Source: Christiangramia forsetii KT0803 (GTDB lineage Bacteria; Bacteroidota; Bacteroidia; Flavobacteriales; Flavobacteriaceae). From it: a stretch of DNA of 64,000 bases. Below, piece after piece: positions 1-64,000 of this stretch; position 1 is the stretch's first letter; every line of letters starts with the position of its first letter. The notes beneath the pieces were generated by a model that saw only the letters and a program-made list of their open reading frames with translations, made no database searches and was not told where the DNA came from. Both the position numbers and the translations under genes were made by a program. The DNA lies in the NCBI RefSeq assembly GCF_000060345.1, contig NC_008571.1, forward strand, positions 3,414,501 through 3,478,500, written 5' to 3'.

Positions 1-865
1 TATAGGCAAGATCTGCCACAGAGGTTAAAACATGGGCTTGCTGAGCTTTTATTAAATTATTGCACCCCAGGCTAAACTTATCTGAAGGCCTTCCCGGAAC
101 TGCAAAAACTTCCCTGTCATAAGAATTAGCAATATCTGCCGTAACCAAAGCACCTCCTTTTTCTGCACTTTCAATTACGATGGTGGCCTCACTCAAACCG
201 GCAATGATACGGTTACGCTTCAAAAAATTGTTGCGATCAAAAGTATCGGTACTCCAAAAATCTGTGAAAAACCCACCATTATCTTCGATCTCACTCATAT
301 ATTTTTTGTGGGATTTTGGGTATATCTGATTTAAGCCATGCGCAAGGCAACCAATAGTTTGAAGACCATTTTTTACAGCTGCTTTTTGAGCAGTAATATC
401 TACTCCATACGCAAAGCCCGAAATAATCACCGGGTTTAAAATTGCCAGGTCTTCTATTAATTTTTCACAAAAAGAAACTCCGTGAGGAGTTATTTGTCTT
501 GTACCTACAATACTGATAATCCTTCTTTTGTGCAGCTCTATATTTCCGCGGGAAAACAATAAAATTGGCCCATCCAGGCAGTGTTTTAGTTTTTCAGGAT
601 AGTCTTCATCTTGAAAATAAAAGGTTTGGATACTGTTCTTTTCTATGAATTTGAGTTCGTTCTCTGCCGCCTTTAAATGTTTGGTATCATGTAATTCCTT
701 AATTCGAATTTGACCTATTCCATCAATTTTTAAAAGATTAATCTTCTTTTCTTTAAAGATATTTTCGGCACTCCCTAATTTCCTAATAAGCTTTTTTGCA
801 GTAGTATCTCCCAGATTTGGAATATGTTGCAACGCAAGTGTATAAATTAGGTCTTCAGAATTCAT
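1..865 (-). CDS. dprA: DNA processing protein DprA (partial, C-terminus off left edge)
   Basis: The start ATG at 865 opens a frame with no stop before the window edge, so 288 codons are visible. Residues 1-60 look like a helix-hairpin-helix domain (IDGIGQIRIKEL). A Rossmann-like DprA/Smf domain follows, with IVGTR at 119-123, SGFAYGVD at 149-156, KRNRIIAGLS at 216-225 and GCNNLIK at 267-273. DprA loads RecA onto incoming single-stranded DNA in natural transformation; that role is family knowledge. The gene is divergent from the HU/SPOR gene, with about 100 bases between their starts. Only the C-terminal tail, where a winged helix usually sits, is missing. Confidence 0.93.
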   Translation of the reverse strand, partial: MNSEDLIYTLALQHIPNLGDTTAKKLIRKLGSAENIFKEKKINLLKIDGIGQIRIKELHDTKHLKAAENELKFIEKNSIQTFYFQDEDYPEKLKHCLDGPILLFSRGNIELHKRRIISIVGTRQITPHGVSFCEKLIEDLAILNPVIISGFAYGVDITAQKAAVKNGLQTIGCLAHGLNQIYPKSHKKYMSEIEDNGGFFTDFWSTDTFDRNNFLKRNRIIAGLSEATIVIESAEKGGALVTADIANSYDREVFAVPGRPSDKFSLGCNNLIKAQQAHVLTSVADLAY

Positions 866-950
866 TCAGAACAATTTGACTAAAATTACAGAAAAAAACA
901 TTTGTTAATAAAATTTCTTTAGGTAACTTTATAGCACTACCAATAACCTA

Positions 951-958
951 TATTTTTG
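951..958 (+). promoter_or_regulatory. -7 promoter box TATTTTTG for the HU/SPOR gene
   Basis: The box matches the Bacteroidota -7 consensus TAnnTTTG exactly. It ends only six bases before the ATG at 965, so the transcript would have almost no leader. No convincing TTG -33 element was found at the usual 17-23 base spacing. Confidence 0.6.
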
Positions 959-964
959 CAACCA

Positions 965-1894
965 ATGAATATTTCCAGCTACATCCAGGATTTGCTTTAT
1001 AGATATGAATGCGTGGTTTTGCCCGGTTTCGGTGCTTTCCTTTCGCAAAAGCAATCAGCATACATAGACGATCAATCCAACGAATTCTTCCCTCCTAATA
1101 AGGTTATTTCCTTTAACAGGCAGCTGATTAAGAATGACGGTTTACTAGCAAATTATATTGCAGATGCTGAATCTGTGAAATATGGTACTGCAAATAATAT
1201 GATCCAGGAGTTTGTTTATGATCTGGAAAATTCTTTGCAAAATGAAGCTAAGGCCGAACTGGCCAATATTGGAAAACTATATCTGGATAGTGAAGACAGG
1301 CTTCAATTTGAACCTTTTACAGAGATTAATTTCCTGACTCAATCTTTTGGGTTGGATTCTTATAAAACGATTCCGGTTCAACGGGAAGTTTACAAAAAAC
1401 AGGTGGAGGAAATTGAGGAAAAAGCGCCTCTTTTATTCACTCCGGAAAGAAGAAAATCTTCTCTTCTAAAATATGCTGCTATTGGACTTATAGCTCTTGG
1501 AGTTTCTAGTTTCGCAGGTTTGAATATTTATAGCAGCCAGGTTTCTAAGCATAATATCGCTGAGCAACAGGAGGCTGAAAGCCAGCTTCAGGAACAAATA
1601 CAGCAGGCAACCTTTATAATTGACAATCCTTTACCTGCGGTTACTTTTGAAGTAGAAAAGCAGTCTGGAAACTATCATATTATTGCCGGTGCCTTTAGAG
1701 TGGAAGAAAATGCTCAGAAGAAAGTTGATGAACTGCGTGAAGATGGCCATAAAGCAAGGCTTATTGGAGCCAACAAATACGGACTCCATCAGGTGGTATA
1801 TTCCAGCCACCAAGGCCGAAGAGAAGCCATCAATAAACTTTACGAAGTAAAAAGAACGAATGAAGCTGCCTGGTTATTAGTTCAGGAACTTTAA
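965..1894 (+). CDS. HU-CCDC81 and SPOR domain protein
   Basis: The protein has 309 residues from the ATG at 965. A TTG nine bases upstream is in frame but falls inside the promoter box, so it is rejected. The N-terminal 115 residues (YECVVLPGFGAFL) resemble the CCDC81-like prokaryotic HU domains of Bacteroidota. One membrane segment lies near residues 169-188, and the last 75 residues form a SPOR domain (NYHIIAGAF), which binds denuded peptidoglycan. The topology is therefore a cytoplasmic HU-like part and a periplasmic SPOR part. The family is seen in this phylum without a settled function; a link between chromosome or cytoplasm and the septal wall is only inference. Confidence 0.85.
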   Translation: MNISSYIQDLLYRYECVVLPGFGAFLSQKQSAYIDDQSNEFFPPNKVISFNRQLIKNDGLLANYIADAESVKYGTANNMIQEFVYDLENSLQNEAKAELANIGKLYLDSEDRLQFEPFTEINFLTQSFGLDSYKTIPVQREVYKKQVEEIEEKAPLLFTPERRKSSLLKYAAIGLIALGVSSFAGLNIYSSQVSKHNIAEQQEAESQLQEQIQQATFIIDNPLPAVTFEVEKQSGNYHIIAGAFRVEENAQKKVDELREDGHKARLIGANKYGLHQVVYSSHQGRREAINKLYEVKRTNEAAWLLVQEL

Positions 1895-1929
1895 TACTTT
1901 CTTAACGGCATAAGCTCCAAAATCCTCCT

Positions 1930-1937
1930 TACTTTTG
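1930..1937 (+). promoter_or_regulatory. -7 promoter box TACTTTTG for the thioesterase gene
   Basis: This is an exact TAnnTTTG match 13 bases before the ATG at 1951. No clear -33 TTG is present. Confidence 0.55.
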
Positions 1938-1950
1938 CAAAAAAATTGAT

Positions 1951-2463
1951 ATGGAGGCTAAACCACCAAGCGAATCACGTACTACCTTAACCGATCTTGT
2001 TTTACCTAGTGAAACTAATCCACTAAACAATCTTTTTGGAGGTGAGTTACTTGCGCGTATGGATCGTGCTGCCAGTATTGCTGCAAGAAGACATAGCCGA
2101 AGAATTGTTGTTACTGCATCTGTAAATCATGTAGCTTTTAATAAAGCAATTCCTTTAGGAAGTGTGGTAACTGTTGAAGCAGTAGTTTCAAGAGCTTTTA
2201 AGAGCTCTATGGAAATCTACATAGATGTTTGGGTGGAAGATCGTGAAAGTGGCCGTAGAACCAAAGCAAATGAAGCGATCTATACGTTTGTTGCTGTTGA
2301 TGAAACCGGAGTTCCAATTCAAATTCCTGCTTTGGCACCAGAAACCGATTTGGAAAAAGAACGTTACGAAGCTGCTTTAAGAAGAAAACAATTGAGTCTT
2401 GTTCTTGCTGGAAAGATGAAACCAACGGAGGCTACGGAGCTAAAAGCTCTTTTTGAGGATTAA
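1951..2463 (+). CDS. Acyl-CoA thioesterase, hotdog fold (YciA/BACH type)
   Basis: This 170-residue protein has the single-domain hotdog layout of acyl-CoA hydrolases. It carries NPLNNLFGGELLARMD near residues 24-39 (the helix with the Asn/Asp catalytic region and the GG turn), ASVNHVAF near residues 50-57, and a lysine/glutamate-rich C-terminal tail. The family hydrolyses acyl-CoA thioesters in the cytoplasm; chain-length preference cannot be read from sequence. The gene has its own promoter box. Its stop codon abuts the stop of the convergent beta-barrel gene with no bases between and no terminator. Confidence 0.88.
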   Translation: MEAKPPSESRTTLTDLVLPSETNPLNNLFGGELLARMDRAASIAARRHSRRIVVTASVNHVAFNKAIPLGSVVTVEAVVSRAFKSSMEIYIDVWVEDRESGRRTKANEAIYTFVAVDETGVPIQIPALAPETDLEKERYEAALRRKQLSLVLAGKMKPTEATELKALFED

Positions 2464-3090
2464 TTAGCCACCGGGGTTCTGAAAATTAAACCGAAGGCCT
2501 ATTCCTATTGTAAACAGAAAGTTATTGTTAAAGTAAGAATCCCTTGCTGCCGAAGTTTCAATATTGGTAAAATCATAGTCTATCCCGGTTTTTAGAAAAA
2601 TACCGAATGTCTTATCCAATCTTCTGGCAATTTCTGCGGAAAGCCAAAGCTTCCCGCCATCTTCGCTAAACTTATCTTCTGCAGCTGTATAAACATTGGA
2701 AATGATTCCTATCCCCGATTTATAATGTAAATTCCATTCTTTATTAATAGGCTTATAATATCCAAAATCGGCGCCCAGCAGATGAAAAGTACCTCGCTGG
2801 AAATTCCCTGTAGCTGAAATATTCTCTGGATATATGCGATGTACGGCAACCCTTGCGCCCAGTGTAAATTTCGGTTTAAAAAACCAGTTAAAATCCAGGG
2901 CATAACCCGGATCAAATTTATAATTGGAATACACTGAACTCCCCAAACTTACAGGATAATATATTTCAGCATTAAAAAATACGGTTTCGGGATTTTCTGA
3001 ATATTGGTTTGAATACCTGTTCTCTTCCTGCGCATTTAAAGCAACAGCTAAAAGGCTGAAAATCAGAATAAGCTTAATATTCGAAATCAT
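2464..3090 (-). CDS. Predicted outer-membrane beta-barrel protein
   Basis: The protein has 208 residues with a signal peptide ending near residue 20 (LLAVALNAQ). The body alternates polar and aromatic residues in strand-like runs and ends in a strand with IGIGLRFNF, as in small OmpW/OprF-type barrels. No family was recognised with confidence. It is the second gene of a pair: the upstream lipoprotein gene overlaps its start by 17 bases, so the two are probably co-translated and may act together in the outer membrane. Confidence 0.7.
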   Translation of the reverse strand: MISNIKLILIFSLLAVALNAQEENRYSNQYSENPETVFFNAEIYYPVSLGSSVYSNYKFDPGYALDFNWFFKPKFTLGARVAVHRIYPENISATGNFQRGTFHLLGADFGYYKPINKEWNLHYKSGIGIISNVYTAAEDKFSEDGGKLWLSAEIARRLDKTFGIFLKTGIDYDFTNIETSAARDSYFNNNFLFTIGIGLRFNFQNPGG

Positions 3091-3763
3091 AGGAAGTGTT
3101 TACAGCATTTACAGGGACAACAATTTGCTCTACAGGGTTTTCTCCTAGCCCATACGTAAAAATAATCTCTGACTCCTCCATAATGTATAAACTCAGTGAA
3201 ACGGGATCACTATCTGGCCTATGCTCCCTTAAAGAAATAAAGTTAGCACCTTCATTCGGCTGGGCTACAAAAACCCCATCTTCATAAACAAAATTTTGAA
3301 CCGGCTGTTCATATTGCAGCCTATAAATCAGGGTGTCCCCAACCCCGGAAGTATTTGAAATATTAAACTGAAACTCCAGTCTTCTGGCGAGCGATATCTC
3401 TTCCAAATCATAAAGCGGTGCATGATTCCCGGTAGGATCATAATAATACAGGGAAGCATATCTGGAATCATGGTCTAATTCCAATGGATTTACGGCTAAT
3501 ATAAGCCCATGAGAATAGGTGTCAAGCGAGTTAAAGTTAAAATCTCCATTTTCATCAGAATGGCCTTTTCCCAATATCTTATCTGTATTGGAACCAATCC
3601 TGGCCTCTCTGGAGCCTATTGAAAATATTTCAACTCCCTTAACAGGAGCGTCGTCTAAAAATACTAATGAGCCCCTAACCTCTATACGCTTGTTTTCTTC
3701 AATAAGAACTTCGTCACAAGCATAAAGGGAAAGTAAAACGAGTAATAAGAGGATTTTTTTCAT
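3074..3763 (-). CDS. Lipoprotein with carboxypeptidase-regulatory-like domain
   Basis: The ATG at 3763 is preferred over an in-frame TTG 30 bases upstream, because the ATG product starts directly with a signal peptide and lipobox (MKKILLLLVLLSLYAC, Cys16). It gives 229 residues. Residues about 25-110 have the pattern of a CarboxypepD_reg-like beta-sandwich (RGSLVFLDDAPVKGVEI, then HSDENGDFNF). The rest was not recognised. The 3' end overlaps the beta-barrel gene by 17 bases. A surface or periplasmic lipoprotein partner of that barrel is inference. Confidence 0.72.
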   Translation of the reverse strand: MKKILLLLVLLSLYACDEVLIEENKRIEVRGSLVFLDDAPVKGVEIFSIGSREARIGSNTDKILGKGHSDENGDFNFNSLDTYSHGLILAVNPLELDHDSRYASLYYYDPTGNHAPLYDLEEISLARRLEFQFNISNTSGVGDTLIYRLQYEQPVQNFVYEDGVFVAQPNEGANFISLREHRPDSDPVSLSLYIMEESEIIFTYGLGENPVEQIVVPVNAVNTSYDFEY

Positions 3764-3820
3764 ACCCACAAAATCATATTCTATAGATACCAAAGTACAT
3801 AAAAGGTTGCGTTAAATAAC

Positions 3821-5050
3821 TTACATCCTGTAAATCCAATCTCCAGGATCCATTTTCTGGTCATTTTTATAAAGTAAAAAGTGCAGTGTAGTCTTGCCAG
3901 TAGTTCTACTGGTGGCAACCTCCCCAATTTCCTGTTCGGTAGTTACCTTATCCCCTCTTTTTACATATACTTCCTGAAGGTTATTATAAATGGTAATATA
4001 ATCACCATGTCTAACCATAACCGCCTGATTTGCTCCTTTTACCGCCTGAACTTCACTAACGGTTCCGTTAAAAACCGCACGGGCTTTACCGCCTTTATCA
4101 GTATCTATACGCACCCCATTGTTATTAACCATGACAGATCTTACCACCGGGTGCGGCTGCTTTCCATAACGCATGGTTACTACCCCAGATTTAACAGGCC
4201 ATGGCAATTTCCCTTTATTGTTATTAAAATCGGTTGCAAGTGCTTTTGCCGCCGGAGTCAATTCAAAGGTACTTCTGGAAGTTGAACCGCTACCGCTTTC
4301 CTTATTCGCTTTAGCAATAGATTCCCGAATCATTTTATCTATGGCACGGTCTATCTGATCAATCTCACTTTGTTTCTTTCTTATTTGTGTAGCAAATTCT
4401 CCCTCACGTTTTCTAATGGTAGCCATTAAGGTTTGCTGGGATTTTCTATTCTCTTCCAGCTGTGCCCTTGTTTTTCTATTTTCAGCAATAAGCTTTTCTT
4501 TTTCTTCTTTTTGCTGAACAAGTCGCGAATTAAGTTCTTGTAGTTCTCTTGTATTTGCCTTTATTTCTTCTCCCTGCTGCTTGCGATAGTTGGTATACTG
4601 TTTCATATACTGAAGTCGCTTGTAGGCCTGCAAAAAGTTCTCTGAAGATAACAGAAACATCACTCTACTTTGTTGGGATTTACTTTTATAAGATTTCTCT
4701 ATCATTCGGGAGTAATCCTCTTTCAGTTTTTCAAGTTCCTTTCTTAACTGACCGATTTTATTGGTATTGGTATTGATCTCCCGGGTTAATAAATTTGCCT
4801 GCTGATTGGTAAGTTTAATAAGATCTTCGGTACTTCTAATCTGTTGATTTAAATCTTCCACCTGCCCCAATACCGAACTTTGTTTCTTTTGATTCGAAAT
4901 TCGGAGTTCATTGATCCTGCTTATCTCATTCCGAAGTTCGATCCTTCTCTTTTCGAGATCTTCACGATTGGTTTGGGCATTGGCCAGATTATAGCCAAAA
5001 AATAAAAACAAGAAGAATAATAGGGATCTTGAAAACTTTAGTTTGATCAT
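3821..5050 (-). CDS. EnvC-like murein hydrolase activator (coiled coil + degenerate M23/LytM)
   Basis: The protein has 409 residues: a signal peptide to about residue 25 (NLANAQ), a long coiled coil at about 28-250, and a LytM/M23 domain at about 285-405. The metal ligands of active M23 enzymes are altered. The first His position reads NNNGVRID and the HxH motif reads TTLHFLL, with one His only. This matches EnvC-type activators, which switch on amidases instead of cutting peptidoglycan themselves. Its ATG overlaps the stop of the DUF4292 gene by four bases (ATGA), which suggests translational coupling in the order TPR, DUF4292, EnvC. Confidence 0.88.
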   Translation of the reverse strand: MIKLKFSRSLLFFLFLFFGYNLANAQTNREDLEKRRIELRNEISRINELRISNQKKQSSVLGQVEDLNQQIRSTEDLIKLTNQQANLLTREINTNTNKIGQLRKELEKLKEDYSRMIEKSYKSKSQQSRVMFLLSSENFLQAYKRLQYMKQYTNYRKQQGEEIKANTRELQELNSRLVQQKEEKEKLIAENRKTRAQLEENRKSQQTLMATIRKREGEFATQIRKKQSEIDQIDRAIDKMIRESIAKANKESGSGSTSRSTFELTPAAKALATDFNNNKGKLPWPVKSGVVTMRYGKQPHPVVRSVMVNNNGVRIDTDKGGKARAVFNGTVSEVQAVKGANQAVMVRHGDYITIYNNLQEVYVKRGDKVTTEQEIGEVATSRTTGKTTLHFLLYKNDQKMDPGDWIYRM

Positions 5051-5817
5051 TTTAAACTGATTTCTTCGTAACCGGATGGAATGTCAAATGGAAAGCTAAC
5101 TTCCTCATTAAATGAAATATTTCTGTAAGTAAGATCAATATTAGTACTTGAACCTCCTTCATTTGCAATGATCTTTATATTTTCAGGAAAAACCAAACCG
5201 TCTATTTCCTGATAGTCTGAATAGGTAACCGTTAATCCCCGATTATCAAGTCCCTGTAATAATTGCTGCGCCTCTGCCTTTAGATTTGACGGATTTAAAA
5301 GAAACATTTTTTTCATTATTTCCCCATTGTCATTTACAAACTGAAAACCACGAGGGGATTGTGTAAAATTATATTCTTCTTCACGAAGATCATAGATAGC
5401 CTGCCCTATTAATAAATTTTGAAGTTTTTGAAAATCAAGCGGAGTTCCCAGAAAGTCACTTACCAGTCTAAAGTCTCCGTCAAAATAAGTTTGAGTCACT
5501 TTCTCATAGTAACTTACACTAGTTGGCGTGATATAAGCCTTCGCTACTGGAAACCCAAGAATGCTGGCGCTCATCCAAATCGCTTTATCTTTTTCCATTC
5601 TGAAACTAAGATTTACAGACTGTGTTCTTTCATCATTCTGATATACGGCACGGAGTTTTCCCGAGGCTGTTTTAAATTGAGTTTCGGCAGTATAATGCTT
5701 TTTTATTACTGAAACTGCTTCAGCATTCTTCGTAGCGATCTTCCCGGTAGATTTTCTACTACCACAGGAAATAACTACAACTGAAAGTAGGATTAGGGCA
5801 ACTATTCTTTTTAACAT
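5047..5817 (-). CDS. DUF4292 lipoprotein
   Basis: The protein has 256 residues from the ATG at 5817; a TTG one codon upstream is in frame but unlikely. The signal peptide ends in a lipobox (VVISC, then GSRKS). The body is beta-rich with the VNLSFRMEKDKAIWMSA stretch typical of DUF4292, a Bacteroidota family thought to have a LolA/LolB-like fold. A role in lipoprotein or lipid handling is inference from fold. The start shares one base with the upstream TPR stop (TGATG), and the 3' end overlaps the EnvC start. Confidence 0.82.
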   Translation of the reverse strand: MLKRIVALILLSVVVISCGSRKSTGKIATKNAEAVSVIKKHYTAETQFKTASGKLRAVYQNDERTQSVNLSFRMEKDKAIWMSASILGFPVAKAYITPTSVSYYEKVTQTYFDGDFRLVSDFLGTPLDFQKLQNLLIGQAIYDLREEEYNFTQSPRGFQFVNDNGEIMKKMFLLNPSNLKAEAQQLLQGLDNRGLTVTYSDYQEIDGLVFPENIKIIANEGGSSTNIDLTYRNISFNEEVSFPFDIPSGYEEISLK

Positions 5818-7181
5818 CAATTAGTTTCTTTTTTTAAATTTTCCGCTTTCTGGCGATATTCTTCAGCTTTATCTGCATTTTTCATACCACTGTAACTTAT
5901 TATAAGCTGGGAATAAAAATCAATTTCCATCAATGTATCGTCTATAAGGTAATCAAGGCCATCTTCTAAACTTTCCTTAGCCGATTCAAAATCCATTAAT
6001 TTATTGAGAGCGACTGCTTGAAATAAGTAAAGCATGGGCTGGGAAGGAAATCCTTCTAAAGCTTCTCCACTTAAGCCTTTTGCAGCTTCATATTTCTCAA
6101 ATTCCAATTGCAAAAGAAGCGTATTCTTGGTTAATTCAAAGTTCCCCGGATTTTCTTTTAAACCCAACTCAAAAAACTTCAAGGCATCCTCACGATTGTT
6201 CCTTTTTAAATAGTATCGCCCAAGCTGCTCATAAAGCTTTGGAGCATCTTCCCACTCGGTAAGGTTTCCGGCAACTTCAATTAGATCTTCTTCATATGTT
6301 GGATTCTCCTGAACAAAATTCAAAAAATCATTTAAAACCTTAAATTTTGATTCTGCATCTATCTCCTCACTTTCAAAAACAATCTTCATGGAAGCTACAG
6401 CGGCTTCGGTATCACCTTTACTCAAATAAAACTTATACAGAGCAAGATGAGCCAGTGTTGAACCGGGATTCGTATCCAAAAGCTCCTGTGCAACTTTAAA
6501 AGCCTCTTCATCTTCCCCATTTTCACTGTAGATATAAATGAGATTTAGATAATTTTGTTCAACATCAGGATTATCTGAAATGCCTTGTTGAAGATTTTCT
6601 ATTTGTGCAACGGTATTGTTCGTACGTGCAAAAATTTGGCGTCTCAATGAATTTCTGTAAGAATTGGCTCCAAGTTTAGTATCCAACTCATCCAGTAAAC
6701 TCAATGCCTGTTCATAATTTTCATTCAGCAAATAAAGATTTGCAAGATCCTGTTTGTAAGCTTCATCAATTGGAATTAGCTTCTTCAAGGTTGTTATTGC
6801 TCCATCAAAATCTTCGGTCATCCTATAAGTCTGGAATAGATATACCAGGATAGACTCTTTTTGAGGTTCCAGCTCACTCGCTTTTTTGAAATTAGTAATG
6901 GCCTGTTCAAACTGTTCAAGCTCCTGGTAGTTCTTTCCTAATTCAAAATAAACAACAGATTTTTCTGTATCCAGCTTAAGGCATTTTTCTAAAGCAATGA
7001 TCGCTTTTTCATAGTTTTCAATACCTTTTTGCTTTAGAGCTTCAAAAAAATATTCCTGAAACTCATCACTAACATTGCCTAGATCGTCCTGATTAATATC
7101 CTGAAAAGGCTGCGGCAATTCCTGCGAATTAACGGGAATCGCCAGCAAAGCCATCAACAGGATGAAAATCAGTTTCTTCAT
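5817..7181 (-). CDS. Periplasmic tetratricopeptide repeat protein
   Basis: The protein has 454 residues with a signal peptide of about 19 residues (AIPVNSQ). Many TPR helices follow, for example ENYEKAIIALEKCLKLD near residue 56 and EQFEQAITNFKKASELEP just after it. The product is probably a periplasmic scaffold. It is the first gene of a tightly coupled set with DUF4292 and the EnvC-like activator and follows the nucleotidyltransferase by eight bases. The specific partner is unknown. Confidence 0.82.
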   Translation of the reverse strand: MKKLIFILLMALLAIPVNSQELPQPFQDINQDDLGNVSDEFQEYFFEALKQKGIENYEKAIIALEKCLKLDTEKSVVYFELGKNYQELEQFEQAITNFKKASELEPQKESILVYLFQTYRMTEDFDGAITTLKKLIPIDEAYKQDLANLYLLNENYEQALSLLDELDTKLGANSYRNSLRRQIFARTNNTVAQIENLQQGISDNPDVEQNYLNLIYIYSENGEDEEAFKVAQELLDTNPGSTLAHLALYKFYLSKGDTEAAVASMKIVFESEEIDAESKFKVLNDFLNFVQENPTYEEDLIEVAGNLTEWEDAPKLYEQLGRYYLKRNNREDALKFFELGLKENPGNFELTKNTLLLQLEFEKYEAAKGLSGEALEGFPSQPMLYLFQAVALNKLMDFESAKESLEDGLDYLIDDTLMEIDFYSQLIISYSGMKNADKAEEYRQKAENLKKETN

Positions 7182-7189
7182 TATAAATT

Positions 7190-8200
7190 TTATTCTAAAA
7201 CGGAAAAGTCTCCAATACTAATCTGAGTGAATTCCCCATTAAATTTAGCATGATTTCCGATCATCGCATTATCAAGCTTCGCATTTTTCACCTCTGCAAA
7301 AGTTTGAATAAGACTATTCTTAACCGTTGAATTTTCAATTTTTGTCCCATTTCCTACTGAAACATTCGGGCCAATCTTGACATTGATCAACTCTACATTT
7401 TCACCAATATAACATGGCTCGGTAATTTCAGAATCCTTGATCTTTACTGAATCTGAAATCAACTTTTCTCCATCTTGATGAAGAAAATTAAGCATTCTAC
7501 CGTTAGTCTCTACGGTTACATTTTTATTTCCGCAGTCCATCCATTCATCAACTTTCCCGGGAACAAACCTTAATCCGTTTTTTCGCATCGCCTCGATCCC
7601 GTCGTTGATCTGATATTCTCCGCCTCTGGTTAATTTCGCGTCTAATACATTCTGAAGTTCATTTTTCAAAACCTCAACATCTTTGAAATAATAGATCCCG
7701 ATAACTGCAAGATCTGATACAAATTCTTCCGGCTTCTCCACCAAGTCTGTGATCTCGTTATTCTGATTAAGTTTCACCACCCCATAAGCTGAAGGATTTT
7801 CAACTTTTTTAACCCACATTACGGCATCTGCTTCTTTGTCCAGGTTAAAATCTGCTTTAAAAAGTGTATCTGCATAGGCCACAACAGCAGGACCAGTCAA
7901 AGATTCTTTAGCACACATGATCGCATGCCCTGTTCCAAGTGGTTTATCCTGATAGTAGATCGTGCCTTTAGCCCCAAGGCTGTTGGCAATTTTCATGAGA
8001 TCTTTTTCAACCTGCTCTCCAAAATCCTCTCCGATTATAAAAGCGACTTCATCTATTTTCTCATCCAAAACCTTCGCGATATCTTCTACAAGACGATGTA
8101 CAATTGGTTTTCCCGCTATAGGAATTAACGGTTTTGGTACGGTTAAAGTATGTGGACGAAGTCGTGAACCACGACCTGCCATTGGTACAATTATTTTCAT
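7190..8200 (-). CDS. Sugar-phosphate nucleotidyltransferase with left-handed beta-helix tail
   Basis: The protein has 336 residues. The N-terminal domain begins with the nucleotide-binding signature GRGSRLRPHT and KPLIPIAGKP, with the lysine typical of RmlA/GlmU-type enzymes. Residues about 250-330 show hexapeptide-like repeats (IGENVELINVKIGPNVSVG). The enzyme should activate a hexose-1-phosphate to an NDP-sugar; substrate and nucleotide cannot be fixed from sequence. It is longer than plain RmlA, so it is not taken as the rfbA partner of the rfbC/rfbD genes at 31-32 kb. Confidence 0.85.
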   Translation of the reverse strand: MKIIVPMAGRGSRLRPHTLTVPKPLIPIAGKPIVHRLVEDIAKVLDEKIDEVAFIIGEDFGEQVEKDLMKIANSLGAKGTIYYQDKPLGTGHAIMCAKESLTGPAVVAYADTLFKADFNLDKEADAVMWVKKVENPSAYGVVKLNQNNEITDLVEKPEEFVSDLAVIGIYYFKDVEVLKNELQNVLDAKLTRGGEYQINDGIEAMRKNGLRFVPGKVDEWMDCGNKNVTVETNGRMLNFLHQDGEKLISDSVKIKDSEITEPCYIGENVELINVKIGPNVSVGNGTKIENSTVKNSLIQTFAEVKNAKLDNAMIGNHAKFNGEFTQISIGDFSVLE

Positions 8201-8220
8201 TTTAAATTTTTTTGTGATTT

Positions 8221-8850
8221 TTATTTTAAATATCCTTTACTTCTAAGGTCTTTGTGAATTTCATTAATATTTTCTGGAATTTCAGCCTTTAACAACCAAT
8301 TAACGTCCAGGCCGTTGTAAATAGCAGATCGCATCAGATAATCATTATTGCCTATAAGTTTTCCCAGTTCTTTCAACTGATCTTCAAATTCAAGAATATA
8401 ATCATCATGCAATTTATCTATAAGGAGCATCACCTTGAATATTCTGGAAATGATAGCCACGCAAAATTTTCTTGATTTACCAGGTGTTACCTTCAGGATA
8501 TTATCCCTGTTAAGTTTCACAATTTCTTCCAGCAACAATAAATTCAGACTTACTTCCCCAAATTTGTCTTTAGTAATTTTCACATGCTCTGTAATCTCAC
8601 CACTTAGGTAACGAACATCCATATTCAAATATCCTATGGAATAAAACCTTTCTGATATTTGCCGGGCACGTTTTAAGACCCTTGTTTCCATTTCCTGCCT
8701 TTGCTGCCCCACCGTACTGGTATTTACAAGCTCAAAATGTAAACGGTTAGCCAACATCAAATCTTTTTTCAGCAGCCTAAGGATTAATTTGTCTTTTTCC
8801 CTATCAGGCAGATGAGCAATGGCTTCTTTAAATTCTTTATCGAATTTCAT
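8221..8850 (-). CDS. Conserved hypothetical protein
   Basis: This 209-residue soluble, helix-rich and strongly charged protein has no signal peptide and no motif I recognise. It starts MKFDKEFKEAIAHLP. It sits between dut and the nucleotidyltransferase in the same orientation, with about 20 bases to the latter and about 60 to dut, so it is probably in the same operon. No function is proposed. Confidence 0.7.
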   Translation of the reverse strand: MKFDKEFKEAIAHLPDREKDKLILRLLKKDLMLANRLHFELVNTSTVGQQRQEMETRVLKRARQISERFYSIGYLNMDVRYLSGEITEHVKITKDKFGEVSLNLLLLEEIVKLNRDNILKVTPGKSRKFCVAIISRIFKVMLLIDKLHDDYILEFEDQLKELGKLIGNNDYLMRSAIYNGLDVNWLLKAEIPENINEIHKDLRSKGYLK

Positions 8851-8911
8851 TCAACACTATTTACAGAAAATTTTTTAAAACAGCTTCTTTTTGTTAAGGA
8901 ACGCTCTTTAA

Positions 8912-9346
8912 TTATTCGTGACCTGTACTTCCAAAGCCTCCAACTCCACGCGAAGTTTCACCTAAAATGTCTACTTCTTCCCAGGAAATATGTTCGTGTT
9001 TTGCAATGACCATCTGAGCAATTCTTTCCCCATTGTTCACCACAAATTCTTCATTGGACAAATTTACAAGGATCACGCCTATTTCTCCGCGATAATCGGC
9101 ATCAATTGTTCCGGGTGCGTTAAGTACAGTGATTCCTTTTTTTGCAGCCAGACCGCTACGTGGTCTTACCTGTGCTTCAAAACCTAAAGGCAGTTCCATA
9201 AAAAGCCCGGTTTTTATGATCGCTCTTTCTAAAGGTTTTAAAGTAACCGGTTCTTCAATATTTGCCCGAAGGTCCATTCCGGCTGAAAAATCTGTTTCGT
9301 AATGCGGCAATTTATGTGCCGACTTATTAATAATTTTTATGTCCAT
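8912..9346 (-). CDS. dut: dUTP diphosphatase (dUTPase)
   Basis: All five trimeric dUTPase motifs are visible in 144 residues: GMDLRA (1), [12 protein letters not shown] (2), [12 protein letters not shown] (3), GERIAQMVI (4) and the flexible C-terminal GVGGFGSTG (5). The length is usual for the family. The enzyme hydrolyses dUTP to dUMP, which feeds dTMP synthesis and keeps uracil out of DNA. It starts three bases after the flippase stop, an operon arrangement. Confidence 0.97.
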
Positions 9347-9349
9347 GAA

Positions 9350-10801
9350 TTAAGATTGTATGATTTTGAGAATTTGTTTTTTTTCTGAAAAATAAACTAT
9401 CCCAATAAAAAGTAATAATAACGGTATTCCCACGAAATAATTTCCGCGAAATACATAAAATGAAAGTGCCGATATTATGATTGAAAGGAATAAATAACCT
9501 CCTATCTTTTTTATATTATACGGAATTGGATAATACTTCTGACCGAAATAGAAGGAAAGCAGCATCATTAACCCGTAAGCAGCCAGCGTTGCAATTGCAG
9601 ATCCGGTATAACTTATCACAGGAATAAGCCATAGGTTTAATGCAATGGTAAGCACAGCTCCCGCAAGTGAGATATAACCGCCAAATTTTGTGCGATCTGT
9701 GATCTTATACCATACCGAAAGGTTATGATATATTCCCAGAAACAAGTTCGCCAAAAGAATTAACGGAACAATTTCCATCGCTTCCCAGTATGTGTCATTC
9801 TGAATTAAAATTAGTTTCAGAAAATCTACAAAGACGATGACCCCTACCAGAATTAAGCTTCCAAAAACCACAAAATAGTTCGTGATCTGAGCATAAGTTT
9901 GAGCGGCGTTCTTAGATTCTGCATGACTAAAAAAGAAAGGTTCTATCCCGAGCCTAAAAGCCGTGGCGAAAAGCGTCATGAATAGCGCCAGTTTATAACA
10001 GGCAGAATAAGCTCCAATTTCAGACCTTGCAATATCCTCTGGCAATAAATAGTCAAGCATAATCCTGTCAAAAACCTCATTAATGGAAAAAGCGATCCCT
10101 GCAATAAGAACGGGAAAAGCATATCTCATCATAGATTTCCATAAAGTAGAATTGAATTTAAAATCAATCTTTATATAGAAAGGAAACATCAATAACAACG
10201 TGAGTGAGCTAGCGATCAAATTCGCAATGAAAACATAGCTAATCTCGAAGTCTGGAATATATATAGTTTGAAAAATTTCTGATCCTTCAGCCAGGTCTTT
10301 GAGAAAGAGTAAGAAGAAAACATTTAGACCTAAATTCACCGCAACATTTAGAATCTTTATAATTGCATAACGCATGGGCTTTTCTGAAGCTCTTAACCAT
10401 GCAAATGGAATGATCACTAAAGCATCCAGCAATAAAATCCAGATGGCCAGGTTGATATATTGTATGGGTATTCCTGTGATTGCCGAGATCCATTCCTTAG
10501 AAATAAATGCTATCCCAAAAAATAATAAAGAAGAAATAACCAGGGAAATTCCTGAAGTACTTAAAACTTCTCTTTTATTCGATTGTTTATTATAAAACCG
10601 AAAAAAAGCGGTTTCCATACCGTAAGCCAGAATTACATTAAAGAGCACGAAATAGGCAAAAATCACCGAAATTTCACCGTATTCTTCTTTCGGTAAAATT
10701 TCGGTGTATAATGGAACTAATAAGAAACTGAGCATTCTTGGCAACACAGTTGCCAATCCGTAAATAAAAGTTTGCTGAAAGAGTTTCTTAAAAGTACTCA
10801 A
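9350..10801 (-). CDS. Polysaccharide flippase (Wzx/MATE-like, oligosaccharide transporter family)
   Basis: The protein has 483 residues with about 14 hydrophobic segments and the N-terminal FIYGLATVLPRMLSFLLVPLYT pattern of O-antigen/teichoic acid flippases. It should move lipid-linked oligosaccharides across the inner membrane. The frame opens at a stop codon six codons upstream and holds no ATG near its start, so a TTG start at 10801 is the best reading. A near-consensus -7 box lies about 22 bases upstream. It is the first gene of a run with dut, the unknown gene and the nucleotidyltransferase. Confidence 0.87.
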   Translation of the reverse strand: MSTFKKLFQQTFIYGLATVLPRMLSFLLVPLYTEILPKEEYGEISVIFAYFVLFNVILAYGMETAFFRFYNKQSNKREVLSTSGISLVISSLLFFGIAFISKEWISAITGIPIQYINLAIWILLLDALVIIPFAWLRASEKPMRYAIIKILNVAVNLGLNVFFLLFLKDLAEGSEIFQTIYIPDFEISYVFIANLIASSLTLLLMFPFYIKIDFKFNSTLWKSMMRYAFPVLIAGIAFSINEVFDRIMLDYLLPEDIARSEIGAYSACYKLALFMTLFATAFRLGIEPFFFSHAESKNAAQTYAQITNYFVVFGSLILVGVIVFVDFLKLILIQNDTYWEAMEIVPLILLANLFLGIYHNLSVWYKITDRTKFGGYISLAGAVLTIALNLWLIPVISYTGSAIATLAAYGLMMLLSFYFGQKYYPIPYNIKKIGGYLFLSIIISALSFYVFRGNYFVGIPLLLLFIGIVYFSEKKQILKIIQS

Positions 10802-10861
10802 CAGGAGTAGGTTGGTTTATTACAAATATCTGAATAAATCAGGAGTATAAAAGCTTTAGCC

Positions 10862-11305
10862 TTATTCCTTTTCCACAATTCCTGTTAGCTTATAGTATTT
10901 AATCTTATCATTCTGAGTGAAAACTAAAATAGCTTCGTCTTCTTCTATAGAGAATGGGCTTTCTTCAGGCAATTGAGGTGGTTTATTGCCATATTCTTGC
11001 TTTGGGTCTTCATGCATTACCATATCATCGCTTCCCATGCGGAAATTCGCCACATAAAGGTTTGGCTTTTCCTGACTCTTTTCAAGTTTAGATTTCATTC
11101 CATGAAAATACACAGCATCCATGCTAATTCTTTGATCCTGAATTGCAGTGATTGGAATATTTAATTCTATTCCATTGGAGTTATAGGTGTAATAGACCTC
11201 ATTAAACTGTGCAGGAGAACGTTCCTGAAGGTCTTTATTGCTTCCGCAGGAAGCAAATAGCGTTAGTATAAAGATTCCGGTAGTTAAAAGTAGTGCATTT
11301 TTCAT
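10862..11305 (-). CDS. Hypothetical lipoprotein
   Basis: The protein has 147 residues with a signal peptide and lipobox (LTLFASCGSNK). The body is beta-rich with a pattern reminiscent of small Bacteroidota lipoproteins, but no family was recognised. The gene stands between the flippase and a bidirectional terminator and is probably transcribed alone or read through into the flippase gene. Confidence 0.7.
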   Translation of the reverse strand: MKNALLLTTGIFILTLFASCGSNKDLQERSPAQFNEVYYTYNSNGIELNIPITAIQDQRISMDAVYFHGMKSKLEKSQEKPNLYVANFRMGSDDMVMHEDPKQEYGNKPPQLPEESPFSIEEDEAILVFTQNDKIKYYKLTGIVEKE

Positions 11306-11360
11306 CTCGTCTGGTTTTTAGATTTGAAGGTATAAAAACAAAACCCATACCAAATAAAAA

Positions 11361-11380
11361 AGCCCTCTAAAATGAGGGCT
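11361..11380. terminator. Rho-independent terminator at the atpG 3' end/lipoprotein 5' gap
   Basis: The stem AGCCCTC/GAGGGCT is seven base pairs with a six-base loop. It is flanked by an A-run on the left and a T-run on the right, so it can work in either direction. It would end transcription of the atp operon, which enters from the right on the minus strand. Confidence 0.8.
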
Positions 11381-11409
11381 ATTTTTATATTTAATTTATA
11401 GTTGCAAGG

Positions 11410-11441
11410 TTGAGATTCCTCGCTACGTTTTGAATGACAAA
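11410..11441. repeat. Fragment of a short intergenic repeat next to the atpG stop
   Basis: The stretch reads GAGATTCCTCGCTACG and then GAATGACAAAC. From memory, this resembles a short repeat with GAGGAATCTC/GTCATTC arms that recurs between genes in many bacteria. It ends one base before the atpG stop codon. The match is by eye only. Confidence 0.4.
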
Positions 11442-12302
11442 CTATCCATTAAGAGCCTCTGCTCCACCAACGATCTCAAGGATCTCATTGGTAATGGAAG
11501 CCTGTCGTGCTTTGTTATAAGAAAGCTTAAGATCATCTCTAAGTTCTGTGGCATTCTCTGTAGCCTTATGCATCGCCGTCATACGTGCACCGTGTTCTGA
11601 AGCAAAAGAATCTCTAAGCGCTTTAAATAATTGCATTTTTAGAGATTTTGGAATCAGATCTTTAACGATTTCCAATTTTGAAGGCTCAAAGATATAGTCC
11701 AGTTGTTTGTTCTCTTCAGAATCAAATTGTTCGATAGGCAAAAATTGTTCATGCTGAACAATTTGCGTAGCGGCATTTTTGAACTGGTTGTAAACCAGAA
11801 CGATCTTATCATACTTCTCATCAAGGAACAACTGCATCAATTCTTCAGCGATAGCTGAAGCATTTTCAAAGCTTAGATCATCATAGATCTCATTATTATT
11901 CTTATGAATATCATATTCCTTTTTTAGAATATCGTTGGCCTTTTTCCCAACGGTATAGATATCTATATTTTTGGCTTTGTAATCGTTCTTAGCCTTGTAC
12001 TTAACCGCTTTTATGATATTGGTATTAAAAGCACCGGCCAGTCCCTTATTTGATGAAATAGCAACGATCAAAACATTTTTTACCTCGCGCTCCTCGGCGT
12101 ATTTACTGCCCGCATCATCATCTAATGTAGCACTTAAATCCTGTAGCAACTGGGTAAGCTTTTCAGAATAGGGACGCATTTGGGTAATTGCATCCTGAGC
12201 CTTGCTCAACTTTGAAGCCGATACCATTTTCATGGCTTTGGTAATCTGCATCGTTGAAGATACCGAAGTAATCCTGCTACGTAATTCTTTTAAGTTTGCC
12301 AT
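11442..12302 (-). CDS. atpG: ATP synthase F1 subunit gamma
   Basis: The protein has 286 residues with the conserved N-terminal helix (LKELRSRITSVSSTMQITKAMKMVSASKL) and C-terminal helix (ARMTAMHKATENATE, then YNKARQASITNEILEIVGGAEAL). These two helices form the rotating central shaft of F1. It is the last gene of the atp cluster, 115 bases after atpA, with a terminator downstream. atpD and atpC, which often follow, are absent here. Confidence 0.97.
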   Translation of the reverse strand: MANLKELRSRITSVSSTMQITKAMKMVSASKLSKAQDAITQMRPYSEKLTQLLQDLSATLDDDAGSKYAEEREVKNVLIVAISSNKGLAGAFNTNIIKAVKYKAKNDYKAKNIDIYTVGKKANDILKKEYDIHKNNNEIYDDLSFENASAIAEELMQLFLDEKYDKIVLVYNQFKNAATQIVQHEQFLPIEQFDSEENKQLDYIFEPSKLEIVKDLIPKSLKMQLFKALRDSFASEHGARMTAMHKATENATELRDDLKLSYNKARQASITNEILEIVGGAEALNG

Positions 12303-12309
12303 TTTTATT

Positions 12310-12420
12310 TAGTATTGAGTATTGAGTAATTATCTGTTGGTAATTACTCAATACCTTTATAATTTCATTTGTAAATACAATAATTTGGGACCTAATCTCA
12401 AATCTTAGTACTCAATACTA
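12310..12420. repeat. Inverted-repeat element between atpG and atpA
   Basis: The spacer is bounded by TAGTATTGAGTA at 12310-12321 and its exact reverse complement TACTCAATACTA at 12409-12420. Inside it, GTATTGAGTAATTA at 12319-12332 pairs with TAATTACTCAATAC at 12341-12354: 14 base pairs with an eight-base loop. The right copy contains the atpA stop codon. It could be a small MITE-like element or an mRNA-stabilising structure. No open frame is present. Confidence 0.6.
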
Positions 12421-13998
12421 GTTTTTGTATTTAGCTGAAAGTTCTTTAGCCGTCTGAGTCAAAGTATCAATTACTTCATCAGTTAATTTTCCTGCTTTAA
12501 GAGTATCAAGTGTATCTCTGTGTTTTGTATCAAGATATGCAAGATAATCTCTTTCAAACTCCTTTACTTTTTCTACTGGTACATCTCTCAACAAATTCTT
12601 AGAACCTGCATAAATGATCGCAATCTGGTTTTCTACCGGGTAAGGATCGTTTTGTCCCTGCTTAAGGATCTCCACGTTACGCTTACCTTTAGAGATCACG
12701 CTCATGGTAGTTGGATCAAGATCAGATCCAAACTTAGCAAATGCTTCAAGTTCACGATACTGAGCCTGATCAAGTTTTAACGTACCTGCAACTTTCTTCA
12801 TCGACTTGATCTGAGCGTTACCACCCACACGAGATACAGAAATACCCACATCAATTGCAGGACGTACCCCCGAGTTAAATAGATCTGAAGTTAAGAAGAT
12901 CTGTCCATCTGTAATGGAAATTACGTTGGTTGGAATATATGCTGAAACGTCACCCGCCTGAGTTTCGATAATTGGAAGAGCGGTAAGTGATCCGCCACCT
13001 TTCACCTTGTCTTTAAGACTTTCAGGAAGGTCATTCATTTGCTTAGCGATCCCATCATCATCTATCACTTTTGCTGAACGCTCCAGTAATCTTGAGTGAA
13101 GGAAGAATACATCCCCAGGATATGCCTCACGTCCCGGTGGACGACGAAGTAAAAGGGAAACCTCACGATAAGCAACCGCCTGCTTAGAAAGATCATCAAA
13201 AACGATCAATGCAGGACGACCTGTATCTCTAAAATATTCACCAATCGCTGCACCTGCGAAAGGAGCATATACCTGCATTGGAGCAGGATCTGATGCGTTT
13301 GCAGCAACAATAGTAGTATATGCTAAAGCTCCTTTATCTTCTAATGTTTTAGCAATCGCCGCAACGGTTGAAGCTTTTTGACCAATAGCTACATATATAC
13401 AATAAACCGGCTCGCCGGCATCGTAAAATTCTTTCTGGTTAAGAATGGTATCAATACAAACGGTAGTTTTACCTGTTTGACGGTCACCAATTACCAACTC
13501 ACGTTGTCCTCTTCCTACCGGTACCATCGCATCGATAGATTTGATACCTGTTTGAAGTGGCTCAGTTACCGGCTGACGATAAATTACCCCAGGAGCTTTA
13601 CGCTCCAACGGCATTTCAAAAGTTTCACCTTCAATTGCACCCTTACCATCAATTGGAGCTCCTAAAGTATCAACCACACGGCCAACAATTCCTTCTCCAA
13701 CATTGATAGAAGCGATACGCTGAGTTCTTTTTACTGTAGAGCTTTCTTTGATCTCATTTGCAGGACCTAAAAGTACTACCCCAACATTATCTTCTTCAAG
13801 GTTTAGAACGATTCCTTCAAGTCCGCTTTCAAACTGAACCAATTCGCCATATTGAGCATTCGCCAGTCCGTAAACGTTAGCAATACCGTCACCTACGGTT
13901 AGAACGGTACCCACTTCGTCTAGAGAGGCCTTGGATTCAAAACCTGATAATTGTTGTTTTAATATTGCTGATACTTCAGCAGGATTTACTTCTGCCAT
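12418..13998 (-). CDS. atpA: ATP synthase F1 subunit alpha
   Basis: The protein has 526 residues. The Walker A motif GDRQTGKT lies at 171-178, and [14 protein letters not shown] carries the arginine finger region of the family. The alpha subunit alternates with beta in the F1 head and binds non-catalytic nucleotide. It starts 44 bases after atpH. Its stop codon lies inside an inverted repeat. Confidence 0.98.
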
Positions 13999-14042
13999 AA
14001 TTATTCAAGATAAAATGCCACATTAAAATGCGACGGTTTTAA

Positions 14043-14597
14043 TTAAATTTTTGAAACGTATGTGTTGTCTTTTAATTCTCTTTCCAGTCTTCGAAGGTTT
14101 CGGGAAACGCTTGCATCATATTGCAAATCTCCAACCCTTAACACAAAACCGCCAATGATGTCTTCATCAATGACACTTTTTAGACTCGCTTCTGAACCTG
14201 TTAACTCTTTTACCTTAGAGAGAATAACAGCTTCAAGTTCTTTATCTAGCGGTACCGCAGTAGTTACAACAGCCTGCCGTACATTATTCAATTCATTAAA
14301 TTTAATGATATACTGTCTTGCCACTAAATGAAGAATACCAATTCTTCCGTTTTCCAACAGAATATCAATCGCGCCTTTGGTAATAGTATTAAGATCCTTG
14401 AATATTTCAAGTAAGGCACTTTTCTTAGTACTATCTTTAATTACAGGACTAGTAAGCATATTTTCAAGATCCCTGCTATTTACAACAGTTTTGGAAATTG
14501 AGATCATATCCTCATTAACAGCTTCCGCTGAGTTCTTATCCTTTGCTAAAGAAAGGATCGCCTTTGCGTAACGTTGTGCGGCTCTGGTTCCTCTCAT
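14043..14597 (-). CDS. atpH: ATP synthase F1 subunit delta (OSCP)
   Basis: The protein has 184 residues with the OSCP/delta pattern: an N-terminal helical bundle (RYAKAILSLAKD) and the C-terminal signature IGGFVLRVGDLQYDASVSRNLRRL. It joins the peripheral stalk to the top of F1. It starts three bases after the atpF stop, which is tight operon spacing. Confidence 0.95.
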   Translation of the reverse strand: MRGTRAAQRYAKAILSLAKDKNSAEAVNEDMISISKTVVNSRDLENMLTSPVIKDSTKKSALLEIFKDLNTITKGAIDILLENGRIGILHLVARQYIIKFNELNNVRQAVVTTAVPLDKELEAVILSKVKELTGSEASLKSVIDEDIIGGFVLRVGDLQYDASVSRNLRRLERELKDNTYVSKI

Positions 14598-14600
14598 AAC

Positions 14601-15095
14601 TTAATTTAGCTTAGCATCACCAATCATCTTTTCGATCATCTGGTGTTGTTCATTTTTGCCTGAAAGTTCTTTACGAACAATCTTTTCAGCGATTTCTACT
14701 GAAAGCTCCGCTACATGATTTTTCAATTCAGCCATCGCAGATTGCTTTTCAAGCTCAATGCTTCTTTTAGCATCTGCAACAATTTTATCAGCTTTTACTT
14801 TAGCCTCATCAGAAGCATCTGTAATTACTTTTTCTTTTAACTCACGGGCTTCTTTAAGGATCGCATCTCTTTCTGCACGAGCTTCTTTTAAAAGCTGCTC
14901 ATTATCAGATTGGAGGTTCTGCATTTCCTTACGTGCCTTTTCAGCTGAAGCCAACGCATCGTTAATAGATTGTTCCCTATTTCTTACTGAACCAAGAATA
15001 GGTTTCCAGGCGAATTTCGCCATAAGGAAAAGCAATATTAAAAACACGATGGTTTGCCAAAAGAACAAGCCAATTTCGGGAGTTATTAAATCCAT
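14601..15095 (-). CDS. atpF: ATP synthase F0 subunit b
   Basis: The protein has 164 residues with one N-terminal membrane helix (about 8-28, LFFWQTIVFLILLFLMAKFAW) and then a long charged amphipathic helix rich in Ala, Glu and Lys. This is the peripheral stalk of F0. An 84-base spacer with a strong hairpin separates it from atpE, the widest gap before atpA. Confidence 0.95.
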   Translation of the reverse strand: MDLITPEIGLFFWQTIVFLILLFLMAKFAWKPILGSVRNREQSINDALASAEKARKEMQNLQSDNEQLLKEARAERDAILKEARELKEKVITDASDEAKVKADKIVADAKRSIELEKQSAMAELKNHVAELSVEIAEKIVRKELSGKNEQHQMIEKMIGDAKLN

Positions 15096-15133
15096 AGTTT
15101 TAAATAATAATAGTTAAAAACATCATTTAAAGA

Positions 15134-15167
15134 AGTCCTTTCGCAACCAACCGTTGCGAAAGGGACT
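15134..15167 (-). promoter_or_regulatory. Strong RNA hairpin between atpE and atpF
   Basis: Bases 15134-15147 pair with 15153-15167 in a stem of 14 base pairs with one bulged G and a five-base loop. The core is CCTTTCGCAAC against GTTGCGAAAGG. In the transcript it follows atpE and precedes atpF. There is only a weak U-stretch after it, so it is more likely a partial attenuator or an RNase barrier than a full terminator. Confidence 0.65.
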
Positions 15168-15179
15168 CTTTGAAATTAA

Positions 15180-15401
15180 TTATCTTAATACACCTAATAA
15201 AGAGGCAACCACTCCAAAAAGAGCAACACCCTCTACAAGTGCAGCAGCGATAATCATAGCTGTCTGGATCTTTCCAGAAGCTTCTGGCTGACGTGCGATA
15301 GCATCCATGGCAGAACCACCAATTTTACCTACACCTACTCCGGCTCCAAGAACCGCTAGTCCAGCTCCTAAAGCTGCAAGACCTACATACAATAATTCCA
15401 T
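15180..15401 (-). CDS. atpE: ATP synthase F0 subunit c
   Basis: The protein has 73 residues forming two membrane helices joined by the polar loop ARQPEASGK, the classic c-subunit hairpin. The ion-binding glutamate is in AAALVEGVALFG. The residue after it is Gly instead of the Ser/Thr seen in sodium-binding rings, and helix 1 lacks the Gln, so a proton-driven ring is likely. The gene sits 24 bases after atpB. Confidence 0.97.
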   Translation of the reverse strand: MELLYVGLAALGAGLAVLGAGVGVGKIGGSAMDAIARQPEASGKIQTAMIIAAALVEGVALFGVVASLLGVLR

Positions 15402-15425
15402 AGTTGAAAAAATTAAAAATTAAAA

Positions 15426-16526
15426 TTAATGATGTTCATGTTCCTCAACTGCCATCCCGATAAACAGGGCAGACAGAATCGTAAAAATAAACGCTTGAAG
15501 GAATGCTACTAACAATTCCAGTACTGTTATAAATAAGGCAAAGGGAACCGAAACTCCTGCAATACCCGCATTTTCTAAAATAAATATCAGTCCAATTAAA
15601 CTTAGAATGATAATGTGCCCTGCAGTAATATTCGCAAACAAACGAATCATAAGTGCAGCAGGCTTAATAAGCAACCCTAGTCCTTCCACTACTGCAAGGA
15701 TTGGCTTTACCCAGGTTGGAATACCAGGCATCCAAAAGGTGTGCTTATAAAAATCTTTATTTCCGTTAAAGATCATGATCAACATAGTGAAAAGACCTAA
15801 AGAAACGGTGACAGCAATATTACCAGTTACGTTAGCCGCACCAGGCAATAATCCCATTAAATTCGTAATCCAGATAAAGAAGAATACCGATAAAAGAAAC
15901 GGCATAAACTTCATGTATTTTTTTTCTCCAATTTGAGGCAAAGCAATTTCATCCCTAACAAAAAGAACCAAAGTTTCTAACACATTGTTGAATCCTTTTG
16001 GTGCATGCTCATTCTTTTTATGATGTCTTGCAAGACTTGTAAAGAAAAGAAGCATTAAAATCACTGTAAGAAACATCGCAGCGACATTCTTGGTAATCGA
16101 GATATCCCAAGGTTTTGAAGCATTCAAAGGATGGTGTTCCGCATCGAATTCTACCCCTTCGGCATCCGCATCTAACTTGTAAATATCTTCGTGTAGATTT
16201 ACAAAACGCATCCCGTCTTTTTCCACCACGGTATGCCCTTCGGTATCATGATGAAAGTCACTGGACATAAAGGTTACAAGTCCACCATCAGTATAAAGAA
16301 TCACAGGTAATGGAAGTGTAACAGAGCTATCACCTTCTCCAAAGAAATGCCATTCATGGGCATCCCCGATGTGGTGCATGATCATCTCAGTTGCATTAAA
16401 CTCTTCTTCAGCCTCCTGAAGTTCAGTTTTTTCCTCTCCATGCTCCTGAGCAAAGGAAAATAATGGGAAAATGGCAAATGCTAATGCAAAGTACAAGCTA
16501 ATCACTAAAGATTTCTGTGCTGTCAT
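15426..16526 (-). CDS. atpB: ATP synthase F0 subunit a
   Basis: The protein has 366 residues, longer than the usual 240-270 because of a roughly 130-residue N-terminal part. That part has a signal-like segment (LYFALAFAIFPLFSFAQ) and a polar domain rich in His and Glu. Extended AtpB proteins of this kind are known in Bacteroidota. The proton-channel region is intact: ALMIRLFANITAGH holds the essential Arg, and ELLVAFLQAFIFTILSALFIG forms the last helix. A -7 box lies 44 bases upstream. Confidence 0.96.
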   Translation of the reverse strand: MTAQKSLVISLYFALAFAIFPLFSFAQEHGEEKTELQEAEEEFNATEMIMHHIGDAHEWHFFGEGDSSVTLPLPVILYTDGGLVTFMSSDFHHDTEGHTVVEKDGMRFVNLHEDIYKLDADAEGVEFDAEHHPLNASKPWDISITKNVAAMFLTVILMLLFFTSLARHHKKNEHAPKGFNNVLETLVLFVRDEIALPQIGEKKYMKFMPFLLSVFFFIWITNLMGLLPGAANVTGNIAVTVSLGLFTMLIMIFNGNKDFYKHTFWMPGIPTWVKPILAVVEGLGLLIKPAALMIRLFANITAGHIIILSLIGLIFILENAGIAGVSVPFALFITVLELLVAFLQAFIFTILSALFIGMAVEEHEHH

Positions 16527-16569
16527 AGTACCTGGTCTACTTAAAAATTATGGGCTCTAAATTTCCGTG

Positions 16570-16577
16570 CAAAGGTA
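16570..16577 (-). promoter_or_regulatory. -7 promoter box TACCTTTG for atpB
   Basis: On the minus strand the sequence is an exact TAnnTTTG match, 43 bases before the atpB ATG. It suggests that the structural atp genes have their own promoter in addition to any read-through from sprE. Confidence 0.55.
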
Positions 16578-16661
16578 TACTTTTAATTTTTATCTGAAAG
16601 CCCCCCGTATATTTTTTTACTTCATTCAGGCATTTTAACGATTTTCCTGAAAGACAGTTCG

Positions 16662-17045
16662 TTATTTAGTATTGATAAGCTTCACCGCATATATAGTTTC
16701 AAATATCAGAAACAAAAAATATGGGATGAAAAATAAGATCAAATCTTCAAACGGATTGGGAACATCGTTCAGCATCATTGGTAAAAGAAAAAGTACCGCC
16801 GCCAACATTTTTAAAAGACTACATGCCATAAATGCAAAACCCGTCTTATCGCTAAAAGATTTGTTTACAAATACCAGGAACAAATAAATAAGAAAGGTCG
16901 CGACTATATGAAAAGAGTAAACAGCTAAAGTAGTATAGTAGAGATCGATATTCAACAAATAATTTACTACTGCAAACTGAGCTATAAAAAGTAAGATTGA
17001 AAAAGGAATAAAAAGTTTGAGAAAGGAAATTAATTTAGCTTGCAT
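16662..17045 (-). CDS. Small membrane protein upstream of atpB (DUF6168-like)
   Basis: The protein has 127 residues with four hydrophobic segments and short polar loops. The location between AtpZ and atpB is where atpI-type genes lie in other bacteria. I recall this family as DUF6168, but the assignment is by memory of the pattern. A helper role in F0 assembly is inference from position only. It starts one base before the AtpZ stop region ends, so the two are adjacent and probably co-translated. Confidence 0.68.
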   Translation of the reverse strand: MQAKLISFLKLFIPFSILLFIAQFAVVNYLLNIDLYYTTLAVYSFHIVATFLIYLFLVFVNKSFSDKTGFAFMACSLLKMLAAVLFLLPMMLNDVPNPFEDLILFFIPYFLFLIFETIYAVKLINTK

Positions 17046-17261
17046 TTAGTCGTCTTCATTCAAATTTTTAACTGCACGATACACCTGATAGAGTGCCACA
17101 AAAACACCTAGCAGCGATAAAGAAATAGTATATGCAGAATATTTATTTGGAAATTTTCCATCTAACCAGATTCCCACAAAAACTCCCACAGCTATTATAA
17201 TGCCCATTTGAAAGGCAATATTAACAAACCCGAGATATTTATTACGCTGATCTTTTTTCAT
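17046..17261 (-). CDS. AtpZ/AtpI family protein
   Basis: The protein has 71 residues with two membrane helices (about 10-30 and 42-62). The motif GVFVGIWLDGKFPNKYSAYTI, with Gly-x-x-x-Asp in helix 1, is typical of AtpZ. AtpZ/AtpI proteins help c-ring assembly and may carry divalent ions. The start overlaps the bactofilin gene by 20 bases. Confidence 0.85.
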   Translation of the reverse strand: MKKDQRNKYLGFVNIAFQMGIIIAVGVFVGIWLDGKFPNKYSAYTISLSLLGVFVALYQVYRAVKNLNEDD

Positions 17262-17640
17262 TCCCTGTTTTAAGAGGCTTTACCCCGCCATTCATTTCAC
17301 AAGTTGCATTAAAAACCACCCCAGGTTCTACAGCAAGCTTTCCAGCAATTACTTCCCCTTGAATATTAGCTGTCCCTTTTAAACTAAGAACTCCTTTTAC
17401 AAATATCTTCCCTTTAAAACTTCCCTCGATATCTGCATTTTCACATTCCAGTGTTCCGTTTATTAAACCTCCTTCACTTATCACCACTTTTCCCGGGGTC
17501 TTTAAGCTGCCTTCCAGGGTTCCTTCAATCCTGAAACAGCCTTTTCCTGAAATTTCTCCAGTGATAAGTGTTCCAGCAGCAATTCTATTTTGTTCGTTAT
17601 GATTAGGTGCAGATTTGGTCTTTTTGGTATCAGAAAACAT
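17242..17640 (-). CDS. Bactofilin (polymer-forming cytoskeletal protein)
   Basis: The protein has 132 residues. The central part (about 22-115) is the bactofilin beta-helix: regular short repeats with IEGTLEGSLKTPGKVVI, then GLINGTLECENADIEGSFKG. The flanking tails are polar and unstructured, as is usual. Bactofilins self-assemble into filaments at the membrane and often guide local wall synthesis. It follows sprE by 12 bases and overlaps the AtpZ gene. Confidence 0.9.
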   Translation of the reverse strand: MFSDTKKTKSAPNHNEQNRIAAGTLITGEISGKGCFRIEGTLEGSLKTPGKVVISEGGLINGTLECENADIEGSFKGKIFVKGVLSLKGTANIQGEVIAGKLAVEPGVVFNATCEMNGGVKPLKTGNEKRSA

Positions 17641-17652
17641 AGTAGGTAGGGT

Positions 17653-20193
17653 TTAGTTATTGTCCAAATAATCTCTTAAATTTTTCTTAATTTGTACAAT
17701 TCTATAATTTTCTGCGGACATGGCAAAAGCTTCCCGCCCTATTTTATAATTTTTGTTTTCTCTTAATAATTCCTGAAAGCCTAGTGATTTTGATTGTGTC
17801 TCTAATCCATGAACTACCACAAAAGTTCTTTCAGAGTCATATACATCAATAGAAACATTGAGTTTTTTGTAATCTAATTCTGATATGGCTTTTTCAATAG
17901 AATCCTTTAATTCAGCTGTTTTTTGAGCTTCCATATTTTCAACTGGATAGATCAGTTTAAATTTACTTTGAAGACTATCTGAAGAAAATTCAAGTGTCTT
18001 TAATTCCGGAATTGCTTTATTTATGATATCCTGAGCTTTTTGACCTTCCTGGGTTTGTGGATAGGTTACAGCTACATAATTTAATGCCTGTTCGTACGCA
18101 TCTATGCCTTGAATTCTTGCGGTTGCCCTTGCCTTTAGAAGTTCAAATTTTGGCACTATGGGATCTCCGGTGAAACGCGAAACATATTCATTCGATTTCT
18201 GAATAACGTCCTGGTATTTCTGATTTTCATACTCCCGAAACAAGTTATTGTAAAGTACTTCCGGACTATTCTCATCTCTTTGAATACTCTCCGGATTTTT
18301 GATAAAAGCAGCATAACGAGAATCAGAATAATTCTGAAGAATATCATTTCTAATTTCTTCCTGATCTCTTAATCTACCCTGCGCTTCATAGATTTTATAC
18401 AAATTGTACTTTGCCGGCAAGACCAATCGTTCCTGAGGTTGATTGCCTAACAAAAACTCCAGTCTTTGCGCAGCCAGATCATATTCTCCATAATTCTCAT
18501 TATAAATCACTCCTAACTGATAATAGGCTAAATTCTGCTGTGTAGCCAAACTATCTAAAACCGATCGCTCCCCGGGTATCTGACTCACATACGTCATTGG
18601 ATCATAAATTGGATCGTTATCAAGATTTATATCCATTAATCTTTCCTGAGGATTGATAGAGCTTTGATTTAAAGCTGAAGAACCCCATCGCCAATTATCT
18701 GCAAGCTCCCTACTTCCCCAAACACGCAGAAACGACTGGGCTCCTTTTGAAACGCGGAGTGGATTATAAAAATAAAATGAATTTCCTGAATTAGGCTGCC
18801 CTGCAGGAGGAACGTTAGCAGAAGGAAAATTATTCTGAGGGCCGATACTGGCCGTATATACCGGTAAATTTCCTGCTTCCATATCTTTAACTGCTTTTAC
18901 CCTTAAAGCATCGGTATATTCAGTAAAATAGGCAATACGTGCATCTTCAGACAAACCTGCCAATCTTAAAATACTGTCGGTTTCCTCTGCTATCTGCTCA
19001 TATTTAATTACATCATCGAGATTCGTTCTTCTTTTCTTAATCGTTCTGTACTCTAATAATTCCGGAGACATAAAAGTAAGCGTGCTATCATAGTATTTCC
19101 CGGATGCCTGATATTCAGCCCGATCAAAATTAATATTGGCAAGTATTTCGTAATTGATAGATTTCAGATAAATATCGCTGGATGGAGACCTTAGAGATTT
19201 ATTATAATATTCTAAAGCCGTATCAGTAGAGTCAATTCTGCTGTAATATTCCCCTAACTGAAAATAAATTTTATCAAGATATGGCCTGTTCTCTCTGTCC
19301 TGTTCAAGTTCTGTAAGCAGGTCCAGCAAATATTGATTATTGCCTGAATTAAAATCATAGTTTTTGGCCTTCTGAACATAGGCATTCACAAAGTAAATTC
19401 GAGGAGATTTACGATTTAAATCAATCACCTTATCAAAAGCTGCATTGGCGGTAGCAGTTTCTCCCAAACGATTATGAAGCTGACCCAGAATATAGAAATA
19501 ACGTCCTTTTTCGGCATTAATATCGGTAAAATCGGCAGCGGTATATAAGGGTGCAACCGCACTATCAACCTGTCTTAAGTTTATATATGCCTGGGCGATA
19601 CTGGCATTGGCATCTGCCAGATCTTCATCTTTCAATCTATCTGAATCAAGAATTTTTTTAAGATTTTTAATCGCCAGTTTTTCATTTCCAATCCTGATAT
19701 TGGTCTTTTCACGCCAGATTCTTGCATGATTGATATTATCACTGGCCGGATATCTATAAAGTATATAATTGAAGGCATCTAAGGCGGGAATAAATCTTTG
19801 ATCAAAATACCTTGATTTTCCCAATAGAAGATAAGCCTCATCCATTTGAGGATTGCGTTGCTTCCCTCCAATCAACATGGAATGCTTCTGAATTGCTTTT
19901 ACAGCTTTCTCTTCTGCTCTGCCAAAATTTTGATTCCGAATACTGTCTGGTAACAAAATCTTATTATCAACCGCTAATCTTTCAACCGGAAGAATATCCC
20001 AGTAATTATCGGCATAATTTTGATTGATTTCTTCCCTGCCCTGTTCGAGTGCAATCTGCCCGTTATATAGAATATTGTATTCAGCAGTCACCGCATGATA
20101 ATTGCGACTTATAAAGGTGTCTTTCTTTCTGGAACAGCTAAAAATAGCCGCAGAAAGAAAAATAAAAAGAGTAAATCTGGTAAACGTATTCAA
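17653..20193 (-). CDS. sprE: Type IX secretion periplasmic lipoprotein SprE/PorW-like
   Basis: The protein has 846 residues, close to known SprE/PorW (about 870). A signal peptide and lipobox (AAIFSC) are followed by FISRNYHAVTAEYNILYNGQ, a stretch shared by the family, and then many TPR units. SprE/PorW is needed for secretion and gliding in Flavobacterium and Porphyromonas. The frame has no ATG near its start (stop seven codons upstream), so TTG at 20193 is the likely start. The gene leads a run with bactofilin, AtpZ and the atp genes. Confidence 0.83.
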   Translation of the reverse strand: MNTFTRFTLFIFLSAAIFSCSRKKDTFISRNYHAVTAEYNILYNGQIALEQGREEINQNYADNYWDILPVERLAVDNKILLPDSIRNQNFGRAEEKAVKAIQKHSMLIGGKQRNPQMDEAYLLLGKSRYFDQRFIPALDAFNYILYRYPASDNINHARIWREKTNIRIGNEKLAIKNLKKILDSDRLKDEDLADANASIAQAYINLRQVDSAVAPLYTAADFTDINAEKGRYFYILGQLHNRLGETATANAAFDKVIDLNRKSPRIYFVNAYVQKAKNYDFNSGNNQYLLDLLTELEQDRENRPYLDKIYFQLGEYYSRIDSTDTALEYYNKSLRSPSSDIYLKSINYEILANINFDRAEYQASGKYYDSTLTFMSPELLEYRTIKKRRTNLDDVIKYEQIAEETDSILRLAGLSEDARIAYFTEYTDALRVKAVKDMEAGNLPVYTASIGPQNNFPSANVPPAGQPNSGNSFYFYNPLRVSKGAQSFLRVWGSRELADNWRWGSSALNQSSINPQERLMDINLDNDPIYDPMTYVSQIPGERSVLDSLATQQNLAYYQLGVIYNENYGEYDLAAQRLEFLLGNQPQERLVLPAKYNLYKIYEAQGRLRDQEEIRNDILQNYSDSRYAAFIKNPESIQRDENSPEVLYNNLFREYENQKYQDVIQKSNEYVSRFTGDPIVPKFELLKARATARIQGIDAYEQALNYVAVTYPQTQEGQKAQDIINKAIPELKTLEFSSDSLQSKFKLIYPVENMEAQKTAELKDSIEKAISELDYKKLNVSIDVYDSERTFVVVHGLETQSKSLGFQELLRENKNYKIGREAFAMSAENYRIVQIKKNLRDYLDNN

Positions 20194-20287
20194 AATGAAC
20201 CTATTGTGGTATCATGAATAACTTTGATACAGCTGGTTTAGTATGTAAAAGTAAACTTCTTTTTCTAAACTCCAATAGCTGATTTTG

Positions 20288-20998
20288 CTAGCCTTCGGCG
20301 ATTTCCCTTGAAAAGTATTCTTCAAGTTCATTAAGGGTAGCTTCTGAAGTCTCCATGTCTTTAACAATAACTCCTTTATCCAGCACCACGATTCGCTCGC
20401 AGACTTCGGTAACGTGAATTAGATCATGACTTGAAATTAGCACGGTGGTACCTGTAGTTTGAGAAAGTTCCTTCAGTAGCTTTTTCAGCCTGATCTGGGT
20501 AGTTGGATCCAGATTTGCAAAAGGTTCATCTAAAATCACCACTTCGGGATCTCCAATTAAAGCAGCTACAATCCCCACTTTCTTTTGATTTCCTTTAGAA
20601 AGATCTCTCAGGTATTTCTTTCGGCCTATAATTTCGCCATTAAATAAATCTTCAAATTGAGTGAGAAAAGAATCAATATCAGCTTTATTTCTGTTTCTCA
20701 ATTCACCAATGAAGTAGAAATATTCTTCCGGAGTTAAATAACCAATGAGAAAACTTTCATCTATAAAAGAAGAGGTAAAAGGTTTCCAGTCTTCGCTTTG
20801 GCTTACCGTTATTTCATTATTAAAAATATTCCCGGTACTTGGTTGAATAAGATCCAGCAGTAAGCTAAAAAATGTCGTTTTTCCAGCTCCGTTATTTCCT
20901 ACCAATCCAAAATTCTGTCCTGAAGGTATATCCAGATGTTCTATATCCAGCACCTTGTTTCCGCTATATATTTTTGAAAGATTTGTTGCAGTTATCAT
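20288..20998 (-). CDS. ABC transporter ATP-binding protein
   Basis: The protein has 236 residues. Walker A is GNNGAGKTT near residues 34-42, the signature loop reads LSKGNQKKVG, Walker B is VVILDEP, and the H-loop is in SSHD. It resembles ATPases of multidrug or lantibiotic-type exporters. It is translated just after the DUF5687-like permease gene (10-base gap), and together they form one transporter. The substrate is unknown. Confidence 0.92.
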   Translation of the reverse strand: MITATNLSKIYSGNKVLDIEHLDIPSGQNFGLVGNNGAGKTTFFSLLLDLIQPSTGNIFNNEITVSQSEDWKPFTSSFIDESFLIGYLTPEEYFYFIGELRNRNKADIDSFLTQFEDLFNGEIIGRKKYLRDLSKGNQKKVGIVAALIGDPEVVILDEPFANLDPTTQIRLKKLLKELSQTTGTTVLISSHDLIHVTEVCERIVVLDKGVIVKDMETSEATLNELEEYFSREIAEG

Positions 20999-21008
20999 TG
21001 TAAAAATT

Positions 21009-22493
21009 TTAGTCTCCTTTTTGTTTAAATCCCTGTATCATCACATATTTTCTCTGGCGATATCTCTGCGCAAGGAAATTAAGAATTGCTGGCCTTAATA
21101 AAAGACCTATTACCCCAAGTCCGGCAAGCACTCCCATGGCCACTTCATAGTTCACAAATTTATTAATAAGCCAGAAAAACAGGATTGGAACCAATAACAA
21201 TGGCAGACTTACCAACCATTGTGTCGCTCCCGTTCCCTGGTAATTCATAAACGGACTTTTGTCCAGATCTATGGCTTTTTTATTGTAAGATCCCGCATAT
21301 ATAAGCAATGGCACATTAACGCCCATATTATAAATAGCACAAGCAATATTGAGCAATAAAATATTCCACCCAAAATATACATAAGGTGTGGTTAAAATAG
21401 CTAATACCGCCACACTAAAAGTAATCAAGCCCATTTTTGAAGCAAGATATTGTTTCATGGGAATATTCTGGGCCATGATCATAGGATAGTAGGAGGAGTC
21501 CCATGAAGGAACAAATTGTCCGAAATTAATCATAAAAATACCAGTCATAAAAATACCCACAAATACAAAAAATGACGGCATATCCTGGTAAGTATCATTT
21601 GGATAGAATATAAGCCCGTAACTCAAAAGAATTAACGACATATAAATGGTAGTCTTCGGTCTTTTATTTCGCCAAATGAGTTTAAGATCCTGCTGAAGAA
21701 ATGGCGCTATACTTCCAAATCGCTTTGTCCAACCAAATTCTTTGGTATCGGCTGTTTTATTCTTTCCTTTTAAACCTGAATCCAGATAAAATTTTCCCAG
21801 TAGATTTTTATAGTTCCAGATATATAAAACAATGAGCAATACAAAAGGAACTATTGCAAGAAAGGGATTTAAATACACAAAATTCAAAATTTCTCCAAAG
21901 TAACCTCCCAATTCAAAAATCTCCAGATAATCTAAAAGTGCAAGGACTACACCAGCTACCAATACCGGAATAAGAGCCTTCAAATTCTCAGTAAATCGTT
22001 TTTTTATAATAAAATTGAAATAATTAACACATAAGGTTATCAAGTACATGGCGATCATCCAGCCAAGCATATTTGCTACAGGATAGCCTTCTTTGAGAAT
22101 ACAATACAGCCCAAAAGGAATAATTAGTAATAAGGGAAGGAGGTTATAAAAGGAAAAAAGTGATTTTATCAATACAAAATTCACGACTTTATTTTTCTTA
22201 AATGGTAATATCAATAATGGTTTAATATCAATAACCGGTAAGGATTGCAACATAAACCTAAAAAGCAGTTCAAAAGAGAGGTAAGTGAGTGCAAAAGCGT
22301 TTACCACCTTCAAAGGATCCTGTTGCGGATATATTTCTTTTAACATTGGAAATAGCGCTATTCCTAAAAACAGGAACATCGCTGAAAAATACAAGGCCAG
22401 GAAAGCCATAAGAATTTTTAGTCCCAAACTTTTTCCAAAACTGGCAGATCTGAGAAAAGATTTCCACTCCAGCCAGATGAACTTTTTAAACAT
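21009..22493 (-). CDS. ABC transporter permease, DUF5687-like
   Basis: The protein has 494 residues with about 11-12 hydrophobic segments, starting MFKKFIWLEWKSFLRS. That opening and the QDLKLIWRNKRPKT stretch are like DUF5687 permeases of Bacteroidota. It is paired with the ATPase gene downstream. The start is divergent from the PaaE-like reductase gene. Confidence 0.82.
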   Translation of the reverse strand: MFKKFIWLEWKSFLRSASFGKSLGLKILMAFLALYFSAMFLFLGIALFPMLKEIYPQQDPLKVVNAFALTYLSFELLFRFMLQSLPVIDIKPLLILPFKKNKVVNFVLIKSLFSFYNLLPLLLIIPFGLYCILKEGYPVANMLGWMIAMYLITLCVNYFNFIIKKRFTENLKALIPVLVAGVVLALLDYLEIFELGGYFGEILNFVYLNPFLAIVPFVLLIVLYIWNYKNLLGKFYLDSGLKGKNKTADTKEFGWTKRFGSIAPFLQQDLKLIWRNKRPKTTIYMSLILLSYGLIFYPNDTYQDMPSFFVFVGIFMTGIFMINFGQFVPSWDSSYYPMIMAQNIPMKQYLASKMGLITFSVAVLAILTTPYVYFGWNILLLNIACAIYNMGVNVPLLIYAGSYNKKAIDLDKSPFMNYQGTGATQWLVSLPLLLVPILFFWLINKFVNYEVAMGVLAGLGVIGLLLRPAILNFLAQRYRQRKYVMIQGFKQKGD

Positions 22494-22564
22494 AAAAGAT
22501 GCTATTTATTGAATTGGTATAGAAATTTAAACTTTTGTTACATTTCTAAAACCGAACTACTTTG

Positions 22565-22572
22565 TATTTTTG
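22565..22572 (+). promoter_or_regulatory. -7 promoter box TATTTTTG for the PaaE-like gene
   Basis: This is an exact TAnnTTTG match 17 bases before the ATG at 22590. A TTG lies 27 bases further upstream, outside the usual 17-23 range. Confidence 0.55.
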
Positions 22573-22589
22573 CGCACAAATAAAAAATA

Positions 22590-23639
22590 ATGAGTCAGTT
22601 CTATCCGCTAAAAATAAAGGAAATAATTCGCGAAACATCACAAGCGGTAAGTTTATCTTTTGAGATCCCGGAAAACTTAAAGGAAGAATTCAGTTTTTCT
22701 GCAGGACAATATATAACCATTAAGACCAGGGCTGATGGGGACGAATTACGAAGAGCTTATTCTCTTTGTTCCGCCCCGGGTTCCGAAGATTTCAAAGTAA
22801 CGGTTAAGGAGGTAGAAGGCGGAAAGTTTTCTGTGATTGCTAATAATAATCTTAAGGCAGGTGATGTCCTGGAAGTTCATCCACCTGAAGGAAAGTTTAT
22901 TTTTAAACCGGGAGAAAGCAGAAATAATTATGCAGCTTTTGCTGCGGGAAGCGGGATCACACCTATTCTTTCTATCATAAAAACGATGCTTCGAGATGAA
23001 CCTCTCAGTAGATTTGTGCTTACCTATGGAAATAAATCTGTAGATGATACCATTTTCTTCAAGGAGCTATTAGAACTACAGACTAAATTTCCGGATAGAT
23101 TATTTGTAGAGTTTGTTTACAGTAGAACCAGAGAAGAAAATTCACATTTTGGCCGGATAGAAACCAGTACGGTAAATTTCGTGGTGAAGAATAAATTCAA
23201 AGATCATCCATTTGATAAATTTTATCTGTGCGGACCTGAAGAGATGATCAACCATGTTTCCGGCGTGCTAAAAACTAACGGAGTAAGTGAAGATCAAATT
23301 TTATTTGAACTTTTCACCACTACTGTCGAAGAAAAAGAAATTGAAGGAGATACAGACGGCCAGACCACGGTAACGATTACTGTTGATGATGAAGAATTCT
23401 CATTCCCGATGGATAGATCTGCGGTTGTGCTGGATATTGCGCTGGAAAATGATATTGATGTGCCTTATTCCTGCCAGGGCGGGATTTGCAGTAGTTGTAT
23501 GGCGAGAATTACTGAAGGTAAGGCTGAAATGAGCAAGAACCAGATCCTTACAGATGAGGAAATTGAAGAAGGTTTTGTATTAACCTGTCAGGCGCATCCC
23601 ACAACTCCTACTCTAAAAGTGGATTTTGATGATGTTTAA
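22590..23639 (+). CDS. PaaE-like ferredoxin-NAD(P)H reductase with 2Fe-2S domain
   Basis: The protein has 349 residues. An FAD-binding barrel (RRAYSLCS, near residue 52) and an NAD-binding half (AAGSGITPILSI near 113-124) are followed by a plant-type ferredoxin domain. That domain has four cluster cysteines at 295, 300, 303 and 333 (CQGGICSSC, LTCQ). This order matches PaaE, the reductase of phenylacetyl-CoA epoxidase, and other class IA reductases. No paaABCD genes are in the window, so the partner oxygenase is unknown and a phenylacetate role is not claimed. Confidence 0.87.
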   Translation: MSQFYPLKIKEIIRETSQAVSLSFEIPENLKEEFSFSAGQYITIKTRADGDELRRAYSLCSAPGSEDFKVTVKEVEGGKFSVIANNNLKAGDVLEVHPPEGKFIFKPGESRNNYAAFAAGSGITPILSIIKTMLRDEPLSRFVLTYGNKSVDDTIFFKELLELQTKFPDRLFVEFVYSRTREENSHFGRIETSTVNFVVKNKFKDHPFDKFYLCGPEEMINHVSGVLKTNGVSEDQILFELFTTTVEEKEIEGDTDGQTTVTITVDDEEFSFPMDRSAVVLDIALENDIDVPYSCQGGICSSCMARITEGKAEMSKNQILTDEEIEEGFVLTCQAHPTTPTLKVDFDDV

Positions 23640-23670
23640 ATTCATCCGGACCCCGGTAAAAATAGTTCCG

Positions 23671-23689
23671 ACCTCTCCCAGGGAGAGGT
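23671..23689. repeat. Perfect inverted repeat between convergent genes
   Basis: ACCTCTCCC and GGGAGAGGT are separated by a single A. No T-run follows in either direction, so it is not a standard terminator. It lies between the 3' ends of the PaaE-like gene and the GT9 gene. Confidence 0.5.
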
Positions 23690-23716
23690 TCATGCAGAAG
23701 TATTGAAATAGAATTT

Positions 23717-24784
23717 TTAGAGATTCTCCAGAATTTTCTGAACAACCTTTTCCGGGGGAATGCTGCGCATTACCTCATCGTAGCCCTCCGGTACTTTATT
23801 TCCATACACCGAAGTTGGAATTTTTGGATATTGATCCAAATCTGGTAAAATACAATTCTCTATTGGCTGGTTAAAAGCTTTAAAACCGGTATATGGGTGG
23901 GTCACACCCCAAATACTAACAACCGAAACCCCGAAAATAGCTGCCAGATGAGCATTCCCACTATCCATACTAAGCATTGTATCCAGATTGGAGATAAGGC
24001 TTAATTCTTCTGAAAATCGAAGTTTCCCAACTACACTTTTAGTATTCTTAAATTTCTGTTCCCAATTCTCTAATTGCTCTTTCTCGGTATCACCTCCTCC
24101 AAACAGGATGATCTTGATATCTCCCCTGGAAGAGAGACCAGCAAGTACTTCTTCCATCAAATCTGTAGGATAACATTTGGACCCATGCTGAGCAAAAGGA
24201 GCGATTCCAAGCCATTTCTGGGATTGTTTACCAACAATATCCAGAACTTTAGATAAAAGTTTTCTTTTTGGAGGTATTTTATATCCTGAAAGATCTAAAG
24301 GAAAACCAAGTGCTTCAAAAACATCGGCATAGCGCTGATGAGTAGATTTTAGCTGCCTGAATTCCTTATTATTATCGCGAGTAAGCGCCTTCTTTTCGGC
24401 CCTTCCCTTATCTATTTGTTTGAATTTAATTCCGTAGAAATAAAACAGGGATTTAAGAACGTTTGTACGTAAAACATCGTGCAGATCTGCTACCGCATCA
24501 ATCTCTTCATCACGTAGCTCTGTAGCTAAAGTCCCGAGACCCAAAACACCACTATGAACGCCTTTTAGATCTGCATCATACACACTTACGTTTGGCAAAT
24601 GGCTAAAAAGCGGTATAAAAAAATTCTTGGTAAGTACGGTAACTGTTAATTCTGGATATGTATCCATCAAAATACTAAGCACCGGGACTGTCATGGCAAC
24701 ATCTCCCATCGCAGAAAAGCGTATTGCCAAAATGTGCTGCACTTTTTTGCCATTATCAGCTAAAAGTTCTTCTGAGCTGCCCAT
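23717..24784 (-). CDS. Glycosyltransferase family 9 (heptosyltransferase-like)
   Basis: The protein has 355 residues with two Rossmann-like halves as in GT-B enzymes. The N-terminus has ILAIRFSAMGDVAMTVPVL, the usual RxSxxGD opening of ADP-heptose:LPS heptosyltransferases. The C-terminal half has LDTMLSMDSGNAHLAAIFGVSVVSIWG, where the D-S-G-x-x-H motif binds the donor. It probably adds a core sugar to LPS. It follows the DUF4254 gene by five bases. Confidence 0.9.
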   Translation of the reverse strand: MGSSEELLADNGKKVQHILAIRFSAMGDVAMTVPVLSILMDTYPELTVTVLTKNFFIPLFSHLPNVSVYDADLKGVHSGVLGLGTLATELRDEEIDAVADLHDVLRTNVLKSLFYFYGIKFKQIDKGRAEKKALTRDNNKEFRQLKSTHQRYADVFEALGFPLDLSGYKIPPKRKLLSKVLDIVGKQSQKWLGIAPFAQHGSKCYPTDLMEEVLAGLSSRGDIKIILFGGGDTEKEQLENWEQKFKNTKSVVGKLRFSEELSLISNLDTMLSMDSGNAHLAAIFGVSVVSIWGVTHPYTGFKAFNQPIENCILPDLDQYPKIPTSVYGNKVPEGYDEVMRSIPPEKVVQKILENL

Positions 24785-24789
24785 AAAAT

Positions 24790-25398
24790 CTATTTATTAC
24801 CTCGAAGTACCGGATTTAATTCAGCATCATTATACATCTTCATCTGCTTGTAAACCTTCATATATTTTTCACCGTTTTCAATGGCTTCCAATAATTGATT
24901 GATCGCTGTAGAAAGATCTACTCTCTGTTCCAATAGAACATCCAGTTTTGCCTTACATTTCATCTGATGTTCCTGAGAAGCATCTTTTCTATCAGCTTCT
25001 TCAGCCATATGATAGATCTTCAGCGCAAGAATGGAAAGCCTGTCTATGGCCCATGCAGGACTTTCAGAATTTAAAGTAGCATCGGTATTAGGTTCAGCAT
25101 CTTTATATTTTTCTAAGAAGTAACTATCAATATATTCAACAGTATCGGTACGATCCTGATTAGAAGCATCAATTTGCCTTTTTAGAGTTAAAGCAGCCAC
25201 AGGATCTATATTCTGATCACGTATAATATCTTCATAATGCCACTGGACAGTATCTATCCAGCATTTCCTGTAAAGCAAGTGCTCTAAAAGATTTTTTTCA
25301 GCATCGTAAGGATTCTTAAAATCCTGATATACATCATCCTTTTCATGATATTTTTCTATTACTTCCTGGAAAATCGTATTGGCCTTATCTGAAAACAT
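24790..25398 (-). CDS. DUF4254 protein
   Basis: The protein has 202 residues, all helical, soluble and without a signal peptide. The WHYEDIIRD and RQIDASNQDRTD stretches are characteristic of DUF4254 in Bacteroidota. It sits directly upstream of the GT9 gene in the same operon. Function is unknown; an auxiliary role to the glycosyltransferase is inference from position. Confidence 0.8.
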   Translation of the reverse strand: MFSDKANTIFQEVIEKYHEKDDVYQDFKNPYDAEKNLLEHLLYRKCWIDTVQWHYEDIIRDQNIDPVAALTLKRQIDASNQDRTDTVEYIDSYFLEKYKDAEPNTDATLNSESPAWAIDRLSILALKIYHMAEEADRKDASQEHQMKCKAKLDVLLEQRVDLSTAINQLLEAIENGEKYMKVYKQMKMYNDAELNPVLRGNK

Positions 25399-25452
25399 AG
25401 CTTCTAATTCTTGGATTATATACTGACGAAATGTGTAAAATCACATTGAATA

Positions 25453-25460
25453 CAAAGATA
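25453..25460 (-). promoter_or_regulatory. -7 promoter box TATCTTTG for the DUF4254-GT9 pair
   Basis: This is an exact TAnnTTTG match on the minus strand, 54 bases before the DUF4254 ATG. No -33 TTG was seen. Confidence 0.5.
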
Positions 25461-25508
25461 TTATTTTTGAGAAGAGTTCAGGTTGAAACTGGCAGGAAAC
25501 ATTCATAT

Positions 25509-26432
25509 TTAAACAAAAAATGCTACTACAAAAGGCATAATTATTAAAGTTATTAGAATAATCTCCTTTAAAATTTTATCTTTTTTATTGTCAAAATAAT
25601 TTGAAGAAATAATACTTAAAGGCACAAAAAAGAAGATAAGTTCACTTCCATTTTTTGTAGGGGAAAATAAGCTAACCGCAGCAGCAACTAACAGACTGAA
25701 AATGATCAGAGTTAAAACTGGTCTTCTGGTAATACTTGCTTTTTGAATAGATGAAAAATACTGAAATAATGTCCAGATTAGCAGTCCCAGAATGATGCTT
25801 AATGGAATGAGCAATTTTAGATCGCCATACCTGGTAAAGTCAAAATTACTGGCCTGAAACCAGTTTGAAAATGTATAAAACTCATCATAGGCGATCAAAT
25901 GAAAACAGATGGTAAGCGAAACTACCGCCAAAAAAGCAACGAATGGTATAAGCCAGTTCTTAAAATTTGCCGCGAAATTTAAGATTGCGAAGAATACAAT
26001 AAGAAAAAACAATGCAGACCAGAAATGATAAAGTGTAGCAATACTAATCCAGAAAGTGGCATCAAAGATCTTTTTCTCTACGAATTTATGAGATCTCAGG
26101 CTAATAATTCTCCGCATAGCGAACAGCACACATAAATTGGAAATTATAACCGATTCATTCTTTAAGAGACTACCAAAAGAAATGCAAAATATCGCAAATA
26201 ATAAGGTTTTATAGGCGCTTCGCTTCGTGAGTTCATTCTTTTTTGCAATAAAATTAAGCACCAACAAACTTAAAACCAGTAAAAGCAACACTCCCAGTTT
26301 TTCAAAAAACTCCAACCAGTTAAAACCATTTATCCAGGCAGAAAAATTAGCTCCTATATAGAAAATACAGAGCAATACAATAACTACCGAAAGGTTTATA
26401 GGCTTTGATTTATTAAAAAAGCTTGTTAGCAT
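25509..26432 (-). CDS. Integral membrane protein, DUF6427-like
   Basis: The protein has 307 residues with about nine hydrophobic segments starting near residue 15, and few charged residues outside short loops. The opening MLTSFFNKSKPIN and its position divergent from the DUF6341 gene fit the DUF6427 family of Flavobacteria. Function is unknown. The -33 element of the divergent DUF6341 promoter lies inside its first codons. Confidence 0.72.
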   Translation of the reverse strand: MLTSFFNKSKPINLSVVIVLLCIFYIGANFSAWINGFNWLEFFEKLGVLLLLVLSLLVLNFIAKKNELTKRSAYKTLLFAIFCISFGSLLKNESVIISNLCVLFAMRRIISLRSHKFVEKKIFDATFWISIATLYHFWSALFFLIVFFAILNFAANFKNWLIPFVAFLAVVSLTICFHLIAYDEFYTFSNWFQASNFDFTRYGDLKLLIPLSIILGLLIWTLFQYFSSIQKASITRRPVLTLIIFSLLVAAAVSLFSPTKNGSELIFFFVPLSIISSNYFDNKKDKILKEIILITLIIMPFVVAFFV

Positions 26433-26452
26433 TGGGGTTTTTTATATTTTTG
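26423..26452 (+). promoter_or_regulatory. Full Bacteroidota promoter for the DUF6341 gene
   Basis: A TTG at 26423-26425 and TATTTTTG at 26445-26452 are 19 bases apart, which fits TTG-n(17-23)-TAnnTTTG. The ATG follows 23 bases later. The -33 part overlaps the first codons of the divergent DUF6427-like gene. Confidence 0.7.
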
Positions 26453-26475
26453 TACTCACATTCAAAGATTATACG

Positions 26476-26706
26476 ATGAAAGATTTATTTGAAGGAATAG
26501 CAACGCTTGTAGAATTTACACTTCTAAAGCCTCTTGATGCCTTAAGAGCTCTTGAGCTAGATTCCTGGTTTCTTGCAAATATCCTTAACTGGGTTTTTAT
26601 GATCGTTGGTTTTCTTGCCTTCCTATATTGGATGAAGCAACTTAAAACCTTCAACGATAATAATGAAGAGAAGAGAGAATCTACTTCTCACTCTTTCCTA
26701 GGATAA
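26476..26706 (+). CDS. Small membrane protein, DUF6341-like
   Basis: The protein has 76 residues with one clear hydrophobic helix (about 36-55, [15 protein letters not shown]) and a charged tail. The N-terminal part ([23 protein letters not shown]) is amphipathic. It is like the short DUF6341 proteins of Flavobacteria. It has its own promoter. The last nine bases overlap the 3' end of purD on the other strand. Function is unknown. Confidence 0.78.
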
Positions 26707-27969
26707 ATCAAAACCTATATCCTTTCTAAAATACATCTTATCAAAATGTAGTTTTTCTGCACTTTGATAAGATTTTTTTAATGCCTTTTTGTAATCTTCC
26801 CCGAAAGAAGTTAGAGCTATTACCCTTCCTCCACTCGTTACCACTTGACCGTTTTCCTGTTTGGTTCCAGCATGAAAAACGATAGAATCTTCAATTTCGT
26901 TTATTCCGGTAATAACTTTTCCTTTTTCGTACGATTCAGGGTATCCACCTGAAACCATCATTACCGTAGCCGCAGTTCTGGAATCAATTTCTAAATTAGC
27001 CTGATCAAGTTCCACACTCCAGGTTTTTTCAAATAATTCAACAAGGTCAGATTTTATCCTGGGGAGAACTACCTCCGTTTCAGGATCACCCATTCTCACA
27101 TTGTACTCTATAACAAATGGCTCATCCCCAACCCTGATCAATCCAATAAAAATAAATCCTTTATAATCGATCTCCTCTTTCATTAATCCGTTTACCGTTG
27201 GTTTAACGATACGCTCCTCGATTTTATTCATCAAAGTTTCATCAGCAAAAGGAACCGGGGAAACAGCTCCCATTCCGCCGGTATTCAAGCCTGTATCACC
27301 TTCACCAATTCTTTTATAATCTTTCGCAGTTGGCAATATCTGGTAATTTTTACCGTCAGTAAGCACAAATACGCTGAGTTCAATTCCGTCCAGAAATTCT
27401 TCGATCACCACTTTCTTACTTGCGGCACCAAATTTTCCCGACAACATATTTTCCAGCTCTTTCTTAGCTTCCTCAAGATCTTCAATGATCAAAACTCCTT
27501 TTCCGGCTGCAAGACCATCTGCTTTTAAGACATACGGTGGTTTTAGGGTTTCCAGAAAATTCTTCCCTGCACCCAAACTTTCAAAGCTGAAGCTTTCATA
27601 GGCAGCTGTTGGAATTCCATGCATAGCCATAAACTCCTTTGCACGCTCCTTGCTGCCTTCTAACAAAGCCCCACGACTCGAAGGCCCTATAATCTGAATA
27701 TCTTTTAGCCGTTCATCATTTGTAAAATAATCTACGATGCCCTTCACTAATGGATCTTCCGGTCCAACCACGATCATTTTAATATTCCTTTCCAACGCAG
27801 TATTTGCAACTGCAGCGAAATCTATAGGATTCAGCGATAGATTTTCTGCAATCTCTGCGGTTCCAGCATTTCCAGGTGCAACATACAGTTTACTACATTT
27901 ACTGCTTTGTGCCATCTTATATGCGAAGGTATGCTCTCGCCCACCGGAGCCAAGGATAAGAATATTCAT
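26698..27969 (-). CDS. purD: Phosphoribosylamine-glycine ligase (GAR synthetase)
   Basis: The protein has 423 residues, the usual length. It opens with [19 protein letters not shown] and has the ATP-grasp core ([17 protein letters not shown], then [15 protein letters not shown]) and the metal-binding region ([21 protein letters not shown]). It catalyses ATP-dependent joining of phosphoribosylamine and glycine, the second step of purine synthesis. It is transcribed alone from a full promoter in the gap to the CapK-like gene. Confidence 0.97.
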
Positions 27970-27994
27970 GTGGTTGTGATTTTAAATATTGCAT

Positions 27995-28026
27995 CAAAAA
28001 TAATTGTTTGTAAATTGAAGCACCAA
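27995..28026 (-). promoter_or_regulatory. Full Bacteroidota promoter for purD
   Basis: On the minus strand TTG (28026-28024) and TATTTTTG (28002-27995) are 21 bases apart, and the ATG of purD follows 25 bases later. This fits TTG-n(17-23)-TAnnTTTG. Confidence 0.68.
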
Positions 28027-28054
28027 TAAATTCGTTAAAAAAGCTTTTCTGCCC

Positions 28055-29365
28055 TTGGATTGGTTTAAACTTTCGTTGCAGCTTAATAAATTCCCTATAG
28101 AAAGGGCAAAAAAAACTCTGGAAGAAATTCAAAATATTCCTGAACACGAGTATGCTGAATATCAAAGAAAACGGAAAAATGCCATTATAGATTACCATAT
28201 ACAGCATAATGATTTTTATCGTGAGTTCTTTAATTGGGATGGTTTTGATGACTGGCAACATGTACCAATCATGAAAAAATCTGATCTGCAACATCCTTTG
28301 AAAGATCGGCTGAGTTCCACGTACAATACAAAAACGGCCTACATTGGAAAAACTTCTGGCAGTAGCGGTCATCCTTTTATTTTTGCTAAAAATAGGTTTG
28401 CCCATGCTTTAAGCTGGGCCGGCTTTCAAGATAGATATCGCTGGTATCATATAGATCTCAATAAATCTTTACAAGCCAGGTTTTATGGGATTCCTCTTGA
28501 TTTCTACGGAAATGTTCAGGAACGTTTGAAAGATAGAATAAGTCTAAGAAGAAGGTTCAATATTTTTGACCTTAGCGAGAAAAAGATGGAAGATTTCCTG
28601 GAAAGATTCAAAAAGTCAGATTTTAATTATCTGAATGGATATACCAGTGCGATTGTACTTTTTGCTCGTTTTTTAAAGGACAAAAATCTTATTCTGAAAG
28701 AACTTTGCCCAAGCCTTAATATTTGTATTGTAACTTCTGAAAGACTTTTTGAAAAAGATCAGCAACTCATAGAAGATGCTCTTGGTGTCCCGGTGATCAA
28801 TGAATACGGCGCCAGTGAAGTAGGCTTAATAGCTTTTGAAGATGCTGAAAATCATTGGATTGTAAATTCTGAAGATCTCTACATTGAAATTCTTGATGAA
28901 AATGATCACATTCTTCCTTATGGTGAAGAAGGTCGCGTAGTTATTACATCCCTATACAACAAAGCCCACCCGATGATTCGGTATGATATTGGCGATATTG
29001 GGTGCCTCTCTAAAAAAAGCACGCTCAAAAAACCAATTCTTGAAAAGCTGATTGGAAGAACCAACGATATTGCAAGATTACCCGATGGCAAAGTAGTTCC
29101 GGGACTTACATTTTACTACGTCACCAAAACCATTATTGAAGATAACGGACACATCAAAGAATTTGTGATCATTCAAACTGAAATGGATGAGTTTAAAATA
29201 GAATATGTTAGTAAGCAGGAATTTTCCGAAGAACAACGAGCTAAAATATTAGATGCGATTGGCACTTATGTGGGGGAAAATTTAAAAATTAATTTCGAAA
29301 GAAAGGATATTCTAAAACGTAGTCGTAGCGGAAAACTCAAACAGTTTATTTCTCATTTGAAATAG
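28055..29365 (+). CDS. CapK/phenylacetate-CoA ligase-like adenylate-forming enzyme
   Basis: The protein has 436 residues in the PaaK/CapK branch of the adenylate-forming superfamily. The phosphate-binding loop is GKTSGSSGHPF near residues 96-106, followed by NEYGASEVG near residue 249 and MIRYDIGDIG further on. CapK-type members occur in capsule and O-antigen clusters, where they activate a carboxylate, which fits the genes downstream. The frame has no ATG near its 5' end; the in-frame stop is 12 codons upstream of the TTG chosen here. The 3' end overlaps the GT2 gene by 20 bases on the opposite strand. Confidence 0.82.
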   Translation: MDWFKLSLQLNKFPIERAKKTLEEIQNIPEHEYAEYQRKRKNAIIDYHIQHNDFYREFFNWDGFDDWQHVPIMKKSDLQHPLKDRLSSTYNTKTAYIGKTSGSSGHPFIFAKNRFAHALSWAGFQDRYRWYHIDLNKSLQARFYGIPLDFYGNVQERLKDRISLRRRFNIFDLSEKKMEDFLERFKKSDFNYLNGYTSAIVLFARFLKDKNLILKELCPSLNICIVTSERLFEKDQQLIEDALGVPVINEYGASEVGLIAFEDAENHWIVNSEDLYIEILDENDHILPYGEEGRVVITSLYNKAHPMIRYDIGDIGCLSKKSTLKKPILEKLIGRTNDIARLPDGKVVPGLTFYYVTKTIIEDNGHIKEFVIIQTEMDEFKIEYVSKQEFSEEQRAKILDAIGTYVGENLKINFERKDILKRSRSGKLKQFISHLK

Positions 29366-30131
29366 CTCTTACCTGTTTAGATTTCACAAAGAATTGCTCG
29401 TTTAAAAATATGAGCATTCTCCAGATACTATGGAAAAACCCATACTTGAGGACAGAATGGTACACCTTGAAATTGTATTTAAGCATTTCAAGTTTATTGG
29501 TAGAAATAGAATTTTTTCTAATCCTGTACACCGCAAGAGATTCGGCTATGCCCTCGATTGGGCCTCCCTCCTCAATGACTTTAAGCCATAAAGCCCAATC
29601 CTGGCGCTTTGGAATATCAGGACAATAGACCTTCCCCAAAATACTAACATTATAAATACCCGTTAGATTTCCCACATAATTTGCCTTTAGCAACTTATCG
29701 TAATCTAGCACCGGCAACGCCTGAATCTTCTTCTGAAGACTTGCTCCTTTTTCATTAATGAGTTCGTAACTGGAAAAACAGGCCGCAACATTTGGTTTAG
29801 AAAGCACTTTTAGCTGTTTTTCCAGCTTTTGGGGTTTCCATTGGTCGTCTGCATCAAGAAATGCAATAAAGTTCCCTGAGGCAGCTTTAATTCCTTTATT
29901 CCTGCTATGATGCGTTCCAGCATTAGTAGAATTTTTAAGTAATTTGATGCGTTCATCTTCGGAAGAAAATTTTTGAACGATCTGTTTTGTAGTGTCAGAA
30001 GAAGCATCATCAATAATAAGAAGCTCCCAGTTGGGATAGGTTTGACGAATTACAGACTGGATAGATTCAGTAATAAACACCTCCGAATTATATGCAGGCA
30101 TTATAACTGAAACCAGTCCCCTATCTTCCAT
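29346..30131 (-). CDS. Glycosyltransferase family 2
   Basis: The protein has 261 residues. The GT-A fold opening VSVIMPAYNSEVFI is at the N-terminus, DDASSDTT near residue 41, and the metal-binding motif FLDADDQWKP near residue 91. It should transfer an NDP-activated sugar onto a growing lipid-linked glycan at the inner face of the membrane. It is translated one base after the UDP-glucuronate decarboxylase gene. Confidence 0.9.
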   Translation of the reverse strand: MEDRGLVSVIMPAYNSEVFITESIQSVIRQTYPNWELLIIDDASSDTTKQIVQKFSSEDERIKLLKNSTNAGTHHSRNKGIKAASGNFIAFLDADDQWKPQKLEKQLKVLSKPNVAACFSSYELINEKGASLQKKIQALPVLDYDKLLKANYVGNLTGIYNVSILGKVYCPDIPKRQDWALWLKVIEEGGPIEGIAESLAVYRIRKNSISTNKLEMLKYNFKVYHSVLKYGFFHSIWRMLIFLNEQFFVKSKQVRAISNEK

Positions 30132-30132
30132 G

Positions 30133-31122
30133 CTACCGTCTAATGTGTTTTGAAAAGTCTTTATGTTCCCTTTTTTCTAATTCATCTTGACTCAGACCTC
30201 TAAAATAGTCATACGTAATCCTCATTCCCTCAGCTCTGGAGATTTTAGGCTCCCAATCGAGGATCTCTCTAGCCCTGGATATATCCGGCTGTCTTTGCAT
30301 GGGATCATCCTTTGGAAGTTCTTCAAAAACAATTTTTTGATCTGTCCCCGTAAGTCTAATGATTTCATCGGCAAAATCCAAAATACTAATCTCATCGGGA
30401 TTTCCAATATTTACAGGTTCAGAATAATCACTTAAAAGAAGTCTATAAATTCCTTCTACCTGGTCGTCTACAAAACAAAAAGACCGGGTTTGTGAACCAT
30501 CACCAAAAACAGTAAGATCTTCTCCCCTTAAGGCCTGCCCAATAAAAGCAGGAATTACTCTACCGTCATTTAGTCGCATACGGGGCCCGTAAGTGTTGAA
30601 TATTCTGGCAATTCTTGTCTCCAGACCATGAAATCTATGGTAAGCCATAGTTATTGATTCCTGAAAACGTTTTGCTTCATCATAAACCCCGCGAGGTCCA
30701 ATGGCATTTACGTTTCCATAATATTCTTCATTTTGAGGATGCACCAATGGATCTCCATACACTTCAGAAGTAGAGGCGATAAGAATTCTCGCGTTCTTCT
30801 CTTTGGCTAAACCAAGACAATGATGTGTCCCGAAAGATCCAACTTTTAAGGTTTGGATTGGGATTTTTAGATAATCAATAGGACTGGCCGGGGAAGCAAA
30901 ATGTAAAATATAATCCAGGTTTCCCGCTACATGTACAAACTTGGTAATATCATGATGATGGAACTCGAAATTTTGCATTTTCATCAAGTGTTCAATATTC
31001 TTGAGATCCCCGGTAATGAGATTATCCATCCCAATAACTTCATAACCTTCTTTTAAAAACCGGTCACAAAGGTGAGAACCTAAAAAACCTGCCGCACCTG
31101 TTATTAATATTCTCTTAGCCAT
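30133..31122 (-). CDS. UDP-glucuronate decarboxylase (UDP-xylose synthase), extended SDR
   Basis: The protein has 329 residues. The NAD-binding [10 protein letters not shown] lies at residues 8-17, and the catalytic Tyr/Lys pair is in YDEAKR. The [15 protein letters not shown] and [11 protein letters not shown] stretches are typical of the UXS branch. The enzyme makes UDP-xylose (or the 4-keto-pentose intermediate) from UDP-glucuronate. It follows rfbD by 14 bases and feeds the polysaccharide block. Confidence 0.88.
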
Positions 31123-31136
31123 TTAAATTCCAATTA

Positions 31137-31985
31137 TTACCCCTCGTTGATAAGATTAAAAAGACTTTCTTTCCAGTTGTCTATAGGCCCAAATTGCTCT
31201 GTAAACTTTTCCTTGGAAAGAACACTATATTCAGGTCTTTCTGCCAAGGTCTTAAAAAATCCTGTCTTATTCAATTGAACCTGATCCATTTTTCCTGAAT
31301 AATTAAGAATTTCAGCGGCAAAATCATACCAGGTGGCTTGTCCTTCATTGCTAAAATGATATAATCCAAAATCCTGAGATTCTGAACTGATCATTTTCAA
31401 GACAAATTTAGCAAGATCGTTGGCATTGGTTGGAGTTCCAATTTGAGAAGTGGTAATATTCAATTCGGCTTTTTCCTCTACTTTCCTAAGAATTGTTCGG
31501 AAAAAATTATGACCAAATTCAGAGTATAACCAGGAGGTTCTAAGAATAAAATATTGCTCCATTGTGGATTGAATTTCCTCTTCCCCTTTCAATTTTGAAG
31601 CGCCATATACATTAATGGGATCAACCTCATCTATCTCTTTATACGGTTTTTGAGATTGTCCGTTAAAAACATAGTCTGTAGAAAAATGAAATAAAACAGC
31701 TCCGTGTTTTTTACAAATTTCAGCAATATTCTTAGTGCCTTCAGCATTTACAGAGAATGCTTTTTCCTCTTCATTTTCTGCCTGTTCAACATTGGTATAG
31801 GCAGCCGTATTAATACAGAAATCAATTTGATGCTTTTGAAAGAACTGCTCCAGGGCATCTTTTGAAGTGATATCGAGCTCACCGGAAGAACAAAAGAAAA
31901 ATTTAAAATTGGAGAAGTTTTGCGTTTGCTTTTGAAAACATTGTCCTAACTGACCATTCGCGCCTGTTACTAAAATTGTTTTCAT
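31137..31985 (-). CDS. rfbD: dTDP-4-dehydrorhamnose reductase
   Basis: The protein has 282 residues. The NAD(P)-binding GANGQLGQ lies near residue 8, STDYVF at 104-109, and the YxxxK pair in YGASKLKGE. It catalyses the last step of dTDP-L-rhamnose synthesis. Its start overlaps the rfbC stop as ATGA, so the two are translationally coupled. rfbA and rfbB are not in this window. Confidence 0.94.
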   Translation of the reverse strand: MKTILVTGANGQLGQCFQKQTQNFSNFKFFFCSSGELDITSKDALEQFFQKHQIDFCINTAAYTNVEQAENEEEKAFSVNAEGTKNIAEICKKHGAVLFHFSTDYVFNGQSQKPYKEIDEVDPINVYGASKLKGEEEIQSTMEQYFILRTSWLYSEFGHNFFRTILRKVEEKAELNITTSQIGTPTNANDLAKFVLKMISSESQDFGLYHFSNEGQATWYDFAAEILNYSGKMDQVQLNKTGFFKTLAERPEYSVLSKEKFTEQFGPIDNWKESLFNLINEG

Positions 31986-32527
31986 GCAAAGGTTTGTTTA
32001 AAAGTTGGTAAGACCCTGTCTTTTTCAGATAATATCATTTCCCTTTCCGGGAAGTTCCAGTTAATATTTAGATCTGGATCGTTAAATATAATTCCCGCTT
32101 CAGAACCAGGGGTATAATATTGATCGCACTTATAAGCAAAAACAGATTTTTCAGAAAGCGTAAGAAACCCATGTCCAAAACCTGTTGGAACATACAACTG
32201 ATTTAAATTTTGGTCATCAAGAATGGTTGAAAACGTCTTTTTAAATGTTGGAGAATCTGGACGTAGATCAACAACCACATCCAAAACTTTCCCGTAAATC
32301 ACTCTTACAATTTTTGTCTGGGCAAATTCACCTTTTTGATAATGCATTCCTCGAAGCACCCCAAATTGGGAAACTGACTGATTATCCTGAACAAACTCCT
32401 CATCTATCCCCGAAAGCTCTGCAAAGCGCTTGCGTTGATAGGTCTCCAGGAAAATCCCCCGATGATCTTCAAAAATTCTAGGTTTTATAAGAAAACAATC
32501 TTTTAAAGGCGTTTCTTCTACCTGCAT
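31982..32527 (-). CDS. rfbC: dTDP-4-dehydrorhamnose 3,5-epimerase
   Basis: The protein has 181 residues, the normal RmlC size. Conserved stretches include FVQDNQSVSQFGVLRGMHYQ (with the catalytic His in the RGMHYQ turn), KVLDVVVDLR and YVPTGFGHGFLTLS. It acts on the 4-keto sugar made by RfbB before RfbD reduces it. The gene follows the DUF6909 gene by nine bases, which extends the operon upstream. Confidence 0.95.
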   Translation of the reverse strand: MQVEETPLKDCFLIKPRIFEDHRGIFLETYQRKRFAELSGIDEEFVQDNQSVSQFGVLRGMHYQKGEFAQTKIVRVIYGKVLDVVVDLRPDSPTFKKTFSTILDDQNLNQLYVPTGFGHGFLTLSEKSVFAYKCDQYYTPGSEAGIIFNDPDLNINWNFPEREMILSEKDRVLPTFKQTFA

Positions 32528-32536
32528 AATATCTAT

Positions 32537-34225
32537 TTAAGAATTAAAAATCTGTTCCAGGATCTTTTCAGTAATTAAATAAGTGGGTTTCACTCCTGAC
32601 GTTCCAAGACCTCCTGAAGCTAGCGTACTTCCTGTTTCTAATGGATTATCTGAAGCGTAATAAGCATATCTCACCTTTATATTTTCATCTATACTCCCTC
32701 TTAATCTTGAAGCGGCTTGAATCGCTTTCTGGTAATGTGCACCTTCCATTTCCAGTCCGCAAACATTCCAGGTTGAATCATGGAAAAACCTTAGAATATC
32801 TTTATTCTGAAGAGAGGTTCCCAAAACCGTGATCATAGCGCCATCAACTACTTTAATGCCATGACCTTCAAGATCTGATTTTTTCAACTGATTTTCAAAA
32901 GGATAATTATCTGCTGTTCCTTCAAAAAGGTGAGCATCCGGGATCATAATATCCCCTTTTCCACCTTCCAAAATACCAGCTTTACCCATGATTGAAATAG
33001 ACTTCACATTAATTTTCACCTCTTTATCTTCATGTACAAAAGGTTTTAGAAGTTCATCCATTGTTTCGTAAGCCTGTTCCCCAAAAGCATAATCCATCAC
33101 GATTATCACTGGTTTTTCTTCCTTTTTCAGGTCGCTGAATTTAGTTCCGGTAAATCCATCTTCGAGCTTGGCGGTATCAAAAACCTGCACATCTATATTG
33201 GTTCCGCTTTTATCTTCAATAAAATACATCCCCTTATCCAGAGCAGTTTTTGTCACTTTATTTCTTAAAGATCCATTCCCACTATCACTTAATTCTTCAT
33301 AAATATCCAGCGACTTCTTTTTCTTTAATTCCGTTTTAAGTGCGCATGGCGTGTACAGAGTATTCATAACACTGTGCATATTCGCAGAAATTATATGAAT
33401 TGGCCTATCCATCAGCTTATTTTCAATAAGTTTTAATTTTATATCATTAGACCAGATTTCTCCATGAATATGATGTCCTAAGCGTTCTCTTAAAACCGGG
33501 CTAAAAGTGATGATTCTTTTTTCATTTTGAATAGCTTCACGAATAGCCATTTTTCCAAGCGACCAAACCACATTTAAAAAACGGTCAGGATTCTCTGGAG
33601 TAGAGAATTTTGGATAAAGCTTGCTAATTTCATGAAAAGTCCTTCCCAAGATACTTGCTGTATGTGTTAGGGCCACTTCTCGCTGTGCCTGCGTTAATTT
33701 TTCAGATTGAGTCACCGCAACTTCCAATTTTTCCCAGTCCCGGTTTACGCTGCCATCTTCATCTATCAAGACTCTTTTCATGATCTTATGAGATTCAATA
33801 AAAAGAAAAGTGAGATGGGTAAGAATATCATAGATCTCAGATCTGCCACGAGTGATCTCAATATTCATTTGCTCCTCGTCAATTCTATAGCAATTTCTTC
33901 TTCTTTTAGGTGGAATAATCGGCTTAAAATGGGAATTCCCATAACCTTCGTCGCTGGTAAGATTAATGAATCTGCACTCCTCTATACCATGAGGCAGCCT
34001 GTCTATTACGTATAATAAACCTTCGAGCTCTGCCTTTTCATTGGCGATGGAGCCATAGATCTCCGGACGTAGTGTGAGTAATGATTCTCTAAGAGTTTCT
34101 CCTGAAACACCCATTGGTTTATAGAAACCTCTGTTAAAAAGGTGTCTCATGGTAATATACATGCGTTCAATAGCACCAGAACTTTCCTGTGCTCTTGTTC
34201 TGCCCTGTAGTTTTAATATAGACAT
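32537..34225 (-). CDS. DUF6909 protein with a nucleoside-phosphorylase-like C-terminus
   Basis: The protein has 562 residues, soluble, without a signal peptide. The N-terminal half is helical and of unknown type. The C-terminal part, from about residue 400, has IMGKAGILEGGKGDIMIPDAH and then VCGLEMEGAHYQKAI, where the Glu-Met-Glu-Gly turn resembles the ribose-binding EMEG/EMEA motif of the PNP/UDP phosphorylase superfamily. I recall the family as DUF6909. A phosphorylase or nucleosidase activity is inference only. It lies between the GH3 gene and rfbC. Confidence 0.7.
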   Translation of the reverse strand: MSILKLQGRTRAQESSGAIERMYITMRHLFNRGFYKPMGVSGETLRESLLTLRPEIYGSIANEKAELEGLLYVIDRLPHGIEECRFINLTSDEGYGNSHFKPIIPPKRRRNCYRIDEEQMNIEITRGRSEIYDILTHLTFLFIESHKIMKRVLIDEDGSVNRDWEKLEVAVTQSEKLTQAQREVALTHTASILGRTFHEISKLYPKFSTPENPDRFLNVVWSLGKMAIREAIQNEKRIITFSPVLRERLGHHIHGEIWSNDIKLKLIENKLMDRPIHIISANMHSVMNTLYTPCALKTELKKKKSLDIYEELSDSGNGSLRNKVTKTALDKGMYFIEDKSGTNIDVQVFDTAKLEDGFTGTKFSDLKKEEKPVIIVMDYAFGEQAYETMDELLKPFVHEDKEVKINVKSISIMGKAGILEGGKGDIMIPDAHLFEGTADNYPFENQLKKSDLEGHGIKVVDGAMITVLGTSLQNKDILRFFHDSTWNVCGLEMEGAHYQKAIQAASRLRGSIDENIKVRYAYYASDNPLETGSTLASGGLGTSGVKPTYLITEKILEQIFNS

Positions 34226-34234
34226 AGTAATTTT

Positions 34235-35728
34235 TTATATAATCTCTTTAAGTTTATCTGCTATTTTCCGATCATTAGAAAGCCTTGGGAGCTTATTCTG
34301 GCCTCCAAGTTTACCTATAGACTTCATATACTGCTGAAAGGCATTCTGCGGAACCTGGGTAACTTTAAGCCTTTGAAGAATATTCCCTTCAATAAGATCA
34401 AGATAATAGGAATTTTGCTTCTGTAAAGACCTGTCGATAATTTCAGCAAATTTATTCAAATCTTGCGGTTTCTGTTCAAATTCTACAAACCATTCGTGAA
34501 ATGGCAGTTCTTCGCCTTCCGGGTTAATTTGTGGCGCTACTGTAAATTCAGTAATTGCAGCGTCTGTTTCAGCAACTGCTTCCTGCATAGCCTCTTCAAC
34601 TTCTTTTGCAATAACATGTTCCCCAAAGGCCGAAATAAAATGCTTAATTCTACCCGAAACAATGACCCGGTAAGGTTTATCTGAAGTAAATTGAATAGTA
34701 TCTCCAATATTATAGCCCCAAAGCCCGGCAGTAGAAGAAATGATCATCACATAATTGACTCCTATCTCAACATCTTTTAATAATAGCCTTTTTGGGTCTT
34801 TATCATAAAATTCATCGGCTTTAATAAACTCATAAAATATTCCGGAATCCAGCTGAAGCAACATTCCCTTTTCATCCTGTCTGTCCTGAAAAGCAAAAAA
34901 GCCTTCTGAAGCAGGATAAAGTTCTATACTATCCACTTTTCGGCCAATGAGGTTTTCAAATTTTGATCGATAAGGCTCATAATTTACTCCCCCGTAGATG
35001 AAGAGGTCGAAATTCGGGAAAATATCGCCTACCTTTTTTCCTGTTTTATCAATAAGCCTTTCAAAATACATCTGGACCCAGGATGGAATTCCGCTAATTA
35101 CAGACATATCTTCCTTTACCGTTTCCTCAACAATCGCGTCTACCTTATCTTCCCAATCTTCGATACAGTTAGTCTCCCAGCTGGGCATTCTGTTTTTCTG
35201 AAGATATCCGGGAACATAATGCGCTACAATCCCTGAAAGCCGGCCCAGTTTCACTCCATTTTTCTCATCCAGCTCCGGACTTCCCTGAAGAAATATCATT
35301 TTCCCATCTACAAATTTTGACTTCCCGGTGTCTTCAATATAACAAAGAATCGCATTTCTGGCGGCATTGATATGCGTGGGCATTGATTCTTTTGTAAGCG
35401 GAATATATTTAGCGCCGCTAGTGGTACCCGATGTTTTTGCATAATACAAAGGTTTCCCGGGCCAGAGAATATCCTCCTGCCCTTCAACCATCAAATCTAC
35501 ATATGGTTTAAGCTCTTCATAATCCCGTATTGGTACATTTTGAATAAAATCTAAATGGGTGCTGATTTTATTGAAATTATGCTCTTTTCCGAATTTAGTA
35601 TTTTTCGCTTTCTTTATAAGCTCCTGAAAAACTTTATCCTGAGTTTCATAAGGTCTGGAAGCCCAATGATCTATCTTTTTCCGAATGTATGATGCAAATA
35701 TTTTAGCTGCGAAAGACTTTATAGACAT
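34235..35728 (-). CDS. GH3-family acyl-adenylate enzyme
   Basis: The protein has 497 residues. The phosphate-loop-like YYAKTSGTTSGAKYIPLT is near residues 105-122, then YPASEGFFAFQ and YNIGDTIQFTS, as in GH3 proteins. In plants, GH3 enzymes join amino acids to auxin or jasmonate. Bacterial homologues have no settled substrate. The gene is flanked by an M23 peptidase (three bases upstream) and the DUF6909 gene (nine bases downstream), so it belongs to that operon. Confidence 0.88.
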   Translation of the reverse strand: MSIKSFAAKIFASYIRKKIDHWASRPYETQDKVFQELIKKAKNTKFGKEHNFNKISTHLDFIQNVPIRDYEELKPYVDLMVEGQEDILWPGKPLYYAKTSGTTSGAKYIPLTKESMPTHINAARNAILCYIEDTGKSKFVDGKMIFLQGSPELDEKNGVKLGRLSGIVAHYVPGYLQKNRMPSWETNCIEDWEDKVDAIVEETVKEDMSVISGIPSWVQMYFERLIDKTGKKVGDIFPNFDLFIYGGVNYEPYRSKFENLIGRKVDSIELYPASEGFFAFQDRQDEKGMLLQLDSGIFYEFIKADEFYDKDPKRLLLKDVEIGVNYVMIISSTAGLWGYNIGDTIQFTSDKPYRVIVSGRIKHFISAFGEHVIAKEVEEAMQEAVAETDAAITEFTVAPQINPEGEELPFHEWFVEFEQKPQDLNKFAEIIDRSLQKQNSYYLDLIEGNILQRLKVTQVPQNAFQQYMKSIGKLGGQNKLPRLSNDRKIADKLKEII

Positions 35729-35731
35729 AGG

Positions 35732-36601
35732 TTATTTAAAATCAATATATTCTGAAGGATCTACTGGATTTCCTTCATTCCAAAGTTCAAAATGTAAATG
35801 AGGACCGGTAGTTAATTCTCCCGTATTCCCAGCGGTAGCAACCACTTCCCCTCCGCTTACCATATCCCCCTGGGACTTGGTGAGTGAAGCATTGTGCTTA
35901 TAAACAGAAAGCAGTCCGTAGCTATGCTCTATAATGATCACATAACCGGTTTCGGCAGTCCATTCTGCAAAGATTACCCTACCGTCAGCCACAGATTTAA
36001 TGGGGGAATTTCGTGTAGTCACTATATCTACCGCAAAATGTTTATTTTCAATATTATATGGATCTGAAATAGATCCCTTAACCGGAGGAAAAAGGGAGAA
36101 ATTAATATTATCTGTGGCCGTAGGTAAAATATTGTATTTATCTTCCTGAGCCACTTCTTCCCTTAACAATGAATCTGCCTTAATCCTATTGATTTCTTCA
36201 TATTCAATATCTGAAATTGGTTCACTTAATAAAGAGTCCCTGTTTAATTTATCCAGATCTAGTTCACCCGTTAACGCGCTCTTGATAGAGGTTAAATATT
36301 GATCGTTTAAACGAATTACATTCTGAAGGGAATCTGAAGTATAAGAAAGATTGGTCGCTCTTTCCTTAAGCTCAGCAGAAGAGTACCCCGGAATATACTC
36401 ACGTAAGGGTGTAAATGCAATTAAAACAGTTGTTGCCGCGATTAAAAAGATCACAGATAATCCTACAGCCACAAAAACATTAAGCCTCGTTAATCTAAAT
36501 GAAAATCGTTCTTCAAACGTATCTTCATTTAGCACTACCATTCTATACTTATGAAGTAGTTTCTTGGTGAACTTTTTTTTCGTTTTCTTATTTTGAGCCA
36601 T
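35732..36601 (-). CDS. M23 family metallopeptidase, membrane-anchored
   Basis: The protein has 289 residues: a cationic N-terminus, one membrane helix at about 35-58, and a C-terminal LytM domain. Zinc ligands look complete, with KHFAVDIV (His and Asp) and GPHLHFELW (HxH). This differs from the EnvC-like protein at 3.8-5.0 kb, whose ligands are lost. It probably cuts peptidoglycan cross-bridges in the periplasm. A -7 box lies 18 bases upstream. Confidence 0.92.
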   Translation of the reverse strand: MAQNKKTKKKFTKKLLHKYRMVVLNEDTFEERFSFRLTRLNVFVAVGLSVIFLIAATTVLIAFTPLREYIPGYSSAELKERATNLSYTSDSLQNVIRLNDQYLTSIKSALTGELDLDKLNRDSLLSEPISDIEYEEINRIKADSLLREEVAQEDKYNILPTATDNINFSLFPPVKGSISDPYNIENKHFAVDIVTTRNSPIKSVADGRVIFAEWTAETGYVIIIEHSYGLLSVYKHNASLTKSQGDMVSGGEVVATAGNTGELTTGPHLHFELWNEGNPVDPSEYIDFK

Positions 36602-36619
36602 AGCCGTAATTAAGTATTA

Positions 36620-36627
36620 CAAAGATA
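36620..36627 (-). promoter_or_regulatory. -7 promoter box TATCTTTG for the M23-GH3 operon
   Basis: This is an exact TAnnTTTG match on the minus strand, 18 bases before the M23 ATG. A TTG lies 28 bases further upstream, too far for the usual spacing. Confidence 0.55.
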
Positions 36628-36731
36628 AATTAAATAATTTCTCGCTCTACCGCCCCAAAAGACTTATTAGGGGACTTATGAATCATTAGTATTTTATTGT
36701 CTTCTTAACGTTTATATTGCTTAATTCTTGT

Positions 36732-36739
36732 TAAGTTTG
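36732..36739 (+). promoter_or_regulatory. -7 promoter box TAAGTTTG for tatA
   Basis: This is an exact TAnnTTTG match 19 bases before the tatA ATG. No -33 TTG was found at 17-23 bases. Confidence 0.5.
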
Positions 36740-36758
36740 TATATCTAAATTAAAAGAC

Positions 36759-36968
36759 ATGAATGCATTTATATTGCCTTTAATGATAGGAGCACCACAA
36801 ATTATACTTATTGTGGTAATTATTTTACTGCTTTTTGGAGGGCGTAAGATCCCTGAATTAATGAGAGGCCTGGGTAGCGGAATTAAGGAATTTAAGGATG
36901 CTTCTAAAGACGAAGAGAATGGGACAACCCCAGAAGACGGTAAAAAAGTTCCAGAAGAAAATAAATAA
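36759..36968 (+). CDS. tatA: Sec-independent protein translocase TatA/TatE
   Basis: The protein has 69 residues. One N-terminal membrane helix (QIILIVVIILLLFGG) is followed at once by the FGG-KIPEL turn and an amphipathic helix (MRGLGSGIKEFKDA), and then an acidic tail. This is the TatA/E layout. It forms the pore for folded proteins with twin-arginine signals. tatC is not in the window. A terminator follows. Confidence 0.93.
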   Translation: MNAFILPLMIGAPQIILIVVIILLLFGGRKIPELMRGLGSGIKEFKDASKDEENGTTPEDGKKVPEENK

Positions 36969-36992
36969 TTTTCGAACTTATATAAAAAATTA

Positions 36993-37016
36993 AAACCCAA
37001 CTTTTCAGTTGGGTTT
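36993..37016. terminator. Bidirectional terminator between tatA and the DUF4837 gene
   Basis: AAACCCAAC and GTTGGGTTT form a nine-base-pair stem with the loop TTTTCA, followed by a T-run on the plus strand and preceded by an A-run. It can end both convergent transcripts. Confidence 0.85.
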
Positions 37017-37021
37017 TTTAT

Positions 37022-38008
37022 TTAATCAATTTTTATCGATTGTAAAATAGCATCCAGTTCAAATATATTATCCCTTTTTCCTCTTGATGGAGAGAAAACA
37101 AATCCCTCCAGAACTATAAACCGATCATTCTTTTCATCTTTCACGGCATAGTTTACAAAAGGTCCTGCCATGAAATCATTTTCAACCTCCCATGTTCCGC
37201 GCGTTTCATACGCAAACTTACCATCAATTTTGGTTTCGAATAGATAGGGAGCATAAGCCTTTTCTGTGATCATATAAGAGCCTTCCAGTCTTCCTGGAAT
37301 TTGCGCTTCACCAATAGAATCTCTCATCTTGATAATATTCGCAATCACGCTGGAGTCATTTTCAATTGTATTAATAGGAACCTCGTAAACGAGAATTTCC
37401 ATGCTTCCCTTTGGGATCTCCTTTCTTATCCATGAAAAATGATCTTCTTGCTTAGCGTATCTGTATGCCGATGGAAATTTAAGGTTCACCCCGAATTTCT
37501 CACTTAATTCATCATCCTTTTTAAGAGATTTTCTAATTCTTCGTTGTTTCTCAGTGAGTTCAGTCTTTTTAAGAATCTTAATAATAGAGTCTGATTCTTT
37601 ATTTATTACCTCAATAATTTCGCTGGAGCTTTCTCCCTGTACAACAATCCCTGTTTGAGGCCTTGCGAATTCATTTTCCAAAAGATCCATTCCTTTATTA
37701 CCTCCTTCTTCGATCTTTAAGAAGATACGGCTGTTTCTAACAAAGCCTGAAAAGGTTTCTGGAGGAATCTGACTTAAACTGAATAATGGTTCTTCCTGTG
37801 GCAGACCATCAACCGGTGCGGCCAGATTAGTTCTAATCGCTTCTCCAATTTCTCCTTCCCAGAGTTCGTTTTCTATTACTATAGTAAGTTGATTGATATT
37901 CCCGGAAGAATCTGTCAGGATTCTATCGTTTTTGTTGGACGATTTCTCATCATTCTTACAGGAAATTAATAGGAAAATACTGGCTAGCAGGATCAGGCTA
38001 CGTTTCAT
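37022..38008 (-). CDS. DUF4837 lipoprotein
   Basis: The protein has 328 residues. The signal peptide ends in the lipobox LLISC, followed by KNDEK. The body contains TIVIENELWEGEIGEAIR and EETRGTWEVENDFMAGPFVNY-like stretches typical of DUF4837 in Bacteroidota. Function is unknown. It follows the MltD-like gene by 25 bases in the same direction. Confidence 0.82.
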   Translation of the reverse strand: MKRSLILLASIFLLISCKNDEKSSNKNDRILTDSSGNINQLTIVIENELWEGEIGEAIRTNLAAPVDGLPQEEPLFSLSQIPPETFSGFVRNSRIFLKIEEGGNKGMDLLENEFARPQTGIVVQGESSSEIIEVINKESDSIIKILKKTELTEKQRRIRKSLKKDDELSEKFGVNLKFPSAYRYAKQEDHFSWIRKEIPKGSMEILVYEVPINTIENDSSVIANIIKMRDSIGEAQIPGRLEGSYMITEKAYAPYLFETKIDGKFAYETRGTWEVENDFMAGPFVNYAVKDEKNDRFIVLEGFVFSPSRGKRDNIFELDAILQSIKID

Positions 38009-38033
38009 TTTTTCGGTTTTGATTTAATAGCTT

Positions 38034-39620
38034 TTAACTTTTGGAAAGTTTCAGTTTCATTCCAGGTTTCAGGCTACTGGTGTTCATATCGTTCCAAGAC
38101 CTCAAATTTTGTACCGTAACGCCCGGAAACTTCTTCGAAATACTCCAGAGAGAGTCCCCATTCTTCACTGTATAAATTCTTGCATTTGAATTTTCACTGG
38201 AATTTGACGACTTAGAACTGGAAGCCACCTCTACTGGTTTACGTGGATATATCGTTAAATACTGCCCTACTCGAAGGTTATTACTTCTCATATTATTCCA
38301 TCGCTTAATACTACTTATACCAACTCCATATTTTTCAGCGATCTTCCCTAAATAATCTCCACTTCTTACTCTATATCGAATACGATCTTCGGTCTTAACA
38401 TATTTAGGGAGTTGTTTTTTCTCTTCTACCAATTGATTTTCTGCAAAATCATAGATGGCACTTTCATTAGAAACAAATTTCCCTGTAGCCTGCTTTGGAA
38501 GTCTTAAACTATATTTTTCATCTTCAACAAAAGGAATGATATCTAACTTAAAACTTGGATTTAAAAACTGTAGCATTTCTTTTTCGACACCCGTTACTTT
38601 AGTAATTTGATCAAAATTTAGTAACTGCTTCACCTGTATGGTATCTGTTTCAAAATAGACTACATCAGGTTTTGAAGGCTGAAAATTATGCTCATTAGCA
38701 TATTCAAACAAATAAAGTGTAGCTAAAAAGGCCGGTACATAACCCGCTGTTTCACGTGGAAGAAATCTTCTTAAATGCCAGTAATCGGTTGAACCACCGC
38801 TTCTTCTAATAGCTTTTGAAACATTTCCAGGACCAGAATTATAAGATGCAAGCGCGAGATCCCAATCTCCAAAAACTTTATAAAGACTCGCCAGATATTG
38901 AGCGGCAGCTTCTGTAGACCTTTCAGGATCCATACGTTCATCTACATAAGAACTCACATCTAAATCATGCATTTTACCTGTAGTGAACATAAACTGCCAT
39001 AATCCGGTAGCTCCCACACGTGATCGTGCCCTGGGATTAAGCGCAGACTCAACGATAGCCAGGTATTTAATCTCTAAAGGAATATCATATTTGTCAAGCT
39101 CCTGCTCAAACATTGGGAAATAATAGCTGCTCAGAGCCATTAAGCGTTCCATACCGCGCTTATTCCTTTTTAAATAAGACTTTATAACACTCTCCAGAAT
39201 GGGGTTATATTCAATATTAAAAGGCGTTCTGGCATTTAATTTGGCAAGACGAGCCTTAAGAGTATCTGTAGGAAGCTCTTTATAAACTACCTCTTCATAA
39301 TCCTGCTCTTTAATACTCTCCTGCATTTCATCAAACAGATCTGAATTTGTGAGTTCCAGCATCCATAAAGAGTCAATAGTTTGAGCATGGGGAAGATCCT
39401 TAAGTTTTACCTTGGAAGAATCCCTTATCACAGCAGAAATTGGCAACTTATCTTTAAATTCGGGATCAGGCTCTGCAAGCTTGATCTCTGTATCGTCGCT
39501 TTTTTGAAATATCTGAACCCTGAAATTGGCTTTTTCAACCCGTTCCTTGTTCTTTTTTTCCTGTGCCAGCGTAGAAATTCCCGCCAGGAGCAACAGCATT
39601 AAAAATTTTCGTTTCAGCAT
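38034..39620 (-). CDS. Membrane-bound lytic transglycosylase (MltD-like) with two LysM domains
   Basis: The protein has 528 residues. A signal peptide (AGISTLAQ) is followed by an SLT domain with the catalytic Glu in AIVESALNPRARSRVGATGLWQ. Two LysM repeats lie at the C-terminus (YRVRSGDYLGKIAEKYGV and YTVKNGDSLWSISKKFPGV). It cleaves glycan strands with formation of 1,6-anhydro ends. A 14/16 match to parS (38748-38763) lies inside the coding sequence. Confidence 0.9.
   Translation of the reverse strand: MLKRKFLMLLLLAGISTLAQEKKNKERVEKANFRVQIFQKSDDTEIKLAEPDPEFKDKLPISAVIRDSSKVKLKDLPHAQTIDSLWMLELTNSDLFDEMQESIKEQDYEEVVYKELPTDTLKARLAKLNARTPFNIEYNPILESVIKSYLKRNKRGMERLMALSSYYFPMFEQELDKYDIPLEIKYLAIVESALNPRARSRVGATGLWQFMFTTGKMHDLDVSSYVDERMDPERSTEAAAQYLASLYKVFGDWDLALASYNSGPGNVSKAIRRSGGSTDYWHLRRFLPRETAGYVPAFLATLYLFEYANEHNFQPSKPDVVYFETDTIQVKQLLNFDQITKVTGVEKEMLQFLNPSFKLDIIPFVEDEKYSLRLPKQATGKFVSNESAIYDFAENQLVEEKKQLPKYVKTEDRIRYRVRSGDYLGKIAEKYGVGISSIKRWNNMRSNNLRVGQYLTIYPRKPVEVASSSKSSNSSENSNARIYTVKNGDSLWSISKKFPGVTVQNLRSWNDMNTSSLKPGMKLKLSKS
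38748..38763. other. Possible degenerate parS site inside the MltD-like gene
   Basis: TGTTTCACGTGGAAGA matches the palindrome TGTTCCACGTGGAACA at 14 of 16 positions and keeps the CACGTG core. It is in coding sequence and one of its half sites is imperfect, so this is the weakest of the four sites. Confidence 0.45.
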
Positions 39621-39669
39621 ACATTCATTTTACATTAACAAACGAAAAGTTATCAAACTTCGTACCTCG

Positions 39670-40854
39670 TTAATTTTTAATAGCATCAATTCCCGGTAAA
39701 GATTTTCCTTCCAACATCTCAAGCATAGCCCCACCGCCGGTTGAGACATAACTTACCTTATCTTCAAGACCGAATTTTTTAACAGCGGCAACAGAATCCC
39801 CTCCTCCAACAAGAGAAAAAGCACCATTTTTGGTAGCTTCAGCAATAGCCTCTCCTAATTCAATAGTTCCTTTGGCAAAAGTGTCCATTTCAAACACTCC
39901 CAGGGGTCCATTCCAAAGAATGATCTTTGATTGAGCTATAACATCAGAGAAATTTCTAATTGTTTCAGGACCAACATCCAGTCCCATCCAACCATCAGGA
40001 ATATTGTCTACACTTTCTGTTTGTGTACTCGCCTGCTCTGAAAAGCTATCAGCAATTATCGAGTCTACCGGCAGATGAATTTCAACTCCTTTCTCTTTAG
40101 CTTTCTTTAGAATTTCAAGAGCCAGCTCCTGCTTATCGTCTTCAACCAAAGAGTTTCCAATATGGCCTCCCTGAGCTTTGATAAAAGTATACGTCATCCC
40201 TCCACCAATAATAAGGTGGTCTATTTTATCAAGAATATTTTCAATAACAGTGATCTTTGAAGAAACTTTTGCACCTCCAAGAACAGCAGTTACGGGCTTT
40301 TCAGTACTATTTAGAACCTTATCCAGACTTTTTATCTCTTTAGCCAGCAGATATCCAAAACATTTATCTTCAAAAAATTTAGCAACCACCGTGGTTGAGG
40401 CATGAGCTCTATGGGCAGTGCCAAAAGCATCATTTACATAAATATCACCTAATTTTGAAAGATTTCTTGCAAAGGTCTCGTCTCCATTTTTTTCCTCTTC
40501 ATGAAAACGGAGATTTTCGAGCAATAGGATCTCCCCCGGTTCTAATTCTGCCGCCTTGGTTTCTACTTCTTCCCCAACACAATCTTCTACAAATTTCACT
40601 TCTACTCCAAGTACTTCTGAAACCTTGCTGGTAATATGCTGAAGTGAATATTTACTTTCTTTCCCCTTAGGCCTTCCAAGGTGAGACATCAAAACAACAC
40701 TCCCACCATCTTCTAAAATCTTAATAATTGTTGGTTTTGCCGCTTCAATACGATTAGCATCGGTTACCTCCATATCCTCATTTAAAGGAACATTAAAGTC
40801 CACTCTAATGAGCGCCTTTTTATTATTAAAATTGTAGTCTTCGATAGTTTTCAT
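39670..40854 (-). CDS. pgk: Phosphoglycerate kinase
   Basis: The protein has 394 residues, normal for the family. It carries [20 protein letters not shown] near residue 17, [24 protein letters not shown] and the nucleotide loop VGGGDSVAA near the C-terminus. It converts 1,3-bisphosphoglycerate and ADP to 3-phosphoglycerate and ATP in glycolysis. It is divergent from holB, and both promoters share a 60-base gap. Confidence 0.98.
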
Positions 40855-40869
40855 AGTATTGCTTTATTA

Positions 40870-40877
40870 CAAATATA
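40870..40877 (-). promoter_or_regulatory. -7 promoter box TATATTTG for pgk
   Basis: This is an exact TAnnTTTG match on the minus strand, 15 bases before the pgk ATG. The same 8-mer occurs on the plus strand at 40912 for holB, so two back-to-back promoters lie 34 bases apart. Confidence 0.6.
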
Positions 40878-40911
40878 ATTTTTTCCGAAGATAATAAAGC
40901 TTATATAATTT

Positions 40912-40919
40912 TATATTTG
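40912..40919 (+). promoter_or_regulatory. -7 promoter box TATATTTG for holB, almost touching its start
   Basis: This is an exact TAnnTTTG match that ends three bases before the ATG at 40923. Transcription from it would begin at or next to the start codon, so the mRNA would be leaderless. Confidence 0.6.
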
Positions 40920-40922
40920 CCT

Positions 40923-42080
40923 ATGCTTTTTAACGATATAATTGGCCTCCCACACATAAAAAATCATCTGACGACGACGGCCGACAGAAATAGAATTCCG
41001 CATGCGCAACTTTTTACCGGAAAGTCTGGAAGTGGTGCTCTGCCTATGGCTATCGCCTATGCTCAATATATTCTATGTAAAAATACCGGTGGTGAGAATG
41101 ATTCTAACACGGCTGCGGGCTGCAACCTTAAGTTTAACAATCATTCTCATCCAGATCTCCATTTTGCTTTCCCTGTTGCTACCAATGATAAAATAAAGAG
41201 TCAGCCCATTTCTTCTCATTTTCTTGATGAATGGAGAAACTTTCTAAAAACTAATCCCTACGGAAGTCTTTACGACTGGTATCAGAGTTTAGGGATTGAA
41301 AAAAAACAGGGGAAAATTGGAGTTCACGAAGCCCAGAATATTGTAAAGTCACTTTCATTAAAAGCTTATGAAGGCGGATTTAAGGTGATGATCATTTGGA
41401 TGGCAGAAAAAATGAATATGGAAGCTGCCAATAAATTATTGAAATTAATTGAGGAGCCACCAAATAAAACCGTTTTCCTACTAATATCAGAAGATGAAGA
41501 ACAAATAATCCAAACCATACGTTCCAGATGTCAAAGTTTATATTTTCCACCTTTAAGTGAGGCAGATATTGCAAATACATTGGCAGAAAAGGAAAATTGT
41601 AGTCCTGCAATAGCTAAAAAGATCGCCCATCAGGCAAATGGAGATTATACAAAAGCGATCCATATTTTAAGGAAGAATTCTGGCGATGAACAGTTTGAAG
41701 CCTGGTTTATAAGTTGGGTACGAAGTGCCTTTAAAGCAAAAGGAAATAAATCTACGGTGCTGGAACTTGTTTCGTGGAGTGAGGAAATTGCGGCATTGGG
41801 CCGTGAAACACAAAAAAGCTTTTTACTCTATTGTATAGATTTTTTCCGTCAATCATTATTGCTTAACTATAAAGCAAAAAGCCTGGTCTATTTAGAACCT
41901 TCAGCTGAAAAATTTAAACTTGAAAACTTTGCTCCATATGTACATGGAAATAATATTACTGAAATTACTTCGGCATTAGAAACGGCAATTTATCATATTG
42001 AAAGAAACGGTAACGCTAAAATAATTCTAACCGATCTCTCTATTAAACTAACCAGATTTTTACACAAAAAAGCAGCTTAA
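40923..42080 (+). CDS. holB: DNA polymerase III delta' subunit
   Basis: The protein has 385 residues from the ATG at 40923; a TTG two codons upstream lies inside the promoter box. It is an AAA+ clamp-loader protein with VHEAQNIVKSLSLKAYEGGFKVMIIWMAEKMN and SRCQSLYFPPL patterns. The P-loop position reads GKSGSGALP, without the Lys-Thr of a true Walker A, and only two of the usual zinc cysteines remain near residues 52-68. Loss of ATP binding is normal for delta'. It loads the beta clamp with the tau and delta subunits. Confidence 0.88.
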   Translation: MLFNDIIGLPHIKNHLTTTADRNRIPHAQLFTGKSGSGALPMAIAYAQYILCKNTGGENDSNTAAGCNLKFNNHSHPDLHFAFPVATNDKIKSQPISSHFLDEWRNFLKTNPYGSLYDWYQSLGIEKKQGKIGVHEAQNIVKSLSLKAYEGGFKVMIIWMAEKMNMEAANKLLKLIEEPPNKTVFLLISEDEEQIIQTIRSRCQSLYFPPLSEADIANTLAEKENCSPAIAKKIAHQANGDYTKAIHILRKNSGDEQFEAWFISWVRSAFKAKGNKSTVLELVSWSEEIAALGRETQKSFLLYCIDFFRQSLLLNYKAKSLVYLEPSAEKFKLENFAPYVHGNNITEITSALETAIYHIERNGNAKIILTDLSIKLTRFLHKKAA

Positions 42081-42082
42081 AC

Positions 42083-42478
42083 ATGGATAACCTAACAACT
42101 AATATTACTGAAATTTTAATCCTTTTATTTATTCTAATCACTTTTATGCAGTCTGGAATAGACAAAGCGGCAGACTGGAAAGGGAATACAGGATGGCTAA
42201 AAGAACATTTTTCGGGAACTATATTATCGGGAATGGTGCCTTTGATGGTAGGCATTATAATGATTATTGAAATTATAACCGGCCTACTGGCTATTGCGGC
42301 CATTATACATCTATTAGCTTATGATGATTCATTATTTGCATTATATACCTGTATTCTTGCCTGCGTAACATTGTTAATGCTACTTTTTGGACAGCGTATC
42401 GCCAAAGATTATGCAGGAGCCTTTACATTAACAGGTTATTTTATAGTTTCAATCCTGGGAGTTTATATCCTGAGTTAA
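42083..42478 (+). CDS. DoxX-like small membrane protein
   Basis: The protein has 131 residues with four membrane helices. The opening (ILILLFILITFMQSGIDKAADWKGNTGWLKEHF) is like DoxX/DoxD-family proteins. Its start follows the holB stop by two bases, so the two are co-transcribed. Function is unclear; DoxX members are linked to redox or quinone chemistry in other bacteria. A strong terminator follows. Confidence 0.8.
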   Translation: MDNLTTNITEILILLFILITFMQSGIDKAADWKGNTGWLKEHFSGTILSGMVPLMVGIIMIIEIITGLLAIAAIIHLLAYDDSLFALYTCILACVTLLMLLFGQRIAKDYAGAFTLTGYFIVSILGVYILS

Positions 42479-42496
42479 ACTAAAATTAAAGACAAT

Positions 42497-42530
42497 AAAA
42501 AAAGCTTCAGAAAAATCTGAAGCTTTTTTT
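42497..42530. terminator. Bidirectional terminator after the DoxX-like gene
   Basis: AAGCTTCAGA and TCTGAAGCTT form a stem with an AAAA loop, extended by an A-run and a T-run on the two sides to about 15 base pairs. It lies between convergent genes and can serve both. Confidence 0.88.
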
Positions 42531-42551
42531 ATTTAATAAGCTTTGAAAGAA

Positions 42552-43106
42552 TTACTCCTCCTCAGCTACTTCTTCTTCGGTTGATTCAGCTTCTTCTCCA
42601 CCGTAACCTTCATTTAATTCAGTTAAAATATCCTGAGTGATATCTAAACCTTCTTCAGCATACATGATGTTTGCGCTTTCGTTAGATCCAAAGATATATG
42701 TATAGTTATTTTCTTCACCATAATCCTTTACATAATCTTTAATTTTAGTTACTACAGAATCCATAACAGAGTTACTTTCCTCTCTTAAGCGGTTTCCAAC
42801 CATTTGTTGCTGTTGCTGAAGCATTTGTTGCTTTTGCATAAGTTCCTGTTCTTTCTCCTTACGTTGAGATTCAGACATTGAGTTCATTTGAGACTGGTAA
42901 GCCTGAACTTCCTCCTGGAAAGCTTTTGCTGCCGAATCTAGTTGACTCCTAACAGAATCAGATTTAGAAGTGAAATCAGCTTCCACATCTTTCATCTCTT
43001 TATATTCCTTAATTAAAACAGTAGTATCTACATAAGCTGTTTTTTGCTCGTTACACGATACCATCATAATTGCAACTGCTGCAATTCCAATAAATCTTCT
43101 GATCAT
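42552..43106 (-). CDS. OmpH/Skp-like periplasmic chaperone, lipoprotein form
   Basis: The protein has 184 residues. A signal peptide with lipobox (IMMVSCNE) is followed by TAYVDTTVLIKEYKEMKDVE, a Gln-rich coiled coil (MQKQQMLQQQQQMVGNRL), and an acidic tail. This is the OmpH/Skp layout, in which long helical arms hold unfolded outer-membrane proteins. The lipid anchor differs from classical soluble Skp. It has a full promoter. Confidence 0.85.
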   Translation of the reverse strand: MIRRFIGIAAVAIMMVSCNEQKTAYVDTTVLIKEYKEMKDVEADFTSKSDSVRSQLDSAAKAFQEEVQAYQSQMNSMSESQRKEKEQELMQKQQMLQQQQQMVGNRLREESNSVMDSVVTKIKDYVKDYGEENNYTYIFGSNESANIMYAEEGLDITQDILTELNEGYGGEEAESTEEEVAEEE

Positions 43107-43125
43107 AATTTTTCGTTTTGAATCG

Positions 43126-43153
43126 CAAATGTATAAAAGTATTTTTTGTACAA
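43126..43153 (-). promoter_or_regulatory. Full Bacteroidota promoter for the OmpH-like gene
   Basis: On the minus strand TTG (43153-43151) and TACATTTG (43133-43126) are 17 bases apart, and the ATG follows 19 bases later. This fits TTG-n(17-23)-TAnnTTTG. Confidence 0.68.
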
Positions 43154-43241
43154 AAACAGAAAAGTGATTACTTATAATTAATTTTGATTATAAATAAATG
43201 TAAAATAGATTTTTGTTATTAGGAATAAGGCTTTTTACGGC

Positions 43242-43257
43242 TTTCTATCGATAGAAA
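43242..43257. promoter_or_regulatory. Perfect 16-bp palindrome upstream of the OmpH-like gene
   Basis: TTTCTATCGATAGAAA is fully self-complementary with no loop, a form typical of a dimeric regulator site and poor as an RNA hairpin. It lies 89 bases upstream of the OmpH promoter's -33 element and beyond the methyltransferase stop. Confidence 0.45.
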
Positions 43258-43275
43258 TTACTTTTTTCGGTATCA

Positions 43276-43291
43276 ACTCTTTATAAAGAGT
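43276..43291. promoter_or_regulatory. Second perfect 16-bp palindrome in the same gap
   Basis: ACTCTTTATAAAGAGT is fully self-complementary. Its centre is 34 bases from the centre of the first palindrome, about three helical turns. No T-run supports a terminator role. Confidence 0.42.
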
Positions 43292-43317
43292 AATAAAAAC
43301 CATTAGAGCGCCTTATA

Positions 43318-44136
43318 TTAAGTTTTCGACTCTTTTTTGAAGAAATAAGTGATTGAAGAATACTCTCCCGAAGACTTTGCCCTTTGATTTGATAGAAATC
43401 CTCTATAAATTGCATTTAACAGATTTGAAGATTTCGGTTTATTTTTTTCACTCAACAAGCTAACATAATAAGCATCAAACTTGAGAGGCTTTTCATTCAC
43501 TAACTTAAATCCGTGTTCAGCAAATTTTTCTTTGATCCCGTTTCTTGAGAAATGCCAAAGGTGTCTTGGCACATCCCAGGCAGCCCAATTTTCATTATAG
43601 TATTTAGAATCGTAAGAATTGAAATTAGGAACTGCAATTATTAACAGGCCATCATCTTTAAGCAAGGTCTTTAATTCTGAGAGTTTATTTTGGAAATCTG
43701 GAATATGCTCCAGAACGTGCCAAAGACTTATAACATCAAATTTCTTATTCTCTAATTCTGAAATTTCAGATTTTAGATTTAAGCCTTTTAAAGCTCCCAG
43801 ATTACGAGCAGTATTATTTGGCTCAATTCCGTCTACAATCCAATGAGAGTTTTTCATTTCATTTAGAAACTCTCCGGTACCTGCCCCAAAATCCAGAATA
43901 CTTCCCTGCTTAAAATATCTATAGATCCATTTAGCTTTTTTTGAAAGCATATGGGATTTTACAAAATGGTAAATCCTGTCTTGAAAATTTCGCTGCGAAT
44001 CGCTGTGAGAAATATAATCCTCGCTTTCGTAATATCTAGGTAAATTTTCTGGTACGGGATGCGTCTTTAAGATTCCCTTTTCGTATTCCTCGATATTAAA
44101 TTTCTCACCACTTACCAGATGATCTTTGCAAACCAT
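43318..44136 (-). CDS. Class I SAM-dependent methyltransferase
   Basis: The frame can begin with TTG at 44187, but the ATG at 44136 gives MVCKDHLVSGEKFN, which matches where I expect the family to begin, so 272 residues are annotated. The SAM-binding loop is SILDFGAGTGEFL, and ISLWHVLEHIPD is the post-II motif. A C-terminal pattern with WAAWDVPRHLWHF fits UbiG/WbmB-like methyltransferases often linked to surface glycans. The substrate is unknown. It ends the DUF4175-ybeY-mnmG run. Confidence 0.82.
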   Translation of the reverse strand: MVCKDHLVSGEKFNIEEYEKGILKTHPVPENLPRYYESEDYISHSDSQRNFQDRIYHFVKSHMLSKKAKWIYRYFKQGSILDFGAGTGEFLNEMKNSHWIVDGIEPNNTARNLGALKGLNLKSEISELENKKFDVISLWHVLEHIPDFQNKLSELKTLLKDDGLLIIAVPNFNSYDSKYYNENWAAWDVPRHLWHFSRNGIKEKFAEHGFKLVNEKPLKFDAYYVSLLSEKNKPKSSNLLNAIYRGFLSNQRAKSSGEYSSITYFFKKESKT

Positions 44137-44201
44137 TTTAGGTTGAAGAGTAGTATTGGGTTTGTATTTATTTTCTGTTGTGATCAATTATAAAATTCAT
44201 T

Positions 44202-44217
44202 TGTTCCACGTGGAACA
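44202..44217. other. parS: parS site (perfect palindrome), between mnmG and the methyltransferase gene
   Basis: TGTTCCACGTGGAACA is a perfect 16-bp palindrome with the CACGTG core and GTT/AAC arms of the ParB target parS. It lies eight bases from the mnmG stop, in non-coding DNA. An identical site lies at the other end of mnmG. Confidence 0.85.
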
Positions 44218-44224
44218 TCAAAAA

Positions 44225-46096
44225 TTATCTACCCATATAAACGAGTAGCACCGAAATATCATTGGGACTTACCCCACTTATTCTAGAAGCCTGTGAAACC
44301 GTAGCAGGTTGCACTTTCTTCAATTTTTCGCGAGCCTCGTAAGACATTGATTTGATATTAGAGTAATCAAAATTCTTCGGAATTTTCATATCCTCCAGAC
44401 GATTCAGCTTATCAGCATTATTCTTCTCCTTCTCAATATAACCGGAATACTTCACTTGTATTTCGGTTTGCTCGATCATCTCTTCATTGAGTTCATTTTC
44501 TGAGATAAATTCTTCAACGCCGCTAAAATTTTTCACATCCTCCATAGTGATTTGGGGTCTGGAAAAAACTTTAAATACTTTATCGCTTTGTTTCATGGGA
44601 GAAGAATTCCTTTTCTCCAAAACGGGATTAGCTTCTTCAGGAACTACACTTAAATCTTTCAGGTATTGTACAAACTTAAGAGACTTATCCTTTTTCTCCT
44701 CCATCTTTCTCATACGCTTCTCAGACGCTAAACCTAAATTATAAGATCTTTCAGTCAATCTAAAATCGGCATTATCCTGCCTTAAAAGTGTACGATATTC
44801 AGCACGGCTAGTAAACATTCTATATGGCTCTTCGGTGCCTTTCGTAATTAGATCATCAATTAAAACACCAATATAAGCTTCATTTCTTTTAAGGATAAAC
44901 TCATCCTTTTCCTGGACTTTTAGCGCCGCATTTATACCAGCCATCATTCCCTGGCAAGCCGCTTCTTCATATCCAGTGGTACCGTTTATCTGTCCAGCGA
45001 AATATAGACCTTCCACAAGTTTTGTTTCCAGGGTATGCTTTAACTGTGTAGGCGGAAAATAATCGTATTCTATTGCATAACCGGGACGGAAAAATTTCAC
45101 ATTTTCAAAACCTGCAACAGAACGTAAAGCTTTAAACTGAACATCTTCCGGCAGCGAAGTTGAAAAACCATTTACATAAACCTCTACCGTATTCCAGCCT
45201 TCCGGTTCTACAAATAGTTGATGCCTGTCTTTATCTGCAAAACGATTAATCTTATCTTCAATAGAAGGGCAATATCTAGGTCCAATACTTTGAATTCTTC
45301 CATTAAACATTGGCGACCTATCAAAACCTTCTTTTAAAATATCATGCACCTCATTAGAGGTGTAAGTCATATGACAGGAACGTTGTTTGGAAAGCGGTTT
45401 AGTTTCATCTGAATATGAAAATTTACCAGGAATATCATCCCCCGGCTGCTCTGTCATTTTTGAATAGTCTAAGGATCTTCCATCCACTCGAGGAGGTGTT
45501 CCTGTTTTCATTCTACCAGCTTCAAAACCTACCTCAATTAGATCTTTTGTTATTCCAGTTGCAGCTCTTTCACCAGCTCTACCCCCACCAAATTGTTTAT
45601 CACCAATATGAATAAGCCCGTTTAAAAAAGTACCGTTCGTACAAACCACACTTTTAGCAAAAACTTCTAAACCTAAAGAAGTTCTCACTCCAATTACTTT
45701 ATCATTTTCAATAATAAGTCCCGCAACCATCTCTTGATAAAAATCAAGATTCGGGGTCCCCTCCAATTTCAACCTCCAATCTTCTGCAAACCTCATTCTA
45801 TCACTTTGCACTCTTGGACTCCACATTGCAGGTCCTTTAGATTTATTCAGCATTTTGAACTGGATAGCGCTGGTATCGCTAACAATACCACTATAACCGC
45901 CCATCGCATCAATCTCCCTAACTATTTGCCCTTTTGCAATACCACCCATGGCAGGATTACAACTCATTTGAGCAATATTTTGAAGATTCATGGTGATAAG
46001 AAGGGTTTTGCTACCCATATTTGCAGCAGCAGCAGCGGCTTCACTTCCGGCATGCCCAGCTCCAACTACAATAACATCATACTGCTTTTCGAACAT
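44225..46096 (-). CDS. mnmG: tRNA uridine-5-carboxymethylaminomethyl modification enzyme MnmG (GidA)
   Basis: The protein has 623 residues. The FAD-binding GAGHAGSEAAAAAANMG lies near residues 12-28, followed by the NPAMGGIAKGQIVREIDAMGG stretch, TGTPPRVDG and GYEEAACQGMMAGINAAL. With MnmE it builds the 5-substituent of wobble U34 in several tRNAs. In many bacteria mnmG (gidA) sits by the origin. Here it is bracketed by two perfect parS palindromes 1.9 kb apart. Confidence 0.97.
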   Translation of the reverse strand: MFEKQYDVIVVGAGHAGSEAAAAAANMGSKTLLITMNLQNIAQMSCNPAMGGIAKGQIVREIDAMGGYSGIVSDTSAIQFKMLNKSKGPAMWSPRVQSDRMRFAEDWRLKLEGTPNLDFYQEMVAGLIIENDKVIGVRTSLGLEVFAKSVVCTNGTFLNGLIHIGDKQFGGGRAGERAATGITKDLIEVGFEAGRMKTGTPPRVDGRSLDYSKMTEQPGDDIPGKFSYSDETKPLSKQRSCHMTYTSNEVHDILKEGFDRSPMFNGRIQSIGPRYCPSIEDKINRFADKDRHQLFVEPEGWNTVEVYVNGFSTSLPEDVQFKALRSVAGFENVKFFRPGYAIEYDYFPPTQLKHTLETKLVEGLYFAGQINGTTGYEEAACQGMMAGINAALKVQEKDEFILKRNEAYIGVLIDDLITKGTEEPYRMFTSRAEYRTLLRQDNADFRLTERSYNLGLASEKRMRKMEEKKDKSLKFVQYLKDLSVVPEEANPVLEKRNSSPMKQSDKVFKVFSRPQITMEDVKNFSGVEEFISENELNEEMIEQTEIQVKYSGYIEKEKNNADKLNRLEDMKIPKNFDYSNIKSMSYEAREKLKKVQPATVSQASRISGVSPNDISVLLVYMGR

Positions 46097-46115
46097 ATCC
46101 TAATTTAAATTTTAT

Positions 46116-46547
46116 CTATTGTTCCACGTGGAACAATGCTATTTTTTCTTCTTCTTTACGTCGCATCAATTCCTGCTCCCTTTCAGTTTTATCTTTAAAA
46201 CCGCAGAAATGTAGAATTCCGTGAATTAAAACCCGCTTTAATTCCTCATCAAATTCAGTATTAAAACTATTAGCATTCTCCTGAACTCTTTCTGTACTTA
46301 TATATATATCGCCTTGCAAGGTATTCCCAAGGGTGTTATCAAAACTAATAATGTCGGTATACGTATCGTGAGCCAGATATTCAAGATTAATTTTATGGAG
46401 ATACTCATCATCGCAGAAAATAAAACTGATGTCACCAATATATTTATTTTCAGATTCGATAGCTTTTTCTATCCAATTGCGGTAATCCTGTTCTCTATTA
46501 AGAACAAAGTCGTTTTCACTAAAAAAATTAATCTCTCCCTTTTCCAA
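46116..46547 (-). CDS. ybeY: Endoribonuclease YbeY (rRNA maturation)
   Basis: The protein has 143 residues. The metal site region reads HGILHFCGFKDKTE, where the first two His are present and the third, seen as GYDH in E. coli, is replaced by Lys-Asp-Lys. From memory this form is usual in Bacteroidota. The frame has no ATG near its 5' end, so a TTG start at 46547 is used, overlapping DUF4175 by 20 bases. The last codons (LFHVEQ) are written in the parS palindrome. It processes 16S rRNA ends. Confidence 0.88.
   Translation of the reverse strand: MEKGEINFFSENDFVLNREQDYRNWIEKAIESENKYIGDISFIFCDDEYLHKINLEYLAHDTYTDIISFDNTLGNTLQGDIYISTERVQENANSFNTEFDEELKRVLIHGILHFCGFKDKTEREQELMRRKEEEKIALFHVEQ
46120..46135. 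other. parS: parS site (perfect palindrome) in the ybeY 3' end
   Basis: TGTTCCACGTGGAACA is identical to the site at 44202. It is extended by two more paired bases on each side to a 20-bp palindrome. It encodes the C-terminal FHVEQ of YbeY and lies 24 bases upstream of the mnmG start. Confidence 0.87.
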
Positions 46548-49500
46548 AATAATCCTTTACTTTCTCTCTGTAAATTTGGTGCAAAGGTAAGATTTGTCTA
46601 TTTAAAATTTCAGTAGAATTGAAATATTCTTTTGCGCTATTTATCTGATTCTGAAGACTGTTTTCGTAGTTAATTCTATTGGATTCAGACTTTCTTTTTT
46701 CGTCTGTTCCCTGCAATTTAAATGCCTCTTCAAACTTCATTAATTCATATTCCAATTGCTGCATTCTTTTCAAGGTTTCAGGATCAAAACCTTTATCTAA
46801 TAATTGTTCTTCAATCTTCTGCATTTCATCAGCAGGATCCTTACCCGGCTTTGCACCATTTTTTTCCATTACTTCCTCCATCTGCATTCTCAACATTTGC
46901 TGCTCTTTATAGATCTCGTACAATTCACCACTTTGTGTTTCGCCTTCGCCAGGATTTTTCTCACCCTCTTGTCCTGGTTTTGGATTATCCTCAGTACCTT
47001 GTTTCATTTGCTCCATCAACTTCTTCTGCTTTTTAATAATATCCTGCAGTTGAAATTCATTATCACCTTCCCCTTCTCCAATTTGCGGATTCGACATCAT
47101 TTGCTGCATCGAACCCAAAATTTGATCCAGTAAGTTTGCAAGATCGTTTGCTCCGGTCACCACATACTGCTGGCTTGCGGTTCCCTGGGAAATTTCATTC
47201 TCAGAAAGACGTTCAATAGATTTTTCAATATCAAATTCTACATCTATCAACTTATCTGTGATCACCTCATTAATCATTGGATTCCGCATAGCCAATACAT
47301 ATAAACTATCATCTACATGTCTAAAATTTTCTCTCAAATTACTTTGTTCCTTGAGTTTGCTAGCATAGTTAGGATTGCTTTGTTGAATACTTTTAAAGGA
47401 ATTCAATAGGTCCTCCTGTTCAAACGAAAAAACGATAAGATTATCCAGGATCTGTCTCAACATTTCCGTATCTGCCTCTAATTGCTCCTGACCTTGCATA
47501 GCGGAAGATTGTTGCATTTGCTGACTCATTTCCTTCATTTTTTTGGCAGCGTCCTTTTGCTTCTGTTTCGCACCAGATTTATTATTCTGCTCCAGCTGTT
47601 CTTTTGCATCTTCCTGATCTTTCTTAATACTCTCTTCATCCTCCCCTTCCCTATCCAAATCCTGAGGTTCTTTTAAAGCTTCATTCTCCTTTTCAAGACC
47701 ATCCATATCTTCTTGAAAATCCTCAAAGTCTTCATTTAATTCTTCCTGTCTTTCCGGAGTATTCTCCTCTTCACTATTTGAAATTTTTTCCTGTTCTTCT
47801 GAAATATCTTCCAGATCCCTGGCTAACTTTTGCTTTTTTTCTTCCACATAATATCTCTTAGTCAGCTCTAACAATTGCTCTAAATTGCGCTGATTACTTT
47901 TATTCTGTTTTGATAAGTTTTCAAGCTTTTTCCCCAGGTCTTCTTTCTGGATCTTTTCGGAGTACTTTTCGAGCTCCTCTAATAAAGCTTCATTTTGTTC
48001 TAATCTTTTTTGGTTGTTTTCTAAACGTTTACTAAGCTCTTTTTCCATGGACGAATTTTCTTCATTCTCATTCTGCTCTAAACTTTTTTCAAGCTTTTCA
48101 GAATAATTTTTCATCATTTCATTTTGCTTCTTTTGGCGCTTTAAGAATTCCTCCAGTTTCTTTCTTTCGTTATAGTTCAGAGATTCCTTTTCCTTTTCTA
48201 GTCTGGAAATTTCCTCCAATTCATCTTCAGATTTTTCGAATTCTTCCAACCTGCTCCCGATATTCTTTATGGCGTCATTTTGTTCTTTCAATTTCTCATC
48301 CTTCATTTCCCGATCCGTCTTTTTTCGGTAGGAAAATATTTCTGATCGCGCAGATTTTGCACCATTAACTGCATCATTATCATAAATTCTGAAATAGTAA
48401 GTATAGCTCTTGCCACTTTCAAGTGGTATGTTTCCCGGAAAACTAAAATGAAACTCATCAAAACTCTCCTTAGATACAGGAATATTTAGCTTTGCAGGAT
48501 CCTTCTCATTCTCTTCGGAGAAATAAACCAGCTCTAATCGACTTAACCCGTAATCATCTGACACATCTCCTTTAAAATACTGAATATCAGTATTTAATGA
48601 ATCAATTTCCCTCACTACAGTTATCTCTGGATATTGATCCTTAATAACTTTCACTACATAATCGAGATTCTCATAATTTTTGATCAGTTTATTTGATGTG
48701 CTCACCGAATATTCAAGGTTTGAAGTTATTGTTTTGGTGTAATTTGCCGTATTCTCTATAGTCTTAACCTGAATAAGAGTATCGGGTAATTTGAAATTAA
48801 TGGTATTAACGTTTCGAGTACTTAAATTCCAACGTACCTGTGTACCTTCAGGAATGGTAATATTACCGGTACCTGATAGTTTTTCGTCATTTAAACCGGT
48901 ATAGGCAGGATAGTCTAATTGCATTTCAAAATTCAATAATTTTGGAACTTCAATAACATCCAATAAATAATTCTCTGAAGAGACTTCATTTGCATATAAC
49001 TGAAATTCGAGATCATTATTGAGATTTGTAAATGAATATTCAAAAAACCCTGGAGCGGTTTGCTTCATAAAATTTTCATTCCCATTAGAGATCAGTGATA
49101 CAATCTCAGGATTATACTCTCCTACCGTTTTAATTTGAAGTTTAAAGTCCTCCCCTTGCCTAGCCGTTAATTTACTATTCTGAATAATAAAATGGAAAGG
49201 TGCAGGCTTAAGATATACCTTATTATAATCTGAAATTCTGGTAAAGCCATTGGTGATCACGTTAGCTTTACCGGCAACGATGAGGCCTATTATTATGAGG
49301 AATGGAAAAATAACATAGCTTAAATATTTCCTATTTTTCTTTATATCTATAGCCCGTGTAAATGGAATTGGAGTGAGCTCTTTTGATCTTTGATTTATAC
49401 TTGCCAGTAAGAGATCTGACTGCTCAGAATTTTTTCTTAACTGAAGTAAATTTTTAAGCTTATCATTGACTTCGGGAAAGTGATTTCCTATAATTTCTGA

Positions 49501-49779
49501 AGCTTGAAATTCATTAATTCCTTCTGAAATTTTCAGTAGCTTAATTAATGGAAGACCTACAAATTTATAAAGGAGGCTAATTTCAACGAAGATAAATAGC
49601 CAGAATAAAATGGTTCTCCAAGTAGTGGAAAGCCAGAGAAAATATTCCAGACTAACCATAAGTAAGAAGTAGAGAAGGCCAATACCTACAAACAATAAAC
49701 TTCCCTTGAGTATTAAGTTGAAATAATACTTTTTTATAAAAGCTTCCAGTTTATGCTGCACCAGCTCAAAATTCTCCAT
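46528..49779 (-). CDS. Very large DUF4175 membrane protein with long charged coiled coil
   Basis: The protein has 1083 residues. Two membrane helices lie near 20-70 and a third near 152-172. A beta-rich periplasmic part follows to about 480, and then some 450 residues of Glu/Lys/Gln-rich coiled coil. This fits DUF4175 of Bacteroidota, of unknown role. It is the first gene of the operon with ybeY, mnmG and the methyltransferase gene. The coiled-coil part yields long antisense open frames, which are not genes. Confidence 0.82.
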   Translation of the reverse strand: MENFELVQHKLEAFIKKYYFNLILKGSLLFVGIGLLYFLLMVSLEYFLWLSTTWRTILFWLFIFVEISLLYKFVGLPLIKLLKISEGINEFQASEIIGNHFPEVNDKLKNLLQLRKNSEQSDLLLASINQRSKELTPIPFTRAIDIKKNRKYLSYVIFPFLIIIGLIVAGKANVITNGFTRISDYNKVYLKPAPFHFIIQNSKLTARQGEDFKLQIKTVGEYNPEIVSLISNGNENFMKQTAPGFFEYSFTNLNNDLEFQLYANEVSSENYLLDVIEVPKLLNFEMQLDYPAYTGLNDEKLSGTGNITIPEGTQVRWNLSTRNVNTINFKLPDTLIQVKTIENTANYTKTITSNLEYSVSTSNKLIKNYENLDYVVKVIKDQYPEITVVREIDSLNTDIQYFKGDVSDDYGLSRLELVYFSEENEKDPAKLNIPVSKESFDEFHFSFPGNIPLESGKSYTYYFRIYDNDAVNGAKSARSEIFSYRKKTDREMKDEKLKEQNDAIKNIGSRLEEFEKSEDELEEISRLEKEKESLNYNERKKLEEFLKRQKKQNEMMKNYSEKLEKSLEQNENEENSSMEKELSKRLENNQKRLEQNEALLEELEKYSEKIQKEDLGKKLENLSKQNKSNQRNLEQLLELTKRYYVEEKKQKLARDLEDISEEQEKISNSEEENTPERQEELNEDFEDFQEDMDGLEKENEALKEPQDLDREGEDEESIKKDQEDAKEQLEQNNKSGAKQKQKDAAKKMKEMSQQMQQSSAMQGQEQLEADTEMLRQILDNLIVFSFEQEDLLNSFKSIQQSNPNYASKLKEQSNLRENFRHVDDSLYVLAMRNPMINEVITDKLIDVEFDIEKSIERLSENEISQGTASQQYVVTGANDLANLLDQILGSMQQMMSNPQIGEGEGDNEFQLQDIIKKQKKLMEQMKQGTEDNPKPGQEGEKNPGEGETQSGELYEIYKEQQMLRMQMEEVMEKNGAKPGKDPADEMQKIEEQLLDKGFDPETLKRMQQLEYELMKFEEAFKLQGTDEKRKSESNRINYENSLQNQINSAKEYFNSTEILNRQILPLHQIYREKVKDYFGKGRD

Positions 49780-49868
49780 GTAACGGCAATCTTTTCTTAA
49801 AAATACAATAAAATTAGATCTTATTCAGGATGCCTGCCCCAGTGTTTAGGATTGGTTGAATAAGGTTG

Positions 49869-49876
49869 TATCTTTG
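49869..49876 (+). promoter_or_regulatory. -7 promoter box TATCTTTG for gltX
   Basis: This is an exact TAnnTTTG match 20 bases before the gltX ATG. TTG triplets lie 10 and 14 bases upstream, which is too close for the usual -33 spacing. Confidence 0.55.
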
Positions 49877-49896
49877 CCAGCAAAAATCAAGAAAAT

Positions 49897-51414
49897 ATGT
49901 CTTCTAAAGTAAGAGTAAGATTTGCTCCCAGCCCCACCGGTCCATTACATATAGGTGGTGTAAGAACAGCCTTATATAATTATTTATTCGCTAAAAAACA
50001 CGGTGGTGATTTTGTATTAAGAATTGAAGATACAGATCAAAACCGCTATGTAGAAGGAGCTGAAGATTATATTATAGAAGCCCTAAATTGGTGCGGAATC
50101 CCTTATGACGAAGGCCCTGGTAAAGAAAAAGGATTTGGACCGTATAGACAAAGTGAGCGTAAAGACCAATATCGTGAATATGCCGAGAAACTGATAAAAT
50201 CTGGAAATGCATATTATGCTTTTGATACTTCAGATGAACTTGACGGGCATAGAAAAGATCATGAGGAAAAAGGAAAAACATTTATCTATAACTGGCATAA
50301 TCGCCAGAAACTGAAAAATTCGCTTTCTCTTTCTCAAGAAGAAGTTCAGGAAAAATTAGATGGTGAAGAAGACTATGTGATCCGTTTTAAATCTCCCCAG
50401 GATGAAACTTTACATTTAAAAGATGTGATTCGCGGAGATATGGAAATAGATACCAATATTCTTGACGACAAAGTGCTTTTTAAAAGCGACGGGATGCCTA
50501 CCTATCACCTGGCAAATATCGTAGATGATCACTTAATGGAGATCACCCATGTTATTCGTGGTGAAGAATGGCTGCCTTCCCTAGCCTTACATTATATGCT
50601 CTATAGAGCTTTTGGATGGAATGCTCCCCAATTTGCCCACCTTCCACTTATTTTAAAACCTCAGGGTAAAGGAAAATTAAGTAAAAGAGATGGGGAAAAA
50701 ATGGGATTCCCGGTATTTCCTTTAGAATGGAAAGATCCAGAATCTGGAGATATTTCTGCGGGATATAAAGAAGAAGGTTATTTTCCAGAAGCGGTGGTGA
50801 ATATGCTGGCTTTTTTAGGATGGAACCCTGGTACAGAAGAGGAATTCTTCGGATTAGAGGATTTGACGAAAGCTTTTGAACTGGAAAGAGTTCATAAAGG
50901 AGGCGCTAAATTTGATCCTGAAAAAACAAAATGGTTTCAACAGCATTATATTCAATTAGCTGATAACGAATTTCTGGCAGATGAATTTGAAAAGCGTCTT
51001 GAAAAGAAAGAGATTGAAGCTGATAAAATATATATATCTGAAGTGGTTGCTTTAATCAAGGAAAGAGTTGTTTTTGTGGAAGATTTCTGGGATCAGGGAT
51101 ATTTTTTCTTTATTGCTCCTACTTCATTTGATCCAAAAGATTCAAAAAAGGCCTGGAAAGAAGGAACTAGTGAACTTATGACAGAACTGAATGAATATCT
51201 AAAGTCTATAGATAATTTTGAAGCTGAACATTTACAGGAAACAGTTAAAGGCTGGATAAAGAGTAAAGAAATAGGTTTTGGAAAAGTAATGATGCCATTG
51301 AGAATTGCTCTGGTTGGAGCGTTACAGGGGCCGGATCTTTATAAAATAGCTGAATTCATAGGAAAGGAAGCCACTCTAAAACGTATTCAAAAAGCTGTAG
51401 ATACCTTAAAATAA
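49897..51414 (+). CDS. gltX: Glutamyl-tRNA synthetase
   Basis: The protein has 505 residues. The class I HIGH motif is in APSPTGPLHIGG at residues 10-21 and the KMSKS loop is KLSKRDG near residue 262. It charges tRNA-Glu. It has its own -7 box and is closed by a strong terminator. It is separate from glnS at 53.7 kb, so both enzymes exist here and no indirect Gln-tRNA route is needed. Confidence 0.97.
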   Translation: MSSKVRVRFAPSPTGPLHIGGVRTALYNYLFAKKHGGDFVLRIEDTDQNRYVEGAEDYIIEALNWCGIPYDEGPGKEKGFGPYRQSERKDQYREYAEKLIKSGNAYYAFDTSDELDGHRKDHEEKGKTFIYNWHNRQKLKNSLSLSQEEVQEKLDGEEDYVIRFKSPQDETLHLKDVIRGDMEIDTNILDDKVLFKSDGMPTYHLANIVDDHLMEITHVIRGEEWLPSLALHYMLYRAFGWNAPQFAHLPLILKPQGKGKLSKRDGEKMGFPVFPLEWKDPESGDISAGYKEEGYFPEAVVNMLAFLGWNPGTEEEFFGLEDLTKAFELERVHKGGAKFDPEKTKWFQQHYIQLADNEFLADEFEKRLEKKEIEADKIYISEVVALIKERVVFVEDFWDQGYFFFIAPTSFDPKDSKKAWKEGTSELMTELNEYLKSIDNFEAEHLQETVKGWIKSKEIGFGKVMMPLRIALVGALQGPDLYKIAEFIGKEATLKRIQKAVDTLK

Positions 51415-51435
51415 AGGTGTTTCCGAAATATTTTA

Positions 51436-51471
51436 AAACCGACTTCTTCCAATCAAGAGGTCGGTTTTTTT
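51436..51471 (+). terminator. Rho-independent terminator of gltX
   Basis: AAACCGACTTCTT pairs with AAGAGGTCGGTTT (13 pairs, one of them G-U) around a six-base loop, followed by a T-run. Confidence 0.87.
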
Positions 51472-51533
51472 ATTTTATAAGGATTCAAGCTTTTATTCTT
51501 AAATTGAAGCATTCTTAATTTAATAGTTATTAC

Positions 51534-52496
51534 GTGCTTAATTTAGTTTTAATACCCATTCTGGGAGTTTTTCTAATATTGATTATTTTCTCCGGAATTT
51601 TCATTGTAAAGCAGCAAACCTCTGCTGTTGTAGAGAGATTCGGAAAATTTACAAGTATTAGAAGTTCCGGTCTTCAATTAAAAATTCCCTTGATAGATCA
51701 GGTTGCAGGTAGAATTAACTTAAAGGTACAGCAGCTTGATGTGATGGTTGAAACAAAAACCAAAGATAATGTTTTTGTAAAACTAAAAATCTCTGTACAG
51801 TTTCAGGTTCGGCAGGATAATGTATATGATGCGTTCTACAAGCTAGAAAGTCCGCACGACCAGATAACTTCTTATGTATTTGATGTAGTACGTGCAGAAG
51901 TGCCTAAAATGAAGCTAGATGATGTTTTTGAGCGGAAAGATGATATAGCTATTGCTGTAAACCGGGAATTGAATGAAGCCATGGGTGATTACGGATATGA
52001 TATTATTAGAACCCTGGTGACCGATATAGATCCTGATGTAAAGGTAAAAGCAGCAATGAACCGCATTAATGCCGCCGAAAGAGAAAAAGTAGCTGCAGAA
52101 TATGATGGCGAGGCAGAACGAATACGAATTGTGGCCAAAGCAAGAGCTGAAGCTGAAAGTAAGCGATTACAAGGTCAGGGTATTGCAGATCAAAGAAGAG
52201 AAATAGCGAGGGGACTTGAAGAAAGTGTGGATGTTCTTAATAATGTTGGAATTAATTCTCAGGAAGCTTCAGCATTAATCGTAGTTACTCAGCATTATGA
52301 TACTTTACAGGCAATTGGAGAGGAAACTAATAGTAATTTAATATTGCTTCCTAACTCACCGCAAGCGGGTAGTGAAATGCTTAATAATATGGTTGCTTCA
52401 TTTTCAGCTTCTAACCAGATAGGTGAAGCGATGAAAGAACAAAATCGTAAAAAGGCAGACGATGAAAAGAAAAAACAGGATCGTGGAAAGGAATAA
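51534..52496 (+). CDS. SPFH/band 7 domain protein (stomatin/QmcA-like)
   Basis: The protein has 320 residues. An N-terminal membrane helix (about 5-27) is followed by the band 7 domain (QTSAVVERFGKFTSIRSSGL, then LDVMVETKTKDNVFVKL) and a helical C-terminal part rich in Ala, Glu and Arg. Such proteins form large rings at the membrane and support quality control with FtsH-like proteases. The start is GTG at 51534; no ATG is available upstream. The usual NfeD partner is not adjacent. Confidence 0.9.
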   Translation: MLNLVLIPILGVFLILIIFSGIFIVKQQTSAVVERFGKFTSIRSSGLQLKIPLIDQVAGRINLKVQQLDVMVETKTKDNVFVKLKISVQFQVRQDNVYDAFYKLESPHDQITSYVFDVVRAEVPKMKLDDVFERKDDIAIAVNRELNEAMGDYGYDIIRTLVTDIDPDVKVKAAMNRINAAEREKVAAEYDGEAERIRIVAKARAEAESKRLQGQGIADQRREIARGLEESVDVLNNVGINSQEASALIVVTQHYDTLQAIGEETNSNLILLPNSPQAGSEMLNNMVASFSASNQIGEAMKEQNRKKADDEKKKQDRGKE

Positions 52497-52531
52497 AACT
52501 TCTTCAATGTTAGCAGAATTTTCCTAATAAA

Positions 52532-52555
52532 AAAAGCCTCCGAGTGGAGGCTTTT
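52532..52555. terminator. Bidirectional terminator after the SPFH gene
   Basis: AAAAGCCTCC and GGAGGCTTTT form a ten-base-pair stem with the loop GAGT, with an A-run before it and a T-rich end after it. It lies between convergent genes. Confidence 0.88.
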
Positions 52556-52576
52556 CCAATATTTGTTTTAAAGAAT

Positions 52577-52813
52577 TTAATCTTTTATATAATTTCTTTC
52601 GGTATTCTTTACTCCCATGATCTTGGATACTGCTTTTATAGCAAGTAATTTATGGATCAGAGAGCCTACGCTACTGCCTAAAAGGGATTTGGGAGATAGA
52701 TGTTCCTTAGTTTGATCTAAACTAAGCTTGATTTCCTCTTTATCGATTTCAGTCTGTAACTTTAAAATCTTAAGATCCTTATCAATTTCTTCAAAAGATG
52801 AATATATTCTCAT
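52577..52813 (-). CDS. Small conserved protein, DUF6327-like
   Basis: The protein has 78 residues: a charged N-terminal helix (FEEIDKDLKILKLQTEIDKEEI) and a less polar C-terminal half (LLGSSVGSLIHKLLAIKAVSKIMG). It resembles the short DUF6327 proteins that follow YtxH and holin-like genes in Flavobacteria. It starts two bases after the holin-X-like stop. Function is unknown. Confidence 0.72.
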   Translation of the reverse strand: MRIYSSFEEIDKDLKILKLQTEIDKEEIKLSLDQTKEHLSPKSLLGSSVGSLIHKLLAIKAVSKIMGVKNTERNYIKD

Positions 52814-52815
52814 TA

Positions 52816-53172
52816 CTATTCTTTTTCGTTAAAAACTGATTTAGAAAATTTCTTAAGAACAAGTTTTTCAATTGGTTCTTTTCCGAAGATAAAAATCAAA
52901 ATAAAAACAATTATATAGAATCCTCCGACAATAAAATAACCCGAACTCGGGATACCAATAGCCTGGCTTATTACAATAGCTAAGGCAAAAGAAAGCATTA
53001 TTCCAGCAACACTCAATAGAAAGCCCATAATTAGGAAACGTACAAGAGCAGTTGCTCCCTTCATCCCCTGCCTAAAGGCCCTAAGTTTATAAAATTCAGA
53101 ATTACTTTGAATGTAAGTCTGAATATTATTATTTAAATCATGAATACTGTCAGATAGTTTTTCAAATGCCAT
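52816..53172 (-). CDS. Holin-X/YqjE-like membrane protein
   Basis: The protein has 118 residues with two membrane helices (about 45-70 and 78-100) after an amphipathic N-terminal helix. This is the phage-holin superfamily 6/YqjE layout. Such genes beside ytxH-like genes are seen in envelope stress sets; a lysis role is unlikely here, as no phage genes are near. It is the middle gene of a three-gene operon. Confidence 0.75.
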   Translation of the reverse strand: MAFEKLSDSIHDLNNNIQTYIQSNSEFYKLRAFRQGMKGATALVRFLIMGFLLSVAGIMLSFALAIVISQAIGIPSSGYFIVGGFYIIVFILIFIFGKEPIEKLVLKKFSKSVFNEKE

Positions 53173-53179
53173 ATAAAGA

Positions 53180-53554
53180 TTATACTACAGCTTTGTCTGG
53201 TGAATTTCCAGCAGACTTGCCTGATTTATCTTTTTGCAATTTAGCATTTTGTTTTCTTAATTCCTCAAGTTTCGTCTCCATTGCAGATAAAATATCATCT
53301 GCTTTATGGCTGGCTGAAGAAAGCGTTTCTTCAAGTCGTTGTTCAAAATCTACCCTGGCCTTTTTAGCTTTATCAGTTAAATTAGAACTGGTTTCATGAT
53401 AACGTTTGTTTATGTTATCCTGAGCTTTTTGAGCGTCCTTTTTAAGCTTTTTACGTGTTTTATCACCGCTATCCGGAGCATATAGTAATCCTACACCAGC
53501 TCCTATTGCTGCACCTGTAATTAACGCTAAAAGGGTATTTCCTGTATTTGCCAT
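53180..53554 (-). CDS. YtxH domain protein
   Basis: The protein has 124 residues. An N-terminal Gly-rich hydrophobic helix (LLALITGAAIGAGVGLLYAPDSG) is followed by a long Lys/Ala/Glu helix (TRKKLKKDAQKAQDNI). This is the YtxH pattern of general-stress proteins. It leads the trio with the holin-X-like and DUF6327-like genes. A -7 box lies 30 bases upstream. Confidence 0.85.
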   Translation of the reverse strand: MANTGNTLLALITGAAIGAGVGLLYAPDSGDKTRKKLKKDAQKAQDNINKRYHETSSNLTDKAKKARVDFEQRLEETLSSASHKADDILSAMETKLEELRKQNAKLQKDKSGKSAGNSPDKAVV

Positions 53555-53584
53555 AAGTTTTTGAATTTTAAGTTATTATTCCTC

Positions 53585-53592
53585 CAAAGATA
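53585..53592 (-). promoter_or_regulatory. -7 promoter box TATCTTTG for the YtxH operon
   Basis: This is an exact TAnnTTTG match on the minus strand, 30 bases before the ytxH ATG. No -33 TTG was found. Confidence 0.5.
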
Positions 53593-53680
53593 ACAGAAGC
53601 CAGCACCTTTGGCTGTTAATAACCGGTTAATATGTTAAAAAATCAATGCTAAAGTATTCTTAAAAAATTTAGAAAACTTA

Positions 53681-55360
53681 CTAATTCTTGATCTTAGCCC
53701 AGGAATCGCGCAAGCTAACGGTTCTATTAAAAATAGGTCTTGCAGCCGTAGAATCTCTATCTACACAAAAATAACCTATACGCTGAAACTGGACTTTATC
53801 CTGTTCTTTGGCGTCTTTTAGGCCTGGTTCTAAATAGCCGGTAACTATTTTCAAAGATTCAGGATTTACGAAATCAAGGTAATCCCGGTCTTTTATACCA
53901 TCAGGCATTTCTTCAGTAAAAAGCCTATCATAAAGCCTGATTTCAGCTTCAATAGCATGCTTTACAGATACCCAGTGCAATGTCCCTTTCACTTTTCTCA
54001 AAGATTCTTCAGTACCGCTTCCACTCTTACTTTTGAGATCGTACGTACAATGAATTTCAGTAATATTACCTTCTGTATCCTTCACCACATCTTCTCCTTT
54101 AATGATATAGGCATTTTTCAGTCGAACCTCTTTTCCCAGGGTTAATCTGAAAAACTTTCTGTTCGCACTTTCCTTAAAATCCTCTTTTTCAATATATAAT
54201 TCTCGTGAAAATGGCACTTTTCTACTACCTGCAGTTTCGTCTTCAGGATTATTTTCAGCATCTAACCACTCCTCTTCTCCTTCAGGATAATTAGTGATCA
54301 CAAGTTTTACAGGATCTAACACCCCCATCACACGTGGAGCTATTTTATTTAAATCTTCCCTGGCGCAGAATTCAAGATGAGAAACATCAATTAAATTTTC
54401 TCTCTTCCCAACTCCAATAGAATCAGCAAATTTTCTAATAGATTCCGCAGTATAACCTCTTCTTCTTAAACCGGAAATAGTAGGCATTCTAGGGTCATCC
54501 CATGAATCTACAAATCCCTTTTCTACCAGTTGAAGTAATTTTCTTTTACTAACAATGGTATGACTTAAATTACGACGAGCAAATTCTCGCTGTTTAGGCT
54601 CAAATTCGCCGGGTTTACTTACTTTTTTAATAAACCAGTTATAAAGTTCACGGTGGGGTAAGAATTCCAGGGTGCAGAATGAGTGTGACACATGTTCAAT
54701 AAAATCACTTTCGCCATGAGCCCAGTCATACATTGGATAAATTTTCCAGTTATCACCCGTACGATGATGACTTTTATGAAGACATCTATACATAACAGGA
54801 TCCCTCATAAGCATATTGCCTGCACCCATGCTTATTTTAGCCCTTAAAACATCCCCTTTTTCAGGTGTTTCGCCATTCTTCATCTTTTCAAAAAGATCAA
54901 GATTTTCTTCTACGGAACGATTTCTAAATGGACTTGCTTGTCCAGGCTGTGTTGGAGTTCCTTTTTGTTCCGCGATTTCTTCTGAAGTCTGGCTGTCTAC
55001 ATAAGCATCTCCATTTTTGATCATTTCTACCGCCCAGTCATAAAGCTGTTGAAAATAATCTGAAGCATAACATTCTTCTGCCCATTTAAATCCCAGCCAC
55101 TCAATATCCTTCTTTATGGCATCAACATACTCCTGCTCTTCTTTTGCAGGATTTGTATCATCAAAACGAAGGTTTACCGGAGCATTATAGCGCTCCCCTA
55201 GCCTAAAATTCAGACAAATTGAAGAAGCGTGCCCAATATGAAGATATCCATTAGGTTCCGGTGGAAAACGGAATTTCAGATCCTCCTTTTTATAATTATT
55301 GCTTAGATCCTCTTCAATGATTTGCTCGATAAAATTGAGCGACTTTTTTTCTTCGTTCAT
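53681..55360 (-). CDS. glnS: Glutaminyl-tRNA synthetase
   Basis: The protein has 559 residues. The HIGH motif is in PPEPNGYLHIGHASS near residue 31 and the KMSKS-like loop is VSKRKLL near residue 272. A two-barrel anticodon-binding domain makes up the C-terminal third. It charges tRNA-Gln directly. A -7 box lies 19 bases upstream. Confidence 0.97.
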   Translation of the reverse strand: MNEEKKSLNFIEQIIEEDLSNNYKKEDLKFRFPPEPNGYLHIGHASSICLNFRLGERYNAPVNLRFDDTNPAKEEQEYVDAIKKDIEWLGFKWAEECYASDYFQQLYDWAVEMIKNGDAYVDSQTSEEIAEQKGTPTQPGQASPFRNRSVEENLDLFEKMKNGETPEKGDVLRAKISMGAGNMLMRDPVMYRCLHKSHHRTGDNWKIYPMYDWAHGESDFIEHVSHSFCTLEFLPHRELYNWFIKKVSKPGEFEPKQREFARRNLSHTIVSKRKLLQLVEKGFVDSWDDPRMPTISGLRRRGYTAESIRKFADSIGVGKRENLIDVSHLEFCAREDLNKIAPRVMGVLDPVKLVITNYPEGEEEWLDAENNPEDETAGSRKVPFSRELYIEKEDFKESANRKFFRLTLGKEVRLKNAYIIKGEDVVKDTEGNITEIHCTYDLKSKSGSGTEESLRKVKGTLHWVSVKHAIEAEIRLYDRLFTEEMPDGIKDRDYLDFVNPESLKIVTGYLEPGLKDAKEQDKVQFQRIGYFCVDRDSTAARPIFNRTVSLRDSWAKIKN

Positions 55361-55379
55361 AACTGTTTAAAATAAAAGG

Positions 55380-55387
55380 CAAATTTA
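55380..55387 (-). promoter_or_regulatory. -7 promoter box TAAATTTG for glnS
   Basis: This is an exact TAnnTTTG match on the minus strand, 19 bases before the glnS ATG. No -33 TTG was found at normal spacing. Confidence 0.5.
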
Positions 55388-55472
55388 TCAAAATTTAAAT
55401 CGATACAGACAGCTTAGGCCTATTAGTATCAGTAAAATTCAATAACTTCGGAATATTAACCTTAATATAAAC

Positions 55473-56189
55473 ATGGAGGACATTTATAAAATCATCTTAT
55501 ACTCCGCATTTTCAGGAATTACAGTGTTTATTGGTGGTCTTCTTTCCAAATTCTATGGAGGCGGATTTAAAACTGACAACAGTAAAGCGGAATTATTCCA
55601 TTTTATTACCGCTTTTGGCGGAGGCATTCTGGTAGCAGCTATTGCTTTGGTCCTTGTTCCACGTGGAATGGAAAAACTTAATCTTCCAATATTAATGCTG
55701 GCATTCATTACCGGAGCATTCAGCGTCTTTTTTATTGATAGAAAACTTCAAAAATCGGGAAATACCTTATCACAACTTTTGGCTATGCTTTTAGATTTTA
55801 TTCCTGAAGCTATTGCCCTGGGCGCCATCTTTGCAACCGATCCTAAAACTGGAATTCTATTGGCTATTTTTATCGGTCTCCAAAACCTTCCGGAATCCTT
55901 TAATTCTTTTCAGGATCTAAAGAGCAATGGTTTAAGTGATAAAAAAAGTCTGATTATATTATTCTTTTTAAGCTTTTCCGGGATTTTAGGGGCGATCATC
56001 GGATACTTATTTCTGAAAGATCTACCACAGGTAACGGCATTTTTAATGGTATTCGCCAGTGGCGGAATTCTATATCTTATCTTTCAGGATATCGCTCCAA
56101 ATGTGAAGCTTAAAAAATCCTGGTTACCGGCCTTAGGGGCGAATTTGGGATTTCTAATAGGAATGATTGGAGAAAAACTTATTCAATAA
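55473..56189 (+). CDS. ZIP-like metal transporter family protein
   Basis: The protein has 238 residues with about eight membrane helices. The helix 4 and 5 signatures of ZIP proteins are recognisable but altered: LLDFIPEAIALGAIF instead of a His-led motif, and GLQNLPESF instead of HNxPEG. The metal-binding His are therefore Asp and Gln here. It may move a different ion, or be a divergent branch. A 14/16 parS match lies inside the gene. Confidence 0.82.
   Translation: MEDIYKIILYSAFSGITVFIGGLLSKFYGGGFKTDNSKAELFHFITAFGGGILVAAIALVLVPRGMEKLNLPILMLAFITGAFSVFFIDRKLQKSGNTLSQLLAMLLDFIPEAIALGAIFATDPKTGILLAIFIGLQNLPESFNSFQDLKSNGLSDKKSLIILFFLSFSGILGAIIGYLFLKDLPQVTAFLMVFASGGILYLIFQDIAPNVKLKKSWLPALGANLGFLIGMIGEKLIQ
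55655..55670. other. parS: parS site, 14/16, inside the ZIP-like gene
   Basis: TGTTCCACGTGGAATG keeps the complete left half and core of the palindrome at 44202 and 46120 and differs only in the last two bases. It is in coding sequence (VLVPRGME). Confidence 0.68.
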
Positions 56190-56211
56190 CCAAAAACAAT
56201 TCTTGAGCGTT

Positions 56212-56219
56212 TATCTTTG
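56212..56219 (+). promoter_or_regulatory. -7 promoter box TATCTTTG for folB
   Basis: This is an exact TAnnTTTG match 13 bases before the GTG start of folB. Confidence 0.5.
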
Positions 56220-56232
56220 TAAAAAATAATTT

Positions 56233-56589
56233 GTGGGAGTAATAAAACTTAAAAATATCAAGGTATTTTCTTATCACGGATGTCTTGATGAAGAGGGTAA
56301 AATTGGCAGTGAATACCGCGTAGATCTTAAAGTTCATGGTGATCTGTCTAATTCAGCTAAAACAGATAAATTAAGCGATACCGTAGATTATGTTCATTTA
56401 AATAAGATCGTCAAAGAAGAAATGGCGATAAGATCTAAATTGCTCGAAACCGTTGCTGAAAGAATTTTGAATCGTGTTATGAACGAACTCATTATGGTTC
56501 AGAAAGCTAAGGTGGATGTTTCTAAAATTAATCCACCAATTGGTGGAAATGTTGCCATGGTCACGGTAAGCCGAAAGAAATCAAGGTAG
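56233..56589 (+). CDS. folB: Dihydroneopterin aldolase
   Basis: The protein has 118 residues, normal for FolB. It shows IKLKNIKVFSYHGCLDEEGKIG (the substrate-binding loop), SDTVDYVHLNKIV, LLETVAERI with the catalytic Glu region, and INPPIGGNVAMVTV. It cleaves dihydroneopterin to hydroxymethyl-dihydropterin and glycolaldehyde in folate synthesis. The start is GTG at 56233; no ATG is available. Confidence 0.92.
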   Translation: MGVIKLKNIKVFSYHGCLDEEGKIGSEYRVDLKVHGDLSNSAKTDKLSDTVDYVHLNKIVKEEMAIRSKLLETVAERILNRVMNELIMVQKAKVDVSKINPPIGGNVAMVTVSRKKSR

Positions 56590-56640
56590 ATTTTAGTTTT
56601 GAAACTTAAAATTTTTATTACATTTGCCAACCCTTTACAG

Positions 56641-56711
56641 GGCATCGTGGCCGAGTGGCTAGGCAGAGGTCTGCAAAACCTTGTACAGCGGTTCGAATCC
56701 GCTCGATGCCT
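56641..56711 (+). tRNA. tRNA-Cys (anticodon GCA)
   Basis: The 71-base cloverleaf is complete. The acceptor stem pairs GGCATCG with CGATGCC, the D-arm is GCC/GGC, and the anticodon loop CTGCAAA has GCA at 56673-56675. The T-arm holds GTTCGAATCC, and the discriminator base is T at 56711. CCA is not encoded. Confidence 0.96.
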
Positions 56712-56715
56712 CAAC

Positions 56716-56745
56716 AAAGCTTCCTTTAACCGGGAAGCTTTTTTT
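56716..56745. terminator. Terminator after tRNA-Cys
   Basis: AAAGCTTCC and GGAAGCTTT form a nine-base-pair stem with an eight-base loop, followed by a T-run. Its end overlaps the stop of the convergent LysE-type gene, so it may serve both. Confidence 0.85.
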
Positions 56746-57478
56746 ATTCATTATTTTCAGAATTTCCTAAATTTTCCAGTTTTCCAATTAAAGAATCACT
56801 GGGAGTGATCTCCTCTATCTGATCTTTAATTTCATTCACCTGATTTGGAAAAAATCCTTGAAATATAAGCACAGCACCAAATAATACAAGTACCATACTT
56901 ATTCCTCTTTTCATTATATAAATTCTATGTGGTGTGAGTTTTCTATTAAGCTTTTTAGCAAGAAGAATTTTTATAACATCTACAATAAGATAGGTAACCA
57001 GCACACTTAGTAGAAAAACTGAGATCCTATCTGTCTGCATTTCCATTTTAGGACCAAATACGATGATTACTCCTAACCAGAAGCCCAGAACACCTATATT
57101 GATAAAATTGAGCAGGAAACCCTTTGCAAAGAGTCCAAAATAATCGCTTTTGCCCAATTTTCGAATTTCAGGTGTTTCGTCTTCGGTATGAATAGTTTTT
57201 TTAGTTTGTAAAAAACTCATCACTCCATAAGTTGCTAGGATCATCCCCCCAAAAATGAATAATGCGGGATCATCCTTTAGACGTTCCAGAAGTTTAGTGG
57301 TACTAAAATAAGCGATGGCGATAAAAATAACATCGGCCAGTATAACCCCCAGATCTAAAGCGAAAGCCGCCCTAAAACCTTTTATAGCGGCGGTTTCCAG
57401 TAATACAAAAAATACCGGACCAAACAAAAAAGCTAGAAATAACCCTAATGGTAAAGCTGCTAAAACGTCCTGTAACAT
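56744..57478 (-). CDS. LysE/RhtB-type amino-acid exporter family protein
   Basis: The protein has 244 residues with six membrane helices. The N-terminal AALPLGLFLAFLFGPVFFVLLETAAIKGFRAAFALDLG fits the LysE fold. A polar C-terminal tail is present. The substrate is unknown. A -7 box lies 17 bases upstream. Confidence 0.85.
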   Translation of the reverse strand: MLQDVLAALPLGLFLAFLFGPVFFVLLETAAIKGFRAAFALDLGVILADVIFIAIAYFSTTKLLERLKDDPALFIFGGMILATYGVMSFLQTKKTIHTEDETPEIRKLGKSDYFGLFAKGFLLNFINIGVLGFWLGVIIVFGPKMEMQTDRISVFLLSVLVTYLIVDVIKILLAKKLNRKLTPHRIYIMKRGISMVLVLFGAVLIFQGFFPNQVNEIKDQIEEITPSDSLIGKLENLGNSENNE

Positions 57479-57495
57479 GCAGTTAAGTTGTTTTG

Positions 57496-57503
57496 CAAAT
57501 GTA
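57496..57503 (-). promoter_or_regulatory. -7 promoter box TACATTTG for the LysE-type gene
   Basis: This is an exact TAnnTTTG match on the minus strand, 17 bases before the ATG. No -33 TTG was found. Confidence 0.5.
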
Positions 57504-57580
57504 AACTTTTTGTTCTTCTATGATTATTATGAGTGTTAAAGCCTAAAAGCTAAATTACTAAAGTTGTCCTATTTAATTAA

Positions 57581-59779
57581 TTAATTTGTTTCAACTTCTT
57601 CCCTATTTCCCAGCAACGTAAAGTCTAAATGTCTTTTAATAAGATCTGCATTTTTAACTTTTACATAGACTTCATCACCCAAAGTATAGGTTTGTCCGGT
57701 TCGTTTTCCAACTACAGAAAATTCATCAGCATTAAACTCATAGTGATCATCGTTCATATCCCTTAGCCTGATCATTCCTTCACATTTGTTCTCTACAATT
57801 TCAACAAATATCCCCCATTCGGTCACTCCTGAAATAACCCCAAGAAATTCCTCGTTCTCATGATCCTGCATGAATTTAACCTGCATATATTTAATAGAAT
57901 CCCTTTCAGCATTGGTAGCAAGATTTTCCATTTCGCTACTATGATGACATTTAGTTTCATATTCCTCTTCACTTGCAGACTTTGCTCCATCAAGATAATG
58001 CTGAAGTAGTCTATGAACCATTACATCGGGATATCTACGAATAGGCGAAGTGAAATGCGTATAATAGTCAAAAGCTAAACCATAATGACCAATACTTTCA
58101 GTTCCATAATAGGCTTTACTCATGGTTCTAATAGCGAGCGTATCTACCATATTTTGCTCTTTTCGCCCCTGAACATCTTCTAATAATTTGTTCAATGAAG
58201 AGGTAGTAGAACTCCTATCTTTAAGATTAAGTTTATGACCAAATCTTCCTACAATTGTTTGTAAAGAAGCTAATTTCTGATCGTCTGGTTCATCGTGATT
58301 TCTATAAACAAAAGTCTTCTTAGGACTCTGCTTACCTATATACTCCGCTACTTTTCTGTTGGCAAGTAGCATAAATTCTTCAATAAGTTTGTTTGCGTCT
58401 TTCGCAGTTTTAAAGAATACCCCAACCGGATTATTATCCTCATTTAAATTGAATTTCACTTCAACTTTATCAAAGGAAATCGCCCCATCCTTCATTCTTC
58501 TGGTACGCATTTTCTTAGCAAGTGTGTTCAAGGTCACTACGGCTTCTATCAAAGCACCTCTAACAGAATACGCATGATTTCTAATAGAAACATCATCAGG
58601 AATTGTTCCTGTACCGGTTTCTAGAATATGCTGAGCTTCTTCATAAGCAAAGCGTTCATCTGAATAAGTTACTGTTCTACCAAACCACTGATTTTTAACC
58701 GTCGCATTATCATCAATTTCAAAAACTGCTGAAAAAGTAAATTTTTCTTCCTTCGGTCTTAATGAACAGGCATTGTTAGAAAGTATTTCTGGTAACATTG
58801 GTACCACCCTGTCTACTAAATAAACAGAGGTAGCACGTTCATAAGCTTCTTCGTCCAGAATGGTGCCCGGTTGCAAATAGTGGGATACATCTGCAATATG
58901 AATTCCTATCTCATAATTGCCATTTTTAAGTTTCTCAAAACTTAAAGCATCATCAAAATCTTTGGCATCTTTCGGATCAATGGTAAAAGTTAGAACATCC
59001 CGCATGTCCCTTCTTTTACTTATTTCTTCTTTATTTATTGAAGTATCTATCTTATTGGCAAATTCTTCAACTTCTTCCGGAAAATCATGGGGTAAACCAT
59101 ATTGAGCAAGAATAGAGTGAATTTCGGTATGATGTTCCCCGGGGGTACCAAGTACTCTGGTTATTTTACCTAACGGAGAATCTGCTTTTTTTGGCCATTC
59201 TTCAAATTCTACTACCACTTTATCTCCATTCTCAGCTCCATTAAGCTTATTGCCGGGGATAAAAAAGTCGGTATGCATAGATTTATCATCAATCACCACA
59301 AACCCGAAATCTTTTTTCTGCTGAAGTGTTCCAACAAATTCTGTACGTTTTCGCTTTATAATTTTGGTTATTTCACCTTCAGAGCGCTTTCTTCTACGGC
59401 GATTAAAAACGTAAATTTCTACAGTATCCCCATCAAAGGCAGTATTCAGGTCCTTATTTGCAATAAAAATATCATCTGCAAATTCCTCAACCATTACATA
59501 ACCATATCCCTTTGTGGTAAGATCCAGTACGCCGGTATAATAATTCTTGTTACTTTCTATTTTAAATTTTCCTCGCTCAACTTCTTCAATCTCTTGTTTT
59601 GCAGCTAGCTGAGCTAGTTTTTTTATAATCTGATTTCTACTACTGGCGTCATTAACTCCTAAAATGGAAGCTATTTGTTTATAATTATATGTTTTTCCTG
59701 AATTGTTACGAAGTATATCGATGATACTTCTGGAAAGATTGCCTTGTATTTTAGTTTTCGTTTTCTTCTTATTCTTCAT
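57581..59779 (-). CDS. rnr: Ribonuclease R
   Basis: The protein has 732 residues from the ATG at 59779, preferred to a GTG two codons upstream. It has a Lys-rich N-terminal helix-turn-helix part, cold-shock OB domains (GYGYVMVEEFADDIFIANKDL), the RNB catalytic domain with the Asp cluster in IDPKDAKDFDDALS, and a C-terminal S1 domain (FLGVISGVTEWGIFVEI). It degrades structured RNA from the 3' end. Upstream begins the gene-poor stretch. Confidence 0.95.
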   Translation of the reverse strand: MKNKKKTKTKIQGNLSRSIIDILRNNSGKTYNYKQIASILGVNDASSRNQIIKKLAQLAAKQEIEEVERGKFKIESNKNYYTGVLDLTTKGYGYVMVEEFADDIFIANKDLNTAFDGDTVEIYVFNRRRRKRSEGEITKIIKRKRTEFVGTLQQKKDFGFVVIDDKSMHTDFFIPGNKLNGAENGDKVVVEFEEWPKKADSPLGKITRVLGTPGEHHTEIHSILAQYGLPHDFPEEVEEFANKIDTSINKEEISKRRDMRDVLTFTIDPKDAKDFDDALSFEKLKNGNYEIGIHIADVSHYLQPGTILDEEAYERATSVYLVDRVVPMLPEILSNNACSLRPKEEKFTFSAVFEIDDNATVKNQWFGRTVTYSDERFAYEEAQHILETGTGTIPDDVSIRNHAYSVRGALIEAVVTLNTLAKKMRTRRMKDGAISFDKVEVKFNLNEDNNPVGVFFKTAKDANKLIEEFMLLANRKVAEYIGKQSPKKTFVYRNHDEPDDQKLASLQTIVGRFGHKLNLKDRSSTTSSLNKLLEDVQGRKEQNMVDTLAIRTMSKAYYGTESIGHYGLAFDYYTHFTSPIRRYPDVMVHRLLQHYLDGAKSASEEEYETKCHHSSEMENLATNAERDSIKYMQVKFMQDHENEEFLGVISGVTEWGIFVEIVENKCEGMIRLRDMNDDHYEFNADEFSVVGKRTGQTYTLGDEVYVKVKNADLIKRHLDFTLLGNREEVETN

Positions 59780-59785
59780 TATCAC

Positions 59786-60003
59786 TTAGTATACGATAAA
59801 ATTACGCTATAAATATCACACATAAACTTTTTCATTTTAAAGTTTTGTTAAGTGTAATATTTCAAATACGCTGATTTTCAAATTGTTCTAAAAAATTATT
59901 TTTTTAATGATTTTAACATTTTTCGAATTTAATTCTTAAAAATTTCTTAATTTAGATTTAACTTTCCCTACAAGAAAACTCCGTAATTTTATCTCATAGA
60001 ATT
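59786..60003. other. AT-rich spacer upstream of rnr
   Basis: This region has no open frame of note and no TAnnTTTG box on either strand. It is very rich in A and T, with the run ATTATTTTTTTAATG and near-repeats of TTCTTAA. It may form part of the candidate origin's easily melted DNA. Confidence 0.4.
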
Positions 60004-60174
60004 ATGAAAATTAGTAAGTCCACGAAATACTCGGCGCTTTTCTTCCTGATATTTTTATTAGGACTTATCTTCTTTATAGCTAGTATCCATAAAACCCTCA
60101 ATAAAAAAACCAATCTTTTCCTAGTAGTTGATTCTAATTATCAAACAAGTATGGTCTATACTATTGAGGAATAA
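60004..60174 (+). CDS. Small predicted membrane protein, 56 residues
   Basis: The frame runs from the ATG at 60004 to a TAA at 60172. Residues about 8-27 are a strong membrane helix (YSALFFLIFLLGLIFFIASI) flanked by Lys, and then a polar tail. No family was recognised. Codon use looks ordinary for this region, and the helix flanked by positive charge supports a real product. No promoter box was found. The frame could also be chance in AT-rich DNA. Confidence 0.45.
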   Translation: MKISKSTKYSALFFLIFLLGLIFFIASIHKTLNKKTNLFLVVDSNYQTSMVYTIEE

Positions 60175-60205
60175 AACTTATCTTTAGTTAGGTTAATTCT
60201 TTCAT

Positions 60206-60448
60206 ATGAAAAATTATATATGCCTGGCTACCTTTACCTACCATCATGAATATTTGATTCTTAAGTTAGAACTGGATAACGCTGGAATACACCACTATTT
60301 CCAGAACTAGACCCTGGTAGGCCTACTCACATTTTCTTCATTTGCATTTGGCGGAATTCGTCTTATGGTTCATCCTTCAGATATTTCAAAGGCAAAACAA
60401 ATAATAGATTCTCTAAATGACAAATCTTCTAATCTCAGAATCGTTTAA
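60206..60448 (+). pseudogene. DUF2007-like gene broken by an in-frame amber codon
   Basis: The frame from the ATG at 60206 to the TAA at 60446 has 80 codons with one TAG at 60308-60310. Reading through it gives YHHEYLILKLELDNAGI, then TLVGLLTFSSFAFGGIRLMV and SKAKQIIDSLN, the pattern of DUF2007 (putative signal-transducing) proteins. The TAG sits where the family usually has Glu in an N-E-T motif, so a single GAG-to-TAG change explains it. The rest of the frame is intact, which suggests recent loss. Confidence 0.7.
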
Positions 60449-60945
60449 TCAGCTTTAGTTATAAACATTATATATTATATTATTTATTTCTTCTTTTTAT
60501 AAAAATTTAAATGCGGTATATGATGGCGTGTTAATTTGTAGCACAATTTTTACTAATAATGTATTGAATTTCACTTGTAAGTTTTTGATAACAGTTTATC
60601 AACATAGCTGTGAATTCTTAAGTAATTGATATTCTAGGCTTTTTAAGATTTACTTAACAAATATCGATTAGATAGATTTAAGAATTTTTATTGATAAGTT
60701 CATTATTAACAATTGTCAACAACATGTTTTTAAGTGCTCATAACTATCTAAAAAATTCATGAGTTATAATTTGATTTATTCAACCTGTTGCTTGTATTGT
60801 TATTATATTCTTAAGAAACAAATTTATTTTTAAGTATTTGACGGTATGTTTTCCACAATTACTTGTCAAATTTAAAATGCTGAATATTAAGATATTCAGT
60901 AAAGTAATTAACAATGAAAAATAGACAGGTTAACTGAGTGTTTTT
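60449..60945. other. Gene-free AT-rich region, candidate replication origin
   Basis: About 500 bases without any coding frame. DnaA-box-like 9-mers are present: TTATCAACA (60596-60604) and TTTTCCACA (60849-60857), each one mismatch from TTATCCACA, plus TTGTCAACA (60713-60721) and a reverse near-match at 60609-60617. TTTTTAAG occurs three times, at 60640, 60727 and 60827, and a TTCTTAAGAA palindrome lies at 60808-60817. No perfect DnaA box is present, so the call is inference. Confidence 0.5.
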
Positions 60946-60953
60946 TAACTTTG
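60946..60953 (+). promoter_or_regulatory. -7 promoter box TAACTTTG for rpiB
   Basis: This is an exact TAnnTTTG match 17 bases before the rpiB ATG at 60971. It shows that the longer frame starting at 60938 would begin upstream of the transcript. Confidence 0.6.
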
Positions 60954-60970
60954 TCCCAAACAACATAACT

Positions 60971-61411
60971 ATGAAAATATCAATTGGAAATGATCATGCG
61001 GGTACAGATTATAAGCAAATGATCCAGGAAAAGCTTGAATCTATGGGGCATACGGTAACTAATTATGGAACTAATGCTGAAGACAGTGTAGATTACCCAG
61101 ATTTTGTTCACCCCGTAGCGCAAGATGTAGAGAATAAAAAGGCCGATCTTGGAATCATTATCTGCGGAAGTGGAAATGGCGCTAATATGACGGCTAATAA
61201 GCATCAGGGTGTTAGATCGGCACTATGCTGGAATACAGAGATCGCAAAACTCTCCCGTGAGCATAACGATGCTAATATTTTAAGTATTCCTGCCAGGTTC
61301 GTTTCTAAAGACTTAGCTACCCAAATGATGGAAACCTTTGTAAATACTGAATTTGAAGGCGGACGTCATCAAAGAAGAGTAGATAAAATTCCCGCAAAAA
61401 AAGCTTGTTAA
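60971..61411 (+). CDS. rpiB: Ribose-5-phosphate isomerase B
   Basis: The protein has 146 residues from the ATG at 60971. An earlier in-frame ATG at 60938 lies before the promoter box and is rejected. It shows ISIGNDHAGTDYK at the N-terminus, YPDFVHPVAQDV, and the phosphate loop CGSGNGANMTANK with the active-site Cys. It interconverts ribulose- and ribose-5-phosphate in the pentose phosphate pathway. It is followed by the GNAT gene at a six-base gap. Confidence 0.95.
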   Translation: MKISIGNDHAGTDYKQMIQEKLESMGHTVTNYGTNAEDSVDYPDFVHPVAQDVENKKADLGIIICGSGNGANMTANKHQGVRSALCWNTEIAKLSREHNDANILSIPARFVSKDLATQMMETFVNTEFEGGRHQRRVDKIPAKKAC

Positions 61412-61417
61412 TAACCT

Positions 61418-61864
61418 ATGGATTTAAATATTGAAGTAAAAAAGTTCAGTGAATTAAGCCTCACTGAACTTTATGATATTTTACAGTTAAGATCTGAAGT
61501 TTTTGTGGTGGAGCAGGATTGTGTTTATCAGGATATAGATGGTAAAGACAACGAAGCATTACATATTATCGGATTCAAAGAAGATGAAATCGTTGCTTAT
61601 ACCCGTTGTTTTAAGCCAGGGTATTACTTTGAGGAAGCTGCTATTGGCCGTGTGGTGGTAAAAGATTTAGAAAGGAAGTTTGGCTATGGTCATGAGATAA
61701 TGAAAGCTTCAGATAAAGCAATTAAAGAGCATTATAAGACTTCAAATATCAAATTATCTGCTCAGCAATATCTTATCAAATTTTATGAATCTCATGGATA
61801 TCAAACAACCGGCGAAGGTTACTTGGAAGATGGTATTCCGCATATCGGGATGATCAAGGATTAG
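61418..61864 (+). CDS. GNAT family N-acetyltransferase (ElaA-like)
   Basis: The protein has 148 residues. The N-terminal LTELYDILQLRSEVFVVEQDCVYQDIDGKD is characteristic of the ElaA branch, followed by the acetyl-CoA loop IGRVVVKDLERKFGYGHEIM. The acceptor is unknown. It is in an operon with rpiB. Its stop overlaps the 3' end of the convergent hydroxylase gene by four bases. Confidence 0.88.
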   Translation: MDLNIEVKKFSELSLTELYDILQLRSEVFVVEQDCVYQDIDGKDNEALHIIGFKEDEIVAYTRCFKPGYYFEEAAIGRVVVKDLERKFGYGHEIMKASDKAIKEHYKTSNIKLSAQQYLIKFYESHGYQTTGEGYLEDGIPHIGMIKD

Positions 61865-62679
61865 TTCTTTGTTTTAATAGACCTGTTGAAAGGAATACCT
61901 AGTTGATATCTTATATTATCTGAATTTTCATCTGCTAGGATATCAATTCCGTAGCGTATATTTTCAGTTTTTTCATATACGAAAGTGCCAAAAATCCTAT
62001 CCCAGATACTAAGCATATTTCCGAAGTTACGATCTGTCCATGGCAATTGAAAATGATGATGAAATTTATGCATGTCTGGCGTTACAAATACGTAGCTCAA
62101 AACCCTGTCCATATTTTTGGGAAGTTTAATATTAGCATGCGTAAAATATGTAAAGAAGACGCTTAAAATTCGATAAAATAAATAGAAGGCAACGGGCATT
62201 CCCATAATAATAACAGCTATAAGAGCAAAGCTTTCACGAATCACAAAATCGAAAGGATGATGTCTGGTACCGGTAGTTGCATCTACATGGGTATCTGTAT
62301 GATGTATAAGATGCAGTCTCCACATCCATTTTATTTTATGTAGCAGGAAATGAACGAAATATTGCGCAATGAGATCCAACACCATTAGAGCCAGAATAAG
62401 TTCTACCCAAATTGGCAGATCTATTATTTGCAATAGACCGAATTGAGAATTATTAAGCCATAAAAATAATCCTCCCGTTAGTAATCCAAATACCAGGTTT
62501 ATAAACATGACAAAACCCAGCAGAATAAAGTTTGTTTTTGCATGTTTCCACTTATTATATCGAAATTTAACTAAAGCATAGTAACCTTCAAGGATCCAGA
62601 ATAGACCCAGTACAAGGCTAAGCCAGGCCAGCTTTTGCCAGGTAGCCATGTTTTCAAAGAATAGAAGAAAATTTTCCAA
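61861..62679 (-). CDS. Fatty acid hydroxylase/sterol desaturase family protein
   Basis: The protein has 272 residues with four or five membrane helices and the His clusters of the di-iron family: HFLLHKIKWMWRLHLIHHTDTHVD, then GTRHHPFD and PDMHKFHHHFQ. The product probably hydroxylates a membrane lipid; flavobacteria are rich in such lipids. The start used is TTG at 62679; an in-frame ATG at 62649 (MATWQKLAW) is the alternative. It begins ten bases after the S41 stop. Confidence 0.87.
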   Translation of the reverse strand: MENFLLFFENMATWQKLAWLSLVLGLFWILEGYYALVKFRYNKWKHAKTNFILLGFVMFINLVFGLLTGGLFLWLNNSQFGLLQIIDLPIWVELILALMVLDLIAQYFVHFLLHKIKWMWRLHLIHHTDTHVDATTGTRHHPFDFVIRESFALIAVIIMGMPVAFYLFYRILSVFFTYFTHANIKLPKNMDRVLSYVFVTPDMHKFHHHFQLPWTDRNFGNMLSIWDRIFGTFVYEKTENIRYGIDILADENSDNIRYQLGIPFNRSIKTKN

Positions 62680-62689
62680 AACTTAGTTT

Positions 62690-64000
62690 CTAATTCAAAA
62701 TTTTAGAGTACTCAGATGGATTATTCAGTAGGGATTTGGCTTTGGTTATTTCAGGATTACTTTCAGTATAATATTCATATAAACCTTCTTTATAAAAATA
62801 CCTTTTAATAATTTCATCGGTCAATAAACTTACTATTTCAGGCTTTTTATTATCCAGTTCCTGTTTTTTAAATGCTGAAATCTGTGCTTTTATTTTTTCA
62901 ACTTCTGAAGAAATTTGAGATTTTAAAGCTTCATCTTCCGCTTTCTCCATCATCTCATTCAACTCAATTTCAGTAGCCGTTTGATATTTAAAATCTGAAG
63001 ATTCCAGATAGTTTTTAAATTCCTTAAAATCTGAATCTGTAAAACTAAAATCTGCTGGACTCTTTAGTTCATGTGAATAATAATAGTTGGTTGCATAATC
63101 AAAAATAGCGTCCTGAAGTAATAATGACTGGGTTATGTCACTAAATTCAGAAGTTTTAAGTTGTACATCCGGAAGTATTCCCCCACCATCATACACTTTT
63201 CTACCATTACGTGTGGTGAATTCGTTATAATCTTCCACTTTGGTTCTTACGGCCTTTCCATCCTCATTTCGGCGCCTGTAATCCAATGCCTGAATACATC
63301 TTCCGCTAGGGGTATAATATCTTGAAATAGTGATTTTAATCTGGGTGCCGTAAGCGAGTTCTTTAGGCCTTTGAACCAGACCTTTTCCGAAACTTCTGGC
63401 GCCAACTATCACCCCACGATCCAAATCCTGAATCGCGCCGGCTACAATTTCGCTGGCGGAAGCACTTCTACCATTAACTAAGACTATTAATGGAATTTTG
63501 GTATCTATTGGCTCTTTTTGAGTAAAATATTCCCTATTATATTTCTCGATCACAGATTTCGTAGTAACTATCAACTCATCTTTTGGAACAAAAATATTAC
63601 TAACGTTGATCGCTTCATTTAATAAGCCACCCAAATTTCCTCTTAGATCCAGTATAACTTTATCTGCTCCATCGTTTTTGAGTTCTTTAAGCGCTTGTTT
63701 AACCTGCGTAGATGCTTTTGCATTAAATTTAGACAGTACGATATAAGCCGAATTATCATCGAGTAATTTGTAAAATGGCACCGCATCAAGTTCTACAGCA
63801 CCGCGTTTTAAACTGGTAGTTTTGATTTCCCCCTGTCTGCGGTAGGTAATATTTATATCACTATCTGGAGTTCCATTAAGCAATTCTCCGGCATCTTCTT
63901 TAAATTCGGTTACATTGATATTTCCAATCTTAATAATCTCATCTCCGGCTTTTAAACCGGCTTTATCTGCGGGATAATCTTTATAAGTTTCCATGATGGT
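62690..64000 (-). CDS. S41 family C-terminal processing peptidase (partial, N-terminus off right edge)
   Basis: About 436 codons are visible and the frame stays open to the window edge. The ATG at 63994 lies inside the PDZ domain and is not the start. The PDZ domain (KAGLKAGDEIIKIGNINV) is followed by the S41 core, with the catalytic Ser in GRSASASEIVAG and the Lys in RSFGKGLVQ. A long charged helical tail ends the protein. It is probably a periplasmic tail-specific protease. It is co-transcribed with the hydroxylase gene. Confidence 0.92.
   Translation of the reverse strand, partial: TIMETYKDYPADKAGLKAGDEIIKIGNINVTEFKEDAGELLNGTPDSDINITYRRQGEIKTTSLKRGAVELDAVPFYKLLDDNSAYIVLSKFNAKASTQVKQALKELKNDGADKVILDLRGNLGGLLNEAINVSNIFVPKDELIVTTKSVIEKYNREYFTQKEPIDTKIPLIVLVNGRSASASEIVAGAIQDLDRGVIVGARSFGKGLVQRPKELAYGTQIKITISRYYTPSGRCIQALDYRRRNEDGKAVRTKVEDYNEFTTRNGRKVYDGGGILPDVQLKTSEFSDITQSLLLQDAIFDYATNYYYSHELKSPADFSFTDSDFKEFKNYLESSDFKYQTATEIELNEMMEKAEDEALKSQISSEVEKIKAQISAFKKQELDNKKPEIVSLLTDEIIKRYFYKEGLYEYYTESNPEITKAKSLLNNPSEYSKILN

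What the first reader, a model, noticed from the sequence alone, without database searches (positions are those of the whole stretch)
38748..55670. Cluster of ParB target sites (parS) in one 17-kb stretch
TGTTCCACGTGGAACA occurs twice as a perfect 16-bp palindrome (44202, 46120), and at 14/16 at 55655 and 38748. A given perfect 16-mer is expected about once in four billion bases, so two copies within 2 kb are not chance. parS sites cluster near the origin in most bacteria, so this marks a centromere-like partition region although no parA, parB, gidB or dnaA gene is in the window.
Basis: partly seen in the sequence, partly recalled or inferred. Interest (0 to 1): 0.85.

Follow-up and report, generated by a model that had tools for sequence, protein, structure and literature searches.

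The report
Origin-flanking parS centromere beside mnmG
Short palindromes that most likely serve as the chromosome's centromere flank the mnmG gene at the inferred replication origin of a marine flavobacterium, about a megabase from the genes for their binding protein and for the replication initiator; this is a known kind of element, with unusual placement.

Summary
TGTTCCACGTGGAACA occurs perfectly at 44202 and 46120 and with two mismatches at 38748 and 55655. The 3.80-Mb genome has no other copy within two mismatches. The two perfect copies flank mnmG. An equivalent site lies just upstream of mnmG in 80 of 80 Flavobacteriaceae loci fetched by MnmG alone, and on both sides in 72. The 38748 copy lies inside a murein-transglycosylase gene, at that gene's strongest synonymous constraint within the genus, so it is probably functional. 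The 55655 copy has no counterpart in 20 relatives.

Strand asymmetry switches in this region, so the origin is here or close by. A conserved 520-bp spacer with DnaA-box-like words at 60446-60971 is a candidate oriC. The single ParB found, with a ParA beside it, is 1.23 Mb away and carries the parS-type residues. dnaA is 1.04 Mb away. No Smc or ScpA was detected.

Best reading: the chromosomal parS centromere of a ParABS system, a known kind of element. Worth follow-up: its placement, the codon-embedded site, and its retention in a family where ScpA was not found.

The parts
44202..44217 (.). parS site, perfect palindrome, in the gap between mnmG (3' side) and a methyltransferase gene
   Evidence: 24 of 24 genus genomes hold two sites within 1 mismatch, flanking mnmG in the 20 of 20 genus loci fetched; both mnmG flanks within 2 mismatches in 72 of 80 family loci
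46120..46135 (.). parS site, perfect palindrome, 5' side of mnmG, overlapping the last codons of ybeY
   Evidence: upstream site within 1 mismatch of TGTTYCACGTGRAACA in 80 of 80 family loci
38748..38763 (.). parS site with 2 mismatches, embedded in the coding sequence of a LysM/SLT murein transglycosylase gene
   Evidence: exact 12-bp core in 19 of 21 genus sequences, own included; highest synonymous constraint of 471 windows in the gene
55655..55670 (.). parS-like site with 2 mismatches inside a ZIP transporter gene; function doubtful
   Evidence: no counterpart in 20 of 20 genus relatives, 5 of which show the gene in the stretches fetched
44225..46096 (-). mnmG (gidA), tRNA uridine modification enzyme, lying between the two perfect sites
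   Evidence: Pfam GIDA 539.9 bits; TIGR00136 857 bits, cut-off 524.85
46116..46547 (-). ybeY, whose 3' end overlaps the parS at 46120
   Evidence: Pfam YbeY, TIGR00043, ORF ends, sequence
38034..39620 (-). murein transglycosylase (MltD-like, SLT plus LysM) that hosts the coding-embedded parS
   Evidence: Pfam SLT and LysM; best NCBIfam match is murein transglycosylase D, 211.5 bits, below its cut-off of 508
60446..60971 (.). candidate oriC: conserved AT-rich spacer between rnr and rpiB
   Evidence: rnr-rpiB spacer present in 20 of 20 genus loci; conservation; DnaA-box-like words within 1 mismatch 28 against a shuffle mean of 3.6 (largest 10) summed over 21 related genomes

Best explanation
These are the chromosomal parS sites of the bacterium's ParABS system, the only one found. 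ParB, made from a parAB locus 1.23 Mb away, binds the 16-bp palindromes beside mnmG and in mltD. It loads there as a CTP-dependent clamp and spreads over the flanking DNA; ParA then moves the duplicated origin regions apart. The mnmG-flanking pair is the main centromere and the mltD site is an auxiliary loading site. Shown here: the sites, their uniqueness, their conservation and synonymous constraint, the skew switch, and a parS-type ParB with an adjacent ParA. Inferred: binding, spreading, movement, the ranking of the sites, and the exact oriC. Canonical Smc-ScpAB loading, the other job of ParB-parS in many bacteria, probably does not happen here, because neither Smc nor ScpA was detected in this genome.
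For: Uniqueness and clustering. The pair in 24 of 24 genus genomes. The upstream site in 80 of 80 family loci selected by MnmG, not by parS; these are the best 80 of 576 that encode a relative. A site within 1 mismatch of TGTTYCACGTGRAACA in 361 of 392 sampled genomes of the phylum (backwards control 0-2 per genome), with mnmG within 1.5 kb in 24 of the 30 loci fetched. Synonymous constraint at the coding site. Skew switch. In the 8 single-contig genomes of the genus (16 of 24 dropped as multi-contig), treated as circular, parB lies at 61-73% and dnaA at 50-65% of the half-chromosome from parS, even in the two (G006, G007) where they sit on opposite arms, as symmetric inversions about a parS-centred axis would give. 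ParB residues 40-241 align to the solved ParB 7bnk (E 2.1e-52). In the columns where the aligned Noc chain 7nfu has Q, K, K, R it has R, Y, K, G; I identify these columns with positions 173, 179, 184 and 201 by spacing and by Noc's own residues. R173 with G201 is reported as conserved in ParB orthologs (PMC7383237, passages).
Against: No binding data. The skew change-point is broad: best 48.7 kb, within 2 log-units 41.2-50.8 kb in the free model but 45.7-95.8 kb in the symmetric one; the coarse sample at 3.42-3.44 Mb is intermediate and single samples are noisy. The candidate oriC at 60.7 kb scores 5.8 log-units below the best in the free model, 2.0 in the symmetric one. The 55655 site is not conserved. 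Two of 21 genus sequences lack the mltD core. 31 of 392 phylum genomes show no site within 1 mismatch, among them 2 of the 46 of this family, both of one genus. 8 of 80 family loci lack a second site within 300 bp downstream of mnmG.
Confidence: 0.93

Rival explanations
1. The palindromes are operators for a transcription factor controlling mnmG, ybeY or the methyltransferase gene rather than a centromere.
For: Two sites sit directly beside mnmG, one 5' and one 3' of it.
Against: One site lies inside mltD coding sequence under synonymous constraint. Elsewhere in the class the sites form clusters of up to five near mnmG, and in 6 of 30 loci no mnmG was found within 1.5 kb. The motif lies within 2 mismatches of the parS consensus TGTTTCACGTGAAACA, the tolerance used in PMC10197239 (passages). 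A parS-type ParB is present. Some local regulatory effect of bound ParB on these genes is still possible.
Confidence: 0.03
2. The sites are remnants of a plasmid or mobile element's partition locus integrated in the chromosome.
For: parA and parB are not next to the sites, as could be if an element had decayed.
Against: Sites and gene order (gltX, DUF4175, ybeY, mnmG, methyltransferase, ompH, holB, pgk, mltD) are kept in the genus loci and in many of the family loci; the neighbours with a known function are mostly housekeeping genes.
Confidence: 0.01
3. The sites are true parS, but the replication origin lies elsewhere, so the centromere is not origin-proximal.
For: The symmetric skew model allows a switch anywhere from 45.7 to 95.8 kb of the window coordinate within 2 log-units; only about a quarter of the genome was sampled.
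Against: Coarse samples place the switch between those at 3.33 and 3.52 Mb and the opposite switch near 1.6-1.8 Mb, so the origin should be within about 130 kb of the sites. The inferred symmetric inversions share the same axis.
Confidence: 0.03

Closest known systems
Chromosomal ParABS with origin-proximal parS clusters (for example Bacillus subtilis, Caulobacter, Pseudomonas aeruginosa, Myxococcus xanthus; general features recalled)
   Same: 16-bp palindrome, few sites clustered at the origin, a parA-parB pair, parS-type ParB residues
   Different: parAB lies 1.23 Mb from the sites here instead of near the origin (typical placement recalled); the two best sites flank mnmG; one site is carried in codons of mltD; Smc and ScpA were not detected
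parS clusters of gut Bacteroidetes (Bacteroides caecimuris, Muribaculum intestinale) in PMC10197239
   Same: parS cluster used with GC skew to mark the origin; origin not always at dnaA among the 12 strains; no known condensin found in the two Bacteroidetes (passages read)
   Different: Other members of the phylum; the passages read do not describe mnmG flanking, coding-embedded sites or family-wide ScpA absence. In my sample 169 of 198 phylum genomes do have ScpA
Noc and its binding site NBS (Firmicutes)
   Same: Related ParB-fold protein
   Different: Different DNA site (recalled); the ParB here has R and G where Noc 7nfu has Q and R

Membership tests
Chromosomal ParABS centromere (parS) | Sites match the parS consensus beyond chance | tested here: met
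   4 observed, 0.13 expected; none elsewhere within 2 mismatches
Chromosomal ParABS centromere (parS) | Sites cluster near the replication origin | tested here: met
   Skew switch between samples at 3.33 and 3.52 Mb, best estimate 48.7 kb in the window, broad interval. The origin itself was not mapped by experiment
Chromosomal ParABS centromere (parS) | Genome encodes ParB with parS-type specificity and an adjacent ParA | tested here: met
   Single HTH_ParB hit, 127.7 bits; adjacent ORF with a KGGVGKT motif matching ParA-type models but under their cut-offs; R and G at positions equated with 173 and 201
Chromosomal ParABS centromere (parS) | Sites conserved between species | tested here: met
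   24 of 24 genus genomes, 80 of 80 family loci upstream of mnmG, 361 of 392 phylum genomes
Chromosomal ParABS centromere (parS) | ParB binds and spreads from the sites in vivo | not testable with these tools
   needs ChIP-seq or gel shift
Smc-ScpAB-coupled ParB-parS loading site | Genome encodes Smc and ScpA | tested here: not met
   Best SMC_prok_B hit 26.6 bits against cut-off 567.35 (10 of 14 control genomes over the cut-off); no ScpA hit. ScpA rang in only 9 of 14 control genomes, so a diverged ScpA could be missed. MukB/MksB-type complexes were not searched genome-wide
Bacterial oriC (60446-60971) | Conserved non-coding AT-rich spacer with DnaA boxes at the skew switch | tested here: inconclusive
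   Conserved spacer and box enrichment, but the 21 genomes share ancestry, own-genome boxes have 1 or 2 mismatches, the whole window is not enriched in boxes and the change-point is broad

The most novel reading that the evidence does not exclude
In the Flavobacteriaceae the ParB-parS centromere has been kept in place beside mnmG although Smc-ScpAB was lost. Chromosome segregation would then rest on ParABS alone or on an undescribed condensin, and selection for ParB loading would be strong enough to dictate codons inside mltD.
Probability: 0.4. Interest if true: 0.65.

Novelty: new member of a known kind. Interest (0 to 1): 0.48.

Why it matters
It gives a precise, testable centromere and origin region for a marine flavobacterial group in which dnaA, often used to mark the origin, is about 1 Mb from it. 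It also points to a large bacterial family in which ParB-parS might be studied apart from Smc-ScpAB, and it shows what looks like a centromere site written into the codons of a protein gene.

Tried and rejected
DnaA-box search (TTATCCACA, 1 mismatch) over the whole window: 13 found, 19 expected by chance, so it does not locate an origin by itself. Rfam: only a tRNA. Weak SMC-model hits: the 1,389-aa and 1,219-aa ORFs match CheB and histidine-kinase models, and a 674-aa ORF weakly matches SMC/Rad50-related ATPases, far under the Smc cut-off; the four other weak places were not followed. Considered and rejected: Noc/NBS site, mobile-element remnant, chance.

Papers: the listings of searches showed no work on parS beside mnmG in Flavobacteriaceae. 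Those listings were capped (for example 25 of 41, 25 of 128, 20 of 99) and show titles and abstract starts only, so this is no proof that none exists. The main comparative parS survey (Livny 2007) is not held, and such sites may already be tabulated there. Passages were read of PMC10197239, PMC7383237 and PMC2768785 (an insect symbiont's origin; not used); a word search in PMC4255302 found none of five terms.

The synonymous-constraint test has limits. In the genus the next best non-overlapping window, at the LysM end, reaches 0.517 against 0.545. In the family set (51 loci after dropping 5 Christiangramia loci, 49 with the LPRE peptide) 16 keep the exact core codons against 0.6 expected, but the loci are not independent, and windows at the LysM end rank 1, 2, 4 and 5 while the site windows rank 3 and 6 of 233.

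On checking I lowered the novel reading from 0.45 to 0.40, because the ScpA search rang in only 9 of 14 control genomes and I had left that out; among those that did not ring are Thermus and Deinobacterium relatives, where I would have expected it (recalled).
Full report
Observation. Expected by chance in the window with up to 3 mismatches: 0.13.

Anatomy. The site at 44202 lies in the gap between mnmG and a methyltransferase gene. The site at 46120 lies 5' of mnmG and overlaps the end of ybeY. The site at 38748 is inside a SLT/LysM murein transglycosylase gene, and 55655 is inside a ZIP transporter gene.

Conservation. In the genus, 24 of 24 genomes carry two sites within 1 mismatch (in G020 they are on two contigs). 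In the 20 genus loci fetched they flank mnmG in every case. In 80 Flavobacteriaceae loci (by record title; the best 80 of 576) retrieved with MnmG alone as query, so not selected for parS, a site within 1 mismatch of TGTTYCACGTGRAACA lies less than 300 bp upstream of mnmG in 80 of 80. Both flanks carry a site within 2 mismatches in 72 of 80, within 1 mismatch in 65 of 80. In the phylum, 361 of 392 sampled genomes hold a site within 1 mismatch; the backwards control gives 0-2 per genome. Of the 31 without, 2 are of this family (2 of its 46 in the sample, both of one genus). Thirty loci were fetched, all from the same class and in listing order, not at random; 24 of 30 have mnmG within 1.5 kb.

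The coding-embedded site. Among 21 genus sequences of the transglycosylase gene, the codons CTT CCA CGT GAA over the site are kept in 19, 20, 21 and 21 sequences. The window has the highest synonymous excess of 471 windows in the gene: 0.545 against a gene mean of 0.124; the only two windows reaching it overlap the site, and the next best place, at the LysM end, has 0.517. In the wider family 24 of 56 loci with the gene have the site within 2 mismatches, including three where the gene lies 9-10 kb from mnmG. The exact core codons occur in 16 of 49 loci with the LPRE peptide (5 Christiangramia loci dropped), against 0.6 expected from codon usage (loci not independent, and LysM-end windows score as high or higher in that set). 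The 55655 site has no counterpart within 2 mismatches, or by its core, in the stretches fetched from 20 genus relatives, 5 of which show the ZIP gene.

Origin. Forty spaced samples show strand-corrected GC skew switching sign between those at 3.33 and 3.52 Mb (the one at 3.42 is intermediate) and back near 1.6-1.8 Mb; single samples are noisy and some lacked genes on one strand. Four-fold-site skew over 224 kb puts the switch at window position 48.7 kb, range 41.2-50.8 kb (free model) or 45.7-95.8 kb (symmetric model) at 2 log-units. The rnr-rpiB spacer is present in 20 of 20 genus loci at nearly constant length. Its inner 520 bp are conserved, with 28 DnaA-box-like words over 21 genomes against a shuffle mean of 3.6; shared ancestry inflates that contrast. 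It is my candidate oriC, at about 0.55 probability (a judgement, not computed).

ParAB and DnaA. The genome has one HTH_ParB hit at 0.893 Mb with a ParA-like gene beside it and one DnaA hit at 0.700 Mb: 1.23 and 1.04 Mb from parS. In 14 of 14 single-contig genomes examined (8 of the genus, 6 others of the class, two of them of the same family) both genes lie 0.67-2.26 Mb from parS. Multi-contig genomes were dropped (16 of 24 in the genus, 5 of 11 of the others), circularity was assumed, and rounded lengths were used for the six. In the genus the distances are 61-73% (parB) and 50-65% (dnaA) of the half-chromosome, including two genomes with the two genes on opposite arms. That is what inversions symmetric about parS would leave.

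ParB type. Aligned with solved chains, the ParB has R, Y, K, G in the four columns that are Q, K, K, R in Noc 7nfu. I equate these with positions 173, 179, 184 and 201 by spacing. R173 and G201 are reported as conserved in ParB orthologs (PMC7383237, passages). The GERR stretch of the CTP motif (function recalled) is present in the alignment with 7bnk.

Condensin. The best Smc hit has 26.6 bits against a cut-off of 567.35 (10 of 14 control genomes pass). ScpA was found in 169 of 198 phylum genomes; the 20 listed without it are this genome and 19 of its family, 9 more are not listed by the tool, and no same-family genome is among those with a match. The control rang in 9 of 14 genomes and not in Bacteroides ihuae, so the search may miss diverged copies. 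PMC10197239 reports no known condensin in two gut Bacteroidetes, and parS clusters at origins that do not always carry dnaA (passages). MukB/MksB-type complexes were not searched across the genome.

Verdict. This is almost certainly a genuine chromosomal parS cluster of ParABS, an established kind of element. The placement around mnmG, the codon-embedded site and the apparent absence of Smc-ScpAB are the points worth follow-up.

Noticed in passing
window 60005-60445: Two short ORFs (56 and 80 codons in the six relatives looked at) sit in the rnr-rpiB spacer; the 80-codon one is not open in this genome.
   Followed up: partly
window 11442-16526: F0F1 ATP synthase genes lie about 28 kb from mnmG, recalling the gidA-atp gene set beside oriC in other bacteria (recalled).
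   Followed up: no
G000:C1 and family-wide: ScpA was not found in the 20 listed genomes of this family, while 169 of the 198 phylum genomes sampled have it.
   Followed up: partly
L159:4958, L162:4962, L174:1792, L181:6062, L218:5032, L219:4998: A further parS-like site (CATTTCACGTGGAACA) recurs 4-5 kb upstream of mnmG in four Aquimarina loci and two others, outside the matches of the genes I had queries for.
   Followed up: partly
phylum sample, genus g2 of family f1: This genus has 3 to 10 parS-like sites per genome within 1 mismatch, while the other genera of the family in the sample have 0 to 3.
   Followed up: no
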